The notes beneath the pieces were generated by a model. That model searched no databases, was not told the DNA's origin, and saw nothing but the letters and a program-made list of their open reading frames with translations. The position numbers and the translations under genes are program-made. Below, one piece after another: positions 1 through 64,000 of a stretch of 64,000 nucleotides of DNA; the first letter of the stretch is position 1, and each line of letters starts with the position of its first letter. The DNA comes from Cordylochernes scorpioides (lineage: Eukaryota; Arthropoda; Arachnida; Pseudoscorpiones; Chernetidae): NCBI GenBank assembly GCA_030710605.1, contig CP092863.1, positions 57,700,899 to 57,764,898 of the forward strand. The letters run 5' to 3'.

Positions 1-1250
1 AATTGAATGACTTTGAGACGAAAAGTAAAGCCGGTTCAATTTCTATCTTACTACCTATGTAAATACACAAGATGATTATTACCTTACCCAATTGGGAGAA
101 TCTGTATGAGAAAAGTCCCTGATAAAGGCTTTTGTGTGTGTGTGTGATATTAAAAACAATTGAAAGCAAATTATTTTTGTCAAAAAAATTATAATTTGTA
201 GGAAAGAGAGAGAACATTCGATGAGAAACCCAGAAAAACATGGTTAATTCTATTTTCGCCTGGAATTGTTTGTTCAAAAAGATTGGATTAGATCAAGGCA
301 AATATTTCTTGGCCACCAAAGTGTGGCCTCTTATGGAGGTGGTCGCTTATGGGAGGTTTAACTTAAATCTTGTTGCAAAGTTGTGAATATAGAACTGATA
401 ACTTTGCACACAAAGTTTTGTTATAATTTTTATTGGCCATCGATGCGTGAGGGAGTAAATTAAAATTTATTATCTCCGGGTATTGTCTGGTTTATGACTG
501 GCGATAAGGATTAGGTTGGCGGTGACCTGGAACCAGCGCCTGGATCTGGGCTTCACTCTATTACCAAGCCTTGTTAGTTACTTTCTGTGAAAAATCATTA
601 CAAGTTTTGGTGATGTTAGATTTATAGGTAATGGGAAAATAAATATTTTAAAATGTATAAAAATTGAATAGGGATACAGTCTAAATTTATGCTTGTACTT
701 TTATTTACAAAGGCTAATTCCTTTAAAAAAAGAGGTGTCTTATAAAATAAAGAAATTTGAATTTACCTGGAAAATAAATTCCAATTGTTTTCTTTTTTTT
801 TTCAATTCACAAGACGCTACACACCTATTAGCCCACGCTTATTTTGTAACTCAAAAGTGCCCTGCAACTTAATGTCGAGCTGCCTACGTAAATATTGCGG
901 GAACCTGTTAACCAGATATCATTTTATTGATTGCCCCTCTCGAACTTTATAAAATCAAGTACGCTTTTCATTAAAAAATTGATTTTTTTTCGAGAAGATG
1001 GGTGTCATATTTATATTGCAATCTCAAAGTATATTGTATGAATAGTTAAAAAATATATATGAGAAAACTATAGAAAAAAAAAGTCAGGTATTATTAAAAT
1101 ATTTAAAATAATGAAGGCAATTCCTGACTAAAAGCACATGTGCTTATTATTTATTAATAAGCTTATATATTAATGCTCGTATTTATTGATGAGAAATTTA
1201 TATATTATGCAAGCTTTGGAATTCAGCACAACACTATATATATATATATA
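1..1250. other. Gene-free AT-rich flank with repeat scraps
   Basis: No convincing coding region. Positions about 95-150 (gagaatctgtatgag then ataaaggcttttgtg and a GT run) resemble the A/T-rich 3' tail of a LINE and are similar to 25.6-25.78 kb. Positions about 1076-1145 are a diverged piece of the 350-bp ribozyme repeat, recognised by the order gtcaggt, tcctgac, agcacatgtgct. A (TA)n tract at about 1236-1250 abuts the LTR that follows. Confidence 0.4.
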
Positions 1251-1583
1251 TGTGATATGATCCTGTCGACTTTCGATGTGGCACTATAGTGATAATAATG
1301 TGGTGAGTGAGAAATAAGGAAACAACAAGTTTGGAAGATTGAACCCAGCAAACCGAGGGAGAGAGGGAGCGCTAGCGGGCTGCCACCGCGGAAATGCACG
1401 TCTTCTGTATCCACCACCCCCCCGACTGAGTAAGCATAGAACTGAGGTTCCAAGAAAAGGCCCTGCGGTCGCCCCCTTGGAATGTGACTGCTATATCAAG
1501 TGACCGGCCTTAGCTGCGTTCTCTCTCTCTCTGGTCGACTGTAGATTTGTTTTATTAATCCTGGAAGAGCATATATTATGACA
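1251..1583 (+). repeat. 5' LTR, 333 bp, subfamily A
   Basis: TG...CA ends. Contains a CT run near its 3' end and TTTATTAAT about 30 bp before the end. Related solo LTRs lie at 27237-27571, 61764-62074 and 62093-62401. Confidence 0.75.
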
Positions 1584-3732
1584 TATGGCCCCCGTTGAAG
1601 AAGGCTGAACATGGTTTAAGTATATTTAAAGCTGGAGAAGCCAGGGATAGAGAAAATAATTTTACAGTTAAAATTAGTTAAGGTAATGGTGACATAGTTT
1701 TATGTAAATGAAATATTGTATAGTACACAAGTAAATATTATTTACAAGCAGTTTTACAACACCGGGGAGTTTGACATTTAAGGAAATCTTTGAAAATATC
1801 AAGGTTATAAAGGCTATATACAACAAAATCTAATGTACTATAAGGGAAGTGATATGGAGGAGTGTGAACAACGAGAAGAAGAGTCACATACATATGGTGA
1901 AATTCTGAAGATCATTAAGACTGGGGAACTCTACACTTTAAGATATTTTTCAGGCGGACATGGCAAGGGGAAACTTGTCATGGGCTTACTATGCTATAAG
2001 TGTAGAGTACGAGAAATGAGATTGAGGTTGACAATTGTGTGAGCTCAGGACTGAGGTAAATATAAAACTACATACAATGTTAGAACCTCGGCGAACAGAG
2101 CGAGGGGAGACTTGCCCTGGGCCAATCTAACTTATCTATGCAGTTACTTGTGTAGCGAGTCCGAGGGGAAAAGTCCCGTGTGTAGGTGAGGAAGTCGAAC
2201 GGACTTATATTTAATTTGCGGAAAGTATGCGCGCACAGTGCCAAAAATTGGGACGAGGACTGCGTTGTCCGTTACAAGTGACAAGCTGCTCGGACACGAG
2301 GTGTTTGAACCGTCGTGGGAGCTTGTGCAAGGCGATGATTTCGCGGTGGGTTGAAAGTAAGACCCATGTCTGCGCGAAATGATGACGGACCGGACAAAAT
2401 CAGCGACGATGTTTAACGTACCTCCGTGGGAAATATCGGAGGTAGGCTATATCGTGCTGGTTTGGACAATGAACAAACATAGATTTGAAGACAGGGTCCG
2501 TGTGGCGAACGTGTGGCGCGAGAAGAAGAAGCGAACTGTGTCGTTCGATGCAGATTGTTCAAGTGCGAACAAAAAGGGGTTGATAAATATCTAGCAGTTA
2601 GTCAATCTGCACCCTGTGACGAACACACCATTGGCTAGATGGTGTGGGTCGGTGGATAGGCTATAGATGAACTACGAAATAAATTATCATAAATGAAGGG
2701 CGAAGGTTAGGATTTTGAAATGACAATATAGAAGTTCGATAATTGATTAATCAATAATTCTCTATAAAGGTCCTGAGCTGGTATAAAGTTAACAAAGTTG
2801 TAAGAATGAGAGGGGCATTAAGGGGAAGATAGATAAGAGTCACCAAGGGTTGGTTGTAAGCAAGGCTCACGTGGTGGTTAGAATTCTTCGACGCCTGAAT
2901 TACAGGGTGAATTTTGAATCGATTAGGGAAAGAAATTATTTTTCGTGAGCCGTGCTTACAAGTAGGAGAGGTCTATACAAAGGTTTAGGTGCTGGAGGCA
3001 TATTTTTATAAATAATTTGATTATGAAAAATCTTTTGTTAATAGTAAAAATCGTAAAGCATTAATATGTAGAATTCCAATTTTTTTTTTAAGAGTTTTTT
3101 TTTAAACAGTTACGTTAAAAATGGAAATTATTTAATTAAAATAACGATTGTTAAATTCTACTGGTAAGGTAACTAATTAAATGAGTTACAAATATCTCGA
3201 TAAATAGTATGGAGAATAAAATCATTGTTAATAGGCATTGAGAGAATAAATGGAGCTAATTATGTAAATATGGGGACAATTTACAAGGAATGACTTATTT
3301 AAAGAATGAATGGAAGGGGTAAAACAATTTCACTTACAGGTTATGCTGGTTTAGAGAGCAGGTAAGTTCATTGAGATTCGGGAGAGTTCTGTCTGTTACA
3401 CTGAGCGTACCAGTGTTGTACATCACAGTAGCGGCAGGGATATGGCGGAGTCTTGTCCATGATGATGGAAGGTGTCCTGCTCTGGCACGGTGGTCGTTCT
3501 TTGGTAGATCTAGTGCTGGAAGAAGTGTGTGGCAGCTCCATCTCCGTCGTAGGTGAATACTTCTTCGGGATCACGGTTCAAAGGTTGGCGAAGAAGGGGT
3601 TGAGGACTCGAAGCGGAGTGGTTACAGTTGAGTTGGGTTTGGCCGATCATCGTGGCTTGGCTTCTTGTTTCTTCTTACTCCGGTATATGAGGGATTTGCT
3701 TCCCGGCCAGGTCTTATCCTGTCGACTTTTTC

Positions 3733-4065
3733 TGTGATATGATCCTGTCGACTTTCGATGTGGCACTATAGTGATAATAATGTGGTGAGTGAGAAATAAG
3801 GAAACAACAAGTTTGGAAGATGGAACCCAGCAAACCGAGGGAGAGAGGGAGCGCTAGCGGGCTGCCACCGCGGAAATGCACGTCTTCTGTATCCACCACC
3901 CGCCCGACTGAGTAAGCATAGAACTGAGGTTCCAAGAAAAGGCCCTGCGGTCGCCCCCTTGGAATGTGACTGCTATATCAAGTGACCGGCCTTAGCTGCG
4001 TTCTCTCTCTCTCTGGTCGACTGTAGATTTGTTTTATTAATCCTGGAAGAGCATATATTATGACA
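3733..4065 (+). repeat. 3' LTR, 333 bp, subfamily A
   Basis: Same length as the left LTR. Two differences seen: gaagattgaac versus gaagatggaac, and caccaccccc versus caccacccgc. The 13 bases tcctgtcgacttt also occur just upstream of this LTR as well as inside it, a short local duplication. Confidence 0.75.
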
Positions 4066-4069
4066 TATA

Positions 4070-4293
4070 GGTAGTATAAAAACCTCCTATATAGACAGCC
4101 CAGAGAGAGACGGGCGGCTAAAGTCCGGTCATTTAAGACATCAGCGACATTCCAAGGGGCGACCACTGGGGCCCGTTTGATCTCAGGACTACTAAGACAG
4201 TTGGGGTTTGTGGTGCGACACGAACGGCCGCCCGGGTCCTTCTTTCAGCTTGTGATGTCCTTATTCATTTCTCCCCCACCTCTTATCACCACA
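4070..4293 (-). repeat. Inverted, diverged LTR fragment of the same superfamily
   Basis: Read on the minus strand it starts TGTGGTGATAAG and carries the LTR block ggtcgccccttggaatg, followed by a block like the taaatgaccgg region and a CT run, as in the LTR pair to its left. The far end is not a clean CA terminus. Probably an older, third subfamily of solo LTR truncated by the younger insertion. Confidence 0.5.
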
Positions 4294-4307
4294 TATATTT
4301 ATTTATT

Positions 4308-4500
4308 CGTGGATGGCTTTTATTGATATATCAAGAAATTGGGTTGGCCAAATATCAGGGAACAGGCTAAATCAATGTTTAGTTGATTTCTGTTCCACCA
4401 GATGGCGCTCTGTCTTCTGAAAAGCATATGTGCTCCTGTTCAGGATATGTCTTTTTTAGTTTTGATATCAACACCTGACCTTTTTATTTTTTCTATTATT
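4308..4500 (+). mobile_element. Fragment of the 350-bp hammerhead repeat (family 3)
   Basis: Matches the + oriented copies at 39.6-40.1 kb: cgtggatggctttt, a tcaagaaattgggttggcc block, the CTCF-like box at 4395-4408, a catatgtgct box and tatcaacacctgacc. The left edge begins at CGTGGATGGC, exactly the predicted 5' end of the hammerhead cleavage product. The upstream half of the ribozyme is absent. Confidence 0.6.
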
Positions 4501-4807
4501 TTTTCACATATCCAAAATCGATGTTTGTTATCGCGTTGCGAAAAATCTACAGAATCAATCATTATGAAATTTCGCATGTAGGTAGCTGAAGATTTCGTTT
4601 AACATATAAGCTATTCAAAAAACTAAAAAGGTTAATGAGCTATTTTAAAAAAATGTAAAACCAAAAAGCGTTAGTTCCAGCCTTTTACCGCTTGAGCGCA
4701 GCACTGGTCGCGACGATAAATGAATTTGATATGTTAATAATTTTACACGTAGTTTGTTTACACGATGAATGTTATTTGTTTACACGATGAATGTTTTAAA
4801 AGGTAAG

Positions 4808-5290
4808 ATTATACAATCGCCGTGAAACTTCAGGAAGTTATTTACTATACTACTGGGAAGGTTTCTGGTTTTAATTTGATTTGAAATAAATATAGGTTGC
4901 AAGTTTATTTGCAAATTATCTACTTTCACTCGCAAGCCGCGCCTCTCGCGGCATCTGGTGAAATTACATTTGTAAATTGTAAAAATACTAAAATGTGTTC
5001 CAAGTATAATGAGTTTGATATTTAATTTGAGGATTTAGTAATATAATATTCCAATGACGTTGAAAAAAAACTTGGCATTTCAATATTAATATATATTTAA
5101 AGAAAATATCTTATTTAAAATTTAATAAATGTTTTCAAACAAATTATGTGTTTCAAATATATATTTAAACGCATATAACAATATTTATAAATCTATAGAT
5201 TGGTGGATTGAATGTTTTCTAGAATCGTTTTAACAAATGTTCGTTAGGCAAACTTTTACTCGGGTAAAAACCGGGCGAACCTGGGAACAT
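4808..5290 (+). mobile_element. Degraded Helitron remnant
   Basis: The block acaatcgccgtgaaactt followed by tactactgggaaggtttct parallels the 5' part of the Helitron-like element at 57.7 kb. The right part (aatgttcgttaggcaaac, then ttttactcgggtaaa and ccgggcgaacc) parallels the 3' parts at 40.34 and 58.2 kb. The terminal hairpin is damaged and no CTAG end is present. Confidence 0.45.
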
Positions 5291-5299
5291 ATATATATA

Positions 5300-7690
5300 T
5301 ATTATATAAAAGAAAAGAGATTTTCTGCGTGTATTTTAGATCAGGTTGAGGATTATGGTATGGAATTATTTGCTGGATCTTTTTAGTACTATATGGTATT
5401 GGTGATGCAGTCGTGGCAAAGATTTTGAAAATAAAATATTAAAAATAGAGAAGATTATAAATTGCTTTAATTGAGCTTTAGGATTATATAATAAACATAA
5501 TTTGGTAAAAGCACTACCTGGCTTAAGGCGAGTAGAACGAAGAAAACAAAAGATTATTTACATAATGTACAAAAGGTTTGAGCCGACCAACGAGGAAGAA
5601 CAACGAGTTTTTATATGCAAAGCGTGACCTCTGGCGGTCGATTTAACAGAATATTTGATTCTATGATATATAATTCTGAATAAAATAATATTTTAATATA
5701 ACAATTTTAAATAAAATATTTTAATTTAACATTTTCCCCCTGTGAAGAGAATAATATGGGTTCATTCAGAGTAAAGTGATGAAAAATATAGTTAAAAAAA
5801 AAGGATAAAATGATTTATAGAAAGAAAAAAGGTGGTGATATTCATATTCCATTACAATATTGGTTTTTGGGTGGGAACCAATACAGAAAGGAAATCACAA
5901 AAATGTAAATAATAACAAAACAATTGGGAGCAAGTGAAAATAAAAATGTGATAATCCATAATCATATTGGTTTATTGTTAACCAATAGATTGGAAATTAC
6001 AAAGTGTGAATGATGATGACAAAAATATGGTAAAGAGTAAAAGTGTGATATTCCAAAAATCATATTGGTTTGTTATTAACCAATAGATTGGAAATAGACA
6101 CAAGATAAAATGCACATATATAATATTAAAAATGAGGAAGGAAAATTTAAAGAAAAGATAACATTAAAAACAAAATAATTGCAAAAGTATGTGAACGAAA
6201 AATAAAGAAGAACAACATGGAAAACAATAAAAAAAATAATTGGCAAAATATATATGACAATGACAAAACATTTGATGATAAGAAAAAGGCATTTATGAGA
6301 AAAAAACAATAAGTTGAGACAAAAGTTTATGTACAAAAGGCAAATGTGAAAACAAGGAATGGACATGTGAATATAAATGAAATTAATGTTAAGAATAAAG
6401 AAGGGGCATTCAAAAAAAGACTCAAGGTGAACACAAAAACAAAGGTTAAAATTTACATATGTTGGTCTCGCTAAATTTACATATTGGCAGAAACGCTTTT
6501 AGATAATTACATATGAAATAAGTAATGGAGTAAAAATGCAAATTTTAAATATAAAAACATTGTGAAATAAGATTAAATAGGAAAATAAATATTAAAAGTC
6601 TGGGAATTTCAAATACAAGATGGAAATGTGTGTGAAGACATAAGGCACAGCGGTCATATGATAAACAATAGGAAATTCTGAACATATTGTAAAAGTAAAA
6701 TATGATAAACAATAAAGTTTAGCTAATTTTTTAATAAAGAAATTGAATGTGAGAAATATGTTATTTGTTGTTGTTGTCCTCCCGGCCGACTGCTTTACAT
6801 ATAGAATTATAAAAAACGATATCTGTAAATGTTTTAACTTAATTGTAAATGTTTAATGGTAAAGTATGAAAAGAGATATATTCAGCAGAGACATAGAAAT
6901 AATTATGCAGAGAAAATAAATCATTTTAAATTTTAAATGGCAAATATATTTAAGAAATGACATAAAAGGGATGTAACTATAATAAAATAAGTGATTGAAA
7001 ACTATTGTAAAGAATAGAGAAAAAGTTAAAACGGGGTAAATTATGTAAAAGTAGACACAAAGTACCTTGAAATGGATGATGGGCTGGATTTGAAGATCTC
7101 GGGAAATGGCTGGCGTTGGGCGGAAGGTGTGATGGCTGTAGATGGAGATGGTGTTGCAGAGGATGGGTGGAGTTGTTTTCGAAGATGGCTGTTTGCTTGT
7201 GGAGAATATGGCTCGAAGATACCATGGTTGGTGGAGATAGGTATGTTTGTTGAATTGGGCTGTCTTGTTAAAGTAGGATATTTGTGGTTGAGAAACCTAT
7301 TTTTGATTGGAAGATTTGCATACCTGAATTTGAAAAATTTTGCTTTTGGGATATTGTTCACACAAGTTTCAGGTATCCTGTTGGCTAATATTATATAAAT
7401 AAAAAATATATATTTTCTGCTGGATTTTTGATCATGTTGAGGATTATGGCATGGAATTATTTGATGGTTCCTTTTAGTACTATATGGTATTGGTGATGCA
7501 GTCGTGGCAAAGATCTTGAAAATAAAATAATAAAAATAGAAAAGATTATAAATTGCTTTAATTGAGCTTTAGGATTATATAATAAACATAATTTGGTAAA
7601 AGCACTGCCTGGCTTAAGGCGAGTAGAACGAGGAAAACAAAAGATTATTCACATAATGTACAAAAGGTTTGAACCGACCAACGGAGACTA
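5300..7690 (+). mobile_element. Possible old LTR-type element: 300-bp direct repeats
   Basis: Positions about 5300-5605 and 7388-7690 share a long diverged match, from ttgaggattatgg through ttggtaaaagcact and ggcgagtagaacg to ggtttgagccgaccaac. The repeats are about 2.1 kb apart in the same orientation, like decayed LTRs. Clean TG/CA ends, a target duplication and a primer site were not found. The interior is A-rich on this strand. An open frame at 7072-7398 shows no known domain and overlaps an equally long frame on the other strand, so I do not call it a gene. Confidence 0.4.
5835..6090 (+). repeat. Three irregular tandem units with attggtt/aaccaat hairpins
   Basis: Units at about 5850, 5955 and 6055 each read (t)catattggttt ... 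aaccaataga(t)tggaaat with 95-105 bp spacing. ATTGGTT and AACCAAT can pair within each unit, giving a row of similar hairpins. Confidence 0.45.
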
Positions 7691-7699
7691 TCGTCACCA

Positions 7700-10364
7700 T
7701 TTTATCCTCAGACTACACCACGTTGTTTTATTGAATTATGTTGTACATTTACACAGAGTATTGGGTTTGGTGCAAAATGTGTGCGTGTGTATATTCTTAT
7801 CAATGGCGTTATGCGTTAGTACATCATGTTGGCACAGAGCACAGGTAGGTACTATATCTTCAAATTTATCATATGCGCAAGTAAATAATTACAATTGGGA
7901 ATGATGTTATTATAAGTGAAAATATATCTTTTAAGCATTATGAAAATAAATACTTGTAAATATATTTTGTAAATGTGACAAAGAGGCATACATTGGGTAG
8001 ATAAGATAAAGTGGTAAAATACCGGAAAGGACAACTTGACTTATATCGACTCTATAGTAATATTGATTTTATTTTACTTCAGAAAATATTCGCAAAACAT
8101 ATTTATTTGTTCTATAAGAAAGCCTCATTCTAATATTTGTCCAATACTCTGTGAAAAAATCAAGTGAAATTGTACTAGGATCAAGTGGTCAAATTAAGAA
8201 AAAAGGCATCTCATGATCGTGCAGCTAAAATGGCGCAAGCCATCAGTAATTTCTAGTTGAATGATCGAGAGATACCTTTTTTTCTTAAATAAATCAACGT
8301 TTACTTGATATTTATTTATGATAGCTTTGCCATCTTGCTAAGAGGTATGCCAGTTCTGCCATGCTATCTCACAGTTGATGATCTCTATGAATAATTTGAA
8401 ATGAGTTATTAATTGAATAATATTCATAAATAAAATTTTCATATGAGCGAGTTTCAATTATATAGGAATTGTCTCAATGATATCTATTTTAAGCCTTTTT
8501 TAAATAACTTCTAGGAGTTAGAGAAAACTCTACCGTGTCTAAATTATAATATAATACACACTGTAGAATAGTTCTGAACTTTAAATATTATTTATAAAAT
8601 GCCCACTAAACACACCTCTTCATTTTAATAAAATGTAATATTTATTTGGAATTTTGACGTTAATATTTTATATAATAATTAAATCATATTAATTTTATAT
8701 CAAATTAGTTTTTTTTATACGCCCACTCGCGCGACTATTTTTTATCTGATATTAAATATCAATTGATTATTTTTAATGGAAGGAAAGTGACCCTTTTCTG
8801 TTAAAAATATATATCTTTTTGTAAAAGCTATTCTCCATCTAATGACAGACTCTCCAATCTCAAAGAATTAGCTTTTTTGAGTGTTTTGAATTTTAGAATT
8901 CAAAGTAGCCAGATAATTTTTTTATTAATATTTTTTAAATCCTTGTGAAGAGAACTTGATTTGTTTCCTTAATAATTCTGGTGATTTACGAATCGCTTCC
9001 TTATAATTGTCTCAGAATATAAAAACAAACATCATATTAACTGTGGTGCGATACTCGTAGGGAATAATTCCCTAATTTCATTGTTTTGGGATTTCAACAT
9101 CTTACATTTATTGTGTCTAGCTTCCCTGTGAACTCATCATTCGGCAGGATTACCGGGTAATATACGTATGTTTCATCGCCTGTGCGTTTGTAATTATCTT
9201 GTCCTTCCATTACGTTTTTGCCATTTCCAATATGTCCCCGCAAGTTTCAAGCCGGCACAGCTTCTGCTCGTCTAAAAGGAAGCTAGGGATGAATTTTGCC
9301 GGCGTTTTCAAAGGTTTAAATATCTTAAAATGTATTCATTAAAAGTTGTTGTTTAGGTAAAACCTGTCTCTTCCTCCAGTTCCTCTAAGGTGAATCGAGG
9401 ATTTTCTTTAATCAATTTGTTACGAATTCTAATCAGATATTTTCATAATAGAACGACTCTCCCTTAGACTAGAATCATCTTCACTTAATATTCAACCATT
9501 TGAAAATCGCGAATACGACTAAATATTGCTCGCATAAGGGCGTCGTTGAGGAAGGTAATGCTCGATTAATCATATCCGAAGATCCGCTAGCTGATCTCTG
9601 AAATTTGACACACATTTGAAAAATTCCATGCAATTATTGGACACACCTTGTATATGTTCCTTATTTTATTTTTATCAATTGAAGTTGATAAAATAAGTTC
9701 TCGTCTAATTTTTCTTATTTATAAAGGATAATATTCATTATTTCATCGCCGGGAACTACAGCAGACTGATTTATAAACAAAAAGATAAGAGTTTGCCAAA
9801 AGTGGTAGCCCGAGTTTCACGAGATGCCAAGATATTTGAATAATTGGTATTTAACCCTTTCCTAATTAGCAACGTGCTGCTCGTTATTTATTCTATAACA
9901 GACATTGGAGCCAAGATCAATAACTAGTATATTGTGTTCTGGTGGATATTGATACTCTGAAAGAAATGTTAGGGTTTTAATGTTTAGACCTTGAGAAAAG
10001 TTTGTTCCCTTGGATATTTTACTTTCAAAGATTTATTTTATACTTTATAAAAGATATTGGAATGGCTTGGAATGATATCAATGAACCAGGAAAGATTTGG
10101 TGTGAACAAGAAGACATTTTATTTCGTGATAGAAATATAGGTGCAATTCATTAATACATCAATAACGAAAAGATATATTGATGTAGCTAAGAATTTTGAA
10201 GTTGGCACCCAGTATAGATAACTGGGCCACCACACAGATGATCTGGCACAGCCTCTAAATTTTTCGATTTTTTGTTGGTCTACTTGCTGCTGTCATCCTG
10301 GTATCTGCTGTTGACTGAGCTGTATCCAGATTTTAACATTGAATTAATTTTAAAGGGTGTGGTA
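7700..10364. other. Gene-free AT-rich stretch
   Basis: No coding region or RNA gene supported. About 8193-8275 (attaagaaaaaaggcatctc, then atcgtgcagct and tggcgcaagccatcag) is a diverged fragment of the 338-bp hammerhead repeat (family 2), lacking its ribozyme. The remainder shows nothing I can name. Confidence 0.45.
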
Positions 10365-10624
10365 GATAAGTAATGAGACTCAGTCTAGAAAAACAAATTT
10401 ATTGATAAGATTTGTACAAAACGTTAATATTCTTCAAATAACTCGCCTTGGGCGTCGACACAACGTTGCCAGCGCGTTTTCCAAGCTTCATAGCCCCCAC
10501 TGTAGTCCGTTGGAGTTATCCCAGTTTGTGCCTTCGTGACAGCACGTTGGATGTTCGGGATATCGTCGAAACGATGACCCTTCAGGCATCTTTTTACCTT
10601 CAGAAATAGATGATACAGATACAC
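10365..10624 (-). pseudogene. Mariner transposase, C-terminal fragment
   Basis: Minus strand, codons about 10624-10424 with a natural stop. The peptide has the usual mariner end: KVKRCLKGHRFDD, then QRAVTKAQTGI, WKTRWQRCVDAQGELFEEY. The catalytic DDD core is missing. The bases beyond the stop (gatagtaatgag-like region near 10370-10385) probably include the inverted terminal repeat, but the partner end is absent. A 5'-truncated relic. Confidence 0.72.
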
Positions 10625-11325
10625 ATCAGTGAGAGATCGTGGTATGACCTAAAAATAATTATTTGCCCTGAGAGAGATGTTGGCGTGGCCTGAAAAGACA
10701 TATGAGCACTAGTTGATATTTTGATGTGGCCTGGAGGAAGGCTGATTGGCAAAAATTAGAATGCAACCCGCCCACTGGCCAGTTAGCAAATAAAACATTT
10801 TATCTCTATTCTAAATAGCAGAATAATGGTAGATTGAACTGCGAGACCAGTTCACTATTGATTATACAGGCCCTCTCAATATATATTCCATTGGAAAAGA
10901 AACTGTCGAATTTCACACTTTCAAAAATCACCGGTATTTTTCACTTTAATATGTTAGAACTTTCATTATTATTATTTTAAAAGCTAACTCTGTAAATTTT
11001 ATATAGTATTTGACCAGGAATATCTGGTCACGTGTGTAATTATGTACTACGTGAATATACACGTGAGAGAGTAGGTATTTTGAATCTGGAGAACCCGCTA
11101 CGTTTTATGGACGACTTGCGCGCTGACTATACCTCAGAAATTCTACAGGAACAGCACACAAGATAAATAATAGACTCACCAGAACCACCGAAATATGCTA
11201 ACAGGCGTAATTTCACTAAGATAAATGTTAGCGTATTATGGAAAGACTTGGTTGCCCTAAGAAAAATATTGATCTGAACTGTAAATACGTCCGTGCTCCA
11301 GAAGTTATGTGTGCCGTGTGCACAG
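10625..11325. other. No feature recognised upstream of the PH exon
   Basis: AT-rich non-coding sequence. Earlier exons of the PH gene must lie upstream of 11326, but I could not identify one in this stretch or in 1-10.6 kb. Confidence 0.4.
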
Positions 11326-11512
11326 CTGGACATATTCCTGGAGAGCAGCGTGCGCGCCCTCCATACCCCCGCCCTGGCGTTTCCCCGCGCCGACTGCGCC
11401 GGCCACCTGGCCAAGCTCAGCACGCGGCTGAAGGCCTGGCGGAGACGCTTCTTCGTCCTCAAGAACGCATCGCTCTATTTCTACACCGACCGTAATGCCA
11501 CAGCTGCCTTAG
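11326..11512 (+). CDS. PH-domain protein, exon encoding start of the PH domain
   Basis: GC-rich exon in AT-rich surroundings. An acceptor fits at gtgcacag|CTGGAC and a strong donor at TTAG|GTGAGT. It enters in phase 0 and leaves one base over (phase 1). The peptide runs LDIFLESSVRALHTPALAF, then GHLAKLSTRLKAWRRRFFVL and KNASLYFYTDRNATAAL. The G-x-L ... W-RR-FFVL ... LYFY pattern is the first three beta strands of a PH domain, which binds phosphoinositides or protein partners at membranes. The next exon continues the domain in phase. The parent protein (RhoGEF-, FGD- or CNK-like are possible) is not identified. The acceptor is the least certain boundary. Confidence 0.72.
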
Positions 11513-13139
11513 GTGAGTAGGTGTGAGACCGTGGACATATATATTCCTACCGGATATTATTTTATTGTAGGTTTCCTAAAAACTGAGCTCAAAATGACCC
11601 CATTATGGCTAGAATTTAAAATGGCTCTCAATCACGATTATTTTCTAACGGGAGTTTCTCTTTTGTTTGACTTTTATAATTTACTTTAATTAAAAACCAG
11701 TAATGATCTTTAGTTGCTTTCATGAAGATAAAATAGATGTTTTATTATAATACTGTGTATATCTTGTATATGAAATATTTCTTATAAGTTATATGTAGGA
11801 GAGAATGTATCCGGAATTTCTGCTACGTGGGGAAGGAAATATGTACCTCTATCAACACACAATATATTCTTCCATCATCCTGTGGCGACGTCATCCTCCA
11901 CGGCGTCCAATCTGGGAAATTGGATTGTTCGGTGTCCGAGATTAAATTCCCATTCGGAATCGATGTGAAAAAGATCTGTCCTTCTTTCGAATTAAAACAA
12001 ATTTCAAATTTCAACAAAATTCATATTAAACCTGTCCTTATTTTTCATCTATAAAATATCATTTATTTAGTATTTAATTTATATTCAATTCAAGATATAT
12101 ATTATATAAGGTGAATTATTTTTATTCAAAACGTATGTAATTACACTGATAATGCCTTTTTTCCGCCTCAAAAATCACAAATTCTACTTTTAAAAAGCTA
12201 ACACACACACGTACGATCAAATTTATCTTCCCAGGTGAAGTTATTTTTTAATATGTCTATTAAACATGTTAACATATATACGGTTGTACTTTACCTCCAT
12301 TCCTATTTAATTCTTTGCACATGTGTACGGCGAATACATCCACAAGGCCAACAATTATATTTGGAACGCCAGCATGTTTAACAATGAGGAATGGCAAGCC
12401 ACGCGGAGATCTTGTAATCTTGATTGTTGATCCAATATAAGCGTTTCCTTCCTAATATTCATTTTATATATATTTTTTGTTTTCTCAGTGTTTGTGTACT
12501 TTATACTCCCTGCATGTAAACTTCTTATATACACACCGTTTATTTATTTCGACCTCAATTTATATATGTAATGTATATGCTATTATCAAAAATAAATATG
12601 TCTGAGTATGATAAGTCAGATCTAGACTGCTTAAATTTATTAAACATACTGTTAAGTATTTTGTGTTATTTCTAAGAATGACTACCAGTCATTAAAATCC
12701 TAGAGAAAGATCATTATCAGCCCCTCTAATAATTTGGAACTTTTTATTTTCTAATTTGCAAATCTTAAAACTTAATAGGCTTTATTTACATATGAACATT
12801 TCTTAATACTTCTTTGACCTTATCTTCTTCAACTTAATCTCCTTTAAATTTAACGTTATCTTCGGCCACACACCTTACTCCGTCCTAATACTCGTACCTA
12901 CTCCTCGCCGCGTCCTAATACCTTCTCCTACTCTATTTCTCTATTTCATCTCAATTTGCAGGTGTTACATTCGAGCACAGCTCGCGAGTCACCTTGTCCA
13001 GATTATTTACACATGGCGAGTTGTAATGCTGGAGTGGCCCCCCGAACCTTACAGGAGGGCAGTTGTTGGGTGTTTGGCTGTCAGCTAGCCATTGGGTCCA
13101 GGTCGTCGGATTCGATGGCTGAGGTCACCTTGATTTTGA

Positions 13140-13530
13140 ACAATTTCATGTATAGTTGGATTTGATGATTTTTGAAATTACGAGAATAGTCTTGTCGCAG
13201 AGTCTTGATAAATCTATTCTATATTAGGCTGGTTGAGATCATCTTTGAGAATTTTGTTTGAAAGATTGAATGGGGCTCCTATAATGGTTCGTAAGCAAAT
13301 CCTCATGAAGGCATCTATTCTTTTTTTATCCGTAGGTGTGATATATTTGCCCCAGACTGGTAGTGCGTACGTGATGATGGGTAAAATACAGGTTTTGTAC
13401 AACGTGAATTTATGCTTAGTTGTTAAATTACTTTTAAAATTAAGCAGGCTTGATAGAGACATTTTGGCTAACTTTGCCTTTCTTATGGTGTTTTGGACAT
13501 GTAGGTTAAATTTTAATTTCCTACTCCGAT
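13140..13530 (-). pseudogene. Jockey/I-type LINE ORF2 C-terminal fragment
   Basis: Read on the minus strand from about 13530, the frame gives FNLHVQNTIRKAKLAKMSL, then KFTLYKTCILPIITYALPVW and RICLRTIIGAPFNLSN, ending with a stop near 13214. The pattern L-Y-K-x(2-3)-L-P-I-x-T-Y-x2-x-V-W-G followed by CLRTIxGAPxxxxN is the conserved region after the reverse transcriptase palm in Jockey-like LINEs. The palm, endonuclease and ORF1 are missing, so this is a dead piece lying antisense in intron 1 of the PH gene. Confidence 0.7.
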
Positions 13531-13905
13531 CTATATACTATTATTGTGCCTTCTACAAGCTTCGGTAAGCTTTTTAAGGCATAAATCATAGTTAGGTGTC
13601 TCCGAGCAACCCGCCGCAGAGGAGGGCCAAGGAGAGGGCTGGAGAGGCGACGGCAAGGCCGTGGGCGCCCCGGGGGAGAGGAGGGCTAGTGCACGCCGTT
13701 TTGAGGGAACCAAGGCAGCGCCGAGCACAACTCCGGCACTGAAGGCTTCAAAAATAGGGGATCATCAGAGATCAAAGGTCTGGCTTTTACCTTTCGACCT
13801 CCCGAAGGAAGTATCCTACTCCGATCTATGATGACAATTATTCCGCCTTCTACATGCTATCAGGTTAGCATTCTAAGGCTCAACCTACTCCGATCTACCT
13901 TCCTT
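13520..13905 (+). repeat. Short repeat (cctactccgatcta) split by a GC-rich patch
   Basis: The unit ctactccgatctat ... attccgccttctacatgct occurs at about 13522, 13816 and, shorter, 13888. Between the first two lies a 200-bp GC-rich patch (13600-13800) with an open + frame, containing gaggagggccaaggagaggg and gccccgggggagagg. It could be part of an exon or of a repeat. An acceptor at catagttag (about 13586) keeps the PH-gene frame, but I found no donor in a compatible phase, so it is not called as an exon. Confidence 0.35.
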
Positions 13906-14464
13906 TAAATAGTCGAAAACAGTCACGTGGGCGCACTATGTGAAGTACTCTGCGGCGCATCCCGTGTTGCACGCCATCTAGAGCCGATTTCCTCAACCAT
14001 TCTTAACACATACCATACGAACTTGTAAATATTTTCTCTTAAAATACCTTACGCTTTTCTGAAAATGGTTTCTGTATTTAAATTGAAAACAACTAATTAT
14101 ATATAACAAAAGTTCTTCCGAGTTTACTAACTTTTTTACGGTTATCAATGCTCTCAATTAGGCCAGTATAAGGGATATTAAACTCATGAATTTGCGTCTA
14201 TTAATTGATTTTTAATGTAAATAAAGATATTTTCAGAGAAGCCTGAGATAATTTATAGTAAATTTATAAATACAGATAAAAATATTAATTTTGAATAATT
14301 TAACTTTTACTTGATTAAAATGCCTATTTTCATACAACATCAAATGTGTAAATAAAGACAAATTTTAATGTACCATATTATAAAAATATAGAAAAATTTA
14401 AAGTGTTATTTTTCTACTAAGGCAACCGCATGCATATACGGGTATATAGAGAAATAATATTTTT

Positions 14465-14465
<1 letters not shown>

Positions 14466-14500
<35 letters not shown>
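14466..14500. repeat. (TA)n microsatellite
   Basis: Uninterrupted TA dinucleotides about 35 bp long in the intron. No inserted element at this tract. Confidence 0.85.
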
Positions 14501-14504
<4 letters not shown>

Positions 14505-16601
14505 CATATCTTGCATCAAACTTGATATAATTCATCAATGTATCAATCATCACTGATTATATAAAGGTCTCATTGAAGTTTGTGGTCTTTGCTGCCAGAA
14601 TCTTTACACGAGGCAACAATTATTTATAATTTTACTTATTTCAATAACACGTGGTTCAGGCCATAATAATGATGGTGAATAGTTAGAGACTGAAATTTGC
14701 TTAAAATGCTCCAAATATTTGCATATGTGGGAGGCAATTTTTCACTTCAAAGTTGCGAGACCTGGTTTTAGTTACAACACAGTGGTTTTGTGCGAGAATA
14801 GGTGGCAATTGAAACAGAAAAATGTTCACTGAGGGCTCGGGTCGTGGTTAACGAAAATAGACGGGATAAACCATTCATCCGTCAATTAATAGTATAGTTA
14901 TATATTGTACTAATTATGTATAGCAAATCTGCCTTTGCCGGTCCCAAGCCCGGAGGAAAAAGGAGGAGGGGGAACAGTAACAAGCTCACTAAAAAACCTG
15001 GGTTCAGCTGGCCCGGCTGATAGTACCTTGTAAGGGCTCCTAATCTAGGGATACGCCATGTTAGGAGCGGCTGCACATGGAGTCTGTTCCTCATGTCAGA
15101 GGCGGCCATTTATTTTAGAGCTAAGTCGGCCGGCCAATGTGTGGTGCTCTCAGTCTTAATGACAAAGGCAGACGCATTCTACTTCACCCAGTCATGGTGG
15201 TTGTCAAACTAATATGATTGAGTAGAGATAAGAAAGAAGAAAAAGATTGTGTATAGCATCTTCGCCATTTTTATAAGAAATAAATATATTTATTTTAATA
15301 GTACAACAGTAATAAAGGCTGGCTACACTTTCAATAACTTTCAGAAAATAACTTGTAGCACATGGAGAGTCATTTTAGTGGTCACTGGCCGTAATTGAAG
15401 AGTTGTTCGCTATTTAGTGCATTATTATCCTCATCAACACGTAATCATACTGCGCAAATTTTTAGCCCTCAATCAAGTGCTCTCCTTATTAACTGTGGCA
15501 ATGTGAAATTGGAAAATAGGTCAGTTATAAGCAAAAATACGTTAATACCGTTGCCCATAGTCATATATTTTAATAGGATTGAACAATTCCCGATATTTTT
15601 TCTATCTCTCCTTACAATGGCGTATATCAAATCAAACTTCTCTGTGACGATTATACATTTGCTGATTTATTTATTGCCGTCATCCCGATTAAGACAAATT
15701 CAATCAATCTTGATTCGTTGTCTTGAAGAGCTTTCGATGGTCCTTTGGAACACCTTCAAGGACTTCATTAGTCACTCAGAAAAAGATGGTGACCACGACA
15801 TTAGGATTGATGACCCCCCTTAAGATTCTATCGTCAGAGAATTCCTATATAGCATGGCCGAATTTGACCATCCCGAACTGATAGTTTTTCCCAAATTCAT
15901 TTCCTTTTGAGTAGTCAGCAGGATTACTGATAGTCACAGACCCGTCCTGAAAAGATCCGTTCAGGATGTACGTCACAGAATTCAGTACCCTGTCTTCTGA
16001 CAATTTGCAATAAACCATTGTGTTCACACACCAACATCAAGAGATATTCTCTTTGCGCCACTTCATTGACATGACAACCGTCCCCTTTTCTCTCCATCCC
16101 AAACGAGAAATGTTCCGAGGACTCCAGTGACCCAATTTGGATCATCCAACAGAATTATTCGCCACGACCCAAGTCATCATTCCTCAAACATTCATTCTTT
16201 TTCATCCCTGAGCACCTTTTCAACACCCCTTTTCTTAGGTTCCCTATGGAAAGTTCGATACATAGGAGGATTCTCAGCCCATAATAAATCCACCAACACT
16301 CCAGCGCGGGAGATCCTCTTACGCACAGAACATTCCCACAAACAGATACACAGTCTTAGCCACATCACACAGGTTCGTATCCTGCCACATTTAAAACATT
16401 TAAAACTTTACTATCTAATGTATTATATATCTTATTTATTGTTGTTTTCATTTATAATGGTATATATTTTAGTATAATATCACACAAATTTTTAAATTTT
16501 CGTACCATAGAATCAGAATTCAATTTATAAAATTGCCTCCCAATCTCAACTAAATAATTTTAAAATCATTTTAAATTTATTTATCCCACACAGGTTCCAT
16601 C

Positions 16602-16842
16602 TGTCATAATTTGTATAATACCCAAAATGTATAATTTATTTTCACCATAATTAGTACGTTAAAATGTAAATACAAATCAATCCATTTAATAATCTGTACA
16701 AAATAAAGGTGGGAGCCAGCGCGCGCGGGCGAAGGCCACGCCTCCGCCGCGTGCGCGCGCCGGCTCACGAGTGTCGAACAAGTTCTTTTTTGACGCATAC
16801 ATGCACAACGGTCGCGCCCTTCCATTCGACCACGACAGCTAC

Positions 16843-16846
<4 letters not shown>
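16602..16846 (-). repeat. CpG-rich solo LTR-like element (245 bp)
   Basis: Minus strand: starts TGTCGTAGCTGTCGTGGTC after a (TA)n tract and ends CAAATTATGACA. The TGT...ACA termini fit an LTR. A second copy lies in the opposite direction at 54225-54468. The middle is packed with CpG (gcgcgcgcgggcgaaggcc and similar), very unlike the surroundings. No matching target duplication on the far side, so LTR status is inferred from the termini and the second copy. Confidence 0.5.
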
Positions 16847-16879
<33 letters not shown>

Positions 16880-17185
16880 AATTAAATAGTTAATAAGGTA
16901 AAATTTGAGATATTTCTATTAAATAACTTTGAATATCATATCTTGTGTGTGTGATAGATTTTATGTGAATTTTCTTTTGTTTCTCGCAGTCGCGACTCAT
17001 TTTGAGAAATTATTGATAACTAAAAATATGCTTGTTTATCGTATTTATTTAAATCGTTGAATATATGAAAAATATGGAAAACAAATATATGAAAAGCAAA
17101 TATCTGAAAAGAAAAATTATTTATTAAAGAAAAAAGAGATGAAAAAATTAAGAGAATCTCTCGTTATTATATATCTCCCTAGTTT

Positions 17186-17345
17186 TTTTGACAAAAAGTA
17201 ATCTATTGACCATCGCCTCAAACTAGAGGCCTCGGATCGGCGACAAAGCCACCACACCAGCTTTGATAAACTGAGAAGCGCCCACCTGGAGAACATGGTT
17301 TCGGGCTATAGCCCATGAAGTTGACTAATGAAATCCTCCGCGCCG
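17186..17345 (-). mobile_element. Decayed hammerhead repeat, family 1
   Basis: Shares ctattgaccatcgcc, then gcctcggatcggcgac, aagccaccacaccagc and cctggagaacatggtttcg with the copies at 43.4 and 52.6 kb. On the minus strand stem II (GGGC/GCCC) and GAAACCATG survive, but the CTGANGA box is destroyed by the change and deletion at about 17312-17325. The ribozyme should be inactive. Confidence 0.6.
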
Positions 17346-18276
17346 AGGCATGGATCAACTTGGCTATTTACATATTAACAAAATGGCGGGGTACGAGAAA
17401 AAAAAAACAGCAACGCAACGAACTAATTATAGTTTGAAGTGGCAGCAGATCTAGATCTCTGGGTTTCCAACTTTACAAAGCTTTCTATCAGAAAAAAAAC
17501 CTATTTATAGACAATAAAGTATATTTACAATATAAATTTATAATAAATATTTTTAAAATATGTTATAATAAAAAATAATAAATTAATTTTTGAGGAGAAA
17601 GATATTCATTTGTAAAAGAGGCATTTTTCCTTTGTAAAATATACATTTATAAACACTGCATTTTGAAGGGTTTCAGTACAAAGGTCTTTGGCTAGGCCGC
17701 ACTTGGATGCCTTTTACAAAGAGAAAGTGTATCTATACATGTTTTCTTCTATTAACTCTGAATATTATATTCCTTTCAAGTTAAAATGTATTTTGTTGCA
17801 AAAAAAAATCATTTTTTTGCCATTTCACTAGCTAAATACCTCTTGCAGATTCAACCTAAATTTATAGCCCAGTTAGCAGGATTGATTTTGTTCGATTTTA
17901 TCAATGCTCAAATTTTGGCATATACGCCGGTTTGACTTTCCATCGATTGAGAGATTTGTTCGCAGCTTCTATTTGCTCTCAACTATGTTTTCTCTGAAGG
18001 TGCTTGTTGGTGTTTTAAAAGGTAACTTACTCGATGGCCATGTCAACTGCAATCAATCAAATTGAATATACAGACAATTTAGTCTAAGCACTACTCTACA
18101 AGAGCAGAGCCTCAAACCGTGACATGATTTAAAATATTATTTTATGTTTGTAGAGGCAATCTTGTTTGAAAAAAGTAAACTAAATATTTAAATTATTTTT
18201 ATTTCGAGACAAAACGACTCATTAACAGAGGTAATTCAGTGTAAACCAAGCAGTCCAGATCCGTGGTGGTGTCCAG

Positions 18277-18412
18277 GAATGTTCCAACTCCACGGGTACC
18301 GGGTCCAAAGCTGCACCGTGTCCGGGAAGAAGAACACGTTCGAGGCCGTCCCTCCCGAGCCGCGCCTTCGACATCTCTACTTCCTCGCGGACACCGATAC
18401 TGACAAGAAACG
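18277..18412 (+). CDS. PH-domain protein, exon for the middle of the PH domain
   Basis: The acceptor gtgtccag|GAATG supplies GA to the single G left by the previous exon, giving a Gly codon and a continuous reading ...[20 protein letters not shown]. It continues [17 protein letters not shown] and [13 protein letters not shown]. These are strands 4-7 of a PH fold; the KKNTFE and LYFLAD steps are typical. The exon ends AAACG|GCAAGT, a well-formed GC-type donor, leaving two bases. The next exon supplies A, making an Arg codon. Phase agreement at both ends is strong evidence that these are real exons. GC content is far above the surroundings. Confidence 0.78.
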
Positions 18413-18491
18413 GCAAGTACTTCCCAACCTGTCAGGCTGTAAAACTTGATAATAAGACCATTAGTAAGATAATAAACTTTTTCTTTTCCCA

Positions 18492-18728
18492 ACCTACAAT
18501 GCCGTAGCACCTTCCTGAGACGACATTCTATGGTCAACTATCCTCTCTTGTCCAGCCTAACATATGCAACACCTCCCTAAGACTACATTCTATGTGCGAC
18601 TAATTTCTCTGGCTCAACCTATCGTATTGTAACCCCTACCTAAGACGACTTCTATGGGCCACTATCCTCTTTTGCAGAATCTATCATACTCTCTCACCGC
18701 CTTAAAACGACATTCTATGAGGCAACCC
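18492..18728 (+). repeat. Minisatellite, about 63-bp unit, four diverged copies
   Basis: Units begin near 18492, 18555, 18617 and 18680. Each has the core acgacattctatgg (variants agactacattctatgtg, acgacttctatggg), followed in the first three by a tatcctct-like segment. It lies about 80 bp downstream of the exon's GC donor. Confidence 0.65.
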
Positions 18729-19715
18729 CCTTCAAAGTTGCCCAATTTTCTATTAACACCAACATTTCAATTTCACTGAATTTTCTGAATTCACCACTTG
18801 GAATTGAAATATAAAGTGATATATTGTGTCGCATAGAAAATAAGAAAATAATTGAACATAACGACAGTCACATAAATATTCCATATCAACAACATCTATA
18901 AGATATAAGTGCATAAAGTTATTAGTACTCTTTTTTTATTTACATAAATAGTTGTGAGACAAGACAGGAAGTTACTACGATATATAGAACTGTAAGGTAT
19001 AGACATTTTTCAAATTCATTTCTCATATTTTTTTCCCATGATGCATAATTGAAAACAAAGTGTGAAATATTATTTTTTCAATAAACAAATTAGTGAAAAT
19101 ATAAACCTTCATTTTTATATACCTATTTATATTTCAAAAATCTCTATAGAATAAAAATACCTAAAAAATCACATATATATTCAACATATATTATAGACTG
19201 CATTTCAGATTAAAAACACAAAAAGGAATGAATATTCAATACACAAAATAAAAGGTAGCCCTATACAGAAAAAAATATTTTTTATTGAATTCTTTTCTCA
19301 ATGAAAAAAAAAAAGTTACAAGAAGAAATAATGCAGGATGAATTCTATGAATATAAAAAGTTTAATAAAAAAGCATTCAAAGAGGGCTTAGGGCGGGGGT
19401 TACAAGCTATATTTGCTCAGAGGAGGGCCCACAAAGTAGATAATGGAAGATTTTAAGATAGTTTGTGAAAAGATGGGGAGGTAAGAGTGAACTATATAAT
19501 CACATTTATATCTAGTTGCACTGTTATTTCTAGAATGGGGCTAACACAATTATTTTATTAAATATTTTTAAAAAGATATAATAAGGAATTTTGGAGGTAT
19601 ATACATTCTTATTTTCAGTAAAATAAAATATAGATAAACTATTTTTAAAACAATCGCATTTTTTACAATTGATAAAAAATTATAACATTCCACTGTATTA
19701 TTATATAATGAAATA

Positions 19716-20018
19716 AAGGTCGCCTATCCTGTCAAAATAGACGTTAAAACTAAGCATCCTCTGTTCACCGTCTCCTCATATTAACGGACTCAGGTGACAA
19801 AGCCACAACACCAGCTTTGTAAAACTAAAAACCGTTCACCTAAAGACCATGGTTTCGAGCTGATGGCTCTCTTCAGCTTAGGGCGGATTTTATTCCATGA
19901 GATCCACAAAGGATAAAATGGAATCTTCACAATCTTCTCAAGAGGTGTTTAGCTGGCAAAGTGGCTAGGCCAAATCTATGGGCAAAATATAGATGGAAAT
20001 TTCCTCCCAGTAAAATTC
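19716..20018 (-). mobile_element. Hammerhead repeat, family 1 (one monomer)
   Basis: Same order of blocks as at 52.6 kb: gtcgcctatcctgtcaaaat, gacaaagccacaacaccagc, a ribozyme, attttattccatgagatcc, agaggtgttt, gctggcaaagtggctaggcc, atagatggaaatttcctccc. About one unit long (the full unit is about 319 bp). Diverged from the 52.6-kb copy, yet the ribozyme remains foldable. Confidence 0.75.
19839..19882 (-). ncRNA. Hammerhead ribozyme motif (family 1)
   Basis: Minus strand reading: stem I CCTAAG / TTTAGG, core CTGAAGA, stem II GAGC-CATCA-GCTC, GAAA, stem III ACC-AT-GGT, cleavage after GTC. Compared with the GGGC/GCCC stem II of most other copies, both sides changed together (GAGC/GCTC). Stem I also keeps pairing through a GU pair. 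Confidence 0.82.
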
Positions 20019-21170
20019 TTATCTATACTGTATTGTTAGTAATGTGAATGTATATGCCCCCCTGACTCACAATAACCAGACTTATATGTGCAGGCAGTCT
20101 TTGTTGAGACATATGTTTTGTAAACAAACTTTATGTATTATAAAGTTAAATAATGCACAAATTTATAAATATCAATGAAATTCTGTAATATACATAAACA
20201 GTTTCTAATTATAAAATATATCATTAAAATATATATTTAAATCACTTTAGGAGCTTGGTTATATTACTCAAATAGTTATTTCAGACTCGAGGCACATCTT
20301 GAATCTAAAAGATATTTTATTACCAATATTACAAAGAGAGCACGCGGTTTATAGTTATCAAGGTTTAACCTGTAGACAACCATAAGACTGTGTTAGAAAC
20401 TTTCTTAATTGCTATTTACAAATAAAAATATTTCAATTCATATATAAATATACGGAACTTATGTTAATTCGAATAATATAAAATATAGATATTATTTCAT
20501 GAGGTTCTTTTAAATTGAGACGAAACTTTCAATTCCGACACACTCAATAGAAGAGTAGTCTTGATAAAGATCGCTTGTCCAAATATTGCACTAAAATATT
20601 TCGCCTGAATCTACGAGATCTTCGAGATTCATCTTATAAAACAGAAGTATAGGTTCTATGGATTGAATTCTATAAAATATTGATGAAGAGAAGTAACATC
20701 AATTCCTTGCTTCAACACACTGCATTGGTCTGCATTTGAAACCTCATCCTAGAAGGCAGTGCACCAAAATAGCAAATACCTATTAATGAATATTACTACC
20801 ATTGATTTCCTTATCAAATCTGCATATGCTCTGAATTCCATCAGATCGATGACCCATGTGTTTGCAAATTGTGGCAGCGGAAACCTGTGCTATTGTAATA
20901 ATATTCAGTAGCACTATCAAGGGATATTTGGTACTTTTTTCACTATTATATTTTATTGTATGAATTTGTGAATAATAATCTTATTTTCAACCTTCGTGTT
21001 GTAATCCAAATTAATTTTATTCTCCTTGTGTGTGGATGTTCTCACGAAAATAAATATTTCTAAGCTCTATGTTTTAGAATATTTTCAAAAATATAGTCGC
21101 TAAATGAATACACCGGGAGATATGCTGATGTGCAAAAGTAAAGAAAAAACGGACAATTTTGATTTTTTTT

Positions 21171-21176
21171 ATCCAA

Positions 21177-21239
<63 letters not shown>
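21171..21239. repeat. Poly-A followed by (TA)n
   Basis: About 20 A residues run directly into about 45 bp of TA, ending gtgtg. This may be the tail of a retroposed sequence, but nothing adjacent is recognised. Confidence 0.7.
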
Positions 21240-21244
<5 letters not shown>

Positions 21245-21298
21245 AAAATTTTACTCAAATATATATGTTTATAGCAATATTCACATACTAAGGTTATA

Positions 21299-21660
21299 TA
21301 TCAGGTTGTCCCATAAATAATGGCCGTTTGGAAGCTACCAATTAAAGACACCATATCTAAGACAAAAAATAGTTTATTTAAACAAAATAAGCACCATTAG
21401 AATCACAGCTTTTATGCCAACCTGATGGTAACAATTTTATGCCATTTTCATAAAAGTCTGGTTATCTTGAGGCCAAAAAATTATTCGTTTCCATGAAAAT
21501 AATTATCCAAACGCTTGAAAAAATGTAAATCAGTAGGGGACAGATCAGGTGGATAAGGAAGGTGAGCTAGACCTTCATAACCTAATTGAGCAATTTTTTG
21601 TTGGGTCGTAAATAAAGAGTGTGGCCGTGCGTTATCGTGAAGCAGAATCGTGTTACCAAA
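21299..21660 (-). pseudogene. Mariner transposase 3' part with terminal repeat
   Basis: Minus strand from about 21660: ILLHDNARPHSLFT, then LPYPPDLSPTDLHFFKRLDN. These hold the second and third catalytic Asp regions of a mariner DD34D transposase. The frame then hits a stop and shifts, after which DFYENGIKLL and KSCDSNGAYF mark the C-terminus. The element ends at 21302 with CAGGTTGTCCCATAAATAAT, a typical mariner terminal repeat preceded by TA. The 5' half and the other repeat are missing. Non-functional. Confidence 0.78.
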
Positions 21661-22815
21661 TTATTTATGTTATTTTTTCATTTCAAAAATGTGTTTCCAA
21701 AAACAGCCATTATTTTTGGGACCACCAGATATATATCCAGTGAGTTTTATTTATATATTGTACAAAAACATGGCTATTAAACATGAAATTGAAGATTTAT
21801 TTTCTTTATTGTGTGGTATATATTACTCTAGATTATAATATGTAATTCATATTAAAATTTATTTTAATTATTTTTCGGTAATTTCCAATTCCAAACCTAT
21901 CAGGCATCTAAATTGCGAATATTTACACCTTGTAAAACAATTTTAAATATTCGAAACTTTCAACGTTCTTTATAGCAAACCATTGGCTATTATATTATAA
22001 AATGGATATATATATATTAAATAATGTACCTTGAAAGGCACCTTTAATTATGTATCAGAATGATGCATTATGTTCAATATAAATGGTGAGATAAATAATG
22101 AACAACAGTTTTGACAAATTCAAACAAATTTTCAACCTATATAAAATGGTTTCGGGATATTTGTCAGGTAAAGCACAACATTTCTTTCTATTACATTTCT
22201 TAAATAAAGAAAAGATTACTGTTTTGTTCGAGTGATCTCCATTTTAACAAAACCTTGAACAGAAAATCATAAATAAGAACCATTAATCCACTTGTCGACT
22301 GTTGATTTTTAATCTGAGAGTGATATAAATAAACATTCTCTGGATTGTTGAATTAAAACTAAGAACAAAAATCATATTTATGAAAAGGCTAGGCGAATTA
22401 TAGATGATTAAAAGACCTCAGATCAAATAAATATTGATCCTTTCCTTATAAAAGCTAATAATTTACTCCATTCTTTCGTTGATAAAGGTAGTACGACAAT
22501 GGGTTTCTATTTCTATATTGACAACTGTAAACTTTCAAACTAGGCTTATCTTCTCGGTTCCGTTGAAGATCACCATAGTCTTGATATCTTGACAGTTATT
22601 AATTAACTAAATTATTTTCCCTTAAAAGGCTATCATTATTACCAGTTATAATATTAAGCTCTAAATATTCTATCATAATTTTTTATTAAGTCAAATATGT
22701 GTGTGTCATCAACCAAACATATAATATGAAAACATCATTTTTCTGCGCATTCATCTATTTGTTTGTATGGAGATTGTGCCACTTATAATTACCAAGAAGG
22801 GTCGGTGTGTTCTAG

Positions 22816-22858
22816 ATGGCTGGCCGCGCTCGAATACTCCATCGACCGCTGGTTCCAG
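22816..22858 (+). CDS. PH-domain protein, exon for the C-terminal helix
   Basis: 43-bp exon between tgttctag and gtcagc. Its first base completes the Arg codon begun by the previous exon. It then reads WLAALEYSIDRWFQ, the amphipathic C-terminal helix of a PH domain with its near-invariant Trp, directly after DTDKKR in the joined protein. It ends in phase 0 at a GT donor. Later exons would be downstream, but none was recognised before 27 kb. Very short, so its support comes from phase, splice signals and fit to the PH fold. Confidence 0.72.
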
Positions 22859-22964
22859 GTCAGCTGAGCTCTGTGATATAATAAATCTGCTCACTTTTGT
22901 ACTCAACTGTTGCAATTCGGCCTCTTTCTGTTTTTTTTTTTAATACAACACCTGTTTAGACTCC

Positions 22965-24140
22965 TGCGGTGATTGGTGGAGACTTGTAGCAAGATGTACT
23001 CAACTGTTGCAACCCGGTTTCTCTCTGGATTCTTTCAACCTACAACATACCTTTAGACTCCTGCAGTGAGTTGTGGATACTTAAAGCAGGATGTACTTAA
23101 CTGTTGCAACCCGGTTTCTCTCTCTCTCTGGATTCTTTCAACCTACAACATACCTTTAGACTCCTGCAGTGAGTTGTGGATACTTAAAGCAGGATGTACT
23201 TAACTGTTGCAACCCGGTTTCTCTCTCTCTCTCTGGATTCTTTCAACCTACAACATACCTTTAGACTCCTGCAGTGAGTTGTGGATACTTAAAGCAGGAT
23301 GTACTCAACTGTTGCAACCCGGTTTCTCTCTGGATTCTTTCAACCTACAACATACCTTTAGACTCCTGCAGTGAGTTGTGGATACTTAAAGCAGGATGTA
23401 CTTAACTGTTGCAACCCGGTTTCTCTCTCTCTCTGGATTCTTTCAACCTACAACATACCTTTAGACTCCTGCAGTGAGTTGTGGATACTTAAAGCAGGAT
23501 GTACTTAACTGTTGCAACCCGGTTTCTCTCTCTCTCTGGATTCTTTCAACCTACAACATACCTTTAGACTCCTGCAGTGAGTTGTGGATACTTAAAGCAG
23601 GATGTACTTAACTGTTGCAACCCGGTTTCTCTCTCTCTCTGGATTCTTTCAACCTACAACATACCTTTAGACTCCTGCAGTGAGTTGTGGATACTTAATG
23701 CAGGATGTACTTAACTGTTGCAACCCGGTTTCTCTCTCTCTCTGGATTCTTTCAACCTACAACATACCTTTAGACTCCTGCAGTGAGTTGTGGATACTTA
23801 AAGCAGGATGTACTTAACTGTTGCAACCCGGTTTCTCTCTCTCTCTGGATTTTTTTCAACCTACAACATACCTTTAGACTCCTGCAGTGAGTTGTGGATA
23901 CTTAATGCAGGATGTACTTAACTGTTGCAACCCGGTTTCTCTCTCTCTCTGGATTCTTTCAACCTACAACATACCTTTAGACTCCTGCAGTGAGTTGTGG
24001 ATACTTAAAGCAGGATGTACTTAACTGTTGCAACCCGGTTTCTCTCTCTCTCTGGATTTTTTTCAACCTACAACATACCTTTAGACTCCTGCAGTGAGTT
24101 GTGGATACTTAAAGCAGGATGTACTTAGCTGTTGCAACCT
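22965..24140 (+). repeat. Minisatellite, about 103-bp unit, 11-12 copies
   Basis: The unit runs gcaggatgtacttaactgtt, gcaacccggtttctctct, ggattctttcaacctacaac, atacctttagactcctgcag, tgagttgtggatacttaaa. Inner copies are nearly identical, differing mainly in the number of CT pairs (3-6) and in single bases (aaagcagg/aatgcagg). Outer copies at about 22.9 and 24.2 kb are diverged, typical of expansion from the centre. It starts about 110 bp after the last PH exon. Confidence 0.93.
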
Positions 24141-24734
24141 GACCTCTCTCTCTGCTATATTTTGCCTTACAACAAATATTTACATTCCTACGGCGATTGG
24201 TGGAGACCTGTAGCAGAATATACTTAATTGCTGAAACTCGGCTTCTCACTGGTTTCTTTCAACATACAATAATTCTTTGGTCTCTTGCGGCACTTGTATA
24301 GATTCAGAGTTAAATTATATATAGAGATACGTAGCTCGAACTGAACTGCTGCGATGGGGTCTTATTGATTTAATCCTTTGATTTTTCAGCTTGTTTAGAA
24401 AGAATAGAACCCACATGGCATTCGTTTTTTTTTTTTTCATTTAACACAAATACAACTATGGTTGCACAATAATATTTACTCGTATACAGGTCCTTCAAAG
24501 AATTTTATAAACGCGATCGAGATCAGGTATTTATAATAAATAAATAATCCCACTTCAGTCTCATAATCATAGATCTTAATATATCTTTATCTCTCTCTCT
24601 CTCCCCGCGCAGTTATTTATTTTAAAACTACAACAACCTTGGCCTCATTTTACTGCGACAATTTGTAGGATTTTAAAAACAAGGCTATTACACTATTTCT
24701 CTTTGTAATATATATAAATATGTGAAAAAATAAT

Positions 24735-25142
24735 GGAAAAAAAAATAGAAAAGGCCAGGTGCGCTGAAATTAAAAACAAAAGTAGGCATACCCTGATCAC
24801 TAACATGAGAGCTATTTAGATTCAGAGCGCCATCTTGTGGAACAGAAATCAACTAAACGTTGATTTAACCTGTTTCTTGATATTTGGCCAACCCATATTT
24901 TTGATAAATCAAGAAAAGCCAACCACGAACGTGTTTCGGGCTGTTGGCCCTCCTCAGCGTGGCGCAGGCTGTACCTCTACGACTGAAAATGTTTTGGTCT
25001 CAGAAACTTCTTGAGAAATCAAGAAATGGATATTTAAGGCCAAATTTGCGTAAATAAGCTGCAAAAGGGGAAAAGATAATTTTTAGAAATAAAAAAGGTC
25101 AGGTGTTGGTATTAAAATCAAAGAAGGCATATCCTGACCACG
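24735..25142 (-). mobile_element. Hammerhead repeat, family 3 (about 1.15 units)
   Basis: The block aggccaggtgcgctgaaatt ... ggcataccctgatcac at about 24754 recurs as aggtcaggtgttggtatt ... ggcatatcctgaccac at about 25093, about 339 bp later. Between them are a CTCF-like box, a cttgat/atcaag hairpin, the ribozyme and a tatttaaggccaaatttgcg block. So this is more than one unit of a tandem repeat with a single ribozyme. It runs into CpG-rich sequence at 25143. Confidence 0.7.
24923..24962 (-). ncRNA. Hammerhead ribozyme motif (family 3 variant)
   Basis: Minus strand: stem I CCACG/CGTGG, core CTGAGGA (variable position 7 is G), stem II GGGC-CAACA-GCCC, GAAA, stem III AC-AC-GT, cleavage triplet GTT. 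All invariant core bases are present. The palindrome seen in other copies (ACGCGT) is lost, so dimer-type stem III pairing would be weaker. Confidence 0.78.
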
Positions 25143-25334
25143 TGCTCGCCGGCAGCCAACGGGCGCGCGCCGCCGGTAGGAATAAATTTTCATTTTTTGC
25201 TATAACTGATCTAATTCAGCGTTTAAAATACCTGCTCTTGCTATATTTGCTATGTTTTATTTTACAATGTTTTATGTGTTTGAATAATACATTTAATCGT
25301 GTAAACCCGGGCGTTGCCCGGGTCATTCGTCTAG
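25143..25334 (+). mobile_element. Helitron 3' end
   Basis: A 19-nt hairpin ACCCGGGC-gtt-GCCCGGGT (25305-25323), then CATTCGT and CTAG (25331-25334) followed by T. This is the standard Helitron 3' terminus and target base. The 5' end was not located; sequence from about 25143 to the hairpin is provisional. Confidence 0.6.
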
Positions 25335-25559
25335 TTATCAATATAATAAGAAGTCTCTTTCTCTCTTAACTTATCTCTCTCTCTTCGTAGGATTCAATAT
25401 CTGTTTTGGGGAGCTATATACTTTTCATGACATTCATCTATAGACTGTGCACTTTTGCCTATATTTTGACGGGATGTCAATAGAACTATGTTATTTGTCA
25501 TTTGTCTTAGGTCGTTGATTTATGTATAGATTCCCCAACAAGCCCTTTCTTGATTCTCT

Positions 25560-25780
25560 CCCCCTTGACACATTGTAAATAACATTGCTGATTATTGTAA
25601 CTATTGCTGTTATTCCTGTATATACCCTCTTCTACTTGGAGAAGCTGTATAAGACCAAAGGGTCATAACAAGGACTTTTGTTGTTGTTATTACTGTTATT
25701 CTTGGATGTACCCTTTATTTTCGTGCTTGGAGAATCCGTATGGGACTGGAATGTCTTAATAAAGCTTTTTGTTGTTATTG
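25560..25780 (+). repeat. Tandem LINE-like 3' tails
   Basis: Two diverged copies of a block reading cttggagaagctgtataaga ... aaggacttttgttgttg and cttggagaatccgtatggga ... aataaagctttttgttgtt, each ending in a GTT-type repeat. Similar sequence occurs at 95-150. Likely 3' UTR remnants of a LINE; the coding part is absent. Confidence 0.45.
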
Positions 25781-27098
25781 CATTCATCTATAGATGTTTC
25801 TTCAAGTTAGAGTATTTAAAAACAAATCACAGATATTCGTCATTTGTTATTACAATATTTTTATTAAAGGCACTTTATATATTATTTAATAAATATTTTA
25901 GTCCTTTATTTTATAATTAGATTTTATTGGTACGTGTAAATTTAAAAATTTAGTGCCTATACTTTAATTGAATTTTTAAAAGACAAACCTACCATTGTTA
26001 CTAGAATAATTGGTTTATTGTGAATACCTTTGCTCACACCGCATAATGTGAGAGAATGAACAAATAATTCACATCTGTATATAAAGGAAATAATTTCGAT
26101 ATCAAGTTTTCACTGAGGAAACGAATATGATACTCTTTTCAGGAGATGTTGTCATTGTTTTGAGAGATTATATTAGGTAATGGTACACGTTTTTAAATAC
26201 TTTTGGTAAATATATTTGTGTCCAGAGAGACAGGGGTTTATATAAATTTGTTAATAAAATGGGGTTGGCAGTAGTAAGCCGTAGAATTTGACCGAAGGTT
26301 CCACCCCACCGAGCATGTAATGCGCTAGCAACGAAGAGAACACCTGGAAGATCACAGAATTCTTCTGATTCAATATTAAGTTTCCTCCAGCGAGTCGGAA
26401 TAATTAGCACGCCCTTCCTCCAACTAATTGGCAGTAAACTGGTTAACTATTCCCGCAGTAAACCAACTTCCCTCATGGCGTGGCATCCTCGATGCAACGT
26501 CGATGTGCAGCATTAAAAACCCATTTAGAAAATAACAAATGGATTAGATGAATACAAAAATATGTATAGATTTATGTGCGATGAGAAGCACCTTCTTTTA
26601 AAAATACATAAAAACAAGGAATTTTTCTGTACTTGAATTGTGTCAAGGTATTACCATGTCTCTGGGCTCAAATTTAATTTTTCATTTTAAAATTATATAG
26701 AAAAACAAAAAATAGAGGTTGCCTCTGTTTCACTTAAGCTCCAAGATCCATCATGATAGAATCCTAAACGTTTTCGCTTTAAGAATAATCCGCATATAGA
26801 AAATCTAAAAGTATATAATGTATTTGAGAATGTAATTATGTAATTATTTCTATTGAAGGAAAATATGACAAAGTATTTTCACACAAAAACAAGGGACTTT
26901 TATAAAGACATTTCTTCTTCCATATAGACAAAATAAAATATTTTATTGTCACTTTATATATATATAGTTCCAAACATTAATGAAAAATTGAACAAAGATA
27001 AATGATGTAATTTACAAACTGGTAATAGAATATATTTTTTGAGGGAGGGAGGCTCCTCTACTTTAAGAGAGTCCTCCTCCATAACTCGTACCGCAGAG
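25781..27098. other. Gene-free AT-rich stretch
   Basis: No recognised coding region, RNA gene or repeat. The 80-codon open frames here (25678-25920, 26168-26410) have no domain and AT-driven composition. Confidence 0.4.
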
Positions 27099-27236
27099 AG
27101 AGAGAGAGATTGAGATTGAAACTGATTTATTACAATGTTCATATAAGTACAGAGTAAATATAAATATTAATAAACAAGATTAAATAAGGATAGCTATAGA
27201 TAAATAAATGTAAAATATGAAATTGATATATATATA
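27099..27236 (-). mobile_element. 3' end of a Tx1-like LINE with (TC)n tail
   Basis: Minus strand: ends cattgtaataaatcagtttc, aatctcaatctctctctc. The same tail closes the LINE copies at 59222 and 61601. A polyadenylation-like AATAAA lies just before the tail. The 5' side is interrupted at a TA tract by an LTR insertion. Confidence 0.62.
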
Positions 27237-27571
27237 TGTGATATGATCCTGTCGACTTTTAATGTGGGAATATAGAGGTAATGATGTGGTGAGGTGAGAA
27301 AAAATCACACGAGTTGTTAGAGGCAATAATCCAGGCAGCCAGCCGAGAGAGAAAGTGGTGGCGAGTGAGACGTTATCTGCTGAACGACTGTTTTTTCCCT
27401 GTGTACACAAGCGGGGCAAACAAAAGATTAGTCGCCAGGTGTTGACGCCCCCCTCAGGAATGTGGTCAACAAAGGGTCGCAAGTTAGTTATCTTCGAATC
27501 GACTACGTCTCTCTCTCTCTGGTCGGCTGCAGATTTACTTTATTATTCCTGTAAGAGCATATAATATGACA
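27237..27571 (+). repeat. Solo LTR, subfamily B (335 bp)
   Basis: Begins TGTGATATGATCCTGTCGAC, ends ATAATATGACA. The first and last parts match subfamily A, while the middle (gagttgttagaggc, ccaggcagccagccgaga, gggcaaacaaaagatta) matches the LTR at 62093-62401. Flanked by (TA)n on both sides. Confidence 0.72.
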
Positions 27572-27588
27572 TATATATATTAGATATA

Positions 27589-27963
27589 TGTTGTAATATA
27601 TTCCAATATATATCTATGTCTCCATGTATTGTATAGATGTATATGTAATTGCCAAATAAAATCGAGTGAGTTACAGTCGGCGCCAGAAAGCCAGAAACGG
27701 GTCCGAAAAACAAGTCGGGTATGCCCCCTTCTTATGCAAACAGATTAGTCCGCTTTGAGACAGGAATGACAGAGTTCTGCCCTGACCGGCGTCGGCTACA
27801 CTGGCTCTCTCGCCATCTCTATGGTGCCATCCAACATGTCTCGTCCTTTTGTGTAATCCCAATCACGCCTGAAACCACTCTAATTATTGTGGCCACCACG
27901 ACTGCAAATCAACATGCCACACTGCATTCATCCAACAAGATACAACAACTATATATTACTACA
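27589..27963 (+). repeat. 5' LTR of the composite element
   Basis: TGTTG...TACTACA termini. Contains AATAAAATCGAG, a possible polyadenylation signal. Near-identical to 39196-39568. Confidence 0.68.
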
Positions 27964-28479
27964 GAAAGTCAGGATATACCGAGGACAACGCAAATAGGAT
28001 GGAACCTGGAGGACAGAGCGACGCCGAAGATCACCACCATGCCACCCACAGTCACGGACATCGTGACACAACTCGTGGAACATATCCAAGACATCACCGC
28101 TTCCAGCCTTAGGTAGATGGCCAATCTTCAATTGCCACAAAACTTGCATTCTACTCGCCATTACAAATCCAATGTGCTCGCCGCAAACATCCACAATCCA
28201 CCTGACGACGAGAACTTCTCCTCCCTCACGCCTTCTCCAACCATCACCAAGGACCATGGCCTCATCAACAAACGTAACTTTCGGACTACACTCCAAAGAA
28301 CATTTTTGTACAGTGAGTACAACTTATTTTAAACCTGTTTTTACGAGTATTCAAGTTTCAAGTATATTTTTATTACAATTGTTTCATTTAAATTTTAGCC
28401 CCTACCAATTGACATCCATGCTCCATTTCATTTATGCAATGTTTTTTTCTTGGGTCATATTTTATCTAAATCTTAAAAA

Positions 28480-29860
28480 AAAATAATTTTATTCACATCA
28501 TAAAATTCTAAGTCTATCAATCACCTATATTACTGCACTAACTGAAATAATAAAAATTGCGTTAGAACATAAAACAAGAGAATATGCAGCAATAATTGCA
28601 GTGGATATTAGTGCAGCGTTTGATAATGCATGGTGGCCGGCCTTGATGAAAAGACTAGATGAAGATGGTGTGCAGGCTTCAATGATAAAACTTCTACAAT
28701 CATACTTTGATAATAGAAGAATAAGATTTAGATATTCCTCAACTGAAATTAATAAGAAACTAAGTAAAGGATGTCCACAGGGAGGACCACTGTCTCCCAC
28801 ATTATGGAATATTCTTATTAATGAGATACTGAATAATAATCTGGATGATAATTGTGAAACAATAGGATATGCAGATGATATTACGCTAATATGTTGGAAT
28901 AAAACTCCTGAACAACTAAGAAAGACAATAGATAATGTATTAAGAAAAATCAATAAGTGGTGTGAAAGTCGTAAATTAAAATTGTCAGATGAAAAAACAA
29001 AAATATTATATTTATTTAAATGCAATAGCGATATAATAGTCTCAGGTAGCAAGTTAATTAAACCGGCTGAAGAACTTAAGATCCTAGGAGTGACTATTAA
29101 AAATCACCGAGTCAGAAGCAAACTGGACTTTACGCCTCACGTTAATGAAATGATCATAAAAGTAACTAGAGCTAGTGGATACCTATTTGGCCTGACAAAG
29201 AAAGCATGGGGTCTAGACTTTAGACGAAGACTGATATTGTATAAGACATTATATCGAAGTACAATTACTTATGGTTACCCAATATGGTATCCATTCATAA
29301 ACAAAAAGTCTAAGGACAAACTAAATTCTCTTCAATATAGTATATTAAAACATTGTATACAGGCCTACAGTACAACATCATCGGATTGTACACATATACT
29401 TGCACAAGTCCCCAAACTTACTGATTATATTGAATCTAACATGTTGAAAACCGAAATAAATTACAACCGATTTGACTCTTCAAGTAGGAATATAATTTCT
29501 AATTATATAAGGGAAAAATTGCAGAAATACTATGAGAAGACTAATACCATTTTCAAGTCCTTCTTCACTGATTCCCAAATACCCAAATATGTCAAGCCAA
29601 ATTTTTACAATGTCCAATTTTTTACTGGACACGGTAACTTTAGATCATATTTGTACAAAGTCAGAAAGACGGATTCGCCTAAATGCTCATGTGGTGCAGA
29701 AGAAGAAAATCCTGTACATATTCTAACGGACTGTCGACTTGTAGAGGACTTGAGAGTCAAAAATCAAATAAATATAAATTGTCTAAATCAAATAGTTAAT
29801 AATAGATATATGTATATTAATTTTAATAGATTTTGTAGAATGTTTTTTAGTAATAGATAG
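28480..29860 (+). pseudogene. R1-like LINE ORF2, 5'-truncated (RT and C-terminal domain)
   Basis: One long open frame ending at 29860. It covers the RT palm and downstream regions: VDISAAFDNAWWPALMKRL, GCPQGGPLSPTLWNIL and the catalytic IGYADDITLI (YADD about 90 codons from 28601). Then comes a thumb-like block (LILYKTLYRSTITYGYPIWY) and a C-terminal zinc-binding block with FFTGHGNFRSYLY, CSCGAEE and HILTDC. The AFDNAWW and PTLWN signatures point to the R1/LOA side of the LINE tree. R1 elements normally insert in 28S rDNA, but no rDNA is present here. The endonuclease, most of the RT N-terminus and ORF1 are missing, as expected from truncated target-primed reverse transcription. The open frame suggests a fairly young copy. 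No start codon is implied. Confidence 0.82.
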
Positions 29861-30463
29861 CCTGGGCTGTAATAACTGGTATATAGTTATATGCTGTAAA
29901 TAGCTCTAAATTTCTGTTCTTATCTGTGATGTTCACTAATATTCATTATAGGGTAATTAAATCGTTAACAAACTGACAAATATGTTAATAATTTCTATTA
30001 TAATAACTAAAATCATATTAATAATTACTGTAAATAAGCTCCCAAACTTGTTTATGCATGCAAATATCCAAGACGGATATCGCGTGCTTTGTAAATGATA
30101 ATAATAAAAAAAAAGATAATAAAAAATATTGCTTCATTATATGCCAGTTAACCTATAGTAATTCAACCATTTCAGTTTCATTTACTTTTAAATCTCCATA
30201 TTATAAAAACTATAATTCCATTTTTATAAAAAAAAAAAACACTTTATTTTACGCACTTTTCATAATAATTTTATCCTCTTAATATTTCAACTATTGTGTT
30301 CTCAACCAATCTTTAGACTTTAAACCCCTTTTTACATATTCATTTTTGAATAATGTAATTTTCAAAATAAAACCTTCTATAACTCAAAATTCTCATTTGA
30401 AGAAAAAAATATGTTTTTTATGTTAATTTTAAATGTACGCCTGGTGTCAACTAAAACAATATA
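29861..30463. other. AT-rich spacer after the R1-like copy
   Basis: Probably LINE 3' UTR at first, then unassigned AT-rich DNA. No clear poly-A boundary. The short frame at 30058-30282 has no domain. Confidence 0.35.
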
Positions 30464-31570
30464 CAGTGTACTCCGCTTATAACAAAGTCGGTTATAGCGA
30501 AATTCCGCATATAGCGAATGAAATTGTCTGCACGAAAGAAAAGAAGGGCTTAAACCATTAAAAGAACTCTGGATATTGCGAAGTCGGATATAAAGAATTT
30601 TCGCTTATAACGAAGTGATTTGCATGTATAAATTTTTATTTTATCCGTTTATAACGAAGTTTTCTCATTTACCATTATAATTGACTAATATATTATGCAT
30701 AATATATATCAAATTACAACGTGTGAATGACACAAATTTAATGATACACAACAAATAAGTTAATAATATACAATTTTAAAATATGCAAACATATTATAAG
30801 TATTTTTTTTACATTATTTAAACAAAATTAAATTGTTTAATAAACGCTTATATTTTATTAACGTTTACCATGGCAGGAGAACGAAAACAAACAAGAAACT
30901 CACTATCTCTGTCAGTCAAGCTGCAAATCCTAAGAGAGATTGAAGTGGAGAAGAAGAAAAAGACAGATGTTGCCCAGAAACATAATATCCCACAGTCGTC
31001 GCTCAGCACCATAATAAAGAACTCTGAGAAGATCCGCCAACAAGCTCTGCATGCGGGAGAAAGCAGTCGGAAACGAGCACGTGGATCTACATATGCTGAT
31101 GTTGATGAGGCTCTGCTGCAGTGGTTCAAGCAGGCAAGAAGTGCAGCGCTTCCAGCTAATGGTCCATTGCTTTCCGAAAAGGCGAAGACCCTGGCTCTTG
31201 AATTGTCCCAATTGTCCACATTCCGCATCCAAAAGAGGTCTTGGAGAGCATTCAAACTCTGCGATTGTTTCTTCAATGTCAGGATGAGTCCAAGTCTCTT
31301 CATAGGCATCTGTCAGACTTGGACAACATCGAAAAGAGTGTTCAGCACTTGTTACTGACTTCTAAATGTCAAAAGAAAATCACAAACTACTTCTCCAAAA
31401 ACACCTGATGAGGTTGTTATTGATCTTTGTGTTGCTCTTTTGAGTTGAATAGTAAATAAAATTATTGGTACAAAACTTTTTTTTTTTTCCAACTGCGGAT
31501 ATAACAAACTTCGGATATAACAAAGTGATTGTCATGGATAATGCGACTTCGTTATAAGCGGAGTACACTG
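30464..31570 (+). mobile_element. Internally deleted pogo/Tigger DNA transposon
   Basis: Ends are inverted repeats: left CAGTGTACTCCGCTTATAAC at 30464, and its complement ends at 31570. At least 26 of the first 27 bases match. TA flanks both ends (30462-30463 and 31571-31572), the normal Tc1/mariner-pogo target duplication. The AT-rich subterminal regions repeat motifs such as cggatataacaaa. At 1107 bp it is far below the usual 2-3 kb; the catalytic region is missing. Confidence 0.9.
30870..31408 (+). pseudogene. Tigger transposase, DNA-binding half plus shifted C-terminus
   Basis: The frame from ATG 30870 encodes MAGERKQTRNSLSLSVKLQI, then KKKTDVAQKHNIPQSSLSTI and YADVDEALLQWFKQARSAAL. These are the paired CENP-B-type helix-turn-helix domains that bind the element ends. 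At about 31215-31225 the DDE domain is lost, and the natural C-terminus continues in another frame: HPKEVLESIQTLRLF, then CQKKITNYFSKNT and a stop at 31406-31408. The open frame as it stands runs out of register to 31358. QKKITNYF (31370-31393) fits the PCNA-interacting PIP-box Q-x-x-I-x-x-Y-F, known from pogo transposase. The product could bind terminal repeats but not cut DNA. Confidence 0.8.
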
Positions 31571-33540
31571 TATAGCCAACACTTAGAAAGTTTCCCCATG
31601 TCTTGATCACAACTACATTCACAAATACCAACTCACCTCACCAAGTGTAATGCCATTTTCACCATTGTTCCTTCTATAAAAACATTCAATTCCACAAACC
31701 AACTAATGATAACAACGCTATATATATATATATATATTTTTTAAAAATAAAACTCTTGAATTTCAAACATAAATTGCAAATATATCATCCTCACATTTTC
31801 CTCCATCTCTTTCACCTTTACCTACACCCATTTTATGATTAAATTGCGCAAAATTGTTTTTTATTCCATCTACACCATTACGTGTAAACGTCTCAACAAA
31901 AAAAAATGTTTTGCTATATTTCCATGTCCTTATTCCATTGATAATTTTCGCTACCTTATCAACATTCCTTTTTCAAAATCCATTTTCCAATATAATTTAA
32001 CAAAATTTCAAAATCATCACTAATCAACCATCTTTCCTTCAACAACAAAGGTTAAATATAACGCGGGACCGTTCAATTCCCTCAAAAGCTAGGTCACCGC
32101 CAGCCAACTTCTACGTCCCCTCTACCAATGTATTTCAAACGTAAAATTTACACTCGCTTCCCACTTAGCGAAATTTTCTCTCTCGTTCACAATTAAACAC
32201 CAACATTCACAAAATCTCGTTGTATGTTCGTACAACCACCACCTATGACTTCAGTAAACTTGTTGTTCATGATGAATTAGGCTAGATTATTTACCCAAAC
32301 AACGTTTTCACGTGACACCTTTCCATTTACAATTTTTTTTTCTTCGCACGTGTCACGGCGACTCGACAAAACTTTTTTTTTCACTTTTACCAGGCTGAAT
32401 TATGCTTTCATTTTTCCTGTGACACATTTTTTTCTCACTCGAAAGCGTGTCCACGTCGCAAGTCTCATCAAGAACATATCTTAACCTAACACTTCGTGAA
32501 CAATACTTTTACTAAGCCAAAACTCATGTCGAAGCACATCGACGTATGAACACCGAGCTAACTAAATGCCCCATGCCATAAACATATAGCACATCACCAT
32601 AGGTTCTATCAACTACATCAATGTCAATCCCTGTATACTTAAAGATTGTCTTGGCTTGAACACCAACTGTTATATATATTTCCTTCTTTAAAATATGTTC
32701 AGTATTGCTACTTTCTTTTCATATCATATTAATTTTCTATTTTTGATAATTTCAAATACTCACATATTTTTTTATGTTTCGCATATTTATATTAATGAAT
32801 TATTTCAAATATATCTCGAGTTTTTTCATTTTTTTACATTTGTCTTTTTATTTTTATATAAACAAAAGAGATGATGACTTTTATTTTAATCTTCAATGTT
32901 TATAATCATTTTTTACTTTTTATATACTATTGTACTATTAATTTCAAATTTTAGAAAATGCATCGACACCATTACTCTCCAATTTCTCACTAAATCACAT
33001 CATTTCTTCTCAGATAGGTCGTTACTATCCGCTAAAACTTTGATTTCTCATTCGATTCCATCTTAACTACAAACGCTTCTTCGCTGTAACCTTCCCAACA
33101 GTCGAACTTGAGCAGCTAGTTAGATGAGTATTTTTTTATTCACGGCCCGGTTCGAGCATCTTTTTTTTTTTTCTCTCACATTCGGGCAATTTTTTTTTCA
33201 CTTTTCAATCACCTCATTTTCACCACTGCCTTACCGCGGCCAAATCGTTTTTTTTTTATGCGACAGAACGACTCTCTATCTGCCACACTCTCTATCACTC
33301 TTTTTCTCGACCTATTCCCAAATCCGTCTGATAGAACAGCCTATATCGAATACCTTCAGCATACTGTAGATGGACCAATGCCTAAATCCCATAATGTCGC
33401 ATTGAATAGCAGTACCAGAATATATTCTATGTCCACCTATCTAGACTTTTTAAATTAGCTCACCCTATAATTCAATCCACTTTCAATCATTAATTCCAAC
33501 ATTCAATGTTGTATATAATCACCCAAATTTATATTTATAT
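31571..33540. other. AT-rich, gene-free interior of the composite element
   Basis: Long T-rich segments with no recognised domain in any frame. Could be non-coding interior of the outer LTR element. Short frames at 31835, 33124 and 33258 are not supported. Confidence 0.35.
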
Positions 33541-33790
33541 TGTGGCGAAGAAATATTTTATTTTTTAATTTAATATTATTCAATGAAAATATATTCAACA
33601 GATTATAAAAATATATATTAATCTGTATTTGTGAAATCATCTTCAAAATATTTCTTTGCTTGCTTGCTTAAGATTCTCTAGCGGTATATAGTTTTGCTGA
33701 CTTGTTAATAATTGTCGACTCGTCGCTGTGACGTCATCAATAAATACTTTTACATCTTAGGATATTTCAAGACTTGATTTCTACGCTACA
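33541..33790 (+). repeat. Gypsy 5' LTR (250 bp)
   Basis: TGT...ACA ends. Contains GTGACGTCATCAATAAATA, i.e. a CRE-like palindrome TGACGTCA followed by AATAAA, close to the 3' end. The sequence after the LTR (actggtgaagaagctgg) would be the primer site, but I cannot match it to a tRNA. Confidence 0.85.
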
Positions 33791-33866
33791 ACTGGTGAAG
33801 AAGCTGGATCGATACCCATTCAGAAAAAAACGGAAAATTGACTCGGTTGAGCAAGAAGAAAAAACC

Positions 33867-35042
33867 ATGAACATCAAGAAAGAAGCAACTACTCAGGTAG
33901 GTTCATTTTTTGTCCAACATCTACCTAGAAACCCCTCAATGTTCTCTGGTGAGGGTGTTGAAGATCCCCGTAGCTGGTTAAAAGGGTATGAACGTGTGGC
34001 GAAGCACAACCAATGGGATGAAACCCTTTGTCTCGCTAACGTTTATTTCTATCTTACTGGCACTGCTCTCAAATGGTATGAAAACAACGAGGAAAGCATC
34101 CAGACATGGACGGAGTTCATGTCACAATTAGAAAATGTATTTGGAAAAAATGAAAGCTAAAGACTGCGAGCTGAGAAAATACTCAAAACTCGCGCACAAT
34201 TAAAAGGAGAAAGCACCGAATATTACATCCAAGACGTCCTGCGCCTTTGCAAAGAGGTAGATCCACAAATGAATGAGGAAGATAAAATATCCCATCTGAT
34301 GAAAGGGATAGCTGAGGAGCTCTACCAGGCACTTCTCCCAAGGGATGTGCATAACACTGAGCAATTCGTCACCGAATGTCGCCGCATTGAAAGCCTACAC
34401 TGTAAGCGAGTGACCCCTACCAAATACGAGCGACTACCAAATGTGGCATCTCTCAGTGATCATGAAGACAGGGCAGATCTGTCATCTATGATCAGGCAAA
34501 TTGTTCGTGAGGAGGTACAGCGGGCATTAGGCTCTACTCGAGAGGAACCAAAAATTTCTACCATCGAAGATATGGTAAAGGAGGAGATTGGAAGAACCCT
34601 GGCGCCAATCTCAAAGCCTAGGAGAAGTTCCCCACAGAAGGAAAGACCCCGAGAGTTTTATAATAATAGATATATGGCTCAAACGATAAGACCGCAGTAG
34701 CCAAAACAAGTAAACGAAAGACGCGATACCAACGAATGGCGAACCACGGAAGGTAAGCCAATCTGTTTCCACTGCGGACGCCCTGGCCACGTCGTGCGCT
34801 ACTGCCGTGACAGGAGGAGAGAATATGAAGGAGAACAAACTTGGAATTACAAGCAGAGAGATAGGCTAGAGCCTAGAACATTCTATAATTCTCGGAGCAG
34901 CCAAGAGCCCAACGACGACCTGCCAAGAGAAAATAGACGCCGCTACCGAAGCCCCTCTCCTTACACTGGCCGAAAAGGACAATATTCGTCTCCTGATAGA
35001 AGACCCAGCCAGTCACCTCGCCGTTCCCGTCAGGAAAACTAG
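33867..35042 (+). pseudogene. Gypsy gag (capsid and nucleocapsid), two stop codons
   Basis: One frame throughout, from ATG 33867 to 35042, interrupted by TAA (34158-34160) and TAG (34698-34700). The N-terminal part (PSMFSGEGVEDPRSWLKGYE, then FYLTGTALKWYENNE) matches the retrotransposon gag capsid fold, which packages element RNA. The C-terminal part has one zinc knuckle CFHCGRPGHVVRYC (C-x2-C-x4-H-x4-C) followed by an Arg/Ser-rich tail. A few upstream codons open into the LTR, so 33867 is the first plausible start after the LTR, but it is not proven. Confidence 0.85.
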
Positions 35043-35092
35043 AAGATGCGTCCTATTTTGGAGGTAAGGACGCAAAATTTATAAATTCTCCC

Positions 35093-38000
35093 TTGTCGAC
35101 CACATTAGAATTAAAAGAAAATTACATAGACATTAAAATAGAAGGAAAAATGACGCGTGCCCTCGTCGACTCAGGAGCCTCATATTCTGTCATTTCTGAG
35201 AGGTTCAGACTTAAACTAAGAGAAATAATGTTTGCCGAAACTGACGTCACATTACGAGTAGCCAACGGTAAAATTGTAAGACCAAAAGGACGCTGCACAC
35301 TGAAACTGGACTTGAATGGACTACAGGAAAGCTTTGAATTTGTCGTTATGGAAGACTGTAGTCACGAAGTTATTCTTGGTTGGAACTTTTTGAAGTTATC
35401 TAGGGCGATAATTGATTCAGCTGACGACACACTCTTCTTAGAAAAATGTCTTTTCGAGGATACCCCTAAGAACAGCTCACCTCTCTACTCGGAATTGGAA
35501 TATAGAATCGAACCCGCCTCTATTCAGTTAATAGAAGAAGCAAGTCGTGACATTCCTAATGACGCAATTGTGGTGGCAGAATGTCGAAAAGAGCTATTGC
35601 TGGAAAGAGAACTAACGGCTCCCTCCTCTGTCATTTCACTTACCAATAACCGAGGTAAACTTTGGGTGGTGAATTGGAGTCCATATCCGAAACTAATCCC
35701 ACAGGGGATGCATGTAGCCGATAGTGCTGTCATCGAAGATAGTCAATTATGTACTCTAGCTGATTGTAACCAAGTTGAAACAGAGGCGGAACATTCTGAA
35801 GACCCAAAAATCTCGGAATTTTTTATAGATGATTCACTTGATGAATCTCAAAAAGAAAAATTAAGAAATTTGTTAAAAAAACTATACGGATATTTTCGAA
35901 TTTAGTAAAAGAAAACAATTCAAGGACGTCACTGTTAAACACCGAATTAACACTGGAGACCACCTACCGAACAAACAAAGACCTTACCAAGTTGCACCAA
36001 GAGAACGCCAAATTATTCAGGATGAGGTAAACAAGATGGAAAAACTTGACATCATTCAGCCCTCTGAAAGTCCGTGGGCCTCGCCTGTAGTATTGATAAG
36101 AAAAAAGGATGGAAGCTGGAGATTCTGCGTCGATTACCGCCGCCTTAACAAAATAACAAAAAAGGATGTCTACCCTCTCCCAAGGATCGACGACACTTTA
36201 GACTGCTTACGGGGAGCTAGATTTTATTCTTCCATGGACCTCCAATCAGGGTACTGGCAAATCGATGTAGAAGAATCGGACCGTGAGAAGACAGCATTCA
36301 TAACTCCAGATGGACTGTACGAGTTCAAAGTAATGCCATTTGGGTTATGTAATGCTCCAGCTACCTTCGAACGAATGATAGATAATCTTCTGAAGGGTCT
36401 TAAGTGGACCATTTGCTTGTGTTACCTCGATGACATCATCGTTTTTTCAAATGGCTTTGAAGAACACCTAAGACGCCTTCAACTTGTATTAAATTGCCTT
36501 AAGAAAGCCGGATTATGTCTCAATTCCAAGAAATGCAAGTTTGGTGCAAAAACTATCACGGTTCTTGGACATGAGGTGAGTGAAAATGGAATTCGTCCCG
36601 ACCAAGAAAAGATTCGAACAGTCCGCGACTTCGCTACGCCAAGGTCATTGAAGGAAGTTAGAAGTTTTCTTGGCCTTTCATCCTACTACCGCCGCTTCAT
36701 ACCAAATTATGCCCACGTAGCCCAACCCTTGAATGACCTTTTGAAGAAAGACTCAGCATTTAATTGGAACCAGGAAGAGCAAAATGCATTTGAAGCTCTC
36801 AAGTCAGCGTTAATTTCCGAACCCGCTCTTGGACATTTTGATTACTCATCCCCAACCGAAATACACACTGACGCAAGCAACTACGGAATAGGAGCAGTAT
36901 TAGTGCAGATACAAAAGGGAAAGGAAAGAGCCATTGCTTATGCATCCAGAACCTTAAATAAGGCAGAAAAAAATTATTCAACCACAGAAAGGGAATGCCT
37001 TGCCATCATTTGGGCTATCAATAAATTCCGACCATATGTCTTTGGACAGCCGTTCACTATTGTTACAGACCACCACTCTTTGTGCTGGCTGACCAACCTC
37101 AAAGACCCATGTGGGAGGTTAGCAAGATGGGCACTTCGGCTGCAAGAGTTTGACGTCACTGTCGTGTATAAGAGCGGAAGGAAACATCAGGACGCAGACT
37201 GCTTATCAAGAAGTCCATTAGAATACAGTGAAGATATGGAGGAAGATATTCCAAGCATAGTGACTTTGCAGAACTTTAGCGAAGAGCAGATGAATGATCA
37301 AGCTATTAGAAAAATCGCTGATAAATTACAAAGTTCTCCTAATAAATCCTTTGTAAAAATCGATAACACGCTCTACAGAAAAAAATATGATCCAATGGGG
37401 AAACCATGGCTTTTGGTGGTTCCACGCCATTTAAGGCAGGAATTACTGAAAAATGTCCATGATTCACCCACAGCTGGTCACCTCGGATTTACTAAAACCT
37501 ATGACCGAATAAGAAAAAGTATTAATGGCCCGGAATGTATAGAACGGTTAGAAGCTATGTGGCACACTGTTCAGATTGTCAGAGGCGTAAACATCAGCCC
37601 CAACTCCCCTCAGGGCACTTACAGCCAATACCTGTTCCTGAAGTTGCCTTTGAAAAGGTAGGAATGGATCTCCTGGGGAGATTTCCAACATCAGAAGGTG
37701 GCAACCGTTGGATTATTGTATGTACGGACTACCTAACGAAATATGCGATAACTAAAGCTCTAACCACAAGTGAATCCATGGAAGTCGCCAAATTCTTCAT
37801 TGAAGATGTCATCTTAAAGCACGGCGCGCCGAGGGAATTAATCACGGATAGAGGAAGGAACTTCACATCTTCAATGATAAGTGATCTGAACAACCAGTGC
37901 AGAATAACCCATCGGAAGACGACCGCCTATTACCCCCAGACAAACGGACTCACGGAGAGGTTGAATAAGACCATAGCAGACATGCTGTCCATGTATGTAG

Positions 38001-38650
38001 ATGTCAACCAGAAAGATTGGGACAGGATTCTTCCATTCGTTACATTTGCATACAACACAGCAAAACAAGAGTCTACTGGGTTCACCCCATTTTTCCTTGT
38101 ACACGGGCGTGAAGCCGAGACTCCACTTGACGTGTTATTCCCCAAGTTATTGCCAGAAGACGACGATTTCATCCAAACTCTAGGGGCAAGAGCCGAAGAA
38201 GCACGAAAACTGGCACGTATCCACTCCATGAGATCTCAAGATAGCAATAAACATCGCTATGACGCCCATTACAGAAATATAATTTATCAGCCTGGAGATC
38301 TTTTATGGATCTTTATTCCTGTGCGTAAAGTGGGATATTCGGAAAAACTAATGAGACGTTACTTCGGCCCATACAAAGTAATCCGAAAAATATCTGATGT
38401 GACCTATGAAGTTGAAACATTTGGAAACCAGCAAGGTCGTCGTAAAACAAAATATTTAGTTCACATTTGTAGGATGAAACCTTATTTAAACCCAGAGGAC
38501 CAGGAGGACCAGCTAGAAGAGGACCCAGAAGATGACTCGACAAACTTCCAGGAAGAAGACATCCCCACTGAACAAACACAACAACCACAGACCCGCGAAG
38601 AGATCTCAGGCCCTATCACCCGTTCTCGAGCCTTGAGACTGAGGATGTAA
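35093..38650 (+). pseudogene. Gypsy pol: protease, RT, RNase H, integrase
   Basis: Protease: ALVDSGAS with catalytic Asp about 26 codons in. Frame +1 change at about 35875-35905, in or near a run of seven A. RT: SPWASPVVLIRKKDG, FGLCNAPATFE and YLDD at codons 130-133 counted from 36036. RNase H: EIHTDASNYGIGAVL. A second frame change and a TAA lie near 37516-37530, inside the integrase HHCC finger (H...GHLGFTKTYDR, then CSDCQRRK). Integrase core: CTDYLTKYA, LITDRGRNF and TERLNK supply the DDE residues. It ends with a GPY-type module (RRYFGPYKVIRKI) and an acidic tail. No chromodomain. Confidence 0.92.
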
Positions 38651-38696
38651 GTCTCCTTCTGAGCATCGGGTCGATGCTCTTTATAGGAGGAGGCTA

Positions 38697-38947
38697 TGTG
38701 GCGAAGAAATATTTTTGTTATTTAATTTAATATTATTCAATGAAAATATATTCAACAGATTATAAAAATATATATTAATCTGTATTTGTGAAATCATCTT
38801 TAAAATATTTCTTTGCTTGCTTGCTTAAGATTCTCTAGCGGTATATAGTTTTGCTGACTTGTTAATAATTGTCGACTCGTCGCTGTGACGTCATCAATAA
38901 ATACTTTTACATCTTAGCATATTTCAAGACTTGATTTCTACGCTACA
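38697..38947 (+). repeat. Gypsy 3' LTR (251 bp)
   Basis: Matches the 5' LTR with a few substitutions and one length change near the start (attttattttttaat versus atttttgttatttaat). Confidence 0.87.
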
Positions 38948-39195
38948 ATATCTTTATATTTTTTAATCCTTTTTCATATATTTTTATACATTGGGCTTAT
39001 CATTATTATTTGTTAACATTTCTCTTTTTATTATTAATCATTATTATTAAGGAAAACATACCCAATGTTATAATTCTACAACCCCATAATATATATCAAA
39101 CCAATTTGTACACAAATTATTTCCCCCCATTATAATTATCTTATGACTTCATCTATAATCACCATAAGCTAATTTTCATCAACCGGGGCATAAAC

Positions 39196-39568
39196 TGTTG
39201 TAATATATTCCAATATATATCTATGTCTCCATGTATTGTATAGATGTATATGTAATTGCCAAATAAAATCGAGTGAGTTACAGTCGGCGCCAGAAAGCCA
39301 GAAACGGGTCCGAAAAACAAGTCGGGTATGCCCCCTTCTTATGCAAACAGATTAGTCCGCTTTGAGACAGGAATGACAGAGTTCTGCCCTGACCGGCGTC
39401 GGCTACACTGGCTCTCTCGCCATCTCTATGGTGCCATCCAACATGTCTCGTCCTTTTGTGTAATCCCAATCACGCCTGAAACCAGTCTAATCATTGTGGC
39501 CACCACGACTGCAAATCAACATGCCACACTGCATTCATCCAACAAGATACAACAACTACATTACTACA
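39196..39568 (+). repeat. 3' LTR of the composite element
   Basis: Pairs with 27589-27963. Visible differences are ccactctaattattg versus ccagtctaatcattg, and a tata/ca change near the end. Followed by a TA tract. Confidence 0.68.
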
Positions 39569-39572
39569 TATA

Positions 39573-40100
39573 TATATATCAAGAATAGCCATCCACGAAC
39601 GCGTTTCGCGTTTTGTCAAGAAATTGGGTTGGCTAAATATCACGGAGCAAGCTGAATAAACGTTTAGTTTATTTTTGCTCCACTAGATGGCGCTCTGCCA
39701 TCTAAAAAGCACATGTGCTCGTGGTCAGGAGATGCCTTCTTCATTTTTAATATCAACACCTGACCCACTTATCTTTTAATGTTTTATATTGTTTTTTCAT
39801 GTGTTAAGCGTCTATACGCAAATTTGGCCTTAAATACCCATTTCTTGATTTCTCAAGAAGCCATTGAGAACAAAAATATTTTTGGTCGCAGTGGTTACAG
39901 CCTACTCCACGCTGGCGAGCGCCAACAGCGCGAAACGCGTTCGTGGATGGCTTTTTTTGATTTGTCAAGAAATTGGGTTGGCCAAATATCACGGAGCAAG
40001 CTAAATAAATGTTTAGTTTATTTGTGCTCCACTAGACGGCGCTCTGCCATTTTAAAAGCACATGTGCTCGTGGTCAGGAGATGCCTTCTCTATTTTTAAT
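39573..40100 (+). mobile_element. Hammerhead repeat, family 3 (about 1.4 units, one inverted scrap)
   Basis: The block tcaagaaattgggttggc at about 39617 recurs at about 39966 (349 bp), with one ribozyme between. At the left edge, 39573-39612 is the ribozyme's stem I/III side in the opposite orientation, so the copy begins with a short inverted piece. CTCF-like boxes at 39680-39693 and 40029-40042. Flanked on both sides by (TA)n. Confidence 0.75.
39907..39946 (+). ncRNA. Hammerhead ribozyme motif, core mutated
   Basis: Stem I CCACG/CGTGG, stem II GCGC-CAACA-GCGC, GAAA, stem III AC-GC-GT, triplet GTT. The first core box reads CTGGCGA, so the invariant A6 of CUGANGA is G. Cleavage should be lost or very weak. 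Confidence 0.72.
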
Positions 40101-40339
40101 ATATATATATATATCACTCAGAGGACGAAGCTGAAATACTATTACGGCCCCCTCGGCCCAGCTAAAAAGTGTAATTTTTGAAAATTTTGAAAAATACTTT
40201 AAGCATGATCCAAATGAAATATTAATTGTAATAATGGTAAAAATAAGTGTTGAAAACATTATAAAAGATAAATTTTAAAAATAAATTCAATATATATTTT
40301 ATTATTAAATTTTGAAAAAATCAAAATTTTATTCAAAAA

Positions 40340-41128
40340 CTAGCGGATGTACCCGGCTTCGCCCGTGTTTTACCCGAGTAAAGGTTTGTCTAACGAATCT
40401 CTCGATAAAGTGAACATTTTTTCCCGGTCCCTTGAAAAATACTCGATAAGTTGAATAAAATCAATATTAATCGGTACCCGAGTAAAGGTCTGTCTAACGA
40501 ACATTTGTTAAAACAATTCTCTATAAACTTATAAAAAGAAATAGATATATTTTGATAATTTGAAACTGATAAAATGATCATTTTTTCCCGGTCCCTGTGT
40601 GCCGTGTCATTCTGAATTTTGGCTTTCCTAATTTTCTACATTACAAAATCATCGTTTTATCTAGTGAACATTTTTTTCCCGGTCCCTTGAAAAATACTCG
40701 ATAAGGTTGAATAAATTCATGGTCGTTTATGGAAGATGGACGAAGTTCCCGGAGGTCATCTTGGGCAAGCTCCCGCGAGGCTTTTTTTCTTGTCTACTTG
40801 GCATAGCTGTGTCACCAACTCTGCCCTGATTGGTCGGTGGGCGGCCGGCGGTCGGGCGAATCCATTCTCTCACGGGGTGGGGCAGACCCAAGGTCATCAG
40901 GAGCAGCAAACCTAAGCCTATCTCTGTCTCAATGGCGGCGCTGCTTGCGAGTTAAAGCTACAAATCTGCAAATAACTCTAAGGATATTAAAGATATTCAA
41001 GATATTATTTTTCGTAAACCTTTCCGGGGATACACCTAATAATATCCCAAAATTTCACGGCGATTGGATGTATGGTTTTTGAATCCATAGAGGACACACA
41101 CACAGACATTCAATTTTATATATATAGA
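40340..41128 (-). mobile_element. Non-autonomous Helitron, both ends present
   Basis: Minus strand: 5' end TCTATATATATAAAATTGAA starts at 41128 after a host A. The 3' end has a hairpin (plus strand acccggcttcgcccgtgt, 40351-40368) and CTAG at 40340-40343 followed by host T. These are the rolling-circle Helitron termini and the A|T target. About 790 bp long with no Rep/helicase frame. Internal segments (cccggtcccttgaaaaatac and acccgagtaaaggt) are duplicated within it. Confidence 0.82.
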
Positions 41129-41251
41129 TGAAAATCACTCCAACTCAAAAATGATCCAAAAATAAATTTATATAATGAAAATGACATTTATTTTTTAAAA
41201 AATGAAGTAATTTATATATATATACAATAATTTACTGCGATAAAATAATTT

Positions 41252-43019
41252 TTATACCTTATAATAATCTTTTATTGTATGGTAAAGTTTGAAGCAATCA
41301 CCAAGGCATAGTGGAACTAGGCAGGTCTCACATTCATAGGCTGTATCTTTTCTTGCCTGCTTGCCAGAGGTTACCCTGCCTTTTTCAGCGCAAACTTTGC
41401 ATCTGCGTTGGGCATATGTTTTGCCTTCAACTTTGATTCGGCGAATAAAATGACGTCCAATAAGTCGATCAGATTGTTCATCGCTTGAAGGTTGAGCATC
41501 AAGAATATCTTGATTGGCTTCTGAGCAAAGAGCTTCGCATATTGAAATATGGAAGTCCCTCAAAGACATTTTAGCATCAGGATTCAATTTATTGTAAATT
41601 ATGCATGAATTTACAATAGCAAGTCCATATATATGGAAAAATAGTTTCTTCCACCATTTCATTGTGCGTCGATCAAAAGAATAATAGGAGAGCATCTGGT
41701 CACTTCGGTCCACTCCAATTTTATTCATATTGTAGTCAAGAACAACTTGTGGTTTGAATATTGGAGCTTGAGAAAGTCCAGACCTCCCCATGACTTCAAC
41801 CATTTGATGGTCGTGAACAGTTGAGATCATCCAAACATCTCTGGTGTGGCGCCATTTCATTGCCATTAGGCTACCCTTGAATTGATGCATTTCTTCACCT
41901 TTCTTCAATTTTTTTGAAAAGGATTTCTTAGGAAGACCTTTCCTATTAGTTTTTACTGTACCAACAGCCATTGTTTTCTTTTCCCATAGATAGTTGAAGA
42001 GGTGGGGCGAAGAAAACCACCTGTCACAATAAATGATGTGACCTCTGGTGAAGAGATGAGAGGCCAATCGTTCTACCAAATTTGGTATAGAGTTATAGCC
42101 TTCTTCCTGGCTTGGATGTTTACCTGTGTATATGTTGATATTACAGGTATAACCAGAATTGGCTTCACAAATATGGTAGATCTTTATTCCATATTTGTGA
42201 GGCTTGCCTTTTATGTAAATACGGAACCTTATTCTTCCTCTGAATGGACAAATAGCTTCATCAATGGTCAGATTCTGGGTCGGGGAATAAAGGCATTGGA
42301 ATTTTTTGGTAAGAGGATCTAGAAAAGTTCTTATTTTATATAGAGGATCATGTCCACTTTGTCCAAAAGGAATATAGGAAGAATTATCAGCCAGGTGAAG
42401 CATTGACAAAATTGCTTCGAACCTATTTCTAGCCATTATTTTTTTACAGAAAGTGGTATTGAGGACAGAATTGGCGGACCAGTAATCTTTCATTCTTGGC
42501 TTTATAACAAGGCACATGTGTATAATGCAGGCAAAAAATAACTTTATTTCTGCAATTGACACAGCTTTCCAATTAGCCAGAAAGCTATATGCCTTGAGAG
42601 GACCCCTTTTCTTCTGTTTATCAATTGTAATCAATTGTAAAAGTTTTGAAAATATTATATGGGGACATTGTTTGTGTAAAAAAATCCATTTTAGGTCCAG
42701 GTTGGTCTAAGAAAACCGGACAGTTTACTGAGGGATTCCGAACATTTGCCCAACCCTCATCCTGGGGCTCTTCAAGTCTCCTTTGCTTAGATGGAGGCTG
42801 AGCAAATTCTCCTTCTTCCAAATCATATATTTCAGTTTCATCTGAATCCAGGCATTCAACATAATCTGGATCAACAACTGGATCATCAATTTCAGACCCA
42901 GAATCAGAGCAAAATTCGTCTAGATGTTTTTCATCAAGAGAATATTTATAAAATGGACCTACCAATTTGGAGGTGCTTGGTTGACTAGGATCCATCATAA
43001 AATGAAAATAATCCTTCAA
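41252..43019 (-). pseudogene. piggyBac-type transposase, one frame break
   Basis: Two minus frames: an acidic N-terminal part (43019-42621, rich in Asp/Glu) and the catalytic part (42634-41252). They join near PYNIFKTF / LLQLITID with a one-base shift and perhaps a small deletion. Catalytic Asp residues sit in LTIDEAICPF (D125), IYCDRWFSS (D204) and NKIGVDRSDQMLSYYS (D309). The C-terminus has a cysteine-rich finger: RRCKVCAEKG, then YECETCLVPLCLGDCF and a His. PiggyBac transposases excise precisely at TTAA. Apart from the break near residue 125 of the whole protein, the catalytic frame is open over 460 codons, so inactivation looks recent. Confidence 0.9.
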
Positions 43020-43224
43020 AAAAAGTATTTTATAAGTGAAAGATATTAAAAATAAGACAAAAAAACAAGAGCGCTATAAATAGGTAAGTTGAGCACACTG
43101 CAGTTGTTTACAGAAGAGGCAGGAAGTGGGAAATCACGTGTGCCATGATGTAAAGGGGGTGGAAGGGGGGCGAGAGGGAGGGGAGGCGCCTGTCAAGGTC
43201 ATGTCATCATGAGACGGCCGCGAA

Positions 43225-43372
43225 AAGTTGTTGGGGCCAGGTGCCCAATGACGTGGATTGCCACCCGATTTTCTATTGATTTTTAAAGTTTCATGACGTG
43301 AACCACGTCATTGGGGTTTGGTGCTTTAATAGCAATGACGTGGATCCACGTCATTGGGGTTGAAAGTGATAT
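43225..43372. repeat. Subterminal inverted motifs of the piggyBac element
   Basis: Repeated blocks ccaatgacgtgga and ggttcacgtca-type complements occur three times (around 43245, 43295 and 43340). They include caatgacgtggatccacgtc, a near-perfect palindrome continuing to attg. They lie upstream of the transposase 5' end as subterminal binding sites would. A TTAA-flanked terminal repeat pair was not found; the right boundary is set by the hammerhead repeat that begins at about 43379. Confidence 0.5.
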
Positions 43373-43536
43373 GTAAGATTTGCCGGGAGGAAATTGATCC
43401 ATGAAAGCATAGGGCGCCTCTCCCGTTAAAATTAACGTCAAAAGCTGACGCCATCTATTGACCGTCGCCGCAAACTAGTGGCCTCGGGTCGGCGACAAAG
43501 CCACAACATCAGCTTTGGCAAACTGAAAAGCGTCCA

Positions 43537-43580
43537 CCTAGAGACCATGGTTTCGGGCTAATGGCCCTCGTCAGCTTAGG
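43537..43580 (-). ncRNA. Hammerhead ribozyme motif (family 1)
   Basis: Minus strand: stem I CCTAAG/TCTAGG (one A-C mismatch and a GU pair), core CTGACGA, stem II GGGC-CATTA-GCCC, GAAA, stem III ACC-AT-GGT, triplet GTC. Core intact. Confidence 0.82.
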
Positions 43581-43725
43581 GCGGACTTTATTCCATGAGA
43601 TCCACACGGGATCTAATGGAATCTTCACAATCTACCAAAGAGGTGTTTTGCTGGCCCGGTGGCTGGGCGTGTGGATCTCATGGAATCTTCACAATCCCGT
43701 GTGGATCTCATGGAATAAAGTCCGC

Positions 43726-43769
43726 CCTAAGCTGACGAGGGCCATTAGCCCGAAACAATGGTCTCTAGG
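43726..43769 (+). ncRNA. Hammerhead ribozyme motif, stem III altered
   Basis: Same arrangement as its inverted partner. After GAAA it reads CAATGGTC, so the third stem III pair is lost and the ACCATGGT palindrome is broken. Core boxes intact. Confidence 0.75.
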
Positions 43770-43774
43770 TGGCG

Positions 43775-44526
43775 CCTGCAGGTTCCTGGCGACTCCATCG
43801 CTTCGAGCTCGCTCAAGGTGGGTCGGAGTGCGAGTCCGAGACATGGCCGGCCTTGATCCGCCGCTCAATACCAGGACGACAAGGAGTGTCCACGAGGACG
43901 CAGCTGCCCTTGGATCATTCTGCCAGCGGCTGCTGAACAAGAATGCTAGGAGCGATTACCAGGAGAGGTCCTTGGAAGAAGCCGTGGTGCTGCGCGGGAC
44001 AGCTACTACGTTCCTGTGCATATGCACACGCACGGCGTGACGCATGCTGGAGCATCCCCGCCTGGCCTACGTTCCCACCTCACAGTATCTCCGACGCTGG
44101 GCGCCTGTGTTCGACGTGCCCTCCTCTGGTGTGCCCTTCTCATCTATACGTCGCTGCTCCTTCAGGGGCCATGTGGCGGACATCGCAATGCGACTGGCCC
44201 AGCACGCCCTGCCCCATCCGGAGCACCTGGCGTCGAGTTAGCCTGTCTGCATCGCCTGCGGTCCCATCGACCTGTCGCTGCCCCACCGTTACTGGTCCTG
44301 CAGCGCCGTTCGCCCTGTCATCCGAGAGGTGTTCTCCATCATCGGCCGGCCGCCGGACCTGCAGTCCTGGATCTTTCCAGTTGGTCTCGAGGACCACGCC
44401 ATCACCATCTCCTCAGCCTACTTATTCTTCATAGATCGCGAAATGCGTAGTGTAGCTGGAGACCCACTGGCGATTCTCCACCAAACTCTGCAGCGCTGGC
44501 AGAGGCGCCATATTTATTGTTCATAG
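43775..44526 (+). pseudogene. Tx1/L1-group LINE ORF2, C-terminal fragment
   Basis: One frame with stops at 44038-44040 and 44239-44241, ending at 44526. It reads ALGSFCQRLLNKNARSDYQE, FSSIRRCSFRGHVADIAMRL, then PVCIACGPIDLSLPHRYWSC. The last is a CCHC-type zinc-binding end (C-x2-C-x8-H-x4-C). The blocks match the minus-strand pieces at 58.3-59.2 kb (GAFCQRFRRENASSSYH, NLRRNCFSGHDADV) and 59.65 kb (LTHRYWSCRAVRPLLREVF). RT and endonuclease are absent. GC-rich coding bias contrasts with the neighbours. It abuts the hammerhead repeat on the left and (TA)n on the right. Confidence 0.72.
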
Positions 44527-44538
44527 TGTATATAATCC

Positions 44539-44540
<2 letters not shown>

Positions 44541-44580
<40 letters not shown>
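44541..44580. repeat. (TA)n microsatellite
   Basis: Uninterrupted TA run between the LINE fragment and the 350-bp hammerhead dimer. Confidence 0.9.
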
Positions 44581-44587
<7 letters not shown>

Positions 44588-44727
44588 TGGCATATCCTGA
44601 CCAGGAGCACATGTGCTTTACAGAAGGCAGAGCGCCATCTGGTGGAACAGAATTCAACTAAACATTGATTTAGCCTGTTCCCTGTAATTTGGCCAATCCA
44701 ATTTCTTGATAAATCAAGAAAAGCCAT

Positions 44728-44767
44728 CCACGAACGCGTTTCGCGCTTTTGGCGCTCGTCAGCGTGG
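44728..44767 (-). ncRNA. Hammerhead ribozyme motif (family 3)
   Basis: Minus strand: stem I CCACG/CGTGG, core CTGACGA, stem II GCGC-CAAAA-GCGC, GAAA, stem III AC-GC-GT, triplet GTT. All core bases are present. Relative to family 2, stem II changed on both sides (GCGC/GCGC instead of GGGC/GCCC). Confidence 0.84.
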
Positions 44768-45077
44768 AGTAGGCTGAACCACTGCGACCAAAAAATATTT
44801 TTTGTCTCCCCAATGGCTTCTTGAAAAACCAAGAAATGGGTATTTAAGGCCAAACTTGCGTAAATACGCTTAGCACATGAAAAATCGAAAGAAAAAAAAA
44901 AGATGAAAAGATCAGGCGTTGAAATCAATATTAAAAATGGCATATCCTGACCAGGAGCACGTGTGCTTTACAGAAGGCAGAGCGCCATCTGGTGGAACAG
45001 AAATCAACTATACATTGATTTAGCCTGTTCCCTGATATTTGGCTAACCCAATTTCTTGATAAATCAAGAAAAGCCAT

Positions 45078-45117
45078 TCACGAACGCGTTTTGCGCTTTT
45101 GGCGCTCGTCAGCGTGG
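45078..45117 (-). ncRNA. Hammerhead ribozyme motif, G12 mutated
   Basis: Same as the unit 350 bp away except that GAAA reads AAAA, so the catalytic G12 is replaced, and the outer stem I pair is lost (CCACG/CGTGA). Predicted inactive. Confidence 0.75.
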
Positions 45118-45215
45118 AGTAGGCTGAACCATTGCGACCAAAAAATCATTTTTGATCCCAATGGCTTCCCGAAAAACCAAGAAATGTGTATTTAAGGCCA
45201 AACTTGCGTAACCCA

Positions 45216-45950
45216 CTTTCATTTTTCCTATTGTTTTTCATTATAATATATATTTAAAAAATTGAGGTATATATATTCTATTTTATAAATTTAATATTTC
45301 AAATGTCGTGTTTATATTAAGATGAAAATAATAGAATACAACAATGAAAGAAATAAAATATGAATATCTCATTTTATTGGAAATTCTAGTAACATAAATT
45401 ATTTTCACTCAAAATCCACAATCAGCCTTATATATAGAAGTGGAAATATTTTAGAGTAAATATTTATATTTTATGCTGTTTTAAGAAGTTAGTATAATGT
45501 CGATCGAAGCGTTGTTACAATTCGATGTTAATGGAAGCTGTATCTTTCTGTTTGTACCATAGAGCGGTAGAAAATGGCGCATCGTCCTGTATTAAGTTTT
45601 GCCCAGATCCCAGGTTGAGAGGGATGATTACTTCTACAGAGTTTTGAGAAGGTTTGAGGAAAGAACACCACAATGCTTATAAGTAGCAGATTGGACATCA
45701 AATATTTCTCGGTTGTGATTGATTTTTAAATGTATGTAACTAGTTGGTTGTGTGAAGGATTTATAATTTCTGCGTAATATTTCTCCATTTGAGCTGATTG
45801 ACCGGTTCATATTTGGAATATTCTTGAAATTCGTTTTGTAGAGCAAATCAATTCTCGCATTTTCTTCCAGGTGGAAGTCCTTCATCTTTTAAGATGCTTG
45901 GAAGACTTTGGGTAGAGCTAATTCCAATTTTTCTTTAGAAGAGAACTTCT
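45216..45950. other. AT-rich stretch before the second Gypsy pol
   Basis: No recognised feature. A minus-strand frame of 83 codons (45634-45885) has no domain. I looked for a left LTR for the following pol and found none. Confidence 0.35.
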
Positions 45951-45953
45951 AAA

Positions 45954-48790
45954 GTGAGACAAATAAGTGTGGGGCAAAGTCGAAGCCAAAATCTCAAAGT
46001 TAATTTCATGACAATAGATCCAGAAGCAGAGAAGCAGAATGAAAATGACGAAATACAATTTCAAATAAACAAAAATTTATCATTCAAAGAACAAGAGAGG
46101 TTGAAACAAATTTTGGCCAAGTATACTGATTTGTTTTCATTGAGGTTAGGCAGGACCAATTTGGCAAAACATTGGATTCATACAGAAGATGCAAAACCGA
46201 TAAAGCACTAGCCTTCTAGGGTAAGCGCTAAGGAACGAACCATTATAAAGGATCAAATAGACGAGATGCTTGAAGAAGGAATTAATTTGACCATCTTCAA
46301 GTCCATTGTCCTTTACCGTTATACTGGTCAAAAAACGAGATGACAAATACAGATTTTTTGTGGACTACAGGAAATTAAATGAAGTAACAGTGAAGGGTGT
46401 TCATCCAAACCCAAGAATTGATGATGTAATGGATACTCTCCAGAGATCCAAGTACTTCTCAGCAATAGATCTCAAATCGGGATATTGGCAATACGAAATT
46501 AAAGAGAGAGACAAAAAGAAGACGGCTTTCACTACGGCACATGGGTTATATGAATTCAAAGTAATGCCCTTCGGTCTATGCAACGCCCCTGCTACTTTTG
46601 AGAAAACATGGACAATGTCCTTGGAAATCTGATATGGCAGATTTGCCTTTGCTATCTGGACGATGTAATTATATACAGCTCGGACTTTTCAACCCACATT
46701 AAAAGACTTGAAGCTGTCTTCAGATGCTTCAGCGAATCTAATTTGAAACTGAACGCCAAGAAATGCAGATTTGCTTTCTAGGAACTTGAGATCCTTGGTC
46801 ATATAACCAATCAAGAGGGTATAAAACCTGCCAAATATAATATCAAAGCCGTTAGAGATTTTCCTCAGCCCAAGAAGGCCAAAGAAGTGCAATCATTCCT
46901 AGGAATGTGCTCATATTATAGAAAATTCATTAAAGATTTCTCATTAATCGCTGACCCATTGACCAGTCTCATTAGAAAAAATGCTCAATTCATCTGGACA
47001 GGAAAACAGGAAGAAGCGTTCCAAAACCTTAAAAAAGCTCTTATAAATCCGCCAATTTTGGGTCACTTTGATCCAAATGCAGCCACCTGCATTCATACAG
47101 ACGCCTCTAACATCGGCTTAGGCGCAAAACTAATTCAAAATATCGGTTGCGAAGAGAAGGTAATATCGTATTTGAGCCGACCCCTAAGTAAACCTGAGCA
47201 AAACAATTCAACCATCGAAAAGGAATGTTTAGCTGTGGTGTGGTCGATATAAAAATTACGGCCCTATTTATATAGAAGACATTTCAAGATAGTAATATAC
47301 CATCACGCTTTATGTAGGCTCAAGAATCTGAAAGATCCGACAGGTCGATTAGCACGATGGGCACTGAAGATTCAGGAATATAATTTCAAAATTATACACA
47401 AATCGAGAAAAAAACATCTGGACGCTGATGGTCTATCTAGAGGACCCTTACCGGAAAACGAATGGGACGAAGATTATGAAGGACTATTTCTGAATCAAAT
47501 AATAGACGAAAAAGATGCTTTTATTGAGAATATTAAGGAGAACACCTTAGTGGAAACAATCGTTTAATTATTAACAGAACTTTAAAGAATATAATGGGTG
47601 TCTCTACAAGAAAAATCCAAATCCTGAAGGTAGGGCATGGTTGCTGGTAGTGCCAAAGAAGAGAAGGAAGGAAATCATGAGTGAATACCACAAATATATG
47701 CTGAATGACCATCTGGGCGTCGCCAAAACCACATACCGATTGAAGAATAAATACTATTGGCCTTCCATGCTGAAAGATGTTTCCGAATTTGTAAAGACGT
47801 GCCACCTTTGCCAAAGTCGGAAAGGTTCAAATCAGTTGCCTTCTGGACTTTTCTAACCTATTCTCCCAGCTTGCTACCCTTTTGAAAGAATCGGAATTGA
47901 CTTTGTTGGCCCCTTGCCATCAACGAAAACAAGAAGGAAATGGATAATTGTGTTGATGTATTATTATTCCAAGTATGCTGAAACAAAGGCAGTATCAGAA
48001 GCAACAGTGAAAGAAGTCTATACCTTTTTAATCGAACAAATTTTTTCACGTCATGGGGCCCCAAAATTTCTTATTAGTGACAGAGGTCCACAATTCACTA
48101 GCAATTTGATGAAGGAGGTAATGAAAATGTGCAAAGTTAAACATTGCTTCACAACGAGCTACCGCCCTTAGACTAACGGACTAACGGAACGGCTAAATAG
48201 AACTTCAATCAATATGATCAGCATGTATGTGAACACACACCAGAAGAACTGGAACGAAATCATCCCTTTTATCACCCAGGCATACGACACCACGAATCAA
48301 GAAACCACAGGCTACTCTCCATTTTTCATGTTGTTTGGAAGGGAGCCCATGTCCCTCTTAGACGACGAGAATGTTTCGATGGACTGTAACGTGGTCGATT
48401 ACGACGAATATACAGATAATTAATTGGAAAATTTTCAAGGACGAGACAAGTAGTCGTTAACAACACAGAGAAGACCCAAAAGAGAATGAAAATAAATTAT
48501 GACAAAAACACAATGAGAAAATCTAAGAACCGGGACACCTAGTGGCAGCTTGGACACCAATCAGGAAAATCGGAAAATGTGAAAAGCTATTGAGAAAATA
48601 TTTTGGCCCATATCGAATATTAAAGAAGCTGTCCAACGTAAATTGCTTAATTGAGCCGAAAGATATTCCTAGCCAAGACCCTTTGATAGTCCATGTCTCA
48701 AGACTCAAACCCTATTTTGAAAGAATTGATGAGGTCACTCACGAGGACGTGACGACCTCTGGAGAGGGGGAAGTGTTGCATCATGGTTAA
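45954..48790 (+). pseudogene. Second Ty3/Gypsy pol, heavily decayed
   Basis: Broken frames preserve the order of domains. The RT start is RYFFVDYRKLNE-like with IDLKSGYWQYEI, MPFGLCNAPATFE, then after a frame change CYLDDVIIYSS (YLDD at 46653-46664). RNase H: CIHTDASNIGLGAKL. The integrase finger has HLGVAKTTYRL and CHLCQSRKG; the core has ISDRGPQFTSN and TERLNRT. In the integrase core the first catalytic Asp is replaced: the stretch reads VLMYYYSKYAE, where the family has Asp before Y-x-S/T-K. At least five stops or shifts in total. It ends with the RKYFGPYRILKKL module. No gag and no LTRs found. A dead, truncated copy of a different lineage from the 33.5-kb element. Confidence 0.85.
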
Positions 48791-48886
48791 TGTACCTATT
48801 TTATTTTAATTTGTAATATTATTTTTGATATATTTTGAATTCAAATTTATATTTATTTATTTTATTAAACAGAATATATATATATA

Positions 48887-49164
48887 TGTCGTATTAAGGT
48901 AGTCTTTGAATAATTATAAATTTACAACTCTAAATTTGTATATAAGAAATAATAGACGCGACAAAAAGAAACGCAGCCATTTTCCCTTTGTTTATTTTCC
49001 AACTCCTTTGTTCTCCTCTCTTCCCTCTTACCCCTCGGGTCGTTGGTCAAAAAATTATATACAAACATTGGCTATTTACTCTTTGATTATAGATATTAAA
49101 ATATATGGATATTAAAATAAAAAAGGTGTTGACTATTTACAAGTAGTGTGGGAATTATATTGCA
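48887..49164 (-). repeat. 3' LTR of the gag-protease element
   Basis: 278 bp, TGT...GCA on the plus strand. Contains a CT-rich block (ttctcctctcttccctctta) and gcgacaaaaagaaacgcag. Confidence 0.75.
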
Positions 49165-50119
49165 GTGAACCTGTGGGGGTGTGCGCAAGATGAAATTCGT
49201 AGCTGCACAGTCTAGATAAAATTTTTAATTTTCTCTGAATTGAAAATATCCTAACGAGGTTATGATATACTATTTAATTTTAAACTGTTATTTATTACAT
49301 CTTTATTCTCTAATAAGTCGATAGGATTCGAACAGTGCGGGGTTAAAAAGCTAAGACTACGGATGGTAGATTTCTCGGCCACGATTGCTCACTTTAAAAA
49401 TGTTCATATCTTTCTTCATCCTACGATCCCTATTCTTCCTATCGTTGGCCACAAGTTGGCTAGACCTATGTTCCAACCTGGAAGTCTGGATAACGTTGTC
49501 TGTGTACTTTTTCCTAGGATATACTCGTACATTGAGTTTACGACTCACTCAATGGAAGTACATAGGTCAAAGCACTACAGCCAAAATTTTCTTCTTTTTT
49601 TTTCTAATTCGAACTAACATTTTGAAGTGCTCATCTTTGGATAGGTTTTACCGAACATCGATTTTCGAAACTAACCGATGGGGTTATACCATATCTTAGA
49701 GGATGATGTGTTTAAAAATCCAAAATTTTATTTTTTCTTTTAACCCTCGATAGTTTATCTTATAAAAACGCTTATACTAATCCTATAGTTGTTCTATCGT
49801 ATTACTATACGTAAATTAACTTATTACTATTGTCCTAAATATATCTGTAGGCCTTTACATCTTGTCTGTCCTACACCAGACAAAACGAACGGAGGTATGC
49901 GGGGTTGTTATACCCGACTAACGATAAGCGCTAGCCTCTGCATATTGTAAGGTCGCTAAAGATATTTATAGGCTATTTAAACCCACACACGCATTAAGTG
50001 TTTTTATGTTCACATTTTAAAGTAATATATTCAAGTCTTCAAGGTCATATATAATTTGAGTTTATAGCTTGATTAAAATTATCATATCGCCTCATATAGT
50101 CCAACATTACATTTATATA

Positions 50120-50635
50120 CTAATTTATATATTCCACTATTCTAACGGTCCATTTTATCAAGAACATTTTATAAGAGATATGTAGGTTTGTTTGCATGGG
50201 TAGAGGTAAGATATAAAACAATAAAGGAAGAAGGTATATACAAGATGCTAAATGAGTATAAAGAATCCAAAATATTATTGTGGTAATTAAAAACAATGGA
50301 AATTTTTTAATTCTAAATATAACAGTTTTATACAACAATGTACACAGAGTGATAACATTATTTATTAACGAGTCTTTATTTAAATAATGTGAAAATTCTT
50401 TGGTCGCCAAGGTTGTTGGTATAAAGACATCGGCATTTGGATTAAGTTTACTGTGTAATTTTTCTTTGGTAGCCCCCAAATTACTTTCCACCATATTATC
50501 GAATGGGTTGATTTTAGGGTCTAAGACCAATGTACTGGATTTAGTGGGCTTTACTATTGATGAAAATGTTGGTTTGGATGTTATTGGAAAATCAGGCTTA
50601 TAAAATTTTTCATCCGTGAAAATACTGTTGTCCAA
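50120..50635 (-). CDS. 3' ORF with PAM2-like motif and hydrophobic tail
   Basis: Overlaps the end of the gag-protease frame by about 55 bp in another frame, which extends upstream as FNHLDNSIFTDEKF. Residues 62-73 (50417-50452) read SKLNPNADVFIP. This fits the PAM2 consensus S-x-L-N-P-N-A-x-x-F-x-P, by which host proteins dock on the MLLE domain of cytoplasmic poly(A)-binding protein. The last 60 residues are very hydrophobic (FPLFLITTIIFWILYTHLAS and on), as a membrane anchor or AT-rich read-through would be. It could be the remains of pol/env C-terminal sequence. Function inferred only from the motif. Confidence 0.5.
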   Translation of the reverse strand: MDNSIFTDEKFYKPDFPITSKPTFSSIVKPTKSSTLVLDPKINPFDNMVESNLGATKEKLHSKLNPNADVFIPTTLATKEFSHYLNKDSLINNVITLCTLLYKTVIFRIKKFPLFLITTIIFWILYTHLASCIYLLPLLFYILPLPMQTNLHISYKMFLIKWTVRIVEYIN

Positions 50636-51990
50636 ATGGTTAAACGGTTGAAACCATTTCCTTGGTCTGGAGGAAATATTTCCGCAAATTCTTTCAATAA
50701 CCTAATTAACTTAAGGTCTAATAAGTTGTTTATCTTATGATACTTATCAATTAAATCACTGGTTAACTTATTTTCCCCTGGAATGCTTGATTGAGTGGAA
50801 AGTGTCTGTTGTAAATGATTAACATAGAGTGGATTACTTCCTGAAGGTGCACAGTGATTATCTAAGATTTGTGTATTAACAATATGAAGGTGTTGGTTTA
50901 TATTATATTTCCTATCTGAATTTATCACATTGTATGCATCATTTACATAAGCCAAATCTGTTTCAAAATAAAAAAGAGTAGCAGGAATATTTTTGCCTTG
51001 TTGACTCACTACATTTCTATTGAAGTCAATTCTAGTTTTTAATTTTTTTAGAGTATATAATCCTATTAGTGCAATTTCATATGGTAGATGAAATATATAA
51101 AATTTTAAGCTAACTTTTCTTTTAAAAAAACTGACTGGTAAAATAACATAAAATATAGGTTGGATTGGTCCACTCAATGTATTAATTCTAGAATGCTTAT
51201 TAACTGAATATTTAGTTATATTTCGAAATATATCTGATGGCAAAATTTTATGCAAATAATCAAAAGATATTAGGTTAATGGTAGAGCCAGTATCCACAAG
51301 AAATTTAACATTGAAGGTGAAAATAGATAAATTAAAGAATAGTCTTACATTATGCTGGTCCTTTCCTTGATGAGGGATCACATCCTTGTGATCTGGGTTG
51401 ATGTCGGCTCGATGTGGCTGTTTCCCTAGGTTCGTTGGGCAGCGTGTTATCCGCGTAGTTGCGAAAGGCAAAAGTCCACTTCCAGGTCTGCGAAACGCTA
51501 ATTGTCCATATTGTGGCCGGTAATGTCCTTGGCCAGGCGAGGGAGTGCATTCGGGTCGCCAGCGGTCAAGGCCACGCTGCGGTGTCGGTTGTCCTCGAGC
51601 ACTCGTTACTGGCCGGATGGTGTTTACATAGTCCAACCATTCTTCAGGCGTCTGTGGGTTCCTGGTGTATATCATTTTCTTCAAATCATACGTTACACCT
51701 GCCGTAAGTGCTTCAACAATATGTTTGTTTTGAAGTGAGTTCTCTAATGCACCCACAACCTTAAAATGGTAATAATCGTTAATTTTTTCTGGCTTTTCCA
51801 ATTGGCGAGTGAACAATTCTTCCAACGTTGTCTTATTCTTTGATATATAGATTGTGGACAGTTTCTGTTTGATATTTAAATAAGTCTCTTGTTCTAAGCC
51901 CAATCGATAAAATATATTTTTAGCTTCTTCTTCTAAATTTAGAATAACTAATTTTTTTTCTGTCTCGTTCATCGTTCGTTGCATCCTCAA
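50581..51990 (-). CDS. Gag-protease polyprotein of the LTR element
   Basis: 469 codons open without interruption. The N-terminal 130 residues are a helical gag-like segment (ETYLNIKQKLSTIYI, then EELFTRQLEKPEKINDYYHF). A Pro/Arg/Gly-rich middle (around 125-180) may bind RNA; no CCHC knuckle is seen. The retroviral-type aspartic protease has FLVDTGSTINLIS (DTGS about 233-236) and LPYEIALIGLYTL, matching the usual I/L-L-G motif less exactly. It ends LLKEFAEIFPPDQG, which resembles the lead-in to RT (LL-x-F-x-x-x-F/I-x-x), and then leaves the family. Intact frame with deleted pol suggests selection or recency. The start is the first Met in frame after the leader; Met 3 is an alternative. Confidence 0.72.
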   Translation of the reverse strand: MRMQRTMNETEKKLVILNLEEEAKNIFYRLGLEQETYLNIKQKLSTIYISKNKTTLEELFTRQLEKPEKINDYYHFKVVGALENSLQNKHIVEALTAGVTYDLKKMIYTRNPQTPEEWLDYVNTIRPVTSARGQPTPQRGLDRWRPECTPSPGQGHYRPQYGQLAFRRPGSGLLPFATTRITRCPTNLGKQPHRADINPDHKDVIPHQGKDQHNVRLFFNLSIFTFNVKFLVDTGSTINLISFDYLHKILPSDIFRNITKYSVNKHSRINTLSGPIQPIFYVILPVSFFKRKVSLKFYIFHLPYEIALIGLYTLKKLKTRIDFNRNVVSQQGKNIPATLFYFETDLAYVNDAYNVINSDRKYNINQHLHIVNTQILDNHCAPSGSNPLYVNHLQQTLSTQSSIPGENKLTSDLIDKYHKINNLLDLKLIRLLKEFAEIFPPDQGNGFNRLTIWTTVFSRMKNFISLIFQ

Positions 51991-52286
51991 TGTTACGAAA
52001 GAAAATATTTATATCTTGATTGAGGCCAGAGAATTTACTTATATAATTTTTATTTGAGATCGTCTGTTGTGTGTGTGTGTGTGTTGTGTAATTTGTGTTA
52101 GTAAATTAATTTGTTCTTTCATTAATTTAAATTACATATTATCGTTTCTGTCAGAAAAATGAGTGTCGGTATCTGACTTCCTTTTTGGCATTTTTGTGGC
52201 GAATGGGTAGGCTAAAGGCTAAATCTAATAAAGTTTTAAAAAAAGAAAAAACGTACCGGTTATTATATCCTGTGTCGGCTAAATAC

Positions 52287-52569
52287 TGTCGTATTAAGGT
52301 AGTTTTGAATAATTATAAATTTACAACTCTAAATTTGTATATAAGAAATAATAGACGCGACAAAAAGAAACGCAGCCATTTTCCCTTTGTTTATTTTCCA
52401 ACTCCTTTGTTCTCCTCTCTTCCCTCTTACCCCTCGGGTCGTTGGTCGAAATATTATATACAAGCATTGGCTATTTACTCTTTGATTATAATTATAGATA
52501 TTAAAATATATGGATATTAAAATAAAAAATTTGTTGACTATTTACAAGTAGTGTGGGAATTATATTGCA
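52287..52569 (-). repeat. 5' LTR of the gag-protease element
   Basis: 283 bp. Same order as 48887-49164, with an extra attata near its right end and other small changes. Followed by (TA)n that leads into the palindromic hammerhead repeat. Confidence 0.75.
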
Positions 52570-52749
52570 TATATATATATATAGATGGAAATTTTGCCGG
52601 GAGGAAAATGATCTAAAGAGACAAGGGTCGCCTCTCCCGTCAAAATAGACGTCTAAAACAGACGCCATCTATTGACCGTCGCCGCAACTAGCGGCCTCGG
52701 GTCGGTGACAAAGCCACAACACCAGCTTTGGCAAACTGAAAAGCGTCCA

Positions 52750-52793
52750 CCTGGAGACCATGGTTTCGGGCTGATGGCCCTCGTCAGTCCAGG
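52750..52793 (-). ncRNA. Hammerhead ribozyme motif (family 1, intact)
   Basis: Minus strand: stem I CCTGGA/TCCAGG with six perfect pairs, core CTGACGA, stem II GGGC-CATCA-GCCC, GAAA, stem III ACC-AT-GGT (palindrome ACCATGGT), triplet GTC. Confidence 0.88.
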
Positions 52794-53069
52794 GCGGACT
52801 TTATTCCATGAGATCCACACGGGATCTAATGGAATCTTGACAATCTGCCAAAGAGGTGTTTTGCTGGCAAAGTGGCTGGGCCATATCTATGGCCAAAATA
52901 TAGATGGGAGAGGCGACCCTTGTCTCTTTAGATCATTTTCCTCCCGGCAAAATTTCCATCTATATTTTGGCCATAGATATGGCCCAGCCACTTTGCCAGC
53001 AAAACACCTCTTTGGCAGATTGTCAAGATTCCATTAGATCCCGTGTGGATCTCATGGAATAAAGTCCGC

Positions 53070-53113
53070 CCTGGACTGACGAGGGCCATCAGCCCGAAAC
53101 CATGGTCTCCAGG
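53070..53113 (+). ncRNA. Hammerhead ribozyme motif (family 1, intact, inverted copy)
   Basis: Exact counterpart of 52750-52793 on the other strand, six-pair stem I included. All core bases present. Confidence 0.88.
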
Positions 53114-53412
53114 TGGACGCTTTTCAGTTTGCCAAAGCTGGTGTTGTGGCTTTGTCACCGACCCGAGGCCGCTAGTTGCGGCGACGGTCAATAGATGGCG
53201 TCTGTTTTAGACGTCTATTTTGACGGGAGAGGCGACCCTTGTCTCTTTAGATATATATATATATATTAAGAAAAAGGCATCTCCTTATCGTGCAACTGAA
53301 AGTTGCTGATGGCTGGCGCCATCTATCGGAATAAATATCAACTATTCTCGTTGATTTTTAATTATTCCAGAATTGGCCAAATACCCATTCTTGATTAATC
53401 AAGAAAAGCTAA

Positions 53413-53452
53413 CCACGGACGCGTTTCGGGCTGTTGGCCCTCATCAGCGTGG
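53413..53452 (-). ncRNA. Hammerhead ribozyme motif (family 2, intact)
   Basis: Minus strand: stem I CCACG/CGTGG, core CTGATGA, stem II GGGC-CAACA-GCCC, GAAA, stem III AC-GC-GT (palindrome ACGCGT), triplet GTC. The canonical core. Confidence 0.9.
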
Positions 53453-53750
53453 TGCAAGCTGTACCTCAACGACCAAAAAATTGGTCATTAAGGCATCTTG
53501 AAAAATCATGAAACGGGTAAATAAGGCCAGAATTGCGTGAGGACGCTACACAATGTGAAAAAATAGTACAAATGTAACATTGTACTGGGATAAGGTGCAT
53601 AAATTAAGAAAAAGGCATCTCCTTATCGTGCAACTGAAAGTTGCTGATGGCTGGCGCCATCTATCGGAATAAATATCAACTATTCTCGTTGATTTTTAAT
53701 TATTCCAGAATTGGCCAAATACCCATTCTTGATTAATCAAGAAAAGCTAA

Positions 53751-53790
53751 CCACGGACGCGTTTCGGGCTGTTGGCCCTCATCAGCGTGG
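53751..53790 (-). ncRNA. Hammerhead ribozyme motif (family 2, intact)
   Basis: Identical to the motif 338 bp to the left, in the same orientation. Two ribozymes in tandem would release one 338-nt monomer from a transcript. Confidence 0.9.
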
Positions 53791-53977
53791 TGCAAGCTGT
53801 ACGATAAGGAGATGCCTTTTTCTTAATTTATGCACCTTATCCCAGTACAATGTTACATCTGTACTATTTTTTCACATTGTGTAGCGTCCTCACGCAATTC
53901 TGGCCTTAATTACCCGTTTCATGATTTTTCAGGATGCCTTAATGACCAATTTTTTGGTCGTTGAGGTACAGCTTGCA

Positions 53978-54017
53978 CCACGCTGATGAGGGCCAACAGC
54001 CCGAAACGCGTCCGTGA
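53978..54017 (+). ncRNA. Hammerhead ribozyme motif (family 2, inverted copy)
   Basis: Same core and stems on the plus strand. The outermost stem I pair is lost (CCACG/CGTGA). Confidence 0.86.
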
Positions 54018-54224
54018 TTAGCTTTTCTTGATTAATCAAGAATGGGTATTTGGCCAATTCTGGAATAATTAAAAATCAACGAGAATAGTTGATATTTATT
54101 CCGATAGATGGCGCCAGCCATCAGCAACTTTCAGTTGCACGATAAGGAGATGCCTTTTTCTTAATTTATGCACCTTATCCCAGTACAATGTTACATTTGT
54201 ACTATTTTTTCATATATATATATA

Positions 54225-54468
54225 TGTCGTATCTGTCGTTGTCTAATGGAAAGGCGCAGCCGTTGTGCATGTATGCTTCGAAAAAGAACTTTTCCACACA
54301 CGTGAGCGCGCGTGCACGCGGCGGCGTGCCGTAGCCTACGCCCGCGCGCGCTGGCTCCCACGTTTATTTCGTATAGATTCATAGATGGGTGAATTTGTAT
54401 TTACATTTTAACATATTAATTATGGCGAAAATAATTTATATCTCTTGGGCATTAGGCAAATTATGAAT
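54225..54468 (+). repeat. CpG-rich solo LTR-like element, second copy
   Basis: Starts TGTCGTATCTGTCGTTG after (TA)n, with the same block order as the minus copy at 16602-16846, through a CpG-dense middle (gagcgcgcgtgcacgcggcg) to tttacattttaacatatt and caaattatga. The end is TTATGAAT rather than TTATGACA, so the right terminus is damaged. Confidence 0.5.
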
Positions 54469-54623
54469 ATGTTATAAACAGATTCATTTGTTATAAAATC
54501 ACCATTTTCATTTTGGTACACTGTGTGTCTTCACTGCTCTCTTTGATGTGACAAATAAATAAATTATTCTGGAAGCTACTTAAAGTAGAGTTATCTCATT
54601 ATTCCCTTATATAAATTTGTAGG

Positions 54624-54773
54624 ATGGTTGAGACACGCTCTGGTAAGACGCAAGACCCAGCACAGGAGAGAAGTAAGGTTGAAGAGTCTGCCAAGCCACA
54701 ACCCGGCGCAACAATATACATTCAGGACAGTCAGAGCTTTATTCCTGAAATGCTGCGCAGCAAGACTAGTTGA
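54624..54773 (+). pseudogene. Short ORF, possibly the start of a gag-like gene
   Basis: 49 codons from ATG 54624 to TGA: MVETRSGKTQDPAQERSKVE and on, charged and hydrophilic, ending LRSKTS. The opening resembles the first residues of some LTR-retrotransposon gag proteins, but no further gag follows. Function unknown. Confidence 0.3.
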
Positions 54774-54836
54774 ATTTGATTAGGTTAATAGGTAGAGTTA
54801 ATAGGTGTGAATGCTTTCAAAACATTAAATCTGCAT

Positions 54837-55735
54837 AATTTTCCCTACGAATTCAAATTCGGACACAACGCTGATGAAACAACTCGAAGTGATATCTGCG
54901 TATGGAACGATGGGTCCATTTCTTAACTCACTATGCGCTAGTGGTTCACAAAATCCCACGTCGCACTACCAGCCTTGAAGACAGACAAGAGTCGTGAGCG
55001 GCCGTCGGACAACGATCCGTTATGGAGATAATCAGAGCGAAAACGCATAAATCTGCGTAAAAGGTTGCCGAAAACTCAACTTCAATCAATCCATATGAGT
55101 CAATATTGAGAAACAGTAAAAATACTCGACAAATGGGCACTGCATGAATTGAATTAAAATCGAAACATCGCCGTTTTGTACTGTCTTGAGCGTAACCTAT
55201 GGACAAAAAGAGCGACCCATTTCTCAAACGTGTATTGTAGCTTGTGTGCAACGGACTCTCTATGACAACCGGCGACGTTCAACGCAATGGTTGGACTACG
55301 CTTTAGTGCCAAAACATTTATTGAAGCCAAAATTGAACTAAAGTGCTGGCATACGTGCTGGTCTACAGACTGTGTCAACTACTGCAGCTGCCTGGATCCG
55401 GACGAAACAAACACAGTGAAGATATATTGTCGGACGATTGAAACAAAACACAAACACGTTAACTAAGTTCTGAGGCAATGATATAAAGAAAATAACATTC
55501 TTCTACACGACAACAACCGGCCTCGCGTCTCAATAATGATACGATAAAAATATGTATGAGTAAGCAATGAAACTCTTGATTACCTACCAGACTCACCATA
55601 CCGACTATCACTTCTTTAAACACCTCTCGAACATATCCGAGGCAAGAAATTATTCAAAACCCATAGAGATTCCAACACTGTTATCAATGAGTTTATTACC
55701 TCCATATATTCAAAATTTTGTAAAACCGTAACAAG
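54837..55735 (+). pseudogene. Mariner transposase, nearly full length, decayed
   Basis: Scattered mariner words in order: YEFKFGHNADETTR (N-terminal helix-turn-helix), RPSDNDPLWR, ILDKWALHELN, then the catalytic-core regions LDPDETNTVKIYC and LLHDNNRPRVS, and finally YLPDSPYRLSLL with LEHIRGKK. Many stops and several frame changes. The third catalytic region is damaged. Terminal repeats were not found. An old insertion of the group that includes the mariner part of SETMAR-like proteins. Confidence 0.75.
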
Positions 55736-56271
55736 GCAATTTGTTTTTATTGAAAATAAATTTATATAATCTAAGGGGTTTTGTCACAATTAAAATATTC
55801 TACTTACAACGTCCTTCATATACCAGCCACTATTTTTGCAACAACCCCAAATTAGAGCTTATAACCTATAAATATTGTATTTTAGGCAATGATTTGAAAC
55901 CTGGCCGATGCTTCGAACTGAGATCGAAAATGTCTTAATTATCAAAGAATATTAATTGAAACTATCAATCAATATGAGTAAGAAACGTAATTTTCATTTA
56001 CCATATAAATTATATTGTTCAAAAGAAATAAAAAACAAAATAGGTTAATTACAGGGAGGTTAGGAGGAATGAAAATGCCAAACATCACCAAGGTTCATGC
56101 AGATCAAAGTAGAATTTGTATTACAACCCATTATGTTAGGCGTGTTAAGGTGAGAACATTTTCAAAGTGTTAATTACAGTCAAACCTGTTTAATACTCCA
56201 AACATTGTTTTCTGAGCAAACCTTTTAAGGTTTATAATTTCCTTTTTTTTTTGTGGCGGCTAAAATATTAA
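55736..56271. other. Unassigned AT-rich sequence
   Basis: No recognised gene or repeat; may hold the lost 3' end of the mariner. Confidence 0.35.
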
Positions 56272-56412
56272 TCTTGTTGTGTGCTTTTAGTAAATCCTGT
56301 TGTATACGGTTTATAAATCCTGTTGTACAAGGTTTATAAATCCTGTTGTATGCGGTTAATAAATATTGTTTTATGAAGTCAAAATAATTCCTGTTGTATG
56401 CGGCTTAAAAAT
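56272..56412 (+). repeat. Minisatellite, about 27-bp unit
   Basis: Five to six units of the type aaatcctgttgtatacggtt, for example near 56292, 56319, 56340 and 56388, with substitutions and length changes. Confidence 0.7.
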
Positions 56413-57730
56413 AATTTAGTAAGGGGCTGAGAAAATGTGCTTTTGATACAGTTAATAACTCCTGTTCTTCGTTAATAACCTGGATGAAGAGGCAGCATGA
56501 GTCTATTCTGTTTGGTTCCCCCGAGTGGCAGAAAACAGGTTCCACTGTACTAGTAAACAACCAAACAATTAAGATTAGTTTGTTAGTATGATTGCTACTT
56601 ACCACCACAGAGCGACGTGTAGAAATTCAGAACGGCCAAGTGGCAAGATAGGACACAGCTAGGCTGGCAGTTTCCAACTATGCCACCATCTTGCCTCTTT
56701 TCCGTCCGAAACACCTTCCTCCCAACCGCAGTCTTCTGTAAACCTTTTGAGAAATAAAATGCTTATCCATTAGGACAATGAATCCTGCCGTATTGGTCTA
56801 CGGATGCTTAATTTTTCAAACAAGATATCAGTAGCATGAACATATAAGGTATAGACAGAACAATTTACAAATATCTGAAAATATACGTTTTAATAATATC
56901 AATAAATCATTACCTTTATTAGGACCTTTAGTCTTATATCCAGATTTTCTTCAGTGAAATGGCGTGGGAAAACTATTGAGAAAGAAAGTCGAATTTACAA
57001 ATTATTTTATGGGAAATGTATAAATTTTAAAGCTATAACTAGTTTTTTTTTTATTATATATTACATATATAGGTTATAGATTTTCTCCTGTTCTATTTTC
57101 TCATCCAGATACCCGTAAGTTATGTGAGAGGTTATAAAAACACTCCACTAAAAAAAAAATGATACAACTATAGAGCCTATATATACGGTTTTCTATAGAG
57201 AGATGTGAAAAAAGTATACAAGCATATTAACGGAAGTTATTTTATTCTAATTACAGCTTTATAAAAGTTTTATAGGCCCTGTGCAAATGATCGAGTATAT
57301 GGCGTGGTTAAAATCATCTTAATTGGAATAAATTGTCTGTCGTTGACCCTCGAAAAGTATATCTTTTTCTTACTTCTTTAATACTCTGGCAGACGAAAAA
57401 ATATAGGCAGATAACTCCGTTTCTATTTTTTCTTTGCAGGAATAAAACTCTTTGCGAGCATTATTCTTTACGAAAATATTGATGTGATTTCTGAAAAAAT
57501 TAACATATTATTCTTTGTTGCGCAATAAAGCGTTTTCTGAAAAGAGAAAATCGTTAAGTTTATAACTCTTTTATGTCAAAATAGCCTGTGTAAAAATTTA
57601 GTGCGATAGAATTTAAAGTTGTATATTTTAGCCTGTTCGCTTTGTATAGATTGCTTCATGGTTATCTTTATATTATTGATGGATATATATATTAGGAAAG
57701 AAAATATCATATTTTCACTATTTTTTCATA
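56413..57730. other. Gene-free AT-rich stretch
   Basis: Nothing recognised. The minus frame at 56405-56608 has no domain. Confidence 0.35.
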
Positions 57731-58218
57731 TCTATATATATATATAAATGAATGTATGTGTGTGTGTGTCCTTTATGCCTGACCAAACCACTCATTGGAA
57801 CGCCTTGAAACTTTGGGAAATTATTTAGTATAGTACTGGGAAGGTTTCTAGCAAATAAATTTTTGAAATAACTTTTCGCCTAAAAATAATCAAGATAAAT
57901 ATTCTAATTTATCTGTTATAATTCAACAATCTGCTCTAAATATTATCATAATGATACGATGATTTTGTAATGTAGAAAATTAGGAAAGACAAAATTCAGA
58001 ATGACACGGCAATTTATTTGAGACAAGAATAATGATACAATTCCAAGGCAAGATACTATTCCTTTAACTTCCAATTACCGAGGGAACTAATTAATATTGA
58101 TTTTATTCAACTTATCGAGTATTTTTCAAGGGACCGGGAAAAAATGTTCACTTTATCGAGAGATTCGTTAGACAAACTTTTACTCGGGTAAAACCCGGGC
58201 GAAGCCGGGTACATCCAT
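57731..58218 (+). mobile_element. Helitron with 5' end and 3' hairpin, 3' CTAG lost
   Basis: Starts TCTATATATATATATAAATG after a host A (57730), the same 5' signature as the 40.34-41.13-kb copy. The right end has the hairpin ACCCGGGC-gaa-GCCGGGT (58193-58210), then acatcc as in that copy, but the terminal CTAG is replaced. A 38-bp sequence at 58023-58060 is repeated at 58219-58256, flanking the last 158 bp. Confidence 0.65.
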
Positions 58219-58256
58219 ACAAGAATAATGATACAATTCCAAGGCAAGATACTATT

Positions 58257-59217
58257 ATAGACATCTGCGTCGTGCCCCGAGAAACAGTTTCGACGCAGGT
58301 TGGCCCAGGGGATGGAGCGAGGCACATCCACGGTGGGGGTCCACCGGGCAACCAGCTCTGCAGTAGGATGCGCCTGGAGCCGTGCCGTGTCCAATGCCCG
58401 GCGCGCCCTCTGGCTGGTTAGGCGGGTGATGGGGGTCGCCGATCCCTGCAGGACGATGGTCTCCGCCTCGTACTCCGCATGATAGCTGGAGCTGGCGTTT
58501 TCCCGCCGGAAACGTTGGCAGAAGGCCCCCAGGAGCGCGGCCCGCGTTGAGCGCGCTAGTGCAGGGGCGCCATCGGAGAAGCCCCCGACAGTCGCTTGTA
58601 GCCAGCGCTCGGGAGCCAGCAGGTCTGGCGGCCGCAGGAATCTGTTGTCGCCTCGAAGACGCAGGGACCTCAGGCTGGCGGGATGAAGAATCCGGTGGTC
58701 AAGTTCGAGGACGCTGGACGCAGCCTCCCAGAGGCTCAGCAGTCTCCTCCTCCTAGGCGAGAGCCAGACGTCAGAAGCCGGCGGTGTCAACCACGCCCGG
58801 CTGAGGACCAGCCAAGAGTAGCCGTTGGCGGCGCCGCGAAGAGAGGCAGGAGAGCCGAAGCTGGCCCGCGATGTCAAGCAGGCCGACGCCACCATCGGAG
58901 ACTGGACCAGCCAGGATGTGCCCGGGGAGCACGAAACTCGGCTCGCACCCCACACAAAGCGCGTCAACCGTGCCTGCAGCCGGCCGACGGAGGTTTCAGG
59001 TGGAAGATAGCCGTGGAGATGGTGCAGGATGGAACCCAAGACCAGGCTGTTGGCCGCGTGAGCACGACCCACCAGCGACAGGCCATGGGTGAAGGGTGAC
59101 CACCTCGCGATGGCTCGCTCCAGCAGCCCCATCAGGTGTGAGGCCTGGGAGGCGACGGTGTTTCTAGTGGTGATGGTGCAGCCCAGGACGGTCAGCGACT
59201 CGGACGTCCAGGAGATT
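58257..59217 (-). pseudogene. Tx1/L1-group LINE ORF2, C-terminal half fragment
   Basis: Minus-strand frame from 59217: TSESLTVLGCTITTRNTVAS, LLERAIARWSPFTHGLSLVG and RAHAANSLVLGSILHHL. These match the block after the RT palm in L1/Tx1-like elements (x-LG...W...LS-x-x-GR...N). It continues through GAFCQRFRRENASSSYH to NLRRNCFSGHDADV, then is cut, losing the final CCHC end. Its 5' side is cut at 59217 by the tail of another LINE copy inserted in the same orientation. Coding frame intact within the fragment and GC-rich. Confidence 0.75.
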
Positions 59218-59221
59218 CCCA

Positions 59222-61594
59222 GAGAGAGAGAGATTGAGATTGAAACTACTTTATTTCAAAGTCCATATTAGATTATATAAGGTTAAATACAGAATAAATA
59301 TGGATAAATATGATTATATAATGATAAATATAGGAATAAATAGATATAAATAGATAAAAATAATTGATAAATATACACATATATAAAATATATAGTCTTC
59401 ATTGGTAGCGCCCACTGCGAGAGTTCTATTCCACCGAGTGGGCAGGTAGATGTATTGGCTGACGTTGCCCACCTCAAGACCAAGATGGTACTTGTAGATG
59501 GTAGCCTTCGCCACACTTGTGATCTTCATTGTCTCGGGATGGAGGTTGACGCCGAAGAGCTAGGCCTGCAGATCCAGGGGCACTTCGCAGGAGGCGAAGA
59601 CCTCCCGGAGCAGGGGTCGCACTGCTCGGCAACTCCAATATCTGTGGGTCAGCGACAAAGCTGACCTGAATTCGGAAAGGCCCGTGCTTTTAACGAGGGT
59701 TTTTTATCCCCAACGTGCTCAATTGCACCGCCGAGGAATTCGCACAGAATTTTTATTTTTCCAGGCGAGAGATCATTGAGGAGTGGTTCTCTCTCAGAAC
59801 GGAATAGAACCGCGGACACCACGTCCTCATAATCAACCTCGAACCCATAGAGAGGAGCTAGAGTAGAGTAAGCCTTTAGTTGTTCGAAAATTTTTCCAGC
59901 GGCTCTTTCTCCTGAATGGCCTGAGAGAGATATGTCTTGGTCCGCAGGGGTAGAAGACTGGATGGATGATCCAATCATGGCTAGGGTCTCTTCTGCCGGA
60001 GCCGCTAATGGCTCAGTATTGGTCGAGGAAGGCTCTGGTCGTGATGGCATTTGGCTGGTGCTCGGCGCCGGAACAGGAATCTCGGGGGCTGGAGTGTCGT
60101 AGGGACGAACAGGGAAGTTCGCCCCGAGCGAAGGCGCGGCAGGGCTGGGGGGGGGGGGGGGGGGGGTGTTGAGGGGGTCTGCTTGATGGGTGCAAAAATT
60201 CCGCAGCAGGTGTTAAGAGGGCGGAGTTGTTTGGAGGGCATGGGCTTGAATGAAGGAGGCCTCGACACCGGGCCCTGCCTTCTTTTCCTTGATGTTTTCG
60301 GCTCCAGAATTTTTAGAGCGCTCGTTATGGGGCTTGGCTTGGGGGTCAGGTCCTCCCGCTGATCATTGGATGCCCTTGATGGAGGTGGGGATGTGTCCAC
60401 AGCAGCAGGTGCATAGTCTGCAGGTGGGGCTGCTGAAGCAGCTGGAGTTAGTGCTGCAGCCGGCACGGTGTTCGAGGTGGAGGGCGGCCTGGTCCAGCCC
60501 TGTGTGCGTGCCGCAGGAGCATCCACAGGGAGCACCAGCTTGTCCTCCTGGAGACCAGTCTTACGAGGACAGTTGGCACGCTTGTGTCTCTGTTTGTAAC
60601 ACAGGGAACACTTAATGCCATAGGTCACGTAGACGTGCGTGACCACTCCTTTGGCCTTGACGTCCAGCCAGGCAGGGATCTGGGAGAGCTTTACTCCGTC
60701 GCGCAGAGTCATAAATGCTTCCCGACGAGCATCAGAACAGCAGGAATCCTCTAGTTGCATCATCTTCTGGATGATAGACGTGACCTGTCCATATGGCCGC
60801 AGCGTAGTGCGAGGTCAGCGTCCTCTACGAAGAAGAGCACGTTGCCGAGGACAATTCTCTCGGCCCTCTTCCTGAGGGGGAAGGCACGCAGGGTGACGTC
60901 TTTGATGTTGAGTCCCTCCTCTATCAGCTTGTCAGGGAGTTGAACGCTGGAGAGGCCGACCAGGATGTGCCCTTCCATCTTTGTCAGTTGGTAGATGGTG
61001 CCCTTATCCAGCTTGGTTTCTAACGCCCGGAAATACTCCTCTTGCGTGAAGTATAGGCAGAATTCCAGGTAGACACACTGGTCCGTCTGCCCCGGAAGGT
61101 AGCTTGCTTCTGCCTGGTGGTCTGACACCCGTGCACCTTGCTGGGTCTTGGTGTGGCTCGTGGCCAGCTGCTGTTCAGAGGGATTCCTGGTGCATGAAAG
61201 CAGCCCTTTTTGGTCGCCGACTTGGCGTAGTTAGGATCATGCGGCCTCTTCATGGAGCCGCCCACTTTGGTGAAGATCACAGCTTGGCTTTCGATAAGCT
61301 GGTCTTCTTGTTTCGGGCAATCAGCCCAATTGCGGCAAAAATTTGCATGTCCGCCGTCCGCCGCCGGCTTGTTATTTGCATTTTTGCCATTAGTTAATTC
61401 TGAATGACTTTCAGTCATTTCAGAATATTTTGGCGATTTCTCAGCAAAGACCTGGCCGTTTTGAATATTTTTAGAGAAGCTTGCAGCCCATTCGTTTGGC
61501 TTTCAACCAATACCCCATAAGGGTTACAAATATCCATTTTTTTCAATCTCTATCCCATAAGAACACAGAGCTCGCGCGCCGCGTGGCCGCACGA
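59222..61594 (-). mobile_element. Half-LINE copy A: ORF1 joined to ORF2 end and 3' UTR
   Basis: Minus-strand order: GC-rich 5' leader, ORF1 (about 61418-59650), then directly the last part of ORF2 (LTHRYWSCRAVRPLLREVF, near 59650-59590, continuing to KATIYKYHLGLEVG), 3' UTR and a (TC)n tail at 59222-59233. Endonuclease and RT are entirely missing, although both ends of the LINE are present. This is internal deletion, not the usual 5' truncation, comparable in form to mammalian HAL1-type half-LINEs. Confidence 0.7.
59649..61418 (-). pseudogene. LINE ORF1 (RRM-like region, zinc knuckle, Pro-rich tail), copy A
   Basis: Several frames carry one product. An N-terminal tail lies near 61418-61130. 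A region CVYLEFCLYFTQEEYFRAL to LGNVLFFVEDADLALR (61128-60780) looks like an RNA-binding fold. After a frame change come GVKLSQIPAWLDVKAKG and YVTYGIKCSLCYKQRHKRAN with one CCHC knuckle (C-x2-C-x4-H-x4-C; CSLCYKQRHKRANC), then a long Pro/Ala-rich linker. A run of about 16 G on the plus strand (60149-60164) encodes Pro residues and is followed by a second frame change. The last part (60050-59649) is acidic and helical, with GKIFEQLKAYSTLAPLYGFE. ORF1 proteins bind LINE RNA and chaperone integration. Three frame breaks, so no single product now. Confidence 0.75.
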
Positions 61595-61600
61595 CCGAGA

Positions 61601-61763
61601 GAGAGATTTAAACTGATTTATTACAATATTCATATAAGATTATATATGGTTAATTACAAAATTGAATAAATACGAATTATATAAATAATATTATATAATG
61701 ATAAATATAGGAATAAATAGATATAAATAGATAAAATAATTGATAAATATATATATATATATA
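61601..61763 (-). mobile_element. LINE copy C, outer 3' UTR with (TC)n tail
   Basis: Ends attgtaataaatcagttta, aatctctctctc on the minus strand; the 3' UTR matches copy A (ttatctatttatatctattt). It is the continuation of 62402-62573, split by two LTR insertions. Confidence 0.62.
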
Positions 61764-62074
61764 TGTGACAATATAGTGGTAATAATGTGATGAGTGAGAA
61801 ATAAGGAAACAACAAGTTTGGAAGATGGAACCCAGCAAACCGAGGGAGAGAGGGAGCGCTAGCGGCTGCCACCGCGGAAAATGCACGTCTTGTGTGTCCA
61901 CCACCCCCCCGACTGAGTAAACATAGAACTGAGGTTCCAAGAAAAGGCCCTGCGGTCGCCCCCTTGGAATGTGACTGCTATATCAAGTGACCGGCCTTAG
62001 CTGCGTTCTCTCTCTCTCTCTCTGGTCGACTGTAGATTTGTTTTATTAATGCTGGAAGAGCATATATTATGACA
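61764..62074 (+). repeat. Solo LTR, subfamily A (311 bp)
   Basis: TGTGACAATATAG start, TATTATGACA end. Lacks about 22 bp at its left relative to the 1251-4065 LTRs. Inserted in the TA-rich 3' UTR of LINE copy C. Confidence 0.72.
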
Positions 62075-62092
62075 TATATACATATATATAAA

Positions 62093-62401
62093 TGTGGCAA
62101 TATAGTGGTAATGATGTGGTGAGTTGAGAAATAATCACACGACGAGTTGTTAGAGCTAAAAATCCAGGCAGCCAGCCGAGAGAGAAAGAGGTGGCGAGTG
62201 TGCTATCTACTGAACGACTGTTTTTTCCCTGTGTACACAAGCGGGGCAAACAAAAGATTAGACGCCAGGTGTTGACGCCCCCCTCAGGAATGTGGTCAAC
62301 AAAGAGTCGCAAGTTAGTTATCTTCAAATCGACTACGTCTCTCTCTCTCTGGTCGGCTGCAGATTTACTTTATTATTCCTGTTAGAGCATATATTATGAC
62401 A
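62093..62401 (+). repeat. Solo LTR, subfamily B (309 bp)
   Basis: TGTGGCAATATAG start, TATTATGACA end. Middle as in 27237-27571. Only 18 bp of TA-rich sequence separates it from the subfamily A solo LTR. Confidence 0.72.
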
Positions 62402-62573
62402 TAAATATATATACAAGGTCTTCATTGGTGGCGCCCACCGCGGGAAAGACTCCGCCACCGAAGGACTGTGAGAGTACTTTCCCACAGAGTGGGCAGGTCG
62501 AGGTGATGGCTGGCGTAGCCCACCTTAAGACCAAGATGGTACTTGTAGATGGTAGCCTTCGCTGAGAGAGAGA
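62402..62573 (-). pseudogene. LINE copy C, final codons of ORF2
   Basis: Minus strand: AKATIYKYHLGLKVGYASHH, then LDLPTLWESTLTV, matching the end of copy A (AKATIYKYHLGLEVGNVSQY). The upstream part is missing; the fragment starts right after the (TC)n tail of copy B. Confidence 0.6.
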
Positions 62574-62664
62574 GACAATTGACAATTAACATATTTTTAT
62601 TGACATCTTGTCAATACAGGAAATTGCACAGTCCGCACTAATTATGAGAAATTAACAATAATTA

Positions 62665-62857
62665 AAATGATGATGAAGACTAAAATTAGAGATAAAAATG
62701 CGACGTCAATTGCGTGCTGCTTTAAGAAGCAGTACAGTTCCATACTCTTTTCACGGATGGCAATGCCGCGCACGTTGAGGCACGCTATGCGGAAGCTCAT
62801 AGCGTGCTCTTGTTTGTTCACACCCGAAGGTTGGTGAGCCGCTTGTAGAGTGTGCAT
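62665..62857 (-). pseudogene. LINE ORF2 start (endonuclease N-terminus), copy B
   Basis: 27 bp after the ORF1 stop: MHTLQAAHQPSGVNKQEHAM, then SFRIACLNVRGIAIREKSME and LYCFLKQHAIDVAFL. The x-I-x-x-LN-x-RG-I ... L-x-x-x-IDV-x-x-L pattern is the opening strand-helix-strand of AP-type LINE endonucleases, with the first active-site Asn. It stops where the Glu-containing strand would follow (LQE), jumping to 3' UTR. Confidence 0.72.
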
Positions 62858-62883
62858 GTCTTGTCCTCTACAAGGTGGATTAA

Positions 62884-64000
62884 CTAGCTGAAGAGTTTGT
62901 TCAGACTTTCCATCTGCTCAGTCGATCGGTCTTCAAAAAATTGTAACTTTTGAGGACGGGAGATTATGGCTTGAATAATGTCATCCCGCTTCAAACCTAG
63001 GTCTTCAGTGTTCTTGAACAAATTGATGGAGGATCGTTCAAGAATTCCTTTCAGCTGTTTGAGAGCCACCGACTTCTCCAAACGCGATTCTTTAGAGGGT
63101 TCATCCTCCTTTTTTTTCAAAGGAAGTTGCTTAATCTTGGAGCCAGGTGGCGATCTCAGGATGGGAAGTGTAGTCGTGGGGTGAATTTCCTTCTCAGTGG
63201 TTGACCGGTCAGCCACTGGTGTAGTCGCGGCTGCGATGAATGAAATCTGTTGGGCGGGTGGAGACGTCGCGGAGGTGAAAAGTTTTCGCAAGGTCTCTGA
63301 AAATTCTGTAGAGGTCTCCTGAGGTTTAAAAGAAAAAAAAAACTGCTGCAGATGAAGTTTCGGCAGGTTTCGAAAAGGGCGTTGACTGGATGGATGGTGA
63401 GAACAGCGCTGGATCCTGCCGGGATGTTGCCTGAGGGATGGAACGTTCCTCCATGTCCCTTCTGAGGCAGCTGGCCCGCCGATGACCTTGGCGGTGGCAT
63501 TTGCTGCATCTGACACCGTAGGTGATATAAGCCGGCGTCGTTTCTCCCTTGGATTTGATGTCCAACTTTCCAGGAAGCTGATGGATTTTGAGTCCTTCAT
63601 TCATGAAGACGAATACTTCTCGCTTACCGGTGGTCCAGGTGTACCCTTCTGATGAGACCACTTCATGTGACAGAGAGGCCACCCTGCAATAAGGACGCAG
63701 GGCTGCGACGATGTCCACGTCCTTTACTGCGATTGAGATATTACCGGTCACCAACCTTTCTGCCCTATTCTTTTATGCGGGAGCTTTTAGGAGGCTGTTC
63801 GCGATGTTGAGACCCTCTTCTACTATCCTTTCTGCCATGTCAACACTTGCTAGTCCAACCAGCACTTGGCCGGACATTTTCATGATCTGAAATAAGGATC
63901 CTTTGCCCAACAGCTCCTCCAAGGCCTTGATGTAGTGCAGAGGGCTGAAGTCCGAGCACCACTCGATAAAGCAGCATTGTTCGAAAGTTTCTGTTGCGGA
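62884..64000 (-). pseudogene. LINE ORF1, copy B
   Basis: Covers an RNA-binding-fold region (ALEELLGKGSLFQIMKMSG, then QVLVGLASVDMAERIVEEGL), a stop near 63775, ISIAVKDVDIVAALRPY, the block GLKIHQLPGKLDIKSKGE, and a knuckle CSKCHRQGHRRASC. A run of nine A (plus strand, about 63333-63341) breaks the frame. The rest (KLFTSATSPPAQQ, then GILERSSINLFKNTED) closes at 62884. Same architecture as copy A but clearly a different subfamily. Open at the window end. Confidence 0.72.

Follow-up and report, generated by a model that had tools for sequence, protein, structure and literature searches.

Hammerhead-bearing repeats of the pseudoscorpion Cordylochernes scorpioides as likely retrozymes with Penelope-like insertion junctions

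A 64-kb stretch of DNA of the pseudoscorpion Cordylochernes scorpioides (the window; genome counts refer to the same species) contains repeats with type I hammerhead ribozyme motifs, and the question arises what these repeats are and how they are copied. They are likely three families of non-autonomous, non-coding retrozymes, copied by the cycle proposed below. An earlier note on the window had called them non-coding, retrozyme-like retroelements, and this class is upheld by tandem, ORF-free, dispersed units of 319-350 bp with type I hammerheads and many recent copies.

Repeat families and their hammerheads

The non-coding families A, B and C have units of 319, 338 and 350 bp, respectively, as the earlier note had given them, and each unit contains a type I hammerhead. 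Units lie in tandem arrays without ORF, which are dispersed over many contigs. Up to ten uninterrupted 350-bp units of family C occur at C24:58356001-58359500, and about nine uninterrupted 319-bp units of family A at C17:38272617-38275506. Fragments of the three families number roughly 470,000 in the genome (extrapolated). Family A has at least 119 exact full-length matches over 338 nt among the matches listed, the window's own included, and such copies point to recent activity. GC content is 0.51, 0.40 and 0.41 in units A, B and C. Their circular MFE has z values of -6.5, -9.6 and -5.3 with 59-67% of bases paired, and the antisense strands fold well too (z -3.7 to -7.2). The sole 8-mer common to the three units is AGATGGCG (p86/94/93). 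Copies in the window are given below; site 1 and site 2 are the two fixed 3' end positions, site 2 being located about 30-50 nt 3' of site 1.

4306..4501, plus strand: family C fragment; 5' end at most 2 nt from the hammerhead cleavage position; by eye runs on to site 2
8150..8288, both strands: old inverted pair of family B with ends at p202 and p152
17201..17314, minus strand: decayed family A fragment
19700..20002, minus strand: old family A copy; hammerhead 19839-19882
24726..25148, minus strand: C/B-like copy, 1.23 units; 3' end site 2; hammerhead 24922-24963
39601..40102, plus strand: family C copy covering 1.42 units; 3' end at site 1; hammerhead with CTGGCGA core at about 39907
43371..43668, minus strand: old family A arm; hammerhead near 43537 with a single mismatch in stem I
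43694..43772, plus strand: family A fragment; hammerhead near 43726 with a single mismatch in stem I
44578..45211, minus strand: family C arm covering 1.82 units (unit 350 bp); 3' end at site 1 (p155), bordering the (AT)n tract 44539-44581
44727..44768, minus strand: type I hammerhead, descriptor intact
45063..45128, minus strand: hammerhead, AAAA replacing GAAA, probably inactive
52579..52907, minus strand: family A arm covering 1.03 units (unit 319 bp); tailed 3' end at site 2 (p177), bordering (AT)n
52750..52793, minus strand: type I hammerhead, descriptor intact
52903..53252, plus strand: family A arm covering 1.10 units and meeting the 52579..52907 arm head-to-head; 3' end at site 1 (p145), bordering (AT)n
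53070..53113, plus strand: type I hammerhead, descriptor intact
53261..53802, minus strand: family B arm covering 1.60 units (unit 338 bp); 3' end at site 1 (p157), bordering (AT)n
53412..53453, minus strand: type I hammerhead, descriptor intact
53750..53791, minus strand: type I hammerhead, descriptor intact
53795..54215, plus strand: family B arm covering 1.25 units and meeting the 53261..53802 arm head-to-head; tailed 3' end at site 2 (p203), bordering (AT)n
53979..54016, plus strand: type I hammerhead, descriptor intact, stem I 4 bp

The twelve hammerheads listed in the earlier note were all found in place, and its decayed thirteenth motif, at 17285, belongs to the family A fragment 17201-17314. 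Its list lacked the family C copy at 4306-4501 and the family B pair at 8150-8288. The intact core which it ascribed to every motif is present in 10 of the 12, the exceptions being 39907+ (CTGGCGA) and 45078- (AAAA for GAAA).

Judged by a strict descriptor and stem covariation, the motifs are real hammerheads. The descriptor comprises CTGANGA, stem II of at least 3 bp, GAAA, H17, A15.1-U16.1 plus at least 1 bp of stem III, and stem I of at least 4 bp. It is passed by 8/12 motifs (19839-, 24922-, 44727-, 52750-, 53070+, 53412-, 53750- and 53979+), with 0 matches in 60 Markov-1 random 64-kb sequences; 43537- and 43726+ miss it through one stem I mismatch each. In 18 motifs drawn from the window and random loci, 34 cells of stems I-III are changed on both sides compared to 11.4 +/- 2.8 in shuffles (0/500 reach 34), and pairing is lost when stem partners are slid by 1-3 columns. 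The stems also covary between families. Stem I has a second part past an internal loop, in which 77.8% of cells are paired, including families B and C, with family A in another register.

The Rfam search of the window gave zero matches at the gathering score, six copies matching Hammerhead_HH9 at 24-31 bits (cut-off 52), two of them core-mutated. RF00163 had 0 matches in the whole genome and likewise none in control genomes, so that its zero carries no weight. A hammerhead pattern search in viral contigs gave 0 matches. The earlier note had proposed to abandon its reading if intact copies scored below threshold in covariance models, as they do with Rfam. This is not taken as refuting the retrozyme reading, because the stems covary and the stem III of 2-3 bp is a plausible cause of the low scores.

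Anatomy of the insertions

The anatomy of the insertions is what is new here. All 39 young two-strand insertions seen are head-to-head with 3' ends outward (family A 16/16 among the matches listed, B 15/15 distinct, C 8/8). The outward 3' ends are unlike, one at site 1 and one at site 2, in 33/33 insertions with determined end classes: 14/14 in family A (from 17, the window's included), 12/12 in B (from 15) and 7/7 in C (from 8, by match coordinates only). In L012, an older pair, one of the ends coincides with neither position.

Most insertion ends adjoin (AT)n; an AT run of at least 10 is found at 23/26 family A ends and 21/32 family B ends, compared to 0.48% of windows in the background. By eye, four insertions show duplications of about 8-12 bp and the others show none. 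Most targets are (AT)n, where a duplication would be invisible. The head-to-head layout, the two fixed 3' ends and the (AT)n targets were absent from the earlier note.

The hammerhead cleavage site as 5' end of copies, an idea prompted by the copy at 4306, was rejected with 2/57 ends at this site compared to 1.2 expected (3/58 with the 4306 copy, which is outside the 57-end list).

The insertions match PLE (Penelope-like element) biochemistry in their unlike 3' ends, AT targets and duplications. They have PLE hallmarks, including inverted ends of which one has a tail, a pair of RT start sites and an AT-rich target. The arrays are uninterrupted units, with no ORF for telomerase-like RT and GIY-YIG between pseudo-LTRs (pLTRs).

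RNA template and copying machinery

The RNA template of the retrozymes was probably circular, a step backed indirectly by multi-unit arms with lap-shared variants. The longest arms reach 5.86 units. Divergence in family B is 1.25% within an arm, 1.30% between arms of one insertion and 2.82% between insertions, a contrast for which 0/500 shuffles were as low. Insertion-specific variants recur across covered laps in L030, L027, L035 and L042, and in the first three they do so in both arms. This recurrence, together with the abundant circles from published metazoan retrozymes (PMC7229834, available part), argues against a linear template, transcribed as a multimer from a homogeneous array, which is considered unlikely. 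A transcript of identical units would also yield arms of this length and shared variants, and it is favoured by L052, where one variant sits in alternate laps of one arm and does not fit one monomeric circle, and by family B columns: among 171 non-majority columns with at least two covering units, 49 are common to all units of the insertion and 122 are not. Variant sharing in L046 is mixed. At C13:11894978-11897548, among the matches listed, one-mismatch matches occur in every third plus-arm unit and none in the minus arm, and multimeric circles are possible there.

Autonomous GIY-YIG PLEs, which resemble Naiad-type PLEs with an N-terminal GIY-YIG, are abundant in the genome outside the window. 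Their period is 4.28 kb (25 same-strand neighbours, spaced 4280-4292 bp), and their two-strand clusters are head-to-head in 8/8 cases, a layout like that of the retrozymes. GIY-YIG lies close to the start of an open frame 824 or 828 aa long. Related proteins carry GIY-YIG or RVT_1, going by which the P0121 element would have an RT. A PLE motif regex over the DNA examined gave only Gypsy-type RT, and also missed the GIY-YIG frames of L032 and L018. The 300 nt upstream of one GIY-YIG match, where RT was sought, show no coding in any of the three minus-strand frames, as would be expected with GIY-YIG close to the N-terminus. The window itself yielded no Penelope RT in the searches made, in agreement with the earlier note.

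The repeats might instead be solo or tandem pLTRs shed by a PLE, with no independent retrozyme. PLE pLTRs carry minimal type I hammerheads (PMC7761336, in part), PLEs have inverted pLTR ends, one with a tail (PMC3846280, in part), and they abound in this genome. This origin is improbable: the young arrays of up to ten 350-bp or about nine 319-bp units leave an ORF no room, the best-represented PLE has a separate 4.28-kb period, and the second stem I part pairing in families B and C exceeds the minimal form described for pLTRs. Solo pLTRs in particular were set back by the many-unit arrays without ORF. With young arrays being ORF-free tandem units, the repeats are closer to metazoan non-LTR retrozymes than to Penelope pLTRs.

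Self-priming by fold-back on an antisense template, which the available text of PMC3846280 proposes for Adineta Penelopes, accounts for the head-to-head order, and the inner joints of 2/26 pairs (L047, L007) are nearly palindromic. It is disfavoured and very improbable, since the inner 5' ends are more than 10 nt apart in 24/26 pairs and it offers no reason for the far end to use the other start site, as in all 33 determined insertions. Ordinary satellite DNA expanded through unequal crossing-over, suggested by the tandem units, is scarcely credible and is contradicted by the insertion junctions, the short arrays being dispersed on many contigs with fixed 3' ends, target duplications and inverted halves.

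The copy layout suggests that Penelope-type elements copy the retrozymes lap after lap, starting from each of the two ends of a cut target. In the proposed cycle, arrays would be transcribed and cut into RNA units by the hammerhead, which may act as a dimer, given that its stem III has only 2-3 bp. Luense et al. in 2017 are said to have found that minimal PLE hammerheads cleave as dimers. Unit-length circles would be closed by a host ligase, and a Penelope-like RT with GIY-YIG nuclease, acting in trans, would cut both strands of an AT-rich target. PLEs with GIY-YIG towards the N-terminus, candidates for this cutting step, abound in the genome. Both target 3' ends would prime reverse transcription, with site 1 used by one of them and site 2 by the other; each cDNA would run from part of a unit to several laps, and joining of the two mid-insertion would leave the arms head-to-head, their 3' ends facing outward, with 8-12 bp duplications where visible. 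Integration may even be an obligately asymmetric two-ended reaction, in which one Penelope-type complex breaks the AT target and its two subunits prime the same RNA circle, site 1 always serving one subunit and site 2 always the other, with rolling-circle laps until the cDNAs join; the chances that this is so appear evenly balanced.

The retrozyme junctions in this genome carry a Penelope signature, which makes the mode of copying testable in any retrozyme-rich genome. They bear on the origin of PLE head-to-head ends, for which self-priming has been proposed (PMC3846280, in part), and on the purpose of PLE hammerheads, the role of which is called unknown in the available text of PMC7761336. 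If the asymmetric two-ended reaction is true, PLEs would be the mobilisers of animal retrozymes, their head-to-head ends would be explained without self-priming, and the job of the hammerhead would be making an endless template; the autonomous element, to judge from the 4.28-kb PLE arrays, may use such a template too.

Comparison with known systems

Metazoan non-LTR retrozymes, as far as described in the available part of Cervera and de la Pena (2020; PMC7229834), likewise have a type I hammerhead and highly self-paired, non-coding tandem units of 170-400 nt. Axolotl units (331/353 nt) have, as here, a very short helix III (PMC7229834, in part). Target duplications are given there as longer in metazoan than in plant retrozymes, and those of about 8-12 bp found here are longer than 4 bp. 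The GC content of unit A (51%) exceeds the <45-50% given for metazoan retrozymes, whereas B and C are within it. The main text of PMC7229834 does not mention arrays that are head-to-head and have two fixed 3' ends (0 occurrences of 'inverted', 'head-to-head' or 'twin').

The very short palindromic stem III (ACGCGT, ACCATGGT) is shared with minimal PLE hammerheads. Unlike these, the present motifs have the second stem I part beyond the internal loop and a 5-nt loop II, with which tertiary contacts are possible (partly by eye). Naiad-type PLEs have GIY-YIG near the N-terminus like the local PLE.

Compared to PLEs, retrozyme units are without ORF and of 319-350 bp, the PLE here having 4.28 kb. 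PLE start sites in vitro are the same for both strands according to the available text of PMC11167929, whereas one-of-each use was counted here. The same source describes two start sites, a 'tail', cutting and extension of both strands and AT preference, and PMC3846280, in part, describes inverted pLTRs with a tail on one and 8-10 bp duplications. PLEs and their pLTRs (PMC3846280, PMC11167929, available parts) thus share with the retrozymes a type I hammerhead, inverted head-to-head ends, an optional tail, AT-rich targets, duplications (8-10 bp in PLEs) and two reverse-transcription start sites.

Hammerhead motifs and repeat units

The window corresponds to C1:57700899-57764898 (contig C1) in an assembly of 2.62 Gb and 24 contigs, and a strict type I descriptor finds eight hammerheads across it and none in 60 random sequences. 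An earlier note had counted twelve type I motifs; eight meet this descriptor, two carry a single mismatch in stem I, and in two others the core is altered, the GAAA ascribed to all of them being AAAA at 45078. Among 18 aligned motifs, 95.8% of the stem cells are paired, and both partners have changed in 34 cells vs. 11.4 ± 2.8 in shuffled alignments (0/500 shuffles as high); sliding of the aligned stems abolishes the pairing. Past an internal loop, stem I continues with another 4 bp, which are paired in families B and C and, by eye, pair one base off in family A. None of the Rfam models reaches its threshold, and the minimum free energy fold of the isolated 44727 and 19839 motifs is not a hammerhead.

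Families A, B, and C are non-coding repeats with units of 319, 338, and 350 nt, as the note had claimed, numbered here (p1, p2...) from the first base past the cleavage site. Folded as circles, the units are more stable than shuffled sequences (sense z -6.5, -9.6, -5.3). Counting the window's own, family A has at least 119 matches that are exact over the full length (from 40 scored of 854 candidates), and arms (same-strand runs of units in one insertion) of up to about nine units among the matches listed; in family C, ten units follow in succession with identical score. In a sample of one 10-kb locus from each of 20 contigs, at position 20 Mb, 36 arms in 15 loci cover 5303 of 200000 bases, and the reversed sequences of the same 20 loci (10 kb each) gave no matches to the units. 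Roughly extrapolated from this sample, the genome-wide load would be about 470,000 fragments, or about 70 Mb.

Other features of the window
14920-14974 (+): twister-P1 match (31.4 bits, below the cut-off of 67.2) containing CCGGTCCCAAGCCCGG and GAGGG in agreement with the model consensus; probably the decayed remnant of a twister ribozyme
22955-24153: 103-bp unit repeated in tandem, 11.7 copies at 95%
41252-42706 (-): piggyBac transposase open frame, 92% identity to a Cordylochernes scorpioides protein
56629-56707 (-): mir-31-like hairpin (43.4 bits vs. cut-off 51, E 2.2e-6) that may be the mir-31 locus of the host

Orientation, ends and targets of insertions

Two-strand insertions are head-to-head (minus units, then plus) in 16/16 cases in family A (among the matches listed), 15/15 distinct cases in family B (excluding the duplicates L040 and L049), and 8/8 in family C. 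Opposite orders across an (AT)n tract, scored as neighbouring separate insertions, occur where families A and B adjoin at window 53252/53261, and as short extra arms at loci L024 (2474-2656) and L047 (911-978). One family B insertion is found twice with near-identical flanks, at C17:33969894 and C17:34108265 (L040, L034), about 138 kb apart, and is probably a segmental duplication; L046/L049 seem to be another.

Young copies have their outward 3' ends at site 1 or, about 30-50 nt further 3', at site 2: p142-146 or p171-178 in family A, p149-157 or p198-207 in family B, and about p155 or beyond p200 in family C. All young two-arm insertions with both ends assigned combine a site 1 end with a site 2 end, i.e., 14/14 in family A (17 insertions examined, the window's included), 12/12 in family B (15 examined), and 7/7 in family C (8 examined, classed from match coordinates alone, by whether the match runs on beyond site 1); the site 2 end of L078 was accepted despite a 2-nt insertion. 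Under independent end choice, the 26 unlike-end cases of families A and B have a chance of 1.5e-8. Among ten older two-arm cases, seven fit this rule to within about 30 nt (L003, L005, L006, L007, L011, L021, window 8150), L012 disagrees, and two are without an end call.

Inner 5' ends lie more than 10 nt apart in 24/26 pairs, so the two arms are in most cases separate cDNAs. Of 57 5' ends (a list omitting the window copy at 4306), two are no more than 3 nt from the cleavage site vs. 1.2 expected, and the arms therefore usually do not end at the hammerhead cut. The distribution of the 57 ends is non-uniform (KS p 0.009), and several family B insertions (L024, L031, L041, L043, L044) have one inner 5' end at p43-49 and the other at p112-130, near hairpins of the predicted circular fold.

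Alternating AT runs of at least 10 are present at 23/26 family A ends and 21/32 family B ends, the background being 138/28500 windows. Outside (AT)n, target duplications were seen at four insertions; flanks of L012, L035, L041, and L044, inspected by eye, had no duplication.

Target duplications outside (AT)n, identified by eye
C14:51595907: 12 bp
L006: 12 bp
L007: 9 bp
L021: about 8 bp

RNA template and likely helper

Divergence among family B units is 1.25% inside a single arm, 1.30% from one arm to the other of the same insertion and 2.82% across insertions (0/500 label shuffles as low; the duplicate pair L046/L049 counted as two insertions). Of 171 variant columns, having a non-majority base and at least two covering units, 49 are common to every unit of the insertion, whereas the other 122 are not. 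Variants specific to one insertion reappear in each lap covered, in both arms at L030, L027, and L035 and in the single arm of L042. L046 gives a mixed picture, and at L052 one variant is present in every other lap of one arm. These variants fit laps round one circle followed by later private mutations; a template that was the transcript of a homogeneous array, and not a circle, would do much the same. At C13:11894978-11897548, one-mismatch matches fall at every third unit of the plus arm, and this pattern and that of L052 possibly come from dimeric or trimeric circles. The sole 8-mer common to units A (p86), B (p94), and C (p93) is AGATGGCG, which lies about 60 nt ahead of site 1 in all three and is a candidate recognition element.

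GIY-YIG Penelope-like elements (PLEs), presumably of the Naiad type, are the likely helper of the retrozymes. PF01541 (GIY-YIG) has at least 146 genome matches, all above cut-off (150 of 17,015 first-look candidates scored). P0121 is a 316-aa GIY-YIG frame in L032 that terminates at a family B insertion; it has 127 genome matches, 69 of them at an identical score of 402.2 (62% identity to P0121), mostly with 824-aa frames. Same-strand neighbours are spaced by 4280-4292 bp in 25 of the pairs taken (excluding wider gaps, e.g., C1:179287908-179297040 and a 5.3-kb gap on C24), and where both strands occur in a cluster within 15 kb, the order is head-to-head in 8/8 cases. In the related protein P0129 (730 residues), GIY-YIG occupies residues 111-202 and further RT motifs are presumably present; P0131 carries RVT_1 and aligns with the P0121 linker (35% over 69 aa).

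Class assignment and comparison with Penelope

Comparison with published work drew on PMC7229834, PMC11167929, PMC3846280, PMC7761336, PMC6155905, and PMC11722881. Among the open-licence papers listed on PLEs and retrozymes, no title or abstract opening describes head-to-head retrozyme arrays. The retrozyme-like reading of the earlier note holds as membership: judged by sequence, families A, B, and C are retrozymes, with RNA circles predicted. GC content is 40% in family B and 41% in family C, in keeping with the low values of metazoan retrozymes (<45-50%), but 51% in family A; loop 1-loop 2 contacts may form, the outer part of stem I pairing in 77.8% of cells, with family A in a different register. 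The three families are not Penelope elements, and are like Penelope insertions in how their DNA ends work.
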